From NCBI GenBank assembly GCA_037349105.1, contig JAYJMM010000124.1, positions 4,386,001 to 4,450,000 on the forward strand: 64,000 nucleotides of DNA. Reading direction: 5' to 3'. The translations under genes and the position numbers were made by a program. Shown here one piece after another: positions 1-64,000 of this stretch. The notes under the pieces were generated by a model. It saw only the letters and a list, made by a program, of their open reading frames with translations, did not search any database and was not told the origin of the DNA. The DNA comes from Limnomonas spitsbergensis (Eukaryota > Chlorophyta > Chlorophyceae > Chlamydomonadales). The number at the start of each line of letters is the position of its first letter. Position 1 is the stretch's first letter.

Positions 1-529
1 TGCGACGGTTTTCAGCCAGGATCCTCTCCCCGCCATGGTAACAGTGCGGACGCGGCCTAGGCCCATGCCGCACTGTTCCCTTGACCTTCACGCCCGGCAG
101 GGCGCGGTCTTTCTTTCTTCCTTTCACTCCCCGTCCCCTGCTGTCACCTTCGGACGGATTTCAGCCAGGATCCTCTCCACGTGCACCAGCCAGAGTGGGA
201 TCAGCGCGTCGTTCGTTCCCTGTTCCCCAGCCTTCATCCCTCCCCGTCCCCTGCTGTCACCTTGCGATGGTTTAGTGTTTAGGGTCTAACCCTTAACCCT
301 AAACACCAAACCCAAAACCCCTGCTGTCACCTTGCAACAGTGTAGGGTTAAGGATTAAACCCTCAAGCCCTGCTGTAACCTTGCGAAGGTTGTCAGCCAG
401 GATGCTCTCCAGGTCATGGTAACAGTTCTAACACGGCCTAAGCCCATGCCGCACTGTTCCCTTAACCTTCACGCACCTGCGGGGCGCAGTCTTTCTTATT
501 TTCTTTCACTCCCCGTCCCCTGCTGTTAC
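1..529. repeat. Degenerate copies of the ARGLU1 exon-5/donor junction inside the following intron
   Basis: The true junction (about 511-566) reads, on the plus strand, CCGTCCCCTGCTGTTACC then TTGCGACGGTTTTCAGCCAG. Variants of this exon end plus splice donor recur at 1-30, 131-185, 245-275, 318-340 and 371-419. Some keep GGTGACAG or GGTTACAG donor-like sequence. They alternate with two copies of a short inverted-repeat element (34-98 and 416-478). No separate gene is seen. Confidence 0.6.
34..98 (+). repeat. Dispersed repeat family C (hairpin element), copies 1 and 2
   Basis: AACAGTGCGG (40-49) and CCGCACTGTT (68-77) form a perfect 10-bp inverted repeat around 18 nt, followed by CCCTTGACCTTCACGCCCG. 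A second copy lies at 416-478. Diverged copies are at 21795-21870 and 30800-30862. Confidence 0.65.
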
Positions 530-2651
530 CTTGCGACGGTTTTCAGCCAGGATCCTCTCCAAGTCATCCTGCCGCCGCCGCGCCTCGTCCTGCTCCCGCC
601 GCTTTCGCTCCAGTAGCGCCGCCTTCTCACTATCCAGCTGTGTCGTAACGCTCTCCTCTAGCTTGGCACGCTCCTCCTTGAGGCGAGTCTGGGACACGCA
701 CACACAAACACATTTACTTTGAGATAAAAACACACACGCACAAACACATGTCATCATGACATGACACGAGTTCATGACATTGAGTTTGAAACATTAATTA
801 AATGAGCCCCCCAAGGTTCTCTCCAGGCAAGAGAGGGGGGCAGATCAGCCGCCGTCCATGTAAGAGAATAGGCAGGCTGATGGGCATTCCCTCCAGGCAT
901 GAGACGGGAAGAGAGAAAGGTGACCTTGGGTACGAGTAAAGTGTGACTTAAGGTGAGCCCGGTGTTGTCTGGGGTGGGTGAAGTGTGACCTATAGCAGGC
1001 TCACCTGAATCCTCGTTTGCACCTCCTCCGACTCCATCAGCTCCGCAACCCTCTTCTTGGCAGCCTCGTCAATGTTCTTCACCACCTCCTCCTCGAGGAC
1101 GGCCAGCTGCGCTGCCTTGGCCGCGCTGATGACACCGCCCAGCACCACATGAGACCGGCCCTGAGCATTCTCCCTGGTGACAGTCCAAACACCAACACTG
1201 AAATGTGAAAACAATATGGAAATGCTCGTCTGATTACAAACCGACAACAGGGATGCACCCTCGTAGCAAGGGTGCCAGGTCGCAGGCTCCCTGCACACAA
1301 TTTCCCCTAAGGCCTAGAACCATAGCCTAGAACTCTCCGTGGCCCAAAAGGACCCTTAAGCCTGCAAGGCCCCTAACCTACTGCGTGCATATCCCCTAAA
1401 GCCAGCGAGTACCCTAACCTTTGCCCTAAAAGACACCTAAAGCCAGCAAGACCCCCAACCTATAGCTTGAAAGTCCCCCTAAAACCAGCAAGTACCCAAC
1501 CAGCAAGTATCCTATCCTAAAGCGTGCCGTCCCCTACAGCGTGCAAGTCCCCTTTAGCCAGCAAGTCCCCTGACCCACACACTGCAAGTACCCTAACCTA
1601 CAGCATGCAAGTCCCCTAAAGCCTGCAAGTCCCCTGACCCACACACTGCAAGCACGGTACCCTAACCTACAGCATGAAAGTCCTCTAAAGCTTGCAAGTC
1701 CCCTGACCCACACCCTGCAAGTACCCTAACCTACAGCATGCAAGTCCCCTAAAGCCTGCAAGTCCCCTGACCCACACCCTGCAAGTCCGCTACACCGCTT
1801 AAGTCCCCTTAAGCCTGCAAGTCCCCTGACCTTCACCCTGCAACTTGGCTGAATTGCATGTTTTCACCTTGAAGCGTCTTCATCTTTGCCACCTGTCCGG
1901 CGGTACTGCCTGCCAGGTGCAAGTGGGGCAACGCAGCTGAGTCAGCAAGCAATTCGAAAACAGCGCAGCTTGCCCTCTCGTGCACCTTTTCCATTGCCTA
2001 CCTGGCCGCCATTGGGAGGCAGCTGGGTGACCATCACTGGCCTGATTGGGACATGACCATGGCCCCAAAGCAGTGGGGACTGCTGCAACGGGCCCTCCGT
2101 CTGATAGTAAACATGCGCATACGCTATCAGCGCTCGTGTCACCGGCTGTAGGCCGGTCAAGCTTTTGTTACAATCACTTCAGTGGTGGCTGTCAGCCCAG
2201 GGGGCCCCCCACAGGTAATTTTGCGGCGCATTACGAAAACAGTGCTGCATGGCAGTCCCATGCACAGGGTCTGCCATGCGGCACTGTTTCATGTATGCGT
2301 TCTCTCACAACCACATGCATGCATGAATGCCGCATGAATGCCAGTGAGACAGCCGCGAATGTTGAAATGAAAACTAAGTATTTTGACACAGCTCTCAGGC
2401 GCTGAGCTGCACCTGTTCTTTGCAGCTGGCCGACGACCCGAGGAGGGCATTCCACTCGCGGCGCGAGCTGTCGCGGGGCTCTCGGACCTCCTGCCCGACT
2501 TGTGCCTCCTTGAAGGCGATCTGCGTAAGCACAACGCCATCATCCCGAAGAAGCAACCGTCAGGGACAGTACCCATGTGAAGGCATGCGTGCCATGCAGC
2601 AACAGCAGCAGACAACGACACTTGCCTTGAGCGCGACCTAGATCTCGCCAT
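530..2651 (-). CDS. ARGLU1: ARGLU1-like splicing co-regulator, 5' part of gene (5 exons, runs off left edge)
   Basis: Exons on the minus strand: 2651-2626, 2520-2413, 1905-1868, 1111-1005 and 688-530. Phases join cleanly and give 146 residues. The N-terminus is MARSRSRSRSPSRRHKSGRR, a short SR domain. After a linker comes a charged coiled coil containing EEEVVKNIDEAAKKRVAEL, SEEVQTRIQTRLKEER and QDDLERILAENRRK. This follows the block order of human ARGLU1 (EELERILEENNRK) and its plant homologues, nuclear proteins that couple transcription and pre-mRNA splicing. Exon 1 ends AAG|GCAAGT, a GC-AG intron. The C-terminal third must lie left of the window. Exon 3 is only 38 nt and the acceptor of exon 4 was chosen by phase, so these two are the least certain. 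The gene is divergent from the SAM carrier at 4293. Copies of the 3' end of exon 5 with its donor lie at 1-420. Confidence 0.8.
1330..1850. repeat. Imperfect ~62-bp tandem repeat in ARGLU1 intron 3
   Basis: Motifs such as AGCATGCAAGTCCCCTAAAG and CTGACCCACACCCTGCAAGT alternate about eight times with substitutions and small indels. The array lies between exons at 1868 and 1111 and has no coding potential. Confidence 0.6.
2237..2289. repeat. Near-perfect 19-bp inverted repeat (hairpin) in ARGLU1 intron 2
   Basis: Left arm AAACAGTGCTGCATGGCAG (2237-2255) matches the reverse complement of the right arm (2271-2289) at 18 of 19 positions around a 15-nt loop. The outer bases (ACAGTGC/GCACTGT) match those of the short dispersed inverted-repeat family at 34-98. 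Confidence 0.55.
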
Positions 2652-4292
2652 GCTGCGCCAAACTATCTGATTGCCTGCTGTGAGCACCAAGGAAGGAGGT
2701 AATAAAAAACGCCGTATCGTGGCTTGACGATGTGCGTTGGCCTTCCCGCTCCTCCTACTTCACACTCAACGACCTGCTACTGCCAGGTTGCCAAGCCTCG
2801 GCAGGCGCACCAATTCTTGCTACTGCGACGAACACCAGGCAGCTCATTTGATCGCATTGCATCGATTCCCAATCCCGAACTATTTACTCGATTATCACTT
2901 TTCGACGAAGAGACGCATCAGAGTTTGCCCGCGTGTCATCATCCGGCCTACGCTTCCCGGGGGCGATCGTTGCCTACCTGGCGCGCACACACGGGTCGGC
3001 CGCAGCACCCGTTCCTAGGCTGCGCCTCTCAACCTCCGGGTAAATCCAGAAGCGCAGAGTTCCAGGGTGACGCTCGGTGGTCATCACCATGGTGCACAAT
3101 CACGTCCCAGGTGGGAAAAAGGCCCCCTGGGGCACTCTCAGTAGGCCGCCCATGCGACTCCCGCATGGCGCATACACCAGGCGGGGGACTGAGGACTGGG
3201 GGGGCACCCTCACTAGGCCTCCCATGCCCCCCCTGCATTGATCCTACCGTTCCTTCAATGCGCGCCAAATCCAAAGTGCGCCAAATCCACCTTGGGCGGC
3301 CATCACCGTGGCGCACGCCCATACCCCAAGTGGAATTGGGGGCTGGAGGGCACCCTCGCCTGGCCTTGGGTTCATTCCCATGCCACTGGTTTATGGTTCG
3401 GTGTTGGTTAATTGCCTAGGGGTTGCTGTTATTCAGGTGTCTGTCCTGGTTTATTTAGTGCTCAAACTGGTTTGCGGGCACCCGTCCCATGCGTCAAATG
3501 TAACGGTCTGCTGGACTGTAAAAACTACATAGGCCTCCCATACAACCGCGGCATGCACCCCAGTAGTAACTCAAACGTGCGCATAACTAACATTAAGGCT
3601 GTCGGGCGGCCACTACTGGGTCGATGGGGAGCCAAACGTTGACCGGCCCACAGCTAGCCTAATGCAAATAACGTTTTAGATCAAACCTAAAACCTAACAA
3701 GCCTAAAACAACCTCGTGAAGGTTGCAACTAGCCCCCAAAAGTATATATAAATTACAGAATGAAAATATAATAAAGTATCTAAAATGACTGTGGCAACCT
3801 GCACAACCTCGTTCATATGCACAAAAGCACCGCTTTCATGCAAAATAATCGTCTCGTACAGTACTTCCTGCAACTCTGAAGCATGCTGTACATCGCCCAT
3901 GCAATGTTAACTTCTGCGGCTGACCTATGTGTGCGGCCGTTGCTCTACGGCAGGGATGCACCACCTGCTGCTATGCATGTGTAAGGCTGGATGCACACGG
4001 CCTAATCCTCATTAGCCTATGAGGGTTAAGGTAATGCGTATAAGCTAACCCTCGTAACCTTATGAGTATAAAGCTCATGCGTATAAACTACTCGACACTT
4101 TTGAGGCCGCCTCACGCCTCAACCTGCCCACCTCTGTGCAAACCCGGTGGTGCCAGATGCGTCAGTGGCGCTGCACACCACCTTCACACCACCTCCACAC
4201 CATCTTCACACTACCTTCACACAGCATTGGCCTGGCTAAGCCGCTCACCCTGCTTCCTCGCAGATCCTCACAGAGCTAGAAACCCCCTCTTC
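2652..4292. other. Intergenic region between divergent ARGLU1 and SAM carrier genes
   Basis: About 1.6 kb without a convincing gene. 3040-3380 holds degenerate tandem segments with shared phrases such as GGCCATCACCGTGG / GGTCATCACCATGG and GGGGGCACCCTCACTAGGC. A stretch at 3600-3650 resembles a dispersed repeat (GATGGGGAGCCAAACGTTGACC). Promoters of both genes should lie here, but no TATA or other site is clear enough to place. A 231-codon frame at 2724-3419 has no recognisable domain and is judged spurious. Confidence 0.4.
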
Positions 4293-7200
4293 ATGATCGC
4301 CTCAACGTCGGAGACCAAGCAGCAGCAGCAACAACATGCAACTGCAACAGCGCCACCTATCGGCCCCCCGGCTGCATGGCGGTTTGTGGCGGGAAACCTG
4401 CTGGCGGGAGCGATATCTGGGTGTGCCGTTGAAGCGGGTGAGGTCCACTGTGGGCAATAAGGCGTCACTTATCTTCCAGGACGAAGGCCTTGTATCAGGA
4501 ATGAACATATCACATGCAGAAAAGTGCCCATGCGTAGAATCACCCATGCATAGAATTACCCATGCATGATATTACCCATGCATAGAATCACCCATGCATA
4601 GAATCACCCATGCATAGAATCACCCATGCATAGAATCACCCATGCATAGAATCACCCATGCATGGAATTACCCATGCATAGAATCACCCATGCATAGAAT
4701 CACCCATGCATAGAATCACCCATGCATAGAATCACCCATGCATAGAATCACCCATGCATAGAATCACCCATGCATAGAATCACCCATGCATAGAATCACC
4801 CATGCATAGAATCACCCATGCATAGAATCACCCATGCATAGAATCACCCATGCATAGAATCACCCATGCATAGAATCACCCATGCATAGAATCACCCATG
4901 CATAGAATCACCCATGCATGGAATCACCCATGCATGGAATCACCCATGCATGGAATCACCCATGCATGGAATCACCCATGCATAGAATCACCCATGCATA
5001 GAATCACCCATGCATAGAATCACCCATGCATAGAATCACCCATGCATAGAATCACCCATGCATAGAATCACCCATGCATAGAATCACCCATGCATGGAAT
5101 TACCCATGCATAGAATCACCCATGCATGGAATTACCCATGCATAGAATCACCCATGCATAGAATCACCCATGCATAGAATCATTCATGCATATAATCACC
5201 CATGCATAGAATCACCCATGCATAGAATCACCCATGCATGGAATTATCCATGCATAGAATCACCCATGCATAGAATCACCCATGCATGGAATTACCCAGG
5301 CGTAAAACCACGTATGCATAAAACCACCCAGACATGGAATAACGCATGCCTTAACCCACCCATGCATGGCATCATCCATGCATAGAATCTCCCATGCATA
5401 GAAAGCTCATGCATGGGATCTGAAATGTGCAGTATCACCCATGCACAGAGCCACCCATGCGTATAAATACCCATGCATACATTTTTTTATGTACATAGCC
5501 GCCCATGCGGCCATGCATGCCCTTGGTCTTTGCCCTGCCTACCTATGCATTGCGATTCTGATGCACAGCAGCCCCATGCCCCCACCCAACGGCCACCCTC
5601 CATCCTGCTTGCAGCACTGTACCCCATCGACACCGTCAAGACCCGGATGCAAGCCATGATCGGAGGGGGGGGCTTGAAAGCGCTCATCCAGTCGGGTGGC
5701 GGGAAGGCTTTGTATGCGGGTGCGTTGTAACATGGAGCTGCAGGGGGGCTTAGAGACTTGGTAGGAGGGGCAGTGTCTCAAAAGCGCTCTTCCAGTCGGG
5801 TGGCGGGAAGGACTTGTCGGGTGCGTCGTGATGTATAATTGCGAAGGCGCTTAGGGTCTTAGGTCGTGGGACATGAGCCTCATATACAGGTATGACCCGT
5901 GTATTGATCCAGTCGGGTGGCATTTTCGGTTCACACCTCTGACACCCCCCCCCTCGACAACTGTCCCCTGTAGGCATGTGGATCCCCCCCTTCCTTCAGC
6001 ATTCAGGGTTATCCCCTCTCAGTTTCTCACACACCTTCCCCTGGTCGATTTTGCTCCCTGGATATGTGGGGGGACCTCCTGGGTGTTTAGGATCACGCCT
6101 TCTCACACACCTTCCCCTCATCCTCCCTGTCCTGCAGGTGTGTGGGGGAACCTGCTGGGCGTGGCCCCCGCGTCCGCCCTCTTCATCTCGGTGTACGAGC
6201 CGGTCAAGGGGCAGGTCCAGGGTGCCATGCCGCGGGACAGGCAGTACGTGGGTCCTCTGGTGGCTGGCGCGGCGGCAGGGCTGGTATCGTCTTTCATCAG
6301 GTGGGCAACAAAGCGGAGTGGACAGGGCTTAGGGTTATGGGTTGAGGGTTGGTATCTTTGGCCATGAGGTGGGCAACAAACCGGGCTAAGGGTAAAGGGT
6401 TGAGTGTTGAGGGCTCTAATTTTGTTTTCATCAGGTGGGCAACAAAGTGGGCTTAGGGTCGAGGGCTCAAGGATAAGGGTTTAGGGCTGAAGGCTGGTAT
6501 CTTCTTTGATCAGGTGGGCAACAAAGAGGGGGGAAGAGGGCTTAGGGTCAAGGGTTTAGGGCTGAGGGCTGGTATCATCTTTCATCAGGTGGGCGACAAA
6601 GCGGGGGAGGTGAGGGTCAAGGGTTGAGGGTTGAGGGCTGGTATCATCTTTCATCAAGTGGGCAACTAAGAGGAGGGGAGAGGGTCAAGGGTTTAGGGGA
6701 GAGGGTTGAGGATTGAGGCTTGAGGGCTGGTATCCTCTTTCATCTGGTGGCCAACAAAGAGGGGGGAGAGGGCTTAGGGTCAAGGGTTGAAGGTTGAGGG
6801 CTGGTATTCTCTTTCATCAGGTGGGCAACAAAGTGGGCTTAGTGTCAAGGGTTTAGGGTCAAGGGTTTAGGGATGAGGGCTGGTATCTTCGGTCATGAGG
6901 TGGGAAACAAAGTGGGTTGAGGGTCAAGGGTTGAGGGTTGAGGGCTGGTATCATCTTTCATCAGGTGGGCAACTAAGAGGAGGGGAGAGGGTCAAGGGTT
7001 TAGGGGAGAGGGTTGAGGATTGAGGTTTGAGGGCTGGTATCCTTTTTCATCAGGTGGGCAACAAAGAGGGCTAAGTTCTGTTTGCGAATTTCTATACTAT
7101 TATTAAGGTGTGAAGCCCTGAAACCAAACCCTACACCCGCAAAGGCCCTAGGACGATGGCTCTTTCATGAAAGGGGCATCGAGCAGAGCTTAGGCTTTGG

Positions 7201-10200
7201 TTTTCAGATGGAGGGTCTGGTGCGGGCTATATCCATGACATTAAGTGGGGTAAGCTGAAATAATGTGGGGGTCAGCTGAAATAAAAAGAGGTCGGCTGAA
7301 ATAAAGTGAGATCCGCTGAAATAAAGTGAGGTTGGCTGAAATAAAGTGAGGTCAGCTGAAATTAGCTTTGCTATCCACCAGGGTGCCCGCATAGGGGGTC
7401 AGGTGCACAACACAACACAAATGTGTACCCTGAGGTGTGGGCGAAGCCTAAACCCTGAGGTGTGGACCAAGCTTAAACCCTGAGGTGTGGACCAAGCTTA
7501 AAGCCTGAGGTGTGGACACAGCTTAAAACCTGAGGTGTGGACATAGCTTCAAACAGAACAGCTTTGCCCCCCCCCCTCCGTGCGAGTGGCCTGAACTGTG
7601 CCCTAAAGGCAGCTTCCTGCTTAACTAATCGGGTCACTCGGGCAGACTGCCTCGCATGCGCTCGTTACAAAAATAGGTGACTTGAGGCCTGGATGCAGCT
7701 GAATAGCTGATCATGCATGGCTGATCATGAATAGCTGAATAGCTGAAAAGCTGAATTGCTGAATAGCCGATCATGAAACGATGCTGCACCTCTAGGTGGC
7801 CAGGTGCACACTCAACTTTAAGTGAGGTGTGGATGCAGCTGAGGTGTGGATGCAGGTGTGGATGCAGCTGTGGATGCAGCTGAACGTAACGAGCTTTGCA
7901 GCTCAGGGTTAAGGGTAAAACCCGAAACCCTTAACCCGAAACACGCTTTTTCAACTCAGGGTTTAGGGTTCGGTTAAACCCTAAACCCTAAACACGCTTT
8001 TGCACCTCAGGGTGCCCACGGAGGTGATCAAGTCGAGGCTGCAGACCAAGGAGTTCCAGGGGCCACTACAGGCGGTGAGTGATGGTGGCCATAATCATGT
8101 CATTACGTGGGATCTTGTTATGGGAATGTGTGAGATGGAGTGGCGGCCACAGATATGTAACTGATATGTAGCTGAAGCCCACCCAAAATAGCATTGCCAT
8201 ACCCACTTGCAGATGTAGCTGATATGTAGCTGAGGCCCCCCAAAATACCGTCCACTTCGTGGAGGCCCAATCAAAATAGCATTGCCATACCTACTTGTAG
8301 ATGTAGTTGATATGTAGCTGAAGCCCACCAAAAATAATATGGTCATATCTACCTGCAGATGTAGCTGATGTGTAGCTGAATCCCACCCAAGATAGCATTG
8401 ATATATCTACTTGCAGATGTAGCTGATATGTAGCTGAAGCCCACCAAAAATAGCATTGATATATCTACTTGCAGATGTAGCTGATATGTAGCTGAATCCC
8501 ACCAAAAATAGCATTGATATATCTACTTACAGATGTAGCTGATATGTAGCTGAATCCCACCCAAAATAGCATTGCCATACCTACATGCAGATGTAGCTGA
8601 TATGTAGCTGAATCCCACCCAATTCAGGACAATATCTTGCCCTTCTGCTGATCCAGCTGATATGTAGCTGATGCACTCCCCCAATAACAGTTTCATGTAC
8701 CTCTTATAATGTAGCTGTTATGTAGCTGACAATCACAAATAGCAACATTGCCATGCCACGCTGCAGGTGCGCTCCATCCTGACACACGAGGGGGTGCGAG
8801 GCCTCTTTGCAGGCTACGGCGCGTTCCTGTTACGGGACCTGCCGTTCGACGCGATCGAGTTTGTGACCTATGAGCAGGCAAGTGTGGGTGCCGCACGCCC
8901 ATGTGCGTGTCGCAGACGCCAGGTTTTCCAGGGTTGGGCGGCCGGCCTCATACCTTGTAAAGTACAAAGAAAAGAAAAGACGTCGAAAGTCTGGACGAGG
9001 ACCGTCGTCCGTCAGATATCGTTTTTCACCAAGCCAGCCAGGTTCACGAGCTGTTGCTTAGCGGCCTATTGGGTGGTTGCCATGCATCGCATGGTGCACA
9101 TGCAACCCTGATTCCAATGCTCTGCCACCACATGCTTCTCAGCTTAAGCGCGACAGGTAATCGTGATGCAGATTGCAGACGTGAAAAGTGTGGACGAGGC
9201 CCCTGTGTCAGAGATCGTTTTCACCTAGCCAGCCAGGTTCACACGCAGTTCATAACAGGCCGATTGGATTTTGTGCCGTGAAACCCCAGACGCACGAGCA
9301 AATCCTATTATTAACGTCAAAGTAAACTCTCAACCATAAACCCTGACTCACGTACTGACCCTCTTTTCAACGAAAATTGAACCCTGAATCCACTTTTCTG
9401 CCGCTGCATGCTTCACAGCTGAAGCACAGCAGCCAAACATGGGCGGGGCGAGAGCTCAACTCAGGAGAAACGTCCATTATAGGGGCCATGGCAGGGGGCT
9501 TCACTGGTGAGCGCTTGGCTCCTGTTTCCATCCGAGTTTCCCCGCAATAGCTAATAAAGAAAGAAAAATATACACCCTGGGGTATATCGTTATATGATAA
9601 TGACTGTTTTTGGAACTACCGATGCGGCCCACAGCACCTGCCTGATAAGGGGTGCCTGTCGCCATCCGAGTTTCCCCCCAAAATCAGCTCTGGAGAACAT
9701 CCTTAGTTGTAGGGGCCATGGCAGGGGGCCATCACAAGTGAGCGTGTTGCTCCTGTTTCCATCCCTGTTTTACCCCAATAAGGAGTGTCTGTTTCAATCC
9801 GAGTTTCTCCCCAAACTCAGCTCTGAGCAACTGCCGCAGTTGTAGGGGTCTTGGCATGGGGGCCCATCACAGGTGAGCCAGATTTGCTTCCCCACTCCCT
9901 CTCTGCTTTTGTACTGTCGTGTCTTCGCTCGGCTGTCTGTGTGTCCCTTGATTTGCCTCAAGCCCTTTTTGCATGCACTTTGATCCATGGATTTTCCTGG
10001 AACCCTACACCCTCCACCCTTAAAACTTGCACCCTGAACACTTCACTCTAATTACGACCAGAATCATAAAACCAAACCCTGAACCCTGAATATCGCCCTG
10101 AACCCTAAATCCTGCACCCTGAACGCCCGCTCTGGCTGCGATGCTTCCCCCTTGTGCAGGCATCGTGACCACGCCCCTGGACGTGCTTAAAACCCGCTTG

Positions 10201-10449
10201 ATGACCCAGGGCGCGTCGGGGCGGTACAGCAGCCTGCTCAACGCCACCGCGACCATTGCGCGCGAGGAGGGATGGTCGGCCTTCATGCGAGGCTGGCAGC
10301 CGCGCCTGATCTGGATCTCGATGGGCGGCTTTGTCTTCTTCCCGGTGCTCGAGGCCACCAAGAAGGTGGGTGTTCATACCAGGGGGGGGAGTGTGTTCAT
10401 ACCTGTGCTCCATACCATGAGTTCATGTGGGGCTGGCAGCCGCGCCTGA
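4293..10449 (+). CDS. SAMC: S-adenosylmethionine carrier, mitochondrial carrier family (SAMC / SLC25A26 type)
   Basis: Exons: 4293-4437, 5615-5719, 6138-6300, 8011-8074, 8767-8877, 9419-9506, 10160-10449; all phases agree and give about 321 residues. It is an inner-membrane exchanger of SAM for S-adenosylhomocysteine. The three carrier repeats each show the P-x-D/E-x-x-K-x-R signature: YPIDTVKTR (residues 51-59), VPTEVIKSRLQ (from 139) and TPLDVLKTRL (from 230). The blocks PASALFISVYEPVK, GYGAFLLRDLPFDAIEF and VTTPLDVLKTRLMTQG follow Arabidopsis SAMC1 closely and set it apart from other carriers. Exon 5 ends GAGCAG|GCAAGT, a GC-AG intron. The C-terminus is uncertain: reading past ATKK (10365) ends at TGA 10447-10449 at a normal family length, but GTGGGT there could also be a donor to a further exon. 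Introns are loaded with copies of the gene's own splice junctions. Confidence 0.92.
4503..5440. repeat. 17-bp satellite in SAM carrier intron 1
   Basis: About 50 tandem copies of CCCATGCATAGAATCAC, with occasional GGAAT or TTACC variants. Each unit carries the palindrome ATGCAT. The unit is not a multiple of three and is not derived from the flanking exons. Degenerate copies continue to about 5515. Confidence 0.9.
5720..6137. repeat. Copies of exon-2 donor and exon-3 acceptor regions in SAM carrier intron 2
   Basis: 5775-5830 repeats the end of exon 2 and its donor (AAAGCGCTCTTCCAGTCGGG, then GGCGGGAAGG and GGGTGCGT); a shorter piece (ATCCAGTCGGGTGGCATTTT) lies near 5905. 6060-6095 (GATATGTGGGGGGACCTCCT) is a degraded copy of the start of exon 3, preceded like the real one by CTCACACACCTTCCCCT. 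Confidence 0.65.
6301..7070. repeat. Array derived from SAM carrier exon-3/donor junction
   Basis: Exon 3 ends GGGCTGGTATCGTCTTTCAT CAG|GTGGGCAACAAAG. Similar strings (GGTATCATCTTTCATCAG then GTGGGCAACAAAG) recur about nine times, near 6430, 6500, 6575, 6650, 6735, 6810, 6885, 6955 and 7045, separated by telomere-like GGGTTTAGGG/GGGTTGAGGG filler. Most copies keep an intact CAG|GTGGGC donor. Confidence 0.8.
7200..7560. repeat. Short tandem repeats in SAM carrier intron 3
   Basis: 7230-7365 repeats a ~20-bp unit GGCTGAAATAAAGTGAGGTC. 7425-7555 repeats a ~30-bp unit with CCTGAGGTGTGGACCAAGCT. The rest of the intron to 8010 has AGCTGAATAGCTGATCATG pieces and CCCTAAACCCTAAAC tracts. Confidence 0.65.
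8140..8766. repeat. ~58-bp array derived from the intron-4 3' splice site
   Basis: About nine copies of GATGTAGCTGATATGTAGCT, then GAAGCCCACC and AAAATAGCATTGCCATACCT, ending acttgcAG. The real acceptor before exon 5 (8767) sits in the same context (AGCAACATTGCCATGCCACG then ctgcAG). Most copies therefore keep a branch-point-like tract and an AG acceptor. Confidence 0.7.
9660..9890. repeat. Two degraded copies of the SAM carrier exon-6 3' end and donor
   Basis: Exon 6 ends with GGGGCCATGGCAGGGGGCTT and a GTGAGCG donor. 9712-9748 (GGGGCCATGGCAGGGGGCCA, then GTGAGCG) and 9845-9880 (GGGGTCTTGGCATGGGGGCC, then GTGAGCC) copy it. Downstream words such as CTCCTGTTTCCATCC are repeated as well. Confidence 0.7.
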
Positions 10450-10512
10450 TCTGGATCTCGATGGGCGGCTTTGTCTTCTTCCCGATGCTCGAGGCCACCA
10501 AGAAGGTGGGTG
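10422..10512 (+). repeat. Tandem duplicate of the last ~80 bp of SAM carrier exon 7
   Basis: The block 10282-10372 is repeated 140 bp downstream almost unchanged (GTGCTC becomes ATGCTC, Val to Met), including the AAGAAG|GTGGGT donor-like end. The predicted stop at 10447-10449 falls inside the copy in a different frame. It may be a non-functional duplicate or an alternative last exon. Confidence 0.8.
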
Positions 10513-12393
10513 TGTTCATACCTGTGCTTCACACCTTAAATATGTTACTGCGGGTGAGGACTTTTCGACGGAGGGTCCATCTTCAATGGAAGATCATTCG
10601 CGTCAGACGACCTGAGATCTCAGGGAGTCAGGTGGGTACTCCTCATGAGGCTGTTGGTGTAAAGCCACTGAACCAAGAGGTATCGTGATGCTGAAAGGAG
10701 ACTACGCTTCAGCTACGTTCCGCGCATCCTTACAGTTGGGCGCCGAGCCTTCTTGTGCATGGCCCAGAGGTGTTACATCATTGACGCCTCTTGAGGCAGG
10801 TGCGACGTGCAGCATTTGGGCCGTGAATATGCATTTCCCCCGTAAGTTATGGGCTAAGGACAATGGATTTAATTGCGGTCATCGAAACAAATGGAGAACT
10901 GGACTATCATTACCGTACCAGTAGTCATCGTTTGGTCTCCCCCCTTAAAGAGCCTTATGATTTCTAACCCCGCGTGCTGTCTGATACCGGTATTGGGTAG
11001 GGCAAGGTCGATAATCATCTGATAATCATCCGAGCGAAGGACCCAGGGACACTGCCAAACCTGGCACACCGGCACTGGCCCGCGAGCGGGTCTGGGATTT
11101 CAAATTCCAGCGTATTTTAAAATCCCAGACCGCTAAATTACTACTTGGGCTACAAGCCGCAGGCCAGCCAAGGATCATTCTCCAGTGTCCATCGTGGCCC
11201 AATGGTGGCTGCCCAGCGACCTGTTATAGGTGGTGTGCTGGTGCACATTCAAAGAGAGATGCCTACCCTCGAGTGAGGATGTCCAGAAAAAATGGAGAGT
11301 TTGCCTCGCAAGAATTTAAATTTTGTGAACAAAATCACAATGATGCTCAACACGGCGGTCAGTCGATGTTGTGCGTCAAGTCAAAATATTAAACTTTGAT
11401 TGTGGAACTCGGCTTTGGAAACAAGATTCTAAACCTTTTTGTTGACGAGGTACATGATTTTTCATGATCGGCACCGACCAAGCAGGAGACTCTACAAGAT
11501 TTTGCCTTAGCGTTGCTACTTCCGTTTTTTTATCTTGGGTTTACCCCCTGGCCATGCCTCACCTTCCGCACCGGGTAACATAACGTAGATTTGATTTGCC
11601 TTCCCTCGGGTATGTAGAAATGATTTATTTTAATGCTCTCCTCAGGGCAAACTTTCCACCAAAACTCTTATTTTCTGACTTAAAACTGGCAATAACAATC
11701 GATTATCAGTAATTTCATGGATCCCTCGCCCCCAAACAAGGTCAATCACGAGGGAAGGCAAAGCAAATCTACTGTAGTATTTTTGCTCTTTTCCTGCACA
11801 TGAAGCGCCCACGGAACCTTTGTCGCAACCAATTCCAGGCCTCCTGCAAGCCTGGTCTGAAACAGACATGGCCAGACATGGCCAGACCCTGTTCCCCCCT
11901 CCTCACCTGCTGCTTCCGGTGCTTCTGATTTCAAATTTTCGAATTTTGGCTTCCTTTCCAGGAGCCAGCAGTGTGAAAATGTGTGAACGTGGGCTCACGC
12001 CTTCAGCGGGCCGCGACTTCTTCTGGCAAGTGGCTAGGCTGAAATCGCCGATCCGACTAACTTTCGACTTGTCCTACTGGTCGCCAATGGCTACCACTCA
12101 CTTCATTCATACTTTGCTGAGTATTGCTGACCGTAAACTATCCTTCCTAGCATCAAATGAGGGCTTTAACTTAAACTGAGTTTTACTGTACTGGCTGAAA
12201 GTGCTGCGCGGGCAGAAATTAATATTATACAAACTGATTCGCGATGATAAATCAAATTACCTGCTGTGCGGCGTTTAATTAAATTAGCATTCGACGCTGC
12301 GCAGCCGTTTCTTTAATTCTTTTTGGCTGCGGGACGGGAAAAAATTTGGTTTTTTTTGCCTGAGCGGACCATAAGTGGTTTTACGGTAGTAGT

Positions 12394-12454
12394 TAGGCGC
12401 CCACGCGGCCGAGCCTTTTTGAGCGGGGCCCAGAGGTGTAATGTCATTGACTGA
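12394..12454 (+). repeat. Dispersed repeat family A
   Basis: Core blocks GGCGCCCACGCGGCCGAGCC, TTTTTGAGCGGGGCCCAGAG and GTGTAATGTCATTGACTGA. The family occurs about 18 times in this window in both orientations. Confidence 0.75.
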
Positions 12455-13298
12455 CTGTTGCCCAACCCCCTGCAGCACCTGTCAGATTTCCCAAGGATGG
12501 TTCAGTCAACGAAGCGCCTGAATGCACATGGGAGCCTGATGTTCACACTGTTCACACCTGCTGCCTCCACTGCCCACCCCCCTGCAGCACTTCGCTCCGC
12601 ACCAATAGGCCACGCCGGTCGCGTCTCTTGGGAGGATCACCGCCTCATCCGGCTGGTTTCTGATGAGGGACAAAAAACACAAATATCATCGCCTGGGGCG
12701 TCACGCAAGATTTCCCGCCTGTGGCGTCACATGCAAGACTTCCTGCATGGGGCATCACGCAAGATTTCCAGCCTGTGGCATCGATCACTCGCGCATGATT
12801 CCTCTTGGCGCAAGGAACAAGGCCAGACACTCAGATTGTTTTCGTGAATGCTTAGGATGCCGTATCAACAGACCCTGCTTGCAACCACCCTGATTTTTTC
12901 TGTCTTGGGTCGTGAATTTTGAATGCTACTTTATTCGGTTTAGAAGCGTGACTGACCGATTTGACGCAGGCTTGACATCGGCCTCATCATGAATCATACA
13001 CATGGCCTTGGAGAGGCTTAGGGAGAGAGGTTGGGCAGGCCCCCCGGAAGGCGCCACAGACTTTCAACAGTTGTACCAGGGCAGGCTTGGATGGGAGGCT
13101 CTGGCTTTTGTTGAGGACGTCGTTCGCTTTGTTGAGGCCTAGTTTTGTTGTTTTCTTTTCCTTCTTGGGGAATAGGCTTGAGAGGGGCAAGGTTTACTTC
13201 GGGCTGCCTTTTCCTTTGGGGGGGGGTAGTTCTTTCTTTTCTTCTCCTTCTTTCCTTCTTCTCCTTCTCAAATTAAGTTTATTTTCTTCCAACAGACA

Positions 13299-13491
13299 GT
13301 TGGGCGCCCACGCGGCCGAGCCTTTTTGAGCAGGGCCCAGAGGTGTTATGTCATAGACACACATGGCCTTGATGCCATGTCACCAACAGCGCGTTTGGAA
13401 ATATAAATGAGCTTTTACTACCGACTAGACAGTTGGGCGCCCACGCGGCCAAGCCTTTTGAGCATGGCCCAGAGGTGTTATGTCATCGACT
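13299..13491 (+). repeat. Two copies of dispersed repeat family A
   Basis: Copies at 13299-13361 and 13433-13491, each starting ACAGTTGGGCGCCCACGCGG and ending near TGTTATGTCAT. The first is preceded by a pyrimidine-rich tract ending AACAG. Confidence 0.75.
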
Positions 13492-14204
13492 AGGCGCTTG
13501 TAATGCACCTGGTGTGTGTTCAGCTTTGTGGTAATTTCCTGTGTTGGAATCGCTCCAGATGAATGTGTGCTGGAAAGCGTAGCTCCGGGTAAAGGTTTCC
13601 GGTGCCTGTAAAAGAAATGCCAAGTATACCATGACCCCGACATTATAATGCTCATGAAAGTATTCGGCCTCATTGTCATTTTTGAAGCAGAAGAAGAGGA
13701 ATGGTGAGATTGATAAAAAAAATACGAACGCATAAACGTCTTCAATACGCGGGATGTATTCGATCGCTGTTTTTTATTGAAGTGGAAAATGTGCGTCATG
13801 TCTCCTAAAAAGGAATAAAGGATGATAGGTAGGAGCTATGGCAAATAATATGTTTTGCTTGTTTGCTTGGTGGCACATTGATTTTTGGGCACTTCGGAAA
13901 TTTTCAGGCTTGCTTGAGGCCACTAATTAATTAAATGACAGGTCTCCAAATAGGATCTAATATATTTGTAGGAGCTGTAGCGTGCATTGACTCCTAGGAT
14001 TGGACTCTGATAGAGTTTATTGCTTGTTTCCGGAACACGAGTACGGCACTGAGCAGTTGGAGTCTTTCTGCTCAATGCCTCTCATGAATTGCACAGCTCC
14101 ACCCCTACCTCCTGGCCTTATCATTTCCAAAGTGGGCACTGGTAGTGGTTCACTTTTTCAGTGTGCGCCAAAGAAGTTCGGACGGCCGCCTGGTCGTCCA
14201 CATT

Positions 14205-14375
14205 GATCCTACGGGGATCTTAGCTCGGCCAGCCCATGGGAGCTAGGACACCTTCGTGGCCCAAGCAGCACTCAGGACTTGGAACACTCAGACATAGGCC
14301 ACGATGCAGCTCTTAAGAATCACCGGGTGGTATGATGGTGGGCTGCAGAAGTTACACAACTGGTGCCGTAACTTT
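14205..14375 (+). repeat. Dispersed repeat family B, copy 1
   Basis: About 170 bp that aligns with 25805-25980. Shared words include GATCTTAGCTCGGCCAGCCC (versus GACCTTAGCTCGACCAGCCC), GGCCACGATGCAGCT and AAGAATCACCGGGTGGTATG. Confidence 0.7.
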
Positions 14376-14840
14376 TTGTTTGCCTTCAGAGACGTTGGAG
14401 AGTAAACATTTTCTATGTAGCCTACCTTTCTGGGCGAGCTCCTTTGGTGGGCGGCGCTTTTTTCAAGAAAGAGGGTGTCAAGAAAGCGAAATCTCCTGCA
14501 GATCCCCCCCTCTTTCCCTAAGATTCGTTTATCCACCAACCAGACAGACGCCTGCATACCTGAGCCTTCTTAGCGAAGCCCATAAGTGCAACGTCATGGA
14601 CAGACGGACTGTTTTTAACCATTTAGTTATCTTCCTCCCCGCTAGACTTTCGGGCGTCCATGTGAAATTGGTGGCAATGTGATGAGCATATCACATATGG
14701 AAAGCTCGAGACATCATGCCAGGCTTCTTCACCTATCCAACGGTATCCTCAGGTGTCGGACTTGGTTTTCTTTGCCTTCCCGGCCTTCCTTTTGTTCCTC
14801 CCCCCCTTCTTCCTTTTAGTTTTTCTTTCTCTCTTCTGAA

Positions 14841-15225
14841 CAGTTGGGCGCCCACGCGACCGAGCTTTGAGCAGGTCCAGAGGTGTAACTTTATTGACCT
14901 ATCCAATGGTAGTTATTCCCTACCAGCTCCACGTGGCCGAGCGTTCAGCAGGGCCCAGCGGGTATGCAATGTTCTAAACATATCCGATGGTAGATATCGT
15001 TGAGACGTAGACTTTTGTCAGAGGTTGAAACATCCTTTGAATTTGTTTTTTTTCAGCTTAATATTGTGTCCCTTCACTTTCTCTCCCACTCTTTCCTCCT
15101 TTCTTTTTGTCCTGCACTCCTGCCCCCTACTGTGCTTCTTTCCATCTGTCCAAACAACTCTTTAGTTAGACGCCCACGCGGCCGAGCCTTTTTGAGCAGG
15201 GCCCAGAGATGTAACGTCATTGATT
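14841..15225 (+). repeat. Copies of dispersed repeat family A and a variant
   Basis: Full copies at 14841-14901 and 15165-15225. A variant lies at 14915-14990 (CTACCAGCTCCACGTGGCCG, GCGTTCAGCAGGGCCCAGCG). The first copy follows a pyrimidine-rich tract ending GAACAG. Confidence 0.7.
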
Positions 15226-15880
15226 TATCCAAATATCATAGCCATGCCGGTACCTGAACTTTTACAAAATGTTATCAGGACATTTTCAGCGATGGTTACA
15301 GTTTGATAGTATAGGGGGGGGAACCAGCACATGCTACCATCAGACCATACGTCATTCGTCTGCATGAAAGTATGATTCATATTCCACACACACACACGCC
15401 AAATTTCCAACAAAAACCTATTTCAACAGGAGAAAACAACAGGAGAATAAATCAATAGTTTCCGAAAGTCTCTTATAACCAATCCACTAGACTTCTCCAT
15501 ACATTCAGGAAGCATGTGAGCACTTCTGCTGGCTACGGAGCAGGTGGCAGCAGAAAGATCCAAGATCTAAATCCAGGCCGCAATCTCCATGGCGGTGTGG
15601 CGGTGTGTAACCTGCACATCATTTGAGCATGACACACTCAGATTGCAGAAACCATGAAATAACTTCCCACTTTTATCCCCCACATCTCTGCCTGCCTGCT
15701 GTACATAAAAGATTGATTCATAGTCACATCTGCATCCTACCCGTGCTCCTTCCACCACACCACTCCAGCTAGGGCCTGATGTTCTCAGCAAGTGAAAAAC
15801 CTCTCAGGCCATTTCTCCCTTCCGACCGAGGAAGGGCCTGACCCGCGCATTCATGCATCCCCATCCAGGTACTTGCCTGT

Positions 15881-15926
15881 TTACTGCTGGATCTTCTCGG
15901 CTGAGTGCTTGGCTTCAATGGGCACC
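15881..15926 (-). CDS. Possible alternative last exon of the small heat-shock protein gene
   Basis: On the minus strand TGCGCAG precedes G-GTG-CCC-ATT-GAA and the frame ends at TAA (15883-15881), encoding VPIEAKHSAEKIQQ. HSP20 exon 6 ends GGC-GGG-TAA-GTG, which is both an in-frame stop and a near-perfect GG|GTAAGT donor. Using that donor (exon end 17142) joins this exon in phase and would give a 184-residue protein. Without transcripts either ending is possible. Confidence 0.35.
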
Positions 15927-16019
15927 CTGCGCACAAAAAGAGAAGAGCACTCGAAAGAGACAATGCAACGGCCAGGACAATGTCTGCAGATACTGGCGCC
16001 GCAGATTGCACTACCTACA

Positions 16020-16520
16020 GCAAAGAAGTGCAGTGGGTAACAAATAAATACCGGTGACAAATAAATACCGGTACTACAGCCCACCCAAATACCGGTACTG
16101 CAGCCCACCCAAATACCGGTACTGCAGCCCAGTAGCCCACCCAAATAAATACCGGTAACAAATAAATACCGGTACTACAGCCCACCCAAATACCGGTACT
16201 GCAGCCCACCCAAATACCGGTACTGCAGCCCACCCAAATAAATACCGGTACTGCAGCCCACAGGCATATATGGGTGATGAAGGTGAAGAGACTCGAGCAT
16301 GCGGGTGGAGAGCTGTCTGGAGATAAAGGGATAAGGAACAGGCATTGCAGCCACGTACGTGCTGTCCTCATAATTTATTTATGCAGTCCCAATCCAAGCG
16401 ATCACAACAACGTATACTATGTATCCGAGCCAATTATTCACACTGCACACAAAATACATATCCGTACTACAAAATATATATCCGTACTACAAAATACATA
16501 TCCGTACTACAAACCAAGGC
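16020..16520. repeat. Short satellites: ~24-bp ACCGGTACTGCAG repeat and 20-bp ATCCGTACTACAAAAT repeat
   Basis: 16040-16260 holds about nine copies of CAAATACCGGTACTGCAGCC-type units, with some AAATAAATACCGGTAAC variants. 16440-16515 holds four copies of ACATATCCGTACTACAAAAT. Both lie downstream of the HSP20 stop, or inside its possible last intron. Confidence 0.8.
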
Positions 16521-17137
16521 AGGTAGACTTGACCCCAAACGACAATCGTTTCTGATCCCTAATATGGGTTCACCCGTCATGTGTGCAACACATGACTCGA
16601 AACCTTTTTAGTGAGTGGTATACCTCTATCTGCTACAGTTCAGCTACACTGTGGCCCCCGGCCACAAGCCCCTGGTTCGGCCAGCCCTGCTGCTTGGGCC
16701 ACTGGCCGGAAGCCGGTCAAGGATTGTTGTCAACCGGCACAGGCGTGGCCGCGGGGGCGGCCCAGAAAAGGTGGCCCAGTACCCACTAAAAGAACACTGA
16801 CATGAATCAGGCAGTGCCAGCGCTAGGTGGGAGGTGACCCGAGGTACAGGACACATGTGCAGGAATGCAGTGTTGCACTGCACTGCACTGCTCCCAACAG
16901 AAATGGGTCGATTCAGGTCAATGCACTGTCGGCCCTGTCGATGGACGGGAATGAGACTCCACTGGAACAAGGGTTGCATGCTGCAGGACAATGTCTTCTA
17001 AGTAAAGAAGAAGTCCGGTATTAAAGAATTATACTTTAAATTCGTGAGAATTTTGCCATTCATGCACAGCACTGCTCCAACAGAAATTAAACGACCAAGG
17101 ACACAGGTTGCATGCTGCAGGACAATGCAGTGCACAC
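16521..17137. other. 3' flank, or possible last intron, of the HSP20 gene
   Basis: 16650-16760 is an inverted copy of dispersed family D (CCCTGCTGCTTGGGCCACTG, AAGCCGGTCAAGGATT). 16970-17010 (GGTTGCATGCTGCAGGACAA) duplicates the sequence next to the end of exon 6 at 17105-17125. This again repeats a splice-junction neighbourhood. No gene is seen. Confidence 0.4.
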
Positions 17138-20100
17138 TTACCCGCCAGTGCCGCCCTGGGTGACGACGGGGATCTTGCGAGGTGGGGCCTTGGGGGCAGC
17201 TTCCAGCTTGGGGATCTCAACGTTCTGCATGTTGGGGGTGGATGGATAATGTTGGTCAGGATCATGGCAAGGGGAAGGAGCGCTTGGACCAGGTAAACAA
17301 AAAAGACAAAAGAAGACGCGACAAAAGAGACAATAATGGGAGGGAAAAAAGAAGGTTACATTCACATTCCTGCCAAACCACCGAGCCAATCAAAAGAAAT
17401 CCGCCTGCATTGTCAACACAAGACAGCACCTAAAGGAGTACTGAGGGGCGCGTCCCAGGATGGGACTTCAGTAGAACAGATTTGCGACGGTGACAGGTTG
17501 TGTGCGTACTCACCAAGACACCGTTCTCAAGCTTGCCAGTGATGGCATCCGTGTTAACGTCTGCAGAGACGAGGGGAGTGGGGACAATGGGATCAGCTAG
17601 GGTTAAGGGTTTGGGGTTTAGGGTTTAGGGGAGCGGGGAGCGGGGACAATGGGACCAGCTAGGGTTTAGGGTTTGGGGTTTAGGGTTTAGGGGAGCGGGG
17701 AGCGGGGACAATGGGACCAGCTAGGGCATGTGAGTGGTGAGGAAATCTCGATATGGTATACCGATGCATGGGCATAAGTGGCAAGGGCACTGCTCTATTC
17801 AGCTCCTTGGTATCCCGATGAGCATGAGAAGCAGAAAGCGTAAGCAGGCGGTAGAATGCAGATCTGTCTCCTCTTCAGATCTGAAGACGACATGCTTGCA
17901 AGAGCACGTTCGATTTCTTGGCAAGCAAACAAGATACATTTTCCGGATTTCCTCGGCTGGTTCACTCACCCTTGGGAACGATGAAGCTGCGGTGGAAGCT
18001 GCGCTTGGTGCGCTCGTACCTGAAGGGATTATGGCGCAATGAAATTAACTCGGTGCATTTCAGGGACGGACAATCCAGGCTACAGCCAGTTTGAATCCAA
18101 GCCAGTGTTTTCGGCTAAAAGGCTACCTTCAGCGACATGTGTCAGTCCATAGTATGCTTCATTTTCTTCGAGATAGCAAGGTTGCTTGGGAGAATCTCAT
18201 AATATCGTATTTGGCAGTTTTTTTATAGTCCAGCTAGGTTTGACAGCTGCTGCTCAGTAGCTATCTGATAGTCCAGGTAGGTTAGGTCCAACTGTTGCTC
18301 AGCAGGTTTAATGAACCAAGCGTAGCTAGCCACAACTGGGGCCTCCAGCCGCAGACCCTCCAGCCGCAGACCAGAGCGTAGCTGACAGGTAGCTGAATCA
18401 CGAAAACGAAATAAGTCCAGCTAAGGTTTGATGACTGCAGCTCACCTGCTCGCTCCGCGAGGGCCTTCCTCGGTCTTCTCCTCAGCATGCTCACCACGAA
18501 CCGTGAGGACCTGCAGAGCAGCAGCAGGAGGGTGGGAAAGACGGAAGTTGGCCAAATGAAATTCAATTAAATGCCAAATTAAATGCCTGGGCGAGGTCAG
18601 GATGGCAAATTCACATCACGGCGTTGTTTGAAGTGGATTCTGTGCGCATGTTCATGCACACATCCATGCACATGTCTTTTTATGGCACATATCCATGCAC
18701 GTGTTTTGTATGGTCCCGTTTCAGCTACTAACAGTAGCTGATAGAAACGGCAATCACAGCCCGGAGTGGCAGCCCCTCCCTTGGTTGATGCCATAAGAAA
18801 TGGCAAGGGGGCATGCAGTTAATCCGTGCACATGGATTGTATGGTCCTGTTTCAGCTACTAGCTAATAGAAATGGCAGTCACGGCCCGGAGTGACAGCCA
18901 TGCCATAACAAATGCAAGGGCACAGGCGGCTGATCCATCAAGTCAAACAAAAGGTTGCCACAGCCAATCAAGAGAGGTACAGAACAATTGCAAGGGCACA
19001 GGCGGTTGATCCATCAAGTCAAACAAAAGGTTGCCACAGCCGGTACAGAACAATTGCAAGGGCACAGGCGGTTGATCCATCAAGTCAAACAAAAGGTTGC
19101 CACAGCCACGAGAGGTACAGAACAATTGCAAGGGCACAGGCGGTTGATCCATCAAGTCAAACAAAAGGTTGCCACAGCCACGAGAGGTACAGAACAATTG
19201 CAAGGGCACAGGCGGCTGATCCATCAAGTCAAACAAAAGGTTGCCACAGCCACGAGAGGTACAGAACAATTGCAAGGGCACAGGCGGTTGATCTATCTAG
19301 CCAAACAAAGGTTGCCACAGCCACGAGAGGTACAGAACAATTGCAAGGGCACAGGCGGCTGATCCATCTAGCCAAACAAAAGGTAGCCACAGCCACGAGA
19401 GGTACAGAACAATTGCAAGGGCACAGGCGGTTGATCCATCTAGTCAAACAAAAGGTAGCCACAGCCACGAGTGGTCCAGATAGAGCAAATGGCAAGGGCA
19501 CAGGCGGTTGAACCTTCTAACCAAGCAAGACGTAGTCACAGCCACGAGTGGTCTCCACTCCCTGGATTACATTTCCAGGACAGATGGATTGCTGGCAACT
19601 AGGCGAAGGGGAAAAAGTCTATACATGCAGGACAGAATGAATGAGAAGTTGTCTAGAAAATGCACCAGCTTCATTTGTTTACAGGACAGATGGGTTGCTG
19701 GGAAGGCCAAGGTCAAACAAACAGGCGGTCCGTCAACAGCCAGCTAGGATCCGTCAACAGCCAGCTAGGATCCGTCAACAGCCAGCTAGGATCCGTCAAC
19801 AGCCAGCTAGGATCCGTCAACAGCCAGCTAGGATCCGTCAACAGCCAGCTAGGATCCGTCAACAGCCAGCTAGGATCCGTCAACAGCCAGCTAGGATCCG
19901 TCAACAGCCAGCTAGGATCCGTCAACAGCCAGCTAGGATCCGTCAACAGCCAGCTAGGATCCGTCAACAGCCAGCTAGGATCCGTCAACAGCCAGCTAGG
20001 ATCCGTCAACAGCCAGCTAGGATCCGTCAACAGCCAGCTAGGATCCGTCAACAGCCAGCTAGGATCCGTCAACAGCCAGCTAGGATCCGTCAACAGCCAG

Positions 20101-20801
20101 CTAGGATCCGTCAACAGCAAGCTAGGACCCGTCAACAGCAAGCTAGGACCCGTTCTTGGCAGCTGGCTGTGAAAAGCTTGAGAAACCCACCTTTGTCTCC
20201 TCGTTGAAATCAACAGAAATTTCGTCAGGCTTCATGCCTGGGGCATCCGCAAAGAGGTTGTAGCTTTTCTCGGATTCTTGGATGTCCTTCAGGTTAGCAA
20301 GGTAACAAGGTAGCAAGGTGTCATGAGCAAGCATGCAGTGTCTGTTTATCTGGGTCCCGACTCCTGCTTCAGGCTAAGGCAGGCAGCCAGTGTCGGTACA
20401 TCTGGATCCTGACCGTACAGCAAGGACTGATTTTTATTTATGAAACAGGGCATTCAGAACACAGCACAAAGCACACACAACGGCTGCCACAATCCCGTCA
20501 AAAGAACAGGACACTGAGTACGCCAAAACCAGAATTTTGGCCCGACTTCAGACCGCGAATCCTCAAGTCGGCACGCACACGTAGTAACAAGAGACAGTGC
20601 GTGGGGAGTCTGCCAGGCCCTGTTAAGACTCACCATTGGGTAGTCCACACGGCCTCTTGTCAGGGCGCCAGTTGGCCTGCTGCTGGTGAGCGCGCCAGTG
20701 GGCCAGTTCGAGAGGCCAGATGTGAAGATGGGTTCGTCCATCATGGCGAACGGGTCGAGGATGCTGCTGCCGAGGCCGAATCCGAAGGGTGCGAGGGCCA
20801 T
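17138..20801 (-). CDS. Small heat-shock protein, HSP20 / alpha-crystallin family
   Basis: Exons on the minus strand: 20801-20634, 20286-20191, 18510-18446, 18019-17970, 17560-17514 and 17224-17138; phases agree and give 170 residues. It is an ATP-independent holdase chaperone that forms oligomers with unfolding proteins. The N-terminus MALAPFGFGLGSSILDPF is followed by the alpha-crystallin domain with ESEKSYNLFADAPGMKPDEI (beta2-3), VLTVRGEHAEE, the conserved RSFHRSFIVPKDVNTDAI, and the LENGVLNVEIPKLE end of the domain (from about residue 137). The tail has PRKIPV, an I/V-x-I/V-like anchor. No transit peptide or ER signal is evident, suggesting a cytosolic form. Upstream (20902-20953) lie a TATA box and heat-shock elements. 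The stop overlaps a strong GT donor, so a further exon at 15926-15881 is possible. Confidence 0.9.
17575..17720. repeat. ~68-bp telomere-like repeat in HSP20 intron 4
   Basis: Copies of GGGGACAATGGGACCAGCTA followed by GGGTTTAGGG-type heptamers and GGGGAGCGGGGAGC, about three in tandem next to the acceptor of exon 5. Confidence 0.65.
18905..19560. repeat. 72-bp tandem array in HSP20 intron 2
   Basis: About nine copies containing GAGGTACAGAACAATTGCAA, GGGCACAGGCGGTTGATCCA and CAAACAAAAGGTTGCCACAG. The unit is a multiple of three and stop-free in some frames, which creates long false ORFs on both strands. Confidence 0.9.
19731..20155. repeat. 21-bp satellite in HSP20 intron 2
   Basis: About 20 near-identical copies of GATCCGTCAACAGCCAGCTA+G. 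Open frames on both strands across it are artefacts of the 21-bp period. Confidence 0.95.
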
Positions 20802-20901
20802 TAGAATATTGAGAGTCAGAAATATCAAATAGAGCTGTAGCGTAGGAGTTCGCGTTTTTTCTTAGCTTGTTTGCTTTGACGGGAGCAAGCTGGGGCTGGG
20901 C

Positions 20902-20907
20902 TTTATA
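20902..20907 (-). promoter_or_regulatory. TATA box of the HSP20 gene
   Basis: TATAAA on the minus strand, about 100 bp upstream of the ATG at 20801. It lies between the start codon and the heat-shock elements, the usual arrangement for a heat-inducible promoter. Confidence 0.65.
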
Positions 20908-20930
20908 TTCTGTCCACGTCGACAACGATT

Positions 20931-20953
20931 TTCCGGTTTCTTCCGGAAGCTTC
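20931..20953 (-). promoter_or_regulatory. Heat-shock element (HSF binding site)
   Basis: TTCCGGAAGCTTC (20941-20953) gives three perfect alternating 5-bp modules, TTCnnGAAnnTTC, with a further in-phase TTC at 20931. Weaker modules follow at 20987-20994 (TTCCGGAA) and 21012-21019 (GAATTTTC). They lie just upstream of the TATA box of a small heat-shock gene, which supports HSF control. Confidence 0.75.
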
Positions 20954-21477
20954 GTACTACCTCTGTCTCGAAACGCGGTCCGATGATTCCGGAAACGACT
21001 GGATCTACCCGGAATTTTCCGACGGGAATCTATAGATCATTCCAGATTCCGATGCTCACCGGGTTCTGCTGACTCAGCACTACGATATGGAGAGCTCACT
21101 GAGGCCGAAATGACGTTCGAAGAGAATTACCAGGTCACGTTCATGTTACATCTGCTGGACGGAGCCTGTGTGACATCACCTAACTTGGCAGCCCCTAAGC
21201 CCCCATGTAAGACCGGAGCCCCTGCAGATTCATTTCACTTCAGGATTCGACACACCTTCGAAAGTACCTACCGACGTGCACAAATAAAGATACGTAAAAC
21301 CATATATGGTCTAAAGGGAAGAATAACTGCACGGGGCATGATCAACCACCCGCACTCAACCGACCCATTTCGACACCCACTTCCGACGACGTGCAGAATT
21401 CGCACGCGGTTTCAAAAAAATCGGTCAGTTTTCGCGCATGAAGACTGCAAAACGGCACCCACACGTAGAAACCCTGT

Positions 21478-21786
21478 GCGGGGCGCCCTTGAGGCCTGTC
21501 CTTGGTGAGCGGGGCCCAGAGGTGTAACGTCAGGTCACCTGCCGGGGAGCCACGGCTGAGCTGGCAGGGACCAAACGAGGACCCCAAGCAGCAGGGCTTG
21601 CTGCACCAGGACCCCAGCTGTTGGACCCTGTGAGCTGTACGTTTGTGGGCCATCATGTAGCTGTGGCCCTAAATTTAGTTAAGCACGCCCTGGAATACAC
21701 CCTTTCTTCTTGTGCCTTCTCCCTTGAGTTTGCCGATGTGGCCGAGCTTTGTTGACAAGCAGGGCCCAGAGGTGTAACGTCATTAT
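21478..21786 (+). repeat. Two copies of dispersed repeat family A
   Basis: Copies at 21478-21532 and 21736-21786, both with GGGCCCAGAGGTGTAACGTC. The second has a diverged left half (GATGTGGCCGAGCTTTGTTG). Confidence 0.7.
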
Positions 21787-21794
21787 TTATTAAC

Positions 21795-21870
21795 CCTGGG
21801 ACGGTAACGGCGCGGATGTGGCTTCGGCCCAGGCTGCGCTGTTTCCTTAACTGGAAACGGGGCGTAGCCT
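21795..21870 (+). repeat. Dispersed repeat family C, diverged copy
   Basis: GGTAACGGCGCGGATGTGGC, TTCGGCCCAGGCTGCGCTGT and TTCCTTAACTGG follow the order of words in the copies at 34-98 and 30800-30862. Confidence 0.6.
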
Positions 21871-22264
21871 TCTTTCTTTCTAACCCTGGGATAATAGTTC
21901 ATCCAGGCGGGGTAACCGCATTCCCATTAGGAGGGTAAACTCAATAGCACCCAGCAAGGAATCACCAAAAAAAATCTGATAGAGCCGCCCCAGGGTGGGG
22001 GGGGTCAGGAGCTGTGCACACTGATGGGCCTTTTTCGTTTCTTATGTTCTCGCTTCTGATCAGTGGGGCGCCCTCGCGGCCAAGCAAGGGTGGGATACGC
22101 TTGCTTTTGTTGACTTTTCTTTTCTTAGAGGCTTTGTTGAGGGCTGGTCTCTAATGGAACTCAGGTGTTGGACTTGGTCTTCTTTGCCTTCCCGGCCTCT
22201 CCTTAAGTTCCTTTCCCCCTCTCTTCCTTTTAGTTCCTCCTTTACTCCCATAGTCCCTTCTGAA

Positions 22265-22582
22265 CAGTTGGGCGCCCACGCGGGCGAGCTTTGAGCGGGC
22301 CCAGAGGTGTAACGTCATTGACTGATGGGCCTGCCCCATGCATGTCAGTTAATCGGCAAAGCACTCGCATTGGATGATGTCAAGGGCCCTACCTGTAAAC
22401 TACTTTTGCTGTTGACTTCCTCTTCTTTTTGGGGTGATTTTTCTCCTGCTCCCTTATCCGTCTTTTGACTCTTTTCATTCCCTCTCGTCTACCGTAGCTT
22501 TTAGTTTATTTTCCTCCAGACCAAAATATGCGCCCGCGCGGCCGAGCCATTTCAGCATGGCCCAGAGGTGTAATGTCATCAA
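22265..22582 (+). repeat. Two copies of dispersed repeat family A
   Basis: Copies at 22265-22323 (GTTGGGCGCCCACGCGGGCG) and 22529-22582 (GCGCCCGCGCGGCCGAGCCA). Both follow pyrimidine-rich tracts ending in an AG. Confidence 0.7.
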
Positions 22583-22659
22583 ATGTCATGCTCTGCTGGA
22601 CTGTTAAAACTTCACAAAACTTCTTATCGAAGTGCTGTTGACTACTCAGGCAGGTCAAC

Positions 22660-22772
22660 CCGATACTCGTAAGCCCATTGAATGGGCTGAGTTTGGGAAC
22701 ATTGTGTGTCTGCTCTGTAGCGATTGCTATATTGCACTCTTTGCGACGGGGCCATCAGCTTACGAGTATCGG
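22660..22772. repeat. 15-bp perfect inverted repeat flanking 83 bp
   Basis: CCGATACTCGTAAGC (22660-22674) is the exact reverse complement of 22758-22772. The enclosed block 22684-22756 is also present, inverted, at 25678-25741. Confidence 0.7.
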
Positions 22773-23864
22773 TGCTAATGATTTTCTGTTGATAGGTACA
22801 TCCATCAGAAAATCTGGTTGCTGTATAAACGGAATCCGGAGTTAAAATTCACTCCGTCTTCCTATATAATATTCCTATATAATTCTTCTATGTTGATGGT
22901 ACGACAAGCCCCTTCTCTTGCTCCTTAAGCAGTATCCCCTGCTGTTTTACCACCTGTTATTTACTTGTTAAGTAGAAGCTCCACTTGGTCGCTTCTATTG
23001 TTTCGAATTGGCACATTGTTGTACCAATTGTGCCTCCCGCCCGCCCTGTTCAGTCAATGACGTTACACGTGCCCCGTTCAGTGTACTCCTCGATCTTTTT
23101 GCCTAGAACTGCAGTGACAGTCTAGGAATCCAGCGTGCTTTAGTCTTGATTAGCGTAGGCTACCTGACTTTCTACATGTAATAGCGAAGACAATTTCTAT
23201 CTGCCAACTGCTTTCTGGCTAGCAGTGGCCGCTGAAGAACGGAGGATGTATATATATACATAAATTAGTAACGATTGAATCAATGGTTGACCTGATCATA
23301 ATCTCCATCCTCTATCTGCTGTGTGCAGCATGGGACGGCACACTGCGCGTACCACGTTGAGGCTTTTCGGTCGGTGAGTCACTGCCAGTTGTCATTTTTT
23401 GACCCTCTCTGACACCCGTCTGTGCCTTTGGGACTTTAGGGCAGAATCCTTTTGTGGTTAGTGTTTTGCTAGGTCAATGTTGCTCTGGTCTTCGGCTCTG
23501 ATGGCAGTAAGTGGGTTCACTAGCCGTACAACGTTGGGGCCTCAGGGGCACTCTTAAGTGCCTCATGGCGCTGGTAGAAGGGTGTTTGGAATATAGATTA
23601 GTTCACGCTGTGCCCAAACTGCAGACTCAGGCATGGTTCGCATGCGGCTTAGTATGGTGATGCTCATGAAAGTCACAAGTCATTGCCTCGTGCTGGGTGA
23701 ATCGGGGGTGTGGCAGGGGATTTTAAGGCCAGCACGGCTTCTGTGTGTGCCACAACAGGTCCCAGAGCCTGCAAGGATGAGGCTGGCGAGGATACCGATT
23801 TGTGAGCCGGCGTCGTCGATGACGCACACGCGGCGCCACCGGGGCGCAGCGGGGGGAGGCTGCG

Positions 23865-24632
23865 AGGCAGGATCAGCACGACGCGTACGGCGGCCAGTCG
23901 GACGCGATGGGATCGCAGCAGTGGGACAGGGCACGAGAGCGGTTGCTGAGCCAGCAGGGTGTTGGTGCGGGGGGCCTCGGCAGTGGAGGGGATATGTGCT
24001 CGATTGCGGCCGCTGCGTACGCCCAGCAGGTGCTCATGGTGCAGCAAGTCTTATTGTCTTTCGGGCCTTGGGGTGGCGGCTATTTTATGCCTGTTGGGCA
24101 GGCCGGTCATCAGGGCCACCCGACTCCGATGGCAGGAGGCGGGGGTGGCAACAACAGCAGCCAGGTCGTGTACGTCATGCCGCAGCAGCTTGTTAACGGT
24201 GGGGGCGTGCAGCAGCAGCGTTACGCGGTATCGATGTCCCCAGGGGGAATTGGTGATGGCAATGGCAACCCTGACCCGATTTTGCTTGAACGCTTCCTCC
24301 AGATCCAACACCAGCAGCAGCAACACCAGCAACAGCAGCAGCAGCAGTCCTCGCTGCTTCTTAATCTGGCGCAGCTGGCAGGGTCAAGGGGGGGGGTCGT
24401 TATGTGGAATGGACAGCCCGATCAGCTGATGCAGCAGGGCGGGGGCATGGTCATGACAAGGGAAGGGAGCGGCGTGGGCTTGCTCGCCATGCTGAACGGC
24501 GGCCAGCTCATGGGCATCCAGGGGAGCCAGAAGCAGCAAGGCAACAGCAGCAGCGGAGGCAACAGCTATGGTAGCGAAGGCGGAAGTCTGCAGGTGCTGC
24601 ATATAGGTCGAACGGGCAGGTGCAGGGCGTAG
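23865..24632 (+). CDS. Uncertain Gln/Gly-rich open frame, possibly a gene remnant or exon
   Basis: A stop-free frame of about 250 codons; the first ATG is at 23907. Composition is dominated by Gln, Gly, Ser, Met and Asn, with GGGGGNNSSQVVYVMPQQL, a run of Gln near 24310-24350, and KQQGNSSSGGNSYGSEGG. This resembles disordered tails of transcription or RNA-binding factors, but no domain is recognisable. After 24600 similar low-complexity sequence continues in other frames (GDQQQQQQPRMPRG near 24830) to about 24925, which suggests frameshifts or introns. No start, splice partner or promoter is clear. CAG-type composition alone could keep the frame open, so the call is weak. Confidence 0.3.
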   Translation, partial: RQDQHDAYGGQSDAMGSQQWDRARERLLSQQGVGAGGLGSGGDMCSIAAAAYAQQVLMVQQVLLSFGPWGGGYFMPVGQAGHQGHPTPMAGGGGGNNSSQVVYVMPQQLVNGGGVQQQRYAVSMSPGGIGDGNGNPDPILLERFLQIQHQQQQHQQQQQQQSSLLLNLAQLAGSRGGVVMWNGQPDQLMQQGGGMVMTREGSGVGLLAMLNGGQLMGIQGSQKQQGNSSSGGNSYGSEGGSLQVLHIGRTGRCRA

Positions 24633-25504
24633 CAGTTGCACGGCAGAGGCAGCTGGTGATGCAAATGGGGGGCCGACTGGGGGTCACCAGGGTCACAGCA
24701 TCAACAACGAAAGGCGGGGCCGGGTTGATGATGCGGCCGCAACAGGCATGTTCATGTTGGAAGGCAACAAGGCGGCACATCACCCATGGGATGGGTCCCC
24801 GGTGCAAAGCGTCGGCGGGCAGCACGCAGGGGACCAGCAGCAGCAGCAGCAGCCCCGCATGCCGCGAGGGTTGGCGCCGACCCTCCAACATGCCCCCCCT
24901 CCAGCCTGCGAGTGGGGGAGGGCCTAGGCGATCTCGGGGGAAGAGGGTCGCAGCTTTTTTTAACTACTTCCAAGCTTCTTATATATGGGCGCTTTGGAAA
25001 GCATGTAGGGGTCAACACAGGGTTTTCTTAGGCAGTGCCTCTGGACAGCCTGGCTTTGCTGGGATGGGATGGGAGCATGTCACTGCAAGCTGTGTGTGGC
25101 ACGTGTCCCATGTGTATTACACATGTTATGGCTCTGCATGTCACGACAAGTAAGTCGATTTGTCTTATCGCTGCTAATGCTCATTCTCTGGAACAATTGT
25201 ATCATATATTTAGAATTTTAGATACCGTACCGGTACTTTAGTTCAGGCAGGTCACTAGCAGATCCTTCCAAAGCCTCTCTGGTGCTGTGAATGTCTTGAA
25301 TTGTAAACTTTGTATGTCACCAGACTCTCTCATCGACCTATGCTGGGCCGGGTGAGAGTGTAAACATGCCAACTGAAAGCACCCCTTTGGGGATGAGAGG
25401 ACAGGAATCTGACCGGTCATACACATGTAAATTATAAAATGTACAAAGCTGGAATGGTCGCGTGGCGCGGGCAGAGAAGAGGGCTGCTGGGGTTGGAAAC
25501 TAAA

Positions 25505-25600
25505 TGCAACTCAGGCAAAGAGGGAAACACCTAGTGTGGAAACACCTAGTGTGGAAACACCTAGTGTGGAAACCTAGTGTGGAAACACCCTGTGTGGAGG
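25505..25600. repeat. ~19-bp tandem repeat
   Basis: Four to five copies of GTGTGGAAACACCTAGT-type units in a gene-free stretch. Confidence 0.6.
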
Positions 25601-25677
25601 CTGTGCCGATGACAGTCTCGAGGGGAAATGTAGACTTCCTATCATAGTATGGCAGAGAAGGCCGTGTTTGCTAGAAA

Positions 25678-25741
25678 GATGGCCCCGTCGCAAAGAGTGC
25701 AATCGCTACAGAGCAGACACACAATGTTCCCAAACTCAGCC
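25678..25741 (-). repeat. Inverted copy of 22684-22756
   Basis: GATGGCCCCGTCGCAAAGAG, then TGCAATCGCTACAGAGCAGA and CACACAATGTTCCCAAACTC, matches the reverse complement of 22684-22756 except for a 6-nt deletion. The two copies enclose about 2.9 kb that includes the Gln/Gly-rich frame. Confidence 0.8.
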
Positions 25742-25804
25742 AACAAAGCTATTCTGGTCATAGGGAACCACAGGGAGCACCTTGCCTCTTTTTCATGCAG
25801 GTTG

Positions 25805-25980
25805 GATTGATCTGACGGGGACCTTAGCTCGACCAGCCCATGGGAATTATGACACCTTTGTGGTCCAAGCAGCACCTAAGGCTTGGACCACTCAGCCGTA
25901 TTAGGCCACTATGCAGCTTTAAGAATCATTGGGTGGTATGCGGGTGGGCTGTACAAGTTCTACAACTGATGCCGCAACAC
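25805..25980 (+). repeat. Dispersed repeat family B, copy 2
   Basis: Second copy of the block at 14205-14375, with the same order of words (GACCTTAGCTCGACCAGCCC, GGCCACTATGCAGCTTTAAG, CATTGGGTGGTATGCGGGTG). It is followed directly by a family A copy. Confidence 0.7.
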
Positions 25981-26003
25981 TCCGATTCGTGGGGAGCCCA
26001 CGC

Positions 26004-26583
26004 GGCCGACGGGCCGAGCCTTTTGAGCAGTACCCAGAGGTGTGACGTCATTGGCTTCCACCAGTCCAGGAGGTGGCCTGGCTGAGAGGCTGTAGGATCC
26101 AAACAGCTCATCAAGGTATGTTCACGATGGTGCATAACTGCATACCCAGCTGTGCATAGTAGCTGGAATCGAGCCTAGTCATCCCCTACCAGCCCTACGC
26201 GGCTGAGCGTTCAGCAGGGCCAAGCGGGTATGTACCGTTTTAAACATACCCAGCACAGCCATTCAGCATAGCCTTGAACATGTAGGTGTAAATGGGGGGG
26301 GGGGGGGGCTGGACACCGTTTATATACCTCTATGTTTCTTTGAAACTGTAAGCGTCCAAGGTAGGCCAATCAGACTCAGATTCTGATGCCTTGTAATTTC
26401 TTTATTTGCCGTGGGCAGGTCGTGTTCCCTTTTTTTCTTCTAACAAGACAGTTGGGCGCCCACGCGGCCAAGCCTTTTTGAGCAGGACCTTGAGGTGCAA
26501 CGTCATTGATACCTATTTATAATAAATCTAGCCCACGCCTGAGCCTTTGGTGAGCAGGGCCCAGTGGTGTTACGTCATTGACC
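26004..26583 (+). repeat. Three copies of dispersed repeat family A plus one variant
   Basis: Copies at 26004-26053, 26450-26510 and 26528-26583. A variant (CTACCAGCCCTACGCGGCTG, GCGTTCAGCAGGGCC) lies at 26185-26260. They sit just downstream of the CFIm25 stop codon. Confidence 0.7.
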
Positions 26584-26799
26584 TAAAATCAGGTGTACGG
26601 TATTAACGGCAAGAGAGCACGGAAAAGAGCAACAACATGGAGCTTAAAAACAAACGCTCCCTGCGAGAAATGCAGGGTGTCCGCCCCCCACCCCCGCCAC
26701 CAGGCATGTGTTGGCGGTCCGAAGGAAGAATCGACATGAAAACTGGCAGGAATAAAAACAGGCAGTATGATGCATTGTCCTCCGTCTGGATCGTTTCCA

Positions 26800-34741
<7,942 letters not shown>

Positions 34742-34914
34742 CGCACTGTCAAGATTACGAGATCAATTGCTGAATTTGAATTGTGCCATGGAGCTATCGC
34801 GTCGACGCCGAGGGCGCAGCAGCTTCAGGTGTAAGTGGCAGGCCATGTACAGCAGCAGATCTCACTCCTTCAGCGACACAGCACACTCATGCTTGAAGCC
34901 GGTTGAAAATTGAC
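34742..34914. promoter_or_regulatory. Probable shared divergent promoter of CFIm25 and ELP2
   Basis: Only 173 bp separate the start codon of CFIm25 (34741, minus) from that of ELP2 (34915, plus). Both 5' untranslated regions and core promoters must fit here unless an upstream ELP2 exon exists. No TATA box is evident. A word GCTTCAGGTGTAAGTGG near 34830 could act as a splice donor for an untranslated ELP2 exon. Confidence 0.5.
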
Positions 34915-35539
34915 ATGCTCATCAGGAGAGATTTCGTCTCGGTTGGCGTCAACCGGGTGGCCAACTCACTCTGTTGGGGCGGCCATGGCCGTGTCGCCTA
35001 CGGAGGGCATCACAGCGTGGCAATATACGACCCGGAGTGTGCTGTCGTAGAGTCGACGCTGCTTGGGCACACTGGCCTCGTGAACAGCGTGCTGTGGATT
35101 CCATCGGCTGGTGAGCCCTATAGCTGACATCAGCACAGCGTCGGTGCCAGAAGCGCGAAATAGTCACATGAGCGAAAGCAACGACGCCAACAGCCTCAGG
35201 AAGTTTTTGAAGTCTTGTGAGGCAGCGCATGGCGGAATACCGACCTGCATGGCAATTCCTCACGTCCCCTGCCTCCCCCCCCCTGCCTGTTGCATGGCCC
35301 TGGCAGTTGCCCCTGGCATGCCCGCAGGCACCACCCTGCTCGTGTCTGGATCAGCAGACCGCAGCATCAGGGTGTGGAGCGTGCGGGACACGGAGCACAT
35401 GCCAAGCAGCAGCTACGACGACCCTGCTGCTGCTGCTGCTGCCGCCTGCCCCTGGCACTGTATCGCAGTTCTCGAGGTACATGTTAATTGTGCGCATGGG
35501 GTGCAATGTCTCCTAATACACCCATGCTTGGCAATGCGG

Positions 35540-35578
<39 letters not shown>

Positions 35579-38500
35579 AGCTTCTTCTGCTGCTGCTGCT
35601 GCTTCAACAGCAGCAGCAGCAGTATCGCCGTTTCCGCCTGGCATTGTATCGCTGTTTTATGAATGCATTGTGAAGGTGTGCATGGGATATGACACCTTAT
35701 AACACTCCCATGTTAGGCATTGCTAAGAGACTGCTACTGCTACTGCTACTGCTACTGCTACTGCTACTACTGCTACTGCTCCTGCTCCTGCTACTACTGC
35801 TACTTCTCCTGTTACTGCTGCTACTGCTGCTACTGCCACTGTTGCTGCTACTGTTTGCCCCGGGCATTGTATCGCCGTCCTTGAGGTACGTGGTGACTGT
35901 GTGCTTGGCCTGCCACGCCTTTTGGCGTGCGTATGCTGGTCATCCCTGATACTAAGTGGGGGTGTGGCTGCATCCCATCATCTCCTCACCGTCTTATAAT
36001 CTGCTCGCCCAGCTCTGTCGCCTTGCCAATCCTGTGCATGGCCACGCCCCCTAGCTAGCCCATGCTTCGCATCTCTAGTACGGATTGGGAAGGTGGCCAC
36101 ATCCCACCATCTCTAGTACGGATTGGGAAGGTGGCCACATCCCACCATCTCTAGTACGGATTGGGAAGGTGGCCACATCCCACCATCTCTAGTACGGATT
36201 GGGAAGGTGGCCACATCCCACCATCTCTAGTACGGATTGGGAAGGTGGCCACATCCCACCATCTCTAGTACGGATTGGGAAGGTGGCCACATCCCACCAT
36301 CTCTAGTACGGATTGGGAAGGTGGCCACATCCCACCATCTCTAGTACGGATTGGGAAGGTGGCCACATCCCACCATCCTCTCAGCGTCTTACACTCTGCT
36401 GCTCAGCTCTGTCGCCTTTTACTTGTCTTGTGCAAGCAAGGTCATCCTCTTAGCGTAAATCCAGCTTGCATGAAATTAAGCTCGCTAGCGTAAGTTCAGC
36501 TCGCTAGCCTATATTCAGCTTGATATTGTGCGCCAAACCCACTTGTCCTTCCGTGTCGTACGTGCCATCCATGCGCCCCTCCCGGCCCGTGTCGATTATG
36601 CTCCCTCTCCTCCCCTCGCCGCTCTGTTCTGCCATCTCCTCCCCCCCCCTCCTTTCTCTCCTCCCCTCCTCCCCTATCCCGCCCCGTGTCGATAGTGCTC
36701 TTTCCCCCCCCCTCTGTTCCGCCCCCTGTTCCGCCCCCTAACCATTAACCCTTAACCCTGCAGGGACACCAGGCCCCCGTCACCTCGCTCACCTGCTACC
36801 CGCTCCCAGACGAGGAACCTGGCGCTACCTGCAGCCCAGTCCCCCGCCCCTTCCTCCTCGTCAGCACCGCGGGGGACTCAGACGTCCACGTCTGGCGTTG
36901 CTCGCCGGCCGCGCCCGACGCGGAGCGCCCAGCCGCGGCGGCGTCCGCCGAGCGGGTCCCGGCGGGTGGTGTCTCGTCGTCGTCCCCGGACCCGCTCATG
37001 GAAGCGGCCGCCGCCGCGTACGGCCAGCCCCGCTGGCAGCTGGACCAGTGCCTGCCTGTTGGCACACACATCCAGCAGGCGGCGGCGCTGACGCACCTCC
37101 CAACAGCCCCCGCCTGGCTGCTGCTGGCCACTGGGGGCACCGACAAGGCAGTACAGCTGTACACCCGGGCACCGGGGCGCAAGGCCCGCTTCGTACCGGC
37201 CTGCCGCCTCACGGGCCACGACAACTGGGTGCGTTCGCTGGCCTTCTGCCACGTGCGAGCGGACCGCACCGCCGCCGCCAACGGTGGCGGCGATGGAGAG
37301 GTTGAGCTGCTTCTGGCCAGCGCCTCGCAGGACCGCTACGGCCGGATCTGGAGGATCCGTGAGCAGGATCTGACAGGGGACGGGGGCCAGGGGGCTGCCC
37401 TGGCCGCCTTGGGGGACACTTCGGGGCTGGCTGCCTCTATATCCCGATATGCGCCCAAGCCACGCTTTGACGCTGGCGGGCGACGTCTAGCTGCCGGCCT
37501 TGAGGCTCTCTTAATAGGTGCGGACAGGGGGAGGCTGATGGGGGGTGATGGGCAGGGTGGCTGGTAAATGGGGTGGTTTGGGGGGCCTGCTTGGGGGAGG
37601 CTGGTAAAGGGGCTGGTTGGGTGAGGCTGGTAAAGGGAGGTTGATTGGGGTGGATGGGTGGGGCTGGTTGGGTGAGGCTGATAAAGGGAGGCTGATTGGG
37701 GTGGATGGGTGGGGCTGATTGGGGGAGGCTGATAAAAGGAGGTTGATGGGGGTGGATGGGTGGGGCTGATTGGGGGAGGCTGATAAAGGGAGGTTGATAG
37801 GGGTGGATGGGTGGGGCTGGTTGGGGGAGGCTGGTAAAGGGAGGTTGATTGGGGTGGATGGGGGGGGCTGGTTGGGGGAGGCTGATAAAGGGAGGTTGAT
37901 TGGGGTGGGTGGGGGGGGCTGGTTGGGGGAGGCTGATAAAGGGAGGTTGATTGGGGTGGATGGGTGGGGCTGGTTGGGGGAGGCTGATAAAGGGAGGTTG
38001 ATTGGGGTGGATGGGTGGGGCTGGTTGGGGGAGGCTGATAAAGGGAGGTTGATTGGGGTGGATGGGTGGGGCTGGTTGGGGGAGGCTGATAAAGGGAGGT
38101 TGATTGGGGTGGATGGGTGGGGCTGGTTGGGGGAGGCTGATAAAGGGAGGTTGATTGGGGTGGATGGGTGGGGCTGGTTGGGGGAGGCTGATAAAGGGAG
38201 GTTGATTGGGGTGGATGGGTTGGGCTGGTTGGGGGAGGCTGGTAAAGGGAGGTTGATTGGGGTGGGTGGGGGGGGCTGGTTGGGGGAGGCTGATAAAGGG
38301 AGGTTGATTGGGGTGGATGGGTGGGGCTGGTTGGGGGAGGCTGATAAAGGGAGGTTGATTGGGGTGGATGGGTGGGGCTGGTTGGGGGAGGCTGATAAAG
38401 GGAGGTTGATTGGGGTGGGTGGGTGGGGCTGGTTGGGGGAGGCTGATAAAGGGAGGTTGATTGGGGTGGATGGGTGGGGCTGGTTGGGGGAGGCTGATAA

Positions 38501-41500
38501 AGGGAGGTTGATTGGGGTGGATGGGTGGGGCTGGTTGGGGGAGGCTGATAAAGGGAGGTTGATTGGGGTGGATGGGTGGGGCCGGTTGGGGGAGGCTGAT
38601 AAAGGGAGGTTGATTGGGGTGGATGGGGGGGGCTGGTTGGGTGAGGCTGATAAAGGGAGGTTGGTTGGGGTGGGTGGGGGGGGGCTGGTTGGGTGAGGCT
38701 GATAAAGGGGGCCTGCTTGGGGTGGATGGGTGGGGCTGGTTGGGGGAGGCTGATAAAGGGAGGTTGATTGGGGTGGGTGGGGGGGGCTGGTTGGGTGAGG
38801 CTGATAAAGGGGGCCTGCTTGGGGTGGATGGGTGGGGCTGGTTGGGGGAGGCTGGTAAAGGGAGGTTGATTGGGGTGGATGGGGGGGGCTGGTTGGGTGA
38901 GGCTGATAAAGGGAGGTTGATGGGGGTGGATGGGTGGGGCTGGTTGACACACTTGTCTTGTTTGACTTTTCCTCCCCGGCGCTGCCAATCGTTGACACCC
39001 CGCCCCCTTATCAATTTCAACTTTCAAACCAGGCTTCGAACCGTCTCTCAAAATGATATCTCCCAGGCTTCCCGTTTTTTTTGTTTGCTGCTCTTGCCAT
39101 ATCGTTGCAAGACGTTGATACCCCCCCCCCCCTCTGTCCCTGTATTATTGTCTTCTCATACGATCTTCGCTCACGGTCTTCAAAAGACCGTGATACATCC
39201 ATTCCCCCCGCCCCCTCTGTCCCTGCCTCGGTTCTCCGCAGGCCACGAAGACTGGCTGCACCATGCCTCCATGGCCATAGGTTGTGATGTAGCTGAATTG
39301 TAGCTGAAATATCCTAAAAGGAATCCTGCATGCAACAAATTGTACACCTCAGCCCATTCCTCGGTGTATCATATTTACCCCTCTGTACCCTGCCTCCGTC
39401 CTTGGCAGGCCACGAAGACTGGCTGCACAGCATCCAGTGGCGCCCACACCCTCCACAGCCCCAACAGCAGCAACCTCCTGCCTCCTCTTCCTCCTCCGCC
39501 GCCCAGCCCGCACAGCAACAGCAGCAGCCCGCCTCCTCCCCCTCCTCCTCCCAGGCCCAACAGCAGCAGCCCTCCTCCTCTTCCTTCTCATCCTCCGACC
39601 AGCCCCAGCCGCCCTCCTTCTCCTCCTCCGCCCAGCCCCAGCCGCCTGCCTGCTCATCTGGCTTCGACCAGCCCCAGGACCGGAGCTCCTTGTGCCTCCT
39701 GACCAGCTCCATGGACCGAACGATGATGATGTGGCAGCATGACCCGGCCAGCGGCATCTGGATGAGCGTGTGCAGCGTGGGAGATGCGGGTGAGAGGTGC
39801 AAGGGTGTGGATAGGTGTACAGTGCATCATAGGCGCGTGAGAGGTGCAGGGGTGTGGAGAGGTGTGAACAGTGCATCATAGGCGGGTGAGAAGTGCATGG
39901 GTGTGCAGAGGCAGCAAGACCTGACCAGCGGCACCTGGATGAGCGTGGGCAGCCTGGGTGATGCAGGTGAGGGGTGCAGGGGTGTGGATAGGTGTGAACA
40001 GCGTGGTAGATGCAGGTGAGAGGTGCAAGGGTGTGGAGAGGTGTGAAAATTGTGGGTGGTGCAGGTGAGAAGTGTAGGGGTGTGGCTAGGTGTGAACAGT
40101 GTAGGTGATGCAGGGGAGAGGTGCAGGGCCGCAGGGGTCTGGATAGGTGTGGATAGGTGTGAACAGCGCGGGAGATGCAGGGGTGTGAATAGGTGTTGAC
40201 AGCGTGGGAGATGCAGGTGAGAGGTGTAGGGGTGTGGATAGGTGTGAACAGCGTGGGAGATGCAGGTGAGAGGTGCAGGGGTGTGGATAGGTGTGAACAG
40301 CGTGGGAGATGCAGGTGAGAGGTGCAGGGGTGTGGATAAGTGTGAACAGCGTGGGAGATGCAGGTGAGAGGTGTAGGGGTGTGGATAGGTGTGAACAGCG
40401 TGGGAGATGCAGGTGAGAGGTGCAGGGGTGTGGATAGGTGAGAACAGCGTGGGAGATGCAGGTGAGAGGTGCAGGGGTGTGGATAGGTGAGAACAGCGTG
40501 GGAGATGCAGGTGAGAGGTGCAGGGGTGTGGATAGGTGTGAACAGTGTGGGAGATGCAGGTGAGAGGTGCAGGGGTGTGGATAGGTGAGAACAGCGTGGG
40601 AGATGCAGGTGAGAGGTGCAGGGGTGTGGATAGGTGTGAACAGTGTGAGAGATGCAGGTAAGAGGTGCAGGGGTGTGGATAGGTGTGAACAGCGTGGGAG
40701 ATGCAGGTGAGAGGTGCAGGGGTGTAGATAAGTGTGGACATCGTTAGATCTGTGGGTGACAGGTGCAGGGCGTGGGCAGGTGTGAACAATGTCGGAGACG
40801 CGTGTGAAACATCTCGTGGTCTCCCAAACCCCCGTTGGAAACTGCATGAAGCAGAATTAAAAGCTGATCGAACTAAAACAGCGGGCGGCCATAGCGCAGC
40901 TGATGACTAGGACTATTAGATGCCCTGCGCTATTACCAGTATGACCCTCCACTGCAGGGTGCGCCTCAGTTCCCTCACTCTGATGTCCCCTCAAGCCTTC
41001 CCCCTCTACCCTCGCCATCACCAAAAAACAATAATCAGGTGCTCAGTGCCTTGGCTACTTCGGCGGCTGCTTCAGCCCCGACGGCTGCAGCATCTTGGCC
41101 AACGGCTTCACCGGCGCCCTGCACCTGTGGCAGGGGCAGGGCAAGCCCGGCGCGGCGCCAAAGGGCCCCTGGGTGCCACGCCACGCCCTAGGCGGGCACT
41201 TTGCACCAGTCGCGGGCTGCTGCTGGTCCATGGACGGGGCGTGCCTGCTGAGCGTGGGAGAGGACCAGACGGCCAGGGTTTTCACGCAGCTGCAGGTGCC
41301 CGCAGACGAGGGCGGGGAGGCGGCGCCCGCGCCGGCCGGCGTCGGCGCCGCTGCGGCGGCGCGGGCGCTTGGTCTTCCCCGCGGCAGCCACTGGTGCGAG
41401 CTTGCGCGGCCACAGGTGCACGGCCATGACTTCACCTGCGTGGCGAGCGTGCCGAGCCCGGCGGGGAGGCCCGAGGGCGGGGCGCCCGGCGCCGCCGAGG

Positions 41501-44218
41501 CGACTTCCTCGCCATACCTGTTCATTAGCGGGTGAGTGACTGCGCTGCGCGTGGAGTGGCGAAGACAGTTTCCATGGGAGGTGGGTTCCATGGCGGCAAC
41601 TTCCCCTTTGGACCTTCCACTAAACAAGTACGGTATTCAGCATACCTTTATGCAGAAAGACGAGAAACCCTTAACCCTAAACCCTATTCAGCACACCGTA
41701 ATGCAGGAAGTCGAAAATAATATGATTACAGGCGCTGCTCAAGTGGATGGTGTTTTGGGGGGGGTTAGGGTTTAGGTTTTTTCAGTTGCATTGCTTTCTG
41801 CAGAGCAGGAGGAAAGGCGGAGGAAGGCGGAGGAAGGCGGAGGAAGGCACGTGTGTGGTTGGGTGTCTTCAATTATTTCTGCATGTACATGAGGATGCTA
41901 GCTTGGGCTACCTTTCGGCCGTTACCTGTTCATGAGCGGCGAGTAACGGAAGGTGAAGCGTGCTTTCTGTTGAATTGTGCGGACGATTAAACATCTCAAG
42001 AGATGCAAGTGAATGGTAAGGTGTCGAAAGGTATCGCAAAAAGAGGAAGAGCAGGGGGCACCGACGTTGTTTCGTTTCAGTCGCTTCCATAGCTGCGGAT
42101 GCGGATGCAAGCCAAGGTGGGTATTTTGCGGTACCTGTTAGTCAGCATTGAGTCACGGTGCGGGTAGCGTGCTCTCTGTGGGGCAGGAGGAGAGGTGGAG
42201 GAATGCACGGGTGTGGTTGCAATTGAGTAGCTTCTGTAGCTGTGGCAGAGGATGCAAGCCAAGGCGGGGTTTTGGAGACACCTGTTGGTCAGCATTGAGT
42301 CACGGCGTGGGTAGAGTGCTCTACGCAGGGCAGGAGGAGAGTTAGAGGAGAGCACGGGTGTGATTATGTTTCTGTAGGTTCTGTAGCAGTGGGTGAGGAT
42401 GCAAGTTTCGGCGACTAGGTTTCCTCGTTACCTTTGCTCAGCGTCGAGTTACGGTGTGGCGCGCAGCGCGCTCTCTGTTGATGGAAAGCAGAGAGGGAGA
42501 GAGAGGCACGGACAGTTGTGGTCTTGATGCATGATGTGTGCGAGGGGCGAAAAGTGGTTTGGGGTGGCACGGATTCCCTCTGTTGCAGGGTTTGAAAACA
42601 TGGCAAAATATAAAAGAAATCATCATTGGAAATAAAAGGCGGAGTGCTGTTAGAATTTACAAACGAAACCCCTAAAACCCTGCTGTCATTGCTGCTGCTG
42701 TCTCTGCTGTTGATGGTGCTGCTGCCCCCTGCTGTTGTTTCTTTGTTGGTCTGCTGCCTCTTCTGTTGTCACTGTCATCGTGATGTTGATCTGCCGTTGT
42801 CTCTGCTGTTGTTGCAGGTCTGAAGAGAAGATCCTGCGTGCGTTTGAGGCGCCCCAGGTGAGGGATCATCACTGGGCAGTTTTCCTCTCTTTCTTATGTC
42901 AGCTGCAGTACATGTATCACATGTTTCAGCCACCCATTGACCTTTGGCTAGAATCCCCGCGCACGGCCAGCCCTCCTGCATCGGCCACTGGCCTACGGCC
43001 GGTGGCCGGTCAAGGCTTGGCTCTGATTGAGCCTTTGGCGGCTGCGGGGCGGCTCGCCGAACATGGACTCCTGACCGGAAAGGCAAAGTCTTGCGACAGA
43101 GACTCTCCGACCAGCGCCGTGCATCATCGCCTCTTTTCCACCGGACAGTCGTCGGCGCCCAGCAGCAGAGTAAATGTGAAAACTGTGACTGGTGCATGGA
43201 CCGCATGCACCAGCATGCTTGCATGCTTGCATGCTTGCATGCTTGCATGCTTGCATGCTTGCATGCTTGCATGCTTGCATGCTTGCATGCTGGTGCATGC
43301 TGGTGCATGCTGGTGCAAAACTGTGACTGGTGCATGCTGGTGCATGGACCGCTTGCGCAGCATGATGCAAAATTCGCTAACCACGGGACAGATGGGAAGA
43401 ATCATCTCCTTCACCTCCCAGCTCATTTAAGAATCCGGAATCGGTAGCGTAACCAACATCAAATTTTCGAATACCTCACGTGCTTGCTCGATTGCAATCG
43501 GACGACTGAGCGATTGGGCAGCTAGATCTGCATGGACCCCTACCAATACTGGCGTCCCCGCCAAACCCGGCCTGGCCACTGCGCTCCTACGTTCTCCCCC
43601 CCTCACTCCTAACCTCACTACCCCCCTCCTCACCCCCCTCACGCGCTCTCACACTGGCAACCCCGTCTCCCCGTGCTTACGCTCCCCACTCAGTGTGAAG
43701 CAAACACCGTCACGCCCTCCCACCATACACACTCATACTAATAATCCCAAACGCACACTCACACACTCACACTCACACTCTACACTCACACTCACACTCA
43801 CAAACTTACACTCTCAAGCCCCTGTCCCCGAACCTTGCACCCTGCGCTCTGATGCCCTGTAGAAGCTTTTCGGCAGTATCAAGCCTCATACCCCGCACCC
43901 GCACCCCGCGCCCTCATGCCAGACACCTCTCCTTCCTTTGCGCTCTCACCCCCCCCCACACACACACCGCACCACACACGCTTTCGACCCGCACCGCCAC
44001 CCACACCCACACCCACTCTTTCGCCCCTGCACCCTCACCCACACACACACACACTATTTTGCCCCCCCCCCTTACCCCACCCCCCCCCCCCACACACACA
44101 CACCACACCACGCACTCTTTCACCCCCCCCCCCCCCCACACACACACACACACTCACGCTTTCGCCCCCGCACCCCCACACACACACACCCACACACACT
44201 TTCGCCCCCGCACCCCCC

Positions 44219-44261
<43 letters not shown>

Positions 44262-44271
44262 TCGCCCCCGC

Positions 44272-44302
<31 letters not shown>

Positions 44303-47300
44303 ACACACACTTTCGCCCCCGCACACCCACCCACCCACACACACACACTTTCGCCCCCGCACCCCCACCCACACCCACACCTACTCTTCCGCCCCCGCAC
44401 CCCCACCCCCACCCCACCCCCACACACTTTTTTGCCCCCCCCCCTCCCCCCCCCCCCCCCACACACACCACACCACTCACTCTTTCACCCCCGCACCCAC
44501 ACCCACACCCACTCTTTCGCCCCCCCCTCCTCACCCCCCTCCCCCACACACACCACACCACTCACTCTTTCACCCCCGCACCCACACCCACACCCACACC
44601 CACTCTTTCGCCCCCCACCTCACCCCCCCCCCACACACACCACACCACTCACTCTTTCACCCCCCCCCCACACCCACACCCACACCCACTCTTTCGCCCC
44701 CCACCTCACCCCCCCCCCCCCCCACACACACACAAAACTCATCCTCCCAAGGCCGGCAAACTCATCCCCCCAAACACCGCCTCCCCGCTCGTTTTGACAA
44801 CCTGCCCGACGCCTCCTTGTGCACTGTGCACCCCACACCCTGCCCTCCTCCCCCCGCGCTCTCACGTCCGAAGGTGTTCCTCGACACGCTGGACATGGCT
44901 CGAGGCCGTGAGGTGGCCGCGAGCTCCAAGACGCAGCCGCAGGGGCGAGCCTTTGGCGCCGCAATCCCCGCCCTCGGCCTGTCCAACAAGGCAGTTTATG
45001 AAGGGGGTGATGTAGACAATGCAGGTGGGTGAACAAGGAGGGGGCTAGTGGCTTCATCTCGAACCCCCTGGCTCTCCTACCGATCTGCTCCTCCCTCATC
45101 CGTCGTTCCAAAGGAGTGGGCAGCGGGATGCCGGGTTGGGGCTGCATGCTGCCGTCCCCCCCCCCCCCCCTCTCGAGTGCCCTCCACCTCGCACTGTCTG
45201 GCACTTTTACTGATCTACTTTTACCACTTCCTGGCTCACTCACCGACCTGTCCCTCCCACCTCCGTCGCCCCAAAGGGGTTGGCAGCGGGATGCCGGGTT
45301 GGGGCTGCATGCTGCCGTCCCCCCCCCCTCTCGAGTGCCCTCCACCTCGCACCCCCTGGCACTTTTACTGATCTACTTTTACCACTCCCTGGCTCACTCA
45401 CCGACCTGTCCTTCCCACCTCCGTCGCCCCAAAGGAGTGGGCAGCGGGATGCCGTGCGGGGGCTACCACGAGGGGCCCGACTTTGCGCCCTGCGCCGCAC
45501 CATCAGCGGCCCGCGGCCCACCGCTGGAGGAGCACCTGGCGCAGAACACGCTCTGGCCCGAGGTACATAAGCTGTACGGGCACGGAAACGATGTGTACTG
45601 CCTGGCCGTTAGCGGGGACGGGCGGTATGCCGCGTCAGCGTGCGTCGCAAAGTCGGCGGCGGCGGCCGAGATCTGGATCTGGGCGGTGGGCAGCTGGAAG
45701 GGCGTTGCGCAGATACAGGTGGGTGACGGGGTGCTTCCGGAGCCTGGCGTTGTATGTGTGAAAGTCAAAATTTTGAAAAGCCTTCCCTCGGGTACCGGTA
45801 TGCCTTGATTTATATTTTGTAATGCTCTGCCCTGAGTGCCCTCTAGGTACAAAACTGCCAATGTCCAACATGGGACATGGAAACCTCTCGACGGTACGCG
45901 CCAGAGAATCTATGAAAAAGTAATATTCCTCGCGCACTGTTCCGCACGTACTAGAGATTCTCGGCAGGTCCACACTCTGACCACCACCCAGCTGGCCTGG
46001 TCGCACGGCAGTGAGTACCACAGGCCCACACCCTAACTAATCCCCTGTTGTGTGGCTTAACAGGCCCACACTCTAACTACTTACCTGTTGTGTGGCTTGA
46101 CAGGCCCACACTCTAACTACTTACCTGTTGTGTGGCTTGACAGGCCCACACTCTAACTACTTACCTGTTGTGTGGCTTGACAGGCCCACACTCTAACTAC
46201 TTACCTGTTGTGTGGCTTGACAGGCCCACACTCTAACTACTTCCCTGTGGTGTGGCTTGACAGGCCCACACCCTGACCACCACACAGCTGGCCTGGTCGC
46301 ACGGCGGTGAGTACCTGGCGTCCTGCTCCCGAGACCGCAGCCTTTGCATCACGAGGAGGATCCGGAGCTCGGTACCCGGAGAGGATGACAGCTTCCAGAT
46401 GGTCCAGAAAATCAAGTGGGTTGACAATTGGCGGGTGCAGGTGTGGGGGTTAGGGTTTAAAGGGTTTAGGACTTGGGTTCCTGAACCACCTGGATAATGG
46501 GATAGCTTCCAGCGAATCAAGTGGTCTGTCAATTGCGTTTGGCGGGTGCAGGTGTGGGGGTTAGGGTTTAAAGGGTTTAGGACTTAGGGTTCCTTAACCA
46601 CCTGGATAGGCAGATAGCTTCCAGCGAATTAAGTGGTTTGTCAACTGACTTTGGCGGGTGCAGGGTTGAAGGGGTTCTGGTTTTTGAAGACCCGGGGAGC
46701 TTCCAGATGGTTCAGAGAAACAAGTGGGCTGCCTTAGGCGAGTGCAGGTGTCTTGGGTGTTGGGCTTAGTGCTTAGGTTCCTGAACCACCTGGAGAGGAT
46801 TGTAGATAAGCTTGTAGATAAGCTTGTAGATAAGCTGGGGTTTGCGGGTCCAAACTCGACGGGACGATAATCCGGGATTACCCTGCTGGCATCAGTGGCA
46901 TGACAGCTGGACCACTGCTGGTTACTCTTGTGATCATTAACACATTAAAGTACCGAGTGGGTCATGGACGCTAGCTGTCCGATGGTCCTCGGCAGCCAAG
47001 TGCCGTCATGGTTTGTTGATCGTTGTAGTGTGCACCAGAATCTTGTGCTCTACTTTTGGCAGGTCAGAGCGGAGGTAAGAGCAGGGAGGTTAGAGCGGGG
47101 TACATTTGACATGACGGGAGAATGCGGGAGGGTACGAGAGAGAACGGGGGGGTAAAGGGGGGGCACGGGGGGCGGGGAGGGTAGTTTTGAGATGCTGGTC
47201 TTCCAACACTGGGCCGACAGGGCTATAATGTTTACCACCCTTCATTCTGTGGCCCAAGCAGCAGGGCCTGTTGCACCTGTCCCACAGGGCTGTAGACCGT

Positions 47301-48702
47301 GCTGTAGCTGAATTGTAGCCGAATCTCTGCAAAACAAACATTTGTTTGCATAAGCCGTGGTGTAGCTGATTTGTAGCAGAAGCACCGTAAAGGCAACGGT
47401 TGTTTTCTTAGGCCGGCGAAGATCCCATGCACTCTTGGCGCTCCATGGGATGTGTACATATGTTTCGTGTTGTACCGGCAAAGAGAGGTGGAATACTTCA
47501 AACTCTTCTGCGCTGGTCTTGTGCAGAATCGCAGTACGTTTGTACACAATCGCATTACATTTGTGCAGAATCGCAGTATGTTTGTACATTTTGGACATGG
47601 CAATGTCCTCCAGCTCAAAAACCAACCTGGTACTAGATTTGATGGTACCAGGTTGATCTTTCTGCTTTCGAAGGCACAAGCGCTCGTGCTCAAGCGCTCG
47701 CGCAACGGTGCAAGCCTCTGGCAGCGCCTCCAGAGCGCGACATCCACCTGCTGCCGCTGTGCTGGTCGTGTGTGCTGACCCGAGCTCAATCCTACACCCT
47801 ACACCCTACACCCTACACCCTACACTCTACACCCTTCAAACTGTAGGTCGACGTAACCTGGGTTTGCTGCAGGAGATCTGGTTGTTGCCGGACGTCCCCC
47901 CCTAGACTCTGAAGTTCAAGCCCTGCAGGTCGGCAAACCGGCGTGTTCTGTGGGGGATGTCAACTTGCGCGGTCTTAACCCTAAACCCTGAAACCTGCAG
48001 CTTGGCAAATCTGTGTATTCCGTGGGGGGTCTCATGGTCACTGGACTCAGCCGTCAGCCCTTAGCCCTTGACCCTTAACCTGTACGTTGGCGCAGTCGCG
48101 ACTCACGAGTGCTGTGGGAGATCTCGTGTTGCCCGGTCTTAACCCTAAACCCTGAAACCTGCAGGTCAGCGCACTCGCGTGTGCTGTGGGGGATCTCCTG
48201 GTCCCCGGACGACAAGCTGCTGGCCACGGGCGCGCGGGATGAGACCGTCAAGCTGTGGGCGGTGTTGCCTAACCCACAGCCAGGCCAGCCAGTGGTAACG
48301 GAGCGACCGATAGTGACGCTGCCGGTCTTTCCCTCCCCGGTGTGTGCCCTAGCTTTCGCCCCGGGCCCGCTGCCCGGCACCAGCTGCAGCGGCGTCATTG
48401 CTGCTGCTGCTTCGTACGGGCTGGCGGTGGGGCTGGAGGATGGGGACTTACAGGTGTGGACGCTGCAGCGGAGCGCCGCAGCTGCGTCCACACCTGGAGC
48501 GCAGCCGGGGGGCCTGCAGGCTGACAGGCTGTGGGGCTCGGATCGCTTCACGAAGCACGCTGCGGCGATCAGCTCGGTTTGCTGGAGGGGGACCGGCGGG
48601 GAGGGTAGTGAGGGCGGCGGGACGGGGGGGGGGCAGTCTGTGATGCAGATAGGGACTTGTGGGCGGGATCATTCTGTCCGCGTGTTCAGCGTGCTGGTTT
48701 GA
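34915..48702 (+). CDS. ELP2: Elongator complex protein 2 (ELP2), WD40 scaffold
   Basis: Ten exons: 34915-35110, 35328-35476, 36764-37517, 39409-39789, 41039-41531, 42818-42857, 44874-45024, 45435-45718, 46264-46415 and 48165-48702. All phases agree, giving 1045 residues (human 826). ELP2 bridges the two Elongator halves, which modify U34 of tRNAs (cm5U derivatives). It has two WD40 propellers, with blades such as [100 protein letters not shown] and [13 protein letters not shown]. Family-specific blocks are [18 protein letters not shown] and [20 protein letters not shown]. Extra length comes from low-complexity inserts: poly-Ala after exon-2 blade 2, an Ala/Ser loop in exon 3, and a Gln/Ser/Pro loop in exon 4 (39460-39660). 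The short exon 6 (40 nt) is fixed by phase on both sides. Confidence 0.95.
35477..35890. repeat. Poly-CTG tracts and copies of the ELP2 exon-2 3' end
   Basis: Exon 2 ends with GCT repeats, then TGCCCCTGGCACTGTATCGC and AGTTCTCGAG|GTACATG. 35540-35665 and 35730-35890 repeat the same order, CTG-type tracts then TGGCATTGTATCGC or GGGCATTGTATCGCC. The last copy keeps CTTGAG|GTACGTGG, a stronger donor than the original. Confidence 0.8.
36066..36375. repeat. 38-bp array in ELP2 intron 2
   Basis: Eight near-identical copies of CATCTCTAGTACGGATTGGG+AAGGTGGCCACATCCCAC. No exon relation is seen. The rest of the intron to 36763 is pyrimidine-rich. Confidence 0.95.
37560..38945. repeat. 51-bp G-rich array in ELP2 intron 3
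   Basis: About 27 copies of GGCTGATAAAGGGAGGTTGA+TTGGGGTGGATGGGTGGGGC+TGGTTGGGGGA. It starts about 20 bp after the exon-3 donor. The minus strand is stop-free in all three frames (up to 571 codons of Pro/Ser/Gln-rich translation); these frames are artefacts. Confidence 0.95.
39225..39285. repeat. Copy of the ELP2 exon-4 acceptor and exon start
   Basis: TTCTCCGCAGGCCACGAAGA followed by CTGGCTGCACCATGCC repeats the true junction at 39400-39428 (TTGGCAG|GCCACGAAGA, CTGGCTGCACAGCATCC). It would be in frame for only a short distance. Confidence 0.75.
39790..40800. repeat. 49-bp array derived from the ELP2 exon-4/donor junction
   Basis: Exon 4 ends TGCAGCGTGGGAGATGCGG|GTGAGAGGTGCA. About 20 tandem copies of AACAGCGTGGGAGATGCAGG+TGAGAGGTGCAGGGGTGTGG+ATAGGTGTG follow, each with GCAG|GTGAGAGG. 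The minus-strand ORFs (320 and 253 codons) are artefacts. Confidence 0.9.
41532..42450. repeat. Degenerate copies of the ELP2 exon-5 3' end
   Basis: Exon 5 ends ATACCTGTTCATTAGCGG|GTGAGTGACTGCG. Related strings lie at 41923-41950 (TTACCTGTTCATGAGCGGCG, AGTAACGG), 42130-42160 (GTACCTGTTAGTCAGCATTG, AGTCACGG), 42280-42310 and 42430-42460. Longer flanking words such as GCGTGCTCTCTGTGGGGCAG are repeated too, giving a period of about 150 bp. Confidence 0.6.
42960..43735. repeat. ELP2 intron 6: family D fragment and 8-bp GCATGCTT satellite
   Basis: 42984-43020 holds GGCCACTGGCCTACGGCCGG then TGGCCGGTCAAGGCTTGG, an inverted family D fragment. 43207-43320 is a tandem GCATGCTT run bounded by ACTGTGACTGGTGCATG on both sides. 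Apparent Cys/His/Met-rich ORFs are artefacts. Confidence 0.75.
43740..44745. repeat. CA/C-rich low-complexity region in ELP2 intron 6
   Basis: Mixed CACACA and poly-C tracts, with CTTTCGCCCCCGCACCCC-like units repeated about ten times. All six frames stay open for long distances because stops need T/A-rich triplets; none is a gene. Confidence 0.9.
45090..45434. repeat. ~160-bp duplications carrying the ELP2 exon-8 acceptor
   Basis: The real acceptor is CGCCCCAAAG|GAGTGGGCAG, CGGGATGCCGTGCGG. Earlier copies lie at 45105-45135 (TTCCAAAGGAGTGGGCAGCG, GGATGCCGGGTTGG) and 45267-45300 (CGCCCCAAAGGGGTTGGCAG). The spacer with CTGATCTACTTTTACCACT is also duplicated. Confidence 0.8.
45964..46263. repeat. 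40-bp array derived from the ELP2 exon-9 acceptor, with an exon-like copy
   Basis: 45964-46016 (GCAGGTCCACACTCTGACCA, CCACCCAGCTGGCCTGGTCG, CACGGCAGTGAGTACC) nearly duplicates the start of exon 9. Then about six copies of CAGGCCCACACTCTAACTAC+TTACCTGTTGTGTGGCTTGA lead into the true CAG|GCCCACACCCTGACC at 46264. Each unit ends in an acceptor-like CAG. Confidence 0.85.
46416..46800. repeat. Copies of the ELP2 exon-9/donor junction
   Basis: Exon 9 ends CAGCTTCCAGATGGTCCAGA, AAATCAA|GTGGGTTGACAATTGG. Diverged copies lie at 46500-46545, 46613-46660 and 46688-46735, each with GCTTCCAG, CAAGTGG and GGCGGGTGCAGG words, separated by telomere-like GGGTTTAAAGGGTTTAGG. Confidence 0.75.
46801..47900. other. 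ELP2 intron 9, middle part
   Basis: 47190-47295 is a family D copy (GGCCCAAGCAGCAGGGCCTG). 47300-47385 has TGTAGCTGAATTGTAGC words like those at 8140-8720. 47520-47585 has three ~25-bp units with CAGAATCGCAGTA. 47790-47832 is a CCTACACCCTACACCCTACA tract. No exon was found. Confidence 0.45.
47905..48164. repeat. ~80-bp degenerate copies of the ELP2 exon-10 acceptor
   Basis: Units of CCTAAACCCTGAAACCTGCAG followed by an exon-10-like start (GTCGGCAAACCGGCGTGTTC, TGTGGGGGATGTC) occur near 47930, 47995 and 48085. The true copy is at 48150-48200 (CTGCAG|GTCAGCGCACTCG, CGTGTGCTGTGGGGGATCTC). Confidence 0.75.
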
Positions 48703-49680
48703 AAACATCCTGGGTGATCTATCCTGTGAGGCTAAATATCAAGCTGCTTCTAGGCCTTAGGCTATGCACACTTCTCCATTTTGACACCCTCGCGTATTTG
48801 ACTGGGGATGGGGACGGCAGACCAATAGCCAGCACCAGACATGGATCAGACTTTTTGGTTCGTACCATACCAGTAGCGTGGTCTCAACAGGGCGAGCTGC
48901 AGTTCCATTGTTGCAATGCTAGCAGGATTTATATATAGCGATGAGTGTGATGATACAAGCGACAGACCGGTATATGGCCCTTCAGTGGCAGCGGTCACGA
49001 AATGGGTGAAGGGATAATAAGTCAGACAATAAAGTAGTCAATGACGTTACACCTCTGGGCCCTGCTCAAAAAGGCCGCGTGGGCGCCTAACCAAGGGGAC
49101 AAAAAACTAGGAAGGTCCCCGCGCCAACTGGTAAGTTAAGAAATGAGACGTCATCGAGGTCAGGAGTCAGGCTCTGAAGCTGACCAGAGCTCTCTGTCCA
49201 TGACGTTTTATCTCCGGGCCCTGCTCAAAATGGCACGTCAGCACGGGCGCCCAACTGTTCGGTTGCAAAAAAGAAAAAAACTGGTAGATGCCCCTCCTGT
49301 TTAGAAAGGTACATACCCTCTGGACCCTGCTGAACGCTCGGCCACGCGGGGATGGTAGGGAATGACTAAGCTCAATTCCAGCTACCCTGCTCAGCCTGGA
49401 AAATGGGTCGATGGCTCTTCCTCGAGCTGAGCTAATTCAGCACACTGCAGCTTATCCCTGACCCCAGGACAAAGAAAAACTGGTTCAGTTACGGTAGAAA
49501 CTTCTTTGGAGACCAGAAGTAACTGATGTGCGCAGTAACGGTATTATTAACGGTGGGCAATCAATGAAGGGTGCTGACGCAGCAGCCACACATAATCTGC
49601 AGATCAGACAGGCTCATGAGCTGCCTTACACAGTCAACAGCTTCAGGGGTGCCCACAGACGATATATACAGCTGTCTGGG
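48703..49680. other. Intergenic between convergent ELP2 and APC10
   Basis: The 3' ends of both genes. It contains two inverted family A copies and a variant copy (49310-49390). A 76-codon frame at 49528-49758 overlaps the APC10 end antisense and is rejected. Confidence 0.5.
49036..49258 (-). repeat. Two inverted copies of dispersed repeat family A
   Basis: 49036-49094 (AATGACGTTACACCTCTGGG, CCGCGTGGGCGCC) and 49196-49258 (ATGACGTTTTATCTCCGGGC, GGGCGCCCAACTGTTC). A related variant (ACCCTGCTGAACGCTCGGCC, ACGCGGGGATGGTAGGG) is at 49320-49360. Confidence 0.75.
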
Positions 49681-51093
49681 TTACCGCAGCGTTGCATACA
49701 TGGCCATGTCAGGCGTGTGAATGGAGCAAGGCAGGCCCAGCGCATCGAGGGGGTCTGACAAGGGGCCAAACACGCGGATGCCTCGGACGTGGGTGTCTCT
49801 GCCGTTCTGATGGTTCGCAATGACCGCAACCTGAAGGGACATTGAGGGACAGAGAGTCATGCTCCGAAGCTCATAATTAGTTTGCCAGGGGCAAAAGCCG
49901 TTAGAAACTTCCTACGGAGTTCATTCCTGCGCCTTGGGTAGGTGGCTGAGTGCTAGTTGCTGTCCCAGTGAGGCCAGTTTCCCCTGAAACTGTCCTAGTT
50001 TTCTGTACTGACGAAATTGGTCAGCTGGCACGCGTCCCATGCAATCGATAGTGATGCTCCACTGGACAACGAACAAAAACAGTCACAGGTATTGGCGCAA
50101 GATCAGTTAATGACGTTACACCTCTGGGCCCTGCTTAAATAAAGCTCGGCCACGTTGGTGCAAGGTAAGTGATGTGAGCTTCTTGCTACGTGACGAAATG
50201 GACATGAAGAAGCTGCGGCAGTTTTTTTATTCAGGTTGATAACATGCCTCTGTACCTGAACAAAAAATGCCCTGATAGGCCTCGGTTGCACACATCTGTC
50301 CTCGGTTGCACCGTTGTCGTGGCAGAGGGGTATCTTGATACAACCATTGGGCTCCACCAAGTCGACCACATGAATCTCCTGCGGATTCGGAGCCCAGGCG
50401 AATTGCACACATTCAATTCAGTCTTCCATGCAATTTACCACAGTTTGTTGGCAAAATTGTCACCAGCACCATTGATCTATGGACGCCAAAATTGAGGAAT
50501 TGAGCTATCTCAGGCAAGCAGCTTGATAAGGAGCATAGTTGATAGGAACAGTTTGAGTAAGCTAGGTGTCCCACCCTTAAGTCATGAATGGCAGTTCCTG
50601 CTCGGATGGAGAACTTGCTGGGGGTGTAGCTCTCATCCGCCTTGAAATCCAGGATCAAATGAAGCTCCTGGTGAGGAACAGACTTGGTTCGGCATTGGCA
50701 AAGATGGTGCTGGTGCTCAGAATTTGTTAGCATGGCTTGCATGGGCTTTTCGAATAGCTATAGTTTCAAGGACAGCATGCTCGACAGACACTTACCACAA
50801 TATCCACTCTTCGGTGAAATTGAATGTTCACAAAATGTGGCTGCACCCCATCAGATCTGCACAGGAAAAAAGTCGGTTCAGGCATTGGCGAGCCGTAGAG
50901 CTCAGGACAAGAATGCTTCTCACTGCCAGTACGTATCGAGTCGCTCATCTCGAAGGCAATCAACACCGTTCCCAGCCTTCGCGGTGCTGACAGACCAAAC
51001 CGCCAAGTGGCCGATTTCGCGAAGCTCTTTCTTCTCTTCGGGCTCCTTCTCTTCAGCAGATTCAGTTCTCGAATGTAAGAATCCTCGAGTCAT
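49681..51093 (-). CDS. APC10: Anaphase-promoting complex subunit 10 (APC10 / DOC1)
   Basis: Exons on the minus strand: 51093-50924, 50856-50796, 50667-50575, 50378-50256 and 49830-49681 (TAA at 49683-49681); phases agree and give 198 residues (human 185, Arabidopsis about 192). APC10 is the DOC-domain co-receptor that, with Cdc20/Cdh1, recognises D-box substrates of the APC/C ubiquitin ligase. Blocks matching the family are [75 protein letters not shown] and [20 protein letters not shown], followed by the short C-terminal [11 protein letters not shown]. The start at 51093 gives an acidic, Lys/Glu-rich leader of about 27 residues before the DOC fold; an upstream first exon cannot be excluded. 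The introns are short and, unlike its neighbours, not filled with tandem arrays. Confidence 0.95.
50106..50158 (-). repeat. Dispersed repeat family A, inverted copy in APC10 intron 4
   Basis: TAATGACGTTACACCTCTGG, GCCCTGCTTAAATAAAGCTC and GGCCACGTTGG. Confidence 0.7.
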
Positions 51094-52655
51094 GTGTCGT
51101 GACTAGGAATGACCACGGGCGGAAAAAACAACATATTCGACCATTTTGAATTCTCGGTTTGATCGCCGACATGAGATGTCCACACCACTCCCAGGTCCAC
51201 ACTGATGTAGCAGACATGATCCCCATTAAGGCCTGAGTTGCGGCCATGCGGGCTTGCCCACACTGGAACCACCAGTCCCCTTCCGAATGTGCTCATGCTT
51301 ATAAGTAGGCGTCATCTGCCTTCGTTCCAGTACCGGTAGATGCATGCATATTACGGGTAGAGGGGCATCCATCCCCAACTGTTCAATCTAGGGTTTGAAC
51401 TATGCGCCTCAGGCCTGTGTTGTCACAACTGGTGCAACAGTTCGAACAGCCAACCCCCCTCACCTGGTACATCTATGACGAATCATTCACTGAACCAGCC
51501 AACCTCAGCTTGTGCTTGCAAGCCAGGGTATTTTTGAGCAGGGCCCAGAGGTATAACGTCATTGTCTTGCAAGCCAGGCCACTTGCCAAGCCTCTACCTT
51601 GCATGGCCTGACATATTTTCACTTCCATCATCTCCAGGACGAATTGATACGGTCTGCCTCCATGGTGCATACTCTTGACGACATGGGGCTGGCAGGGGAT
51701 AAGCAAGCTCCATTCCAACTACTATGCACAGCCAGGACCATGTGGCGGCTATGCCACTCTCCTACGTGAGGGGGCAGGAACATGGAACCCGGCGTTCTAG
51801 GCGGGGGAGAGAAAATCGTGTGGCGAGTTCGATTCCTCAACCTCAGGGTATGGATGCCACCAGCGTTATACCACTGGATGCCTGCCTCGTGTATGAGTGT
51901 GTATCATCCACCCGGACTGAACAGATGGACGCACCGGCTAGTGACAGCAATTGAAGTTTACAATTTACACTGCTAATACTGTACGACAAATTAAGAACCA
52001 TGTAACAAACTACATTACCGTACTCTAGTACAGCGGAGGCTGGGTGGGCCTATACATGGTCACTGTCATTGACATGGTCAATGATCAACAGTCCCATACG
52101 TTACTGGCTTACTGCTGAAAGGCCACCTCGCGAGATAAGATACAGCTTAAACATCAGAGAAGTATACTTTTGACAGAGGGCCTCATGCCTCACGACCTTT
52201 CCTGAGGACCAGAAACGTTCGATTTTCTGAACGAGAACGAACCTGAGGACGAACGATGCACCAGCACCAGCTCCAGATACACAAAACGGCAGGTTCTCAG
52301 CAACAAGATGCGTGCACTCGTTGCGATGCGCAGAATACGTTGGCCAAGCTGGAAATAGCCCTCAAATAGGTGAGTGGGTCACATAGACAGCTGTGTAACG
52401 TCATCGGCCAAAAGTGTAACGTCATTTACTGACAGCCGTGTGACAGGCTCCAGCGCTGATTGGCCTCTGTGATTTCCGGGACCTCAGCGAAAGTACAGCA
52501 GGGAGAAACGCCCCTGGCGGAAACGAGGTCTGCTGATCTAGATCTTGAACGGCGGAGCGCAGCGAAAGTACGGTAGGGAGAAGCCCATGGCGAAAACGGG
52601 GCTGACGATCTAGATCTTGAAGGGCTGACGATCTAGGTCTTGAATGGCTGATGAT
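51094..52655. other. Intergenic between APC10 and the ACT-domain gene (both minus)
   Basis: Includes the APC10 upstream region and the ACT gene 3' flank. 51532-51564 is a partial family A copy. 52390-52440 has two GTGTAACGTCAT words that resemble its right end. 52540-52670 repeats the ACT gene's 3' end. No convincing gene is seen. Confidence 0.45.
51532..51564 (+). repeat. Partial copy of dispersed repeat family A
   Basis: TTTTTGAGCAGGGCCCAGAG then GTATAACGTCATTG; the left half is missing. Confidence 0.6.
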
Positions 52656-52870
52656 CTAGATCTTGAAGGGCTGGTACCCGTGCCCAGCCACCAGGTCGAG
52701 AATGAAGAAAGTGGCAGCCACGCGGCCAGGCGTCTGCAGAGGCAGCGGGAAAGAAAGGCTGTGATTAAAACAAGGGAAACAGGGGAGGGGGAGGCAGAGG
52801 GCAGGTGCCCGTAAATAAGCTATTTTAGGGGCAGCCACGCGGCCAGGCGTCTGCAGAGGCAGTGGAATAA
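52540..52870. repeat. Copies of both ends of the last ACT-gene exon
   Basis: The exon start (CTCTGCAG|ACGCCTGGCC, GCGTGGCTGCC on minus) is duplicated at about 52833-52863 with its acceptor and pyrimidine tract. The exon end including the stop (CCCTTCAAGATCTAGATC on minus) is repeated three to four times across 52540-52670. This is a rare case where a stop-codon region is copied as well. Confidence 0.75.
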
Positions 52871-55800
52871 GAAGGCTACGATCAAAACGCGGAGTGCGTG
52901 CTCCGTAAGTACCAGTGCCATACAATGACGCAATAATTCAGAAGTCCTGTCATGGCCACGACCTCCTGACAATCTCCCGACGTTAAAAGGTACACCAGAG
53001 TCAGGTTTTCAAACTGAACAGCAGCCGGCTGTGTGACTCACCAGCTTCTGCCCTCAACACTCAACCCCTAAACTCACCAGCTTCTGCCCTAAACCCTTAA
53101 CCCTGAACTCATCAGCTTCTGCCCTAAATCCCAAACCCTAAACCCACCAGCTTCTGCCCTCCCTTGGACAAAAGAAACCTGAAGATGCGCCCGTCCTTCT
53201 TGAAGTCATGGTCCTTGGAGACGCTGCTGCACGCGTTGTACTCCGCGTCGCCCTGGATGCACCCGTCATGGACCGTGACGCCGATAGCACTGATCACGGT
53301 GGCCAGGTCCAGCAGGTAGCCTGTTCACACCAGTGGGTTCACACATTGAGGGGGGGCCGCTCTGGGTTAAAAGACTGGAGATTTAAGCAGCCGGGTCACA
53401 CAGACAGAGGGACACGGCTTGATGCCAAAAGCGCTGATCACGGTGGCCAGGTCCAGCAGGTAGCCTGTTCACTCATTGATGGGGGCCGCTCTGGGTTAAA
53501 AGGCTTAAGGTTAAGTGGCCTGTTCACTCGGACAGAGGGGCACGGCTTGGGCTAAAGGGATTAGGGTTTACGTAGCCTAATCACAGAGAGTGGCAAAATT
53601 TGGGTTCAAAGGCTTAGGGTTTAAGAAGCCTGCTCACACAGAGGAGAACACCAATTTGGGTTATGGGATAAGGGATTCAATACCCTGCTCACAGACACAG
53701 GGGCGAGGCTTTGGTTCAAAGGCTGAGGGTTCAAGTCTCGGCTCACGCAGAGAGGGGCGCCGCCCTGGCTTCAGGGCTTAGGGTTTATGTCCCCTGTTCA
53801 CACATAAAGAGGGTTAAGGGTTCGTGGTTAAGGGGTGGTGGTTAAGGGTTTAGGGCTTAGGGTTTATGTCCCTGTTCAGACAGACAGAGGGTTTAGGGTG
53901 TATGGTTAGGGTTGAGGGCTTACAGTCTTTGTCCCCTGTTCACACAGACTGAGGGGGCGCCGCGTTGGATTCAAGACTTGGGGTTCACGTTCCTCCTTCA
54001 GCCAGACAGAGGGGAGCAGCATGAGGTATAGGGCTTGGCTTGTCTGCTTAAGGGTTTGTGCATCCTGGTCACATAGGCAGAGGGGGGCAGCTTAAGGCTC
54101 AGGGCTTAGGGTTCAGGGCTCAGGGTTGAGAGTTTAGGTACTCCGCTCACGCAGGCTAAGGGAGGCAGCTTAGGGTTTAGGGCATGGGCTGTAATGTCAA
54201 GGGTTTACATGCTCGAGGGGGGTAGCTTATGGTTAAGGGCTAATGGTTCAGGGCTTAGGGTTGTGAGTTTAGGTACTCCGCTTGCATATGCAGAGGAGGA
54301 CAGCTTAGGGTTTGAGGGTGAGGGTTTAAGGGGGAGGGTTTGAGGGTAAGGGTTTACATGCTCAGCTCAAATGGGCAGAGGGGGCAGCTTAGGGTTAATA
54401 ATGTAATGTTCCAGGTTCAGGTACCCTGTGCGACAAAACGCACATTCCGTGAACAAACTGCGGAGGTGACTTTGTCACAACAAACATATAAGGAGAGGTG
54501 GCGAGCGAAAGTGAGAAACCTGTGCCTAGCCTGGGACCGCAAAGGTCAGGGCACACAGTAGCCTGGGCCACAAACCTGTGGTTTGCAGTCATTCAAGACA
54601 AGATAGGACGTATAATCTAGCCAATTGTCATCATATGCGTGATCGTCCATCCCCCCCATCCCTTCAATGGTCATGCATGATCGTCCATCCATCCCCCATC
54701 CGTCACCTGGTCATATGCATGATCGTCCATACCCCCCCCATCCCTCACCTGGTCATATGCATGATCGTCCATACCTCCCCCATCCCTCACCTGGTCATAT
54801 GCATGATCGTCCATACCTCCCCCATCCCTCACCTGGTCATATGCATGATCGTCCATACCCCCCCATCCCTCACCTGGTCATATGCATGATCGTCCATACC
54901 TCCCCCATCCCTCACCTGGTCATATGCATGATCGTCCATACCTCCCCCATCCCTCACCTGGTCACATGCATGATCGTCCATCCCCCCCCATCCCTCACCT
55001 GGTCATATGCATGATCGTCCATACCCCCCCCATCCCTCACCTGGTCATATGCATGATCGTCCATACCTCCCCCATCCCTCACCTGGTCATATGCGTGATC
55101 GTCCATACCTCCCCCATCCCTCACCTGGTCATATGCATGATCGTCCATACCCCCCCCATCCCTCACCTGGTCATATGCATGATCGTCCATACCTCCCCCA
55201 TCCCTCACCTGGTCATATGCATGATCGTCCATACCTCCCCCATCCCTCACCTGGTCATATGCATGATCGTCCATACCCCCCCATCCCTCACCTGGTCATA
55301 TGCGTGATCGTCCATACCTCCCCCATCCCTCACCTGGTCATATGCATGATCGTCCATACCTCCCCCATCCCTCACCTGGTCATATGCATGATCGTCCATA
55401 CCCCCTCATCCCTCACCTGGTCATATGCATGATCGTCCATACCCCCCCATCCCTCACCTGGTCATATGCGTGATCGTCCATACCTCCCCCATCCCTCACC
55501 TGGTCATATGCATGATCGTCCATACCTCCCCCATCCCTCACCTGGTCATATGCATGATCGTCCATACCTCCCCCATCCCTCACCTGGTCATATGCATGAT
55601 CGTCCATACCTCCCCCATCCCTCACCTGGTCATATGCATGATCGTCCATACCCCCTCATCCCTCACCTGGTCATATGCGTGATCGTCCATACCTCCCCCA
55701 TCCCTCACCTGGTCATATGCATGATCGTCCATACCTTCCCCATCCCTCACCTGGTCATATGCATGATCGTCCATACCTCCCCCATCCCTCACCTGGTCAT

Positions 55801-58800
55801 ATGCATGATCGTCCATACCTCCCCCATCCCTCACCTGGTCATATGCATGATCGTCCATACCTCCCCAATCCCTCACCTGGTCATATGCATGATCGTCCAT
55901 ACCTCCCCCATCCCTCACCTGGTCATATGCATGATCGTCCATACCTCCCCCATCCCTCACCTGGTCATATGCATGATCGTCCATACCCCCCCCATCCCTC
56001 ACCTGGTCATATGCATGATCGTCCATACCCCCCCATCCCTCACCTGGTCATATGCATGATCGTCCATACCTCCCCCATCCCTCACCTGGTCATATGCATG
56101 ATCGTCCATACCCCCCCCATCCCTCACCTGGTCATATGCATGATCGTCCATACCTCCCCCATCACTCACTTGGTCATATGCATGATCGTCCATACCTGCC
56201 CCATCCCTCACCTGGTCATATGCATGATCGTCCATACCCCCCCCATCCCTCACCTGGTCATATGCATGATCGTCCATACCCCCCCAATCCCTCACCTGGT
56301 CATATGCATGATCGTCCATACCTTCCCCATCCCTCACCTGGTCATATGCATGATCGTCCATACCCCCTCATCCCTCACCTGGTCATATGCGTGATCGTCC
56401 ATACCTTCCCCATCCCTCACCTGGTCATATGCATGATCGTCCATACCTCCCCCATCCCTCACCTGGTCATATGCATGATCGTCCATACCTCCCCCATCCC
56501 TCACCTGGTCATATGCGTGATCGTCCATACCTCCCCCATCCCTCACCTGGTCATATGCATGATCGTCCATACCCCCCCCATCCCTCACCTGGTCATATGC
56601 ATGATCGTCCATACCTCCCCCATCCCTCACCTGGTCATATGCATGATCGTCCATACCTCCCCCATCCCTCACCTGGTCATATGCATGATCGTCCATACCC
56701 CCCCATCCCTCACCTGGTCATATGCGTGATCGTCCATACCTCCCCCATCCCTCACCTGGTCATATGCATGATCGTCCATACCTCCCCCATCCCTCACCTG
56801 GTCATATGCATGATCGTCCATACCCCCTCATCCCTCACCTGGTCATATGCATGATCGTCCATACCCCCCCATCCCTCACCTGGTCATATGCGTGATCGTC
56901 CATACCTCCCCCATCCCTCACCTGGTCATATGCATGATCGTCCATACCTCCCCCATCCCTCACCTGGTCATATGCATGATTGTCCATACCTCCCCCATCC
57001 CTCACCTGGTCATATGCATGATCGTCCATACCTCCCCCATCCCTCACCTGGTCATATGCATGATCGTCCATACCCCCTCATCCCTCACCTGGTCATATGC
57101 GTGATCGTCCATACCTTCCCCATCCCTCACCTGGTCATATGCATGATCGTCCATACCTTCCCCATCCCTCACCTGGTCATATGCATGATCGTCCATACCT
57201 CCCCCATCCCTCACCTGGTCATATGCATGATCGTCCATACCTCCCCCATCCCTCACCTGGTCATATGCATGATCGTCCATACCTCCCCCATCCCTCACCT
57301 GGTCATATGCATGATCGTCCATACCCCCTCATCTCTCACCTGGTCATATGCGTGATCGTCCATACCTCCCCCATCCCTCACCTGGTCATATGCATGATCG
57401 TCCATACCTTCCCCATCCCTCACCTGGTCATATGCATGATCGTCCATACCTGCCCCATCCCTCACCTGGTCATATGCATGATCGTCCATACCTCCCCCAT
57501 CCCTCACCTGGTCATATGCATGATCGTCCATACCCCCCCAATCCCTCACCTGGTCATATGCATGATCGTCCATACCTCCCCCATCCCTCACCTGGTCATA
57601 TGCGTGATCGTCCATACCTCCCCCATCCCTCACCTGGTCATATGCATGATCGTCCATACCTCCCCCATCCCTCACCTGGTCATATGCATGATCGTCCATA
57701 CCCCCCCCATCCCTCACCTGGTCATATGCATGATCGTCCATACCCCCCCATCCCTCACCTGGTCATATGCATGATCGTCCATACCTCCCCCATCCCTCAC
57801 CTGGTCATATGCATGATCGTCCATACCTGCCCCATCCCTCACCTGGTCATATGCATGATCGTCCATACCCCCCCCATCCCTCACCTGGTCATATGCATGA
57901 TCGTCCATACCCCCCCAATCCCTCACCTGGTCATATGCATGATCGTCCATACCTCCCCCATCCCTCACCTGGTCATATGCATGATCGTCCATACCCCCTC
58001 ATCTCTCACCTGGTCATATGCGTGATCGTCCACACCTTCCCCATCCCTCACCTGGTCATATGCATGATCGTCCATACCTTCCCCATCCCTCACCTGGTCA
58101 TATGCATGATCGTCCATACCTCCCCCATCCCTCACCTGGTCATATGCGTGATTGTCCATACCTCCCCCATCCCTCACCTGGTCATATGCGTGATCGTCCA
58201 TACCTTCCCCATCCCTCACCTGGTCATATGCATGATCGTCCATACCTTCCCCATCCCTCACCTGGTCATATGCATGATCGTCCATACCTCCCCCATCCCT
58301 CACCTGGTCATATGCATGATCGTCCATACCTCCCCCATCACTCAACTCACCTGGTCATATGCATGATCGTCCATACCTCCCCCATCCCTCACCTGGTCAT
58401 ATGCATGATCGTCCATACCTCCCCCATCCCTCACCTGGTCATATGCATGATCGTCCATACCCCCTCATCCCTCACCTGGTCATATGCATGATCGTCCATA
58501 CCCCCCCATCCCTCACCTGGTCATATGCGTGATCGTCCATACCTTCCCCATCCCTCACCTGGTCATATGCATGATCGTCCATACCTCCCCCATCCCTCAC
58601 CTGGTCATATGCATGATCGTCCATACCTCCCCCATCACTCAACTCACCTGGTCATATGCATGATCGTCCATACCTCCCCCATCCCTCACCTGGTCATATG
58701 CATGATCGTCCATACCTCCCCCATCCCTCACCTGGTCATATGCATGATCGTCCATACCCCCCCATCCCTCACCTGGTCATATGCATGATCGTCCATACCT

Positions 58801-61800
58801 CCCCCATCCCTCACCTGGTCATATGCATGATCGTCCATACCCCCCCCATCCCTCACCTGGTCATATGCATGATCGTCCATACCCCCTCATCCCTCACCTG
58901 GTCATATGCGTGATTGTCCATACCTTCCCCATCCCTCACCTGGTCATATGCGTGATCGTCCATACCTCCCCCATCCCTTCAATGGTCATGCATGATCGTC
59001 CATCCCCCCCCATCCCTCACCTGGTCATATGCATGATCGTCCATACCCCCCCCATCCCTCACCTGGTCATATGCATGATCGTCCATACCTCCCCCATCCC
59101 TTCAATGGTCATGCATGATCGTCCATACCCCCCCTATCCCTCACCTGGTCATATGCATGATCGTCCATACCCCCCCCATCCCTCACCTGGTCATACGCGT
59201 GATCGTCCATACCTCCCCCATCCCTCACCTGGTCATATGCGTGATCGTCCATACCCCCCCCATCCCTCACCTGGTCATATGCATGATCGTCCATACCCCC
59301 CCCCATCCCTCACCTGGTCATATGCATGATCGTCCATACCCCCCCCATCCCTCACCTGGTCATATGCATGATCGTCCATACCCCCCCCATCCCTCACCTG
59401 GTCATATGCATGATCGTCCATACCCCCCCCATCCCTCACCTGGTCATATGCATGATCGTCCATCCCCCCCCCATCCCTCACCTGGTCATATGCATGATCG
59501 TCCATACCTCCCCCATCCCTCACCTGGTCATATGCGTGATCGTCCATACCCCCCCCATCCCTCACCTGGTCATATGCGTGATCGTCCATACCTCCCCCAT
59601 CCCTCACCTGGTCATATGCATGATCGTCCATACCCCCCCCATCCCTCACCTGGTCATATGCATGATCGTCCATACCCCCCCCATCCCTCACCTGGTCATA
59701 TGCATGATCGTCCATACCTCCCCCATCCCTCACCTGGTCATATGCATGATCGTCCATACCCCCCCCATCCCTCACCTGGTCATATGCATGATCGTCCATA
59801 CCCCCCCCCATCCCTCACCTGGTCATATGCATGATCGTCCATACCCCCCCCATCCCTCACCTGGTCATATGCATGATCGTCCATACCCCCACCATCCCTC
59901 ACCTGGTCATATGCATGATCGTCCATACCTCCCCCATCCCTCACCTGGTCATATGCATGATCGTCCATACCCCCCCCATCCCTCACCTGGTCATATGCAT
60001 GATCGTCCATACCTCCCCCATCCCTCACCTGGTCATATGCATGATCGTCCATCCCCCCCCATCCCTCACCTGGTCATATGCATGATCGTCCATACCTCCC
60101 CCATCCCTCACTTGGTCATATGCATGATCGTCCATACCTTCCCCATCCCTCACCTGGTCATATGCATGATCGTCCATACCCCCCCCATCCCTCACCTGGT
60201 CATATGCATGATCGTCCATACCCCCCCATCTCTCACCTGGTCATATGCATGATCGTCCATACCCCCCCCATCCCTCACCTGGTCATATGCGTGATCGTCC
60301 ATACCTTCCCCATCCCTCACCTGGTCATATGCATGATCGTCCATACCCCCCCCATCCCTCACCTGGTCATATGCATGATCGTCCATACCTCCCCATCCCT
60401 CACCTGGTCATATGCATGATCGTCCATACCTCCCCCATCCCTCACCTGGTCATATGCATGATCGTCCATACCCCCCCCATCCCTCACCTGGTCATATGCA
60501 TGATCGTCCATACCTCCCCCATCCCTCACCTGGCTTAGGGGGCTCGCCCTTGATGATGATCTCGGTGAACTTCGGGTGGGCCACGTTGCTGACAAAGACG
60601 TTCTCCTGAGACCACTCCTCCTGCAGGTGACAATAATTGAATGGCATTGGGCATGTGCACGGTAGACAGGCAGGTCCACATACTAGACTCTTCCCTGATA
60701 TCCCAGCAGCCATAACAGCACTGCCGAGTTTCTTAGGGTTTAGGATTTAGCATAACAGCACTGCCGGGTTTCTTAGGGTTTAGGGTTAAGCATAACAGCA
60801 CTGCCGGGTTCCTTAGGGTTTAGGGTTAAGCATAACAGCACTGCCGAGTTTCTTAGGATTTAGGGTTAATTATAAGAGCACTGCAGAGTTTCTTAGGTTG
60901 AGGGTTGAGCATAACAGCACTGCAGAATTTCTTAGGGTTTAGGTCTGAGCATACCAGCACTGTCGAGTTTCTAAGGGTAAAGGGTTTTGCATAACAGCAC
61001 TGCCAAGCTTCTAAGGGTTAAGGGTTTAGCATAACAGCACTGCCGAGTTTCTTAGGGTTAAGGGTTAAGCATTACAGCTCTGCCAAGTTTCTTAGGGTTT
61101 AGGGTTACCATAACAGCACTGCAGAGTTTCGTAGGGTTCAGGGTTCAGGGTTTCGCATAACAGCACAACAGGGTTTATTTCAGGCATGCACCAACCTCCT
61201 TATTTGTTGGCTGCAAGCAGCCAAGCACGTGCCATGCTCATGCGCCTGCTCATACCCGAACTAACCTTCTTGCTCTTGGGCGGCAGGCATGTGAGGACAT
61301 GCTCATGCGCCTGCTCATACCCGAACTAACCTTCTTGCTCTTGGGCGGCAGGCATGTGAGGACATGCTCATGCGCCTGCTCATACCCGAACTAACCTTCC
61401 TGCTCTTGGGCGGCAGGCATGTGAGGACATGCTCATGCGCCTGATCATACCCGAACTAACCTTCTTGCTCTTGGGCGGCAGGCATGTGAGGACATGCTCA
61501 TGCGCCTGCTCATACCCGAACTAACCTTCCTGCTCTTGGGCGGCAGGCATGTGAGGACATGCCCATGCGCCTGCTCATACCCGAACCAGCCTTCTTGCTC
61601 TTGGGCGGCAGGCATGTGAGGACATGCTCATGCGCGTACTCATACCCGAACCAGCCTTCTTGCTCTTGGGCGGCAGGCATGTGAGGACATGCTCATGCGC
61701 ATACTCATACCCAAACTAACCTTCTTGCTCTTAGGCGGCAGGCATGTGAGGACATGCTCATGCGCGTACTCATACCCGAACTAACCTTCTTGCTCTTGGG

Positions 61801-63646
61801 CGGCAGGCATGTGAGGACATGCTCATGCGCGTACTCATACCCGAACTAACCTTCTTGCTCTTGGGCGGCAGGCATGTGAGGACATGCTCATGCGCGTACT
61901 CATACCCGAACTAACCTTCTTGCTCTTGGGCGGCAGGCATGTGAGGACATGCTCATGCGCGTACTCATACCCGAACTAACCTTCTTGCTCTTGGGCAGCA
62001 GGCATGTGAGGACATGCTCATGCGCGTACTCATACCCGAACCAACCTTCTTGCTCTTGGGCGGCAGGCATGTGACGACATGCCCATGCGCGTTCTCATAC
62101 CCGAACTAACCTTCTTGCTCTTGGGCGGCAGGCATGTGAGGACATGCTCATGCGCCTGCTCATACCCGAACTAACCTTCTTGCTCTTGGGCGGCAGGCAT
62201 GTGAGGACATGCTCATGCAAGCATTCTTGGAGGATCAATGCCGCCTCTTCAGACAGCTGCGTGGGTATTGGCGGGGGGTGGGTGGGGGGTGAGTCAGGGG
62301 GTGAATTAGGCAGCTGTGTGGGTATTGACGGGGGTGGGTGGGGGGTGAGTCAGGGGGTGAATTAGGCAGCTGTGTGGGTATTAACGGGGGTGGGTGGGGG
62401 CTGAGTCAGGGGGGTGAATCATACAGCAGCTGGGTAGTGGCAGAGGGAGGGGGTGTGAGCCAAGGGGATGAACCGGCATAGGCATTGGGGGGAGGTGACG
62501 AGGGGTACGGGGGTTGAGAGACCTAGGGGGGGGGTCAGCCAGACAATGGTGATGGGGAGAGGTGACAAAGGAGGTGGGGGAGGAGTGAGCTAGACCAGGG
62601 GCATGAGCTAGGGGGGCAAACCAGGCAATAGAGATGGGGGAGGTGACAATGGGTAGGGGGGATGAGTCAGGGGGGTTAGCAAGCGAAGGGTGATGGGCGG
62701 AGGTCATAGGGGGGGGGGGGGGGGGATGAGAGAGCTAGACCAGGGGGATGCGCTAGGGGGGCAAACCACTAAATCAGACAATGGCGATTAGTGGAGGCAA
62801 CAAGGGGAAGGGGGGGAAGATTCAGACGAGTGATGGGTAGGGTGGGGGGGGAAGGTGGCAGGTGGCAGGTGGCAGGGTTGACGGGGATGGTGGTGGGGTG
62901 GGGGCGGTCACAAGGGGTAGGGGGGTGGTTGAGCCAGGGGGATGCGGCATAAAGGGGGGGGGGGGGGGAGGTGGAGAGTGGCAAGTGGCAGGGGTGAGGG
63001 GGCATAGTGGATGGGCAAAGAGGGGAGGCATGGGGTGGGAGGCGGTGGAATAGGGCACAGGGGGCATCCATGCTTCCCCTCCTGTATCACACTTTTCATA
63101 CACTGAAATCAACCAATGAATGCGCCCATGGGGCTTTTGTTCAGCCTTTTCCTCACACTGCTGACCTGGCCGGAACGCAGGGTTCAAAATAAATCACCTC
63201 GTGGCGTTCGCAACAGATATCAACAGACTTCAACCAGATTCCAACCAGATGTCCAGGCTGCCATCGCTCTTTGCACGGCATTTCCATAGAAGAGGCGGAT
63301 CATATTCGTAGACTGAAGATGCTTACCATGCAGTGCTATAAATGTGGATTTCTTCACTCAAGAATGCACTCATGACTTCTTAAACGCACATCTTTGTGCA
63401 CAAAATGGACATGACATTCCCAGTTCCGACAGACACGGGTGTTGACGTTTGTAACTTCGTATTCTTGGGGGAGGGGAGCTTAATTTAAATGTATTTTAAA
63501 TTGCAACCAGGTTTCCACCTGAGTTGCGCAGAGTCCCAGGCTGCAGTCGCTTACCTTCCTTCCCTTGAGATCGGTGAGCCAGTAGACTTGCTCTGAAAAT
63601 CCTTCCACCACCTTCATGGTGGCATTCTGGGCCCGCACGTTGAGGC
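52656..63646 (-). CDS. Tandem ACT-domain protein, ACR11/ACR12-like (3' part; runs off right edge)
   Basis: Exons on the minus strand: 63646-63555, 62256-62176, 60620-60530, 53320-53148 and 52733-52656; phases agree. The first two exons give the end of one ACT domain (GLNVRAQNATMKVV, EQVYWLTDLKGRKLSEEAAL, ILQECLHEHVLTCLPP). The next three give a second ACT domain (KFTEIIIKGEPPKPGYLLDL, ATVISAIGVTVHDGCIQGDA, DGRIFRFLLSKGGQKL) and its last helix, TPGRVAATFFILDLVAGHGY. The order and spacing resemble the plastid proteins ACR11/ACR12 (DS12 type), proposed amino-acid sensors linked to glutamine synthetase. That assignment is by general resemblance and could be another ACT family. The N-terminus and any transit peptide lie to the right. 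The gene is about 11 kb long, mostly because of three arrays derived from its own splice donors. Confidence 0.75.
53030..53160. repeat. Copies of the ACT-gene exon-D/donor junction
   Basis: On the minus strand the exon ends AGGGCAGAAGCTG|GTGGGTTT. The plus-strand word CACCAGCTTCTGCCCT or CATCAGCTTCTGCCCT occurs four times (53037, 53075, 53109, 53144), spaced by CCCTAAACCCTAA-like filler. Two copies keep CTG|GTGAG. Confidence 0.75.
53321..54420. repeat. Degenerate array from the ACT-gene exon-D acceptor
   Basis: 53425-53500 (CGCTGATCACGGTGGCCAGG, TCCAGCAGGTAGCCTGTTCA) nearly duplicates the true exon start at 53287-53340. Further right, units of CTGTTCACACAGACAGAGGG and GGCTTAGGGTTTA continue about 14 times, increasingly telomere-like. 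Confidence 0.7.
54620..60536. repeat. 42-bp mega-array (~140 copies) derived from the ACT-gene exon-C/donor junction
   Basis: The plus-strand unit is CACCTGGTCATATGCATGAT+CGTCCATACCCCCCCCATCC+CT. On the minus strand each unit contains CCAG|GTGAGGGATGGGGG. The true exon C ends CCTAAGCCAG|GTGAGGGATG (60530) and runs straight into the array, so the donor neighbourhood is the source of the unit. Variation is mostly in the C run and a few bases (GCATGA versus GCGTGA). The 42-bp period keeps many frames open on both strands; none is a gene. Confidence 0.97.
60700..61165. repeat. ~40-bp telomere-like array in ACT-gene intron
   Basis: About eleven copies of CATAACAGCACTGCCGAGTT+TCTTAGGGTTTAGGGTTAAG, with drift. 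It lies between exon C (60620) and exon B (62176). Confidence 0.85.
61225..62222. repeat. 65-bp array derived from the ACT-gene exon-B/donor junction
   Basis: About 15 copies of GCATGTGAGGACATGCTCAT+GCGCCTGCTCATACCCGAAC+TAACCTTCTTGCTCTTGGGC+GGCAG. On the minus strand each contains the end of exon B, CCGCCCAAGAGCAAGAAG|GTTAGTTCGGG. The unit nearest the exon at 62176 is the genuine junction. Confidence 0.95.
62262..63060. repeat. G-rich low-complexity region (C-rich in the ACT-gene transcript)
   Basis: Degenerate units of GGGGGTGAGTCAGGGGGGTG and poly-G runs, upstream of exon B's acceptor. In the sense strand this is a long C-rich pyrimidine stretch. Apparent Pro/His-rich frames are artefacts. 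Confidence 0.8.
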
Positions 63647-64000
63647 CTGCATGGTCCATGCAAGCAAGGCAACGGCAAAGCATGCATGGGTAGCGTGATG
63701 ACCGGAACAAGGTGGTGGTGTCCAGATCGAAAAAAAGGGACGTGCGATGCTGTTGTTAAATATTCAAGGTGCATGAAACGGGGGGCGAATGGCTACAACG
63801 TGAAGTTCTGCAGATTGGCTTATTTGTGAAGACGCCGTGGATCTTAGCGAAAGTTTGGTTGCCACATGCTGAGCTGCAGGCTATACTGTTCATTGTGAAA
63901 CAACCTACCGCATGTTTGTCACCACAATTCTGAGGACCGCATGCGCCTCAACACATTCCTAAGGACCTCTCCGGCCATGTTTGACTCTTCAGTCCCAAGC
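63647..64000. other. ACT-gene intron with a possible further 5' exon
   Basis: On the minus strand 63958-63909 is a stop-free stretch bounded by CCTTAG and GCG|GTAGG that encodes AHAVLRIVVTN, similar to the first strand of an ACT domain. Its end phase (2) does not match the next exon (phase 1), so another exon or different limits would be needed. Confidence 0.3.

Follow-up and report, generated by a model that had tools for sequence, protein, structure and literature searches.

Intronic tandem arrays of Limnomonas spitsbergensis carry copies of exon edges and splice sites without evident targeting to the splice junctions

Tandem arrays in introns of the green alga Limnomonas spitsbergensis extend across splice junctions and thus contain copies of the neighbouring exon edge together with its donor or acceptor site. 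In the window, i.e. the whole analysed stretch of 64,000 nucleotides, 13 junctions of five loci have between 1 and 139 such copies in the adjoining intron, and as seven of them are donors and six acceptors, both intron ends are affected. Nevertheless, exon edges are repeated no more often than the remaining intron. In 57 introns, 22 of the window and 35 from elsewhere, repeats cover 35 of the 114 junctions (0.307; 13 donors and 22 acceptors) versus 0.317 of the interior positions. Most probably, the arrays result from minisatellites that grow at random intron positions, run across exon edges in some cases and are tolerated via use of the splice site attached to the exon.

The sequence-only reading of this DNA had reported exon-edge copies in the ARGLU1, SAM carrier, CFIm25, ELP2 and ACT loci and about 20 affected junctions. 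The copies are real in all five loci, but the number of junctions was somewhat high, as 13 were obtained by word counting and 17 of 44 lie within a repeated stretch according to a BLAST self-comparison. The examined set consisted of 22 window introns with 44 junctions plus two further donors (60530 and 530), and a 26-base word with up to 8 mismatches served to count copies at the 13 junctions, which were chosen after a first survey of the 44. Exon edges of ELP2 and the SAM carrier were located by tblastn with the Chlamydomonas eustigma orthologues (P0001 and P0121, respectively) and by aligning the exons one by one to algal proteins, among them those of C. eustigma, those of CFIm25 by alignment to human NUDT21, and those of the ARGLU1-like and ACT-labelled genes by reading frame and splice signals. 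For ELP2 as well as the SAM carrier, the best match among proteins is from C. eustigma, which is placed in the same clade as L. spitsbergensis in the accessible part of the genome paper (PMC11228838). The ARGLU1 assignment lies below the Pfam cut-off (20.4 vs 27 bits), and the ACT label refers to an 87-residue peptide encoded by three exons with no Pfam match. The exon-edge copies are not chance matches, because none of 3367 trials gave a match of donor-junction 20-mers to introns of other loci at up to 3 mismatches.

In the SAM carrier gene (forward strand), the array at 6279-7070 contains ten copies of the end of exon 6138-6300 (TCTTTCATCAG) with donor 6300, all of them with GT. Further downstream, a close second copy of the end of exon 10160-10365 and its donor is found at 10419-10505 (tblastn, 89% identity over 28 residues). 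ELP2 (forward strand) carries a second acceptor plus exon start at 39231-39430, present as one copy with intact AG (copied exon start at 39242, real one at 39409), and a 49-bp array at 39773-40788 with 18 copies of the end of exon 39409-39789 and its donor, 17 of them with GT. A tandem repeat inside this exon (39456-39677) extends a Pro/Gln-rich stretch of the protein; the orthologue from C. eustigma has a far shorter one. Further along ELP2, a 158-bp array (45066-45454) adds two extra copies of the acceptor and the first 20 bp of exon 45435-45718, a 40-bp array (46020-46271) holds six copies of the acceptor and exon start 46264, of which a longer copy is recognizable at the protein level at 45965-46018, and a 112-bp array (46404-46664) contains two degenerate copies of the exon end ATCAA with donor 46415.

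On the reverse strand, CFIm25 shows a duplicated acceptor plus exon start at 34009-34162 (one copy, ca. 128 bp upstream of the real start 34020), a 41-bp array at 32987-33317 whose seven copies, all with GT, comprise the donor at 33297 and the 21 bp of exon that precede it, and an 80-bp array at 28332-29650 with 16 copies of the acceptor region and the 19 bp at the start of exon 28350; most of these 16 lack the AG, which is kept in six (mean identity 0.77). The ACT-labelled gene, likewise on the reverse strand, has a 56-bp array at 62249-62436 with two copies of the acceptor and a few bases of exon 62256-62176, and a 65-bp array at 61233-62218 with 14 copies of the last 42-43 bp of the same exon and donor 62176, 12 of them with GT. 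Its largest array spans 5.9 kb (54631-60533) and is built from 42-bp units (CCAG/GTGAGGG, the slash marking donor 60530) in 139 copies, 135 with GT; only four exon bases are contained in this unit and in the word used for counting. Finally, four copies of the end of exon 688-530 and donor 530 lie at 100-530 in the ARGLU1-like gene (reverse strand). Two of the 13 junctions are weak, namely acceptor 62256 and donor 46415, with mean identities of 0.71 and 0.79, respectively. The claim of differing unit lengths is borne out, most arrays having units between 40 and 158 bp. Junction-spanning duplications of 86-176 bp also occur outside the window (1896-6025 of locus L024 and 4395-9562 of locus L022), in genes which we take to be pyruvate kinase-like and GyrA-like.

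Genes were predicted with a small home-made hidden Markov model of codons and splice sites, self-trained on 264 kb and then on 314 kb. As the model misplaced several edges beside window arrays, the main count was limited to checked introns, i.e. the 22 of the window, confirmed by homology or by frame and splice signals, and 35 from eight of the 25 predicted genes outside. The latter were picked by eye as conserved from the predicted proteins and presumably include GyrA-like, pyruvate kinase-like and ABC1 kinase-like genes; in five of them, the count drew on a subset of the predicted exons. One intron of L024 starting at 1284 was dropped because small exons in it are doubtful, which reduced the set from 58 to 57 and, as an array touches its predicted donor, lowered the junction count. 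The 57 do not include the last exons of CFIm25 and of the SAM carrier or the introns that follow donors 60530 and 530, and both of these donors have copies.

On this basis, the junction-to-interior ratio amounts to 0.97 (bootstrap 0.74-1.27), with a paired difference of -0.009 (sign-flip p 0.83), and varies over five criteria from 0.93 to 0.98 with bootstrap bounds between 0.67 and 1.30. The junction rate is below that of the interior in the window alone (0.386 vs 0.521) and slightly above it in the recognised genes outside (0.257 vs 0.188). Towards the exon, the repeat rate falls to 0.15-0.18 at 10-40 bp inside and to 0.012 at 60-120 bp inside, the last value coming from a repeat of this control on the 59 of 114 sides with an exon of at least 120 bp, as the 0.008 obtained without length condition overran the ends of short exons. 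As such insertions cannot be accommodated by coding exons, the arrays extend into them for no more than some tens of bases. The window and the sampled loci together provided 183 ab initio introns, in which 20-mers across the junction are copied in the same intron in 9-11%, those 20-220 bp inside the intron in 7-19% and those 50-100 bp inside the exon in 0-5%, with no peak at the junction.

Counting arrays instead of positions, 16 of 114 arrays outside the window touch a predicted junction versus 14.1 expected under random placement. Some of these 16 are doubtful: an L023 array was scored twice, for the introns on either side of an exon that is probably false, and two arrays (L025 and L031) are mostly situated in predicted exons. 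In the window, six of 33 arrays touch a junction when TRF is reduced to one row per array (4.6 expected, P 0.29), and nine of 33 (ca. 4.6 expected) in a manual count that adds SAM carrier 6300, ELP2 46415 and ACT 62256. The expectations derive from a model in which the first unit lands randomly on the intron after removal of its expansions, which gives a crude ancestral intron length. Moreover, 54 arrays lie wholly within the 57 introns and away from the junctions. Examples on the forward strand are a 16-bp unit repeated 60 times without any junction sequence (4527-5479) and a 58-bp unit repeated six times (8272-8622) in SAM carrier introns, and a 51-bp unit repeated 26 times that begins 91 bp past the donor in ELP2 (37609-38946); on the reverse strand, a 43-bp unit repeated 21 times (31732-32634) shares its CFIm25 intron with the 41-bp junction array. 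The generalization of the sequence-only reading, in which intron arrays across the window are copies of the adjoining junctions, is thus not supported, given the interior arrays, the equal rates of junctions and intron positions and the near-random number of touches outside the window.

In the most parsimonious interpretation, exon edges are affected because repeats pervade the introns. The data leave room for a mild excess at junctions, up to ca. 1.3-fold in the pooled count and ca. 2-fold in the window. Two hints of selection, both from small samples, concern the 15 junction-touching arrays of the 57 introns. The exon share of their unit is 0.29 on average compared to the 0.5 expected (KS p 0.028), and since this is below the value for uniformly placed seeds, some selection or positional rule may act. 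Furthermore, the unit length is divisible by three in only one of the 15 compared to 18 of the 54 interior arrays.

The repeat density of the window is not unusual for this genome. It contains 121 TRF rows and is masked to 34.7%, and TRF masks 31% on average (median 24%) of 25 loci of 10 kb chosen by round-number coordinates on contigs. Three of these loci (L030, L032 and L013) consist to 86-100% of tandem repeat in large satellite blocks with no predicted gene of 300 bp or more. The genome paper, in its accessible part, lists 0.10% satellites, less than 0.01% simple repeats and 22.78% unclassified sequence according to RepeatMasker and mentions TRF for masking; a tandem-repeat total for the nuclear genome was not found in that part (PMC11228838). 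The arrays are also local, as the sequence-only reading had proposed in terms of tandem duplication with a different unit per site and no common mobile element. Ten junction and four interior arrays were aligned to the remainder of the window plus 32 loci elsewhere (272 kb), which make up a small share of the genome. This search revealed a single 32-base match, which belongs to one of the ten junction arrays, and no match at E 1e-5 for the other 13; the longest junction array was represented by its first 2 kb. A mobile or introner-type element does not fit this result or the lack of donor-junction words in introns of the other loci sampled.

Two further repeat types were observed. Telomere-like TTTAGGG heptamers are in excess over an order-1 model in the window (54 vs 7.6 expected) and in 250 kb of sampled loci (102 vs 25 expected). 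In the window they occur at 17573-17726, 30260-30770, 46428-46664, 53036-53160 and 60710-61145, and they or close variants are found inside several array units; possibly, they are scars of break repair. A stretch of ca. 90 bp at 34-125 has at least 38 relatives with 80-88% identity on many contigs (40 of 769 candidates scored) and belongs to a family of short dispersed repeats.

The DNA itself shows the copies, how often junctions are repeated compared with the intron interior, how the repeats decay into the exons and what damage a wrongly used copy would do, and several explanations can be weighed against these results. The sequence-only reading had suggested that each copy keeps a usable site and that splicing may shift among copies without changing the protein, so that arrays might expand without opposition. 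Indeed, GT or AG is kept in 205 of the 222 copies (139 of them from the single array at donor 60530) and lost in 17. Use of the intact copies would, however, cause a frameshift and/or a stop in 203 of 205 cases, i.e. a frameshift plus stop in 128, an in-frame stop in 67 and a frameshift without stop in the insert in eight, leaving only two in-frame insertions. Even in the array of donor 60530, where the unit length of 42 bp is divisible by three, a single additional unit is enough to bring an in-frame stop, and the scarcity of units divisible by three among the touching arrays likewise speaks against interchangeable copies. Nor is there a consistent sign of selection for the site in the four arrays analysed, where GT does not clearly surpass the other unit positions in conservation: its value is 0.96/0.83 versus a mean of 0.94 in the 42-bp array and 1.00/0.87 versus 0.97 in the 65-bp array, and in the 49- and 41-bp arrays GT is invariant, a property shared by 23 of 49 and 31 of 41 unit positions, respectively. 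In-frame shifting was accordingly rejected. A neutral route could exist for units with AG/GT, where recursive splicing, entering at an inner copy and leaving from it again, would yield the regular mRNA, but growth by harmless shifting among copies appears very improbable to us. Presumably, the inner copies are ignored and the exon-attached site is used, and this choice would explain why the arrays persist despite their sites.

Duplication directed to junctions, with arrays seeded at exon edges e.g. by R-loops or paused transcription, would fit the 13 copy-bearing junctions in one window, the manual window count and the slightly raised junction rate in recognised genes elsewhere. It is, however, not needed and is at odds with the flat positional profile, with the pooled ratio, whose upper bound is 1.27 and does not exceed 1.30 for any of the four remaining criteria, and with the many wholly interior arrays and the touches outside the window; we therefore consider it unlikely. 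That the introns themselves were born by tandem genomic duplication of an exon stretch with AGGT, which would explain the recurring edges, is a model described for other organisms in the accessible text of PMC4974935, and AG/GT is indeed present in several units such as those of 41, 42 and 65 bp. This origin predicts mutual alignment of the donor and acceptor regions of one intron, which was found in 0 of 57 introns at E 1e-3, a test that would miss old, decayed cases; the model was rejected, and we give it hardly any credence. An assembly artefact, in which arrays are inflated or misplaced, might be suspected from the noisy PacBio reads underlying the assembly. It can practically be dismissed because the copies differ among themselves (mean unit conservation 0.93-0.97 in four arrays), the units differ between sites, and the read L50 of 32.9 kb given in the available part of the genome paper (PMC11228838) exceeds the 5.9-kb array.

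The favoured minisatellite spill-over would proceed as follows. A high rate of local tandem duplication in introns, by slippage, unequal exchange or break repair, would give birth to minisatellites and expand them at positions that are random relative to the exon edges. Whenever the unit duplicated first lies across a splice junction, the additional copies would land in the intron and leave the original exon intact, and the duplication would be tolerated provided that the spliceosome keeps using the copy joined to the real exon.

The arrays have the same anatomy as the amphioxus mirages, in which, according to the accessible portions of two reports, tandem units span the exon-intron boundary at either intron end, unit length is gene-specific and AG or GT is kept in many copies, as in the 205 mentioned above (PMC3087553, PMC3902484). 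PMC3902484 adds PGBD5 and cites TnC as mirage cases. Undisturbed splicing and length variation are described for the amphioxus arrays in these sources (PMC3087553, PMC3902484); the alga is represented here by the DNA of one assembly. Mirages concern single genes of a cephalochordate; new are the green-algal host, the rate, with about three in ten tested edges in repeats and up to 139 copies, and the test of this rate against the intron interior and hence against targeting. Titles and abstract openings in the open-licence literature disclosed no report of mirage-like arrays in an alga. With intron gain according to the AGGT model the arrays share duplication across AG/GT, but there the duplication makes the intron, and the two junctions are not alike in any of the 57 introns here. 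Introners, which form a single family spread over many introns, resemble the present arrays in being repeated sequence tied to introns. Their definition does not fit because the junction arrays, apart from the one 32-base match, are private to their introns within the sequence compared. From ordinary intronic minisatellites, with which they share unit sizes, imperfect copies and array growth, the arrays differ only in how frequently they overrun exon edges, and this frequency follows from the repeat density.

For the biology of the alga, the arrays illustrate how a genome fills its introns with tandem repeats. As junction-including repeats are no rarer than others in the pooled count, selection against decoy splice sites seems to be weak. 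Choice among near-identical splice sites has mostly been studied with constructed minigenes, and the arrays constitute a natural experiment on how the spliceosome chooses among many such sites, for which full-length transcript data of L. spitsbergensis are in print according to the accessible part of the genome paper (PMC11228838). In several cases the donor copies carry 20-60 bp of exon. Because dozens to ca. 140 donor copies would be passed over in one pre-mRNA, we tentatively suggest that splice-site choice in this alga may hardly depend on the local site sequence, and that exon context or position might commit the site instead. In a bolder version of this proposal, the AG/GT units would act as ratchet points for the stepwise removal of long introns.
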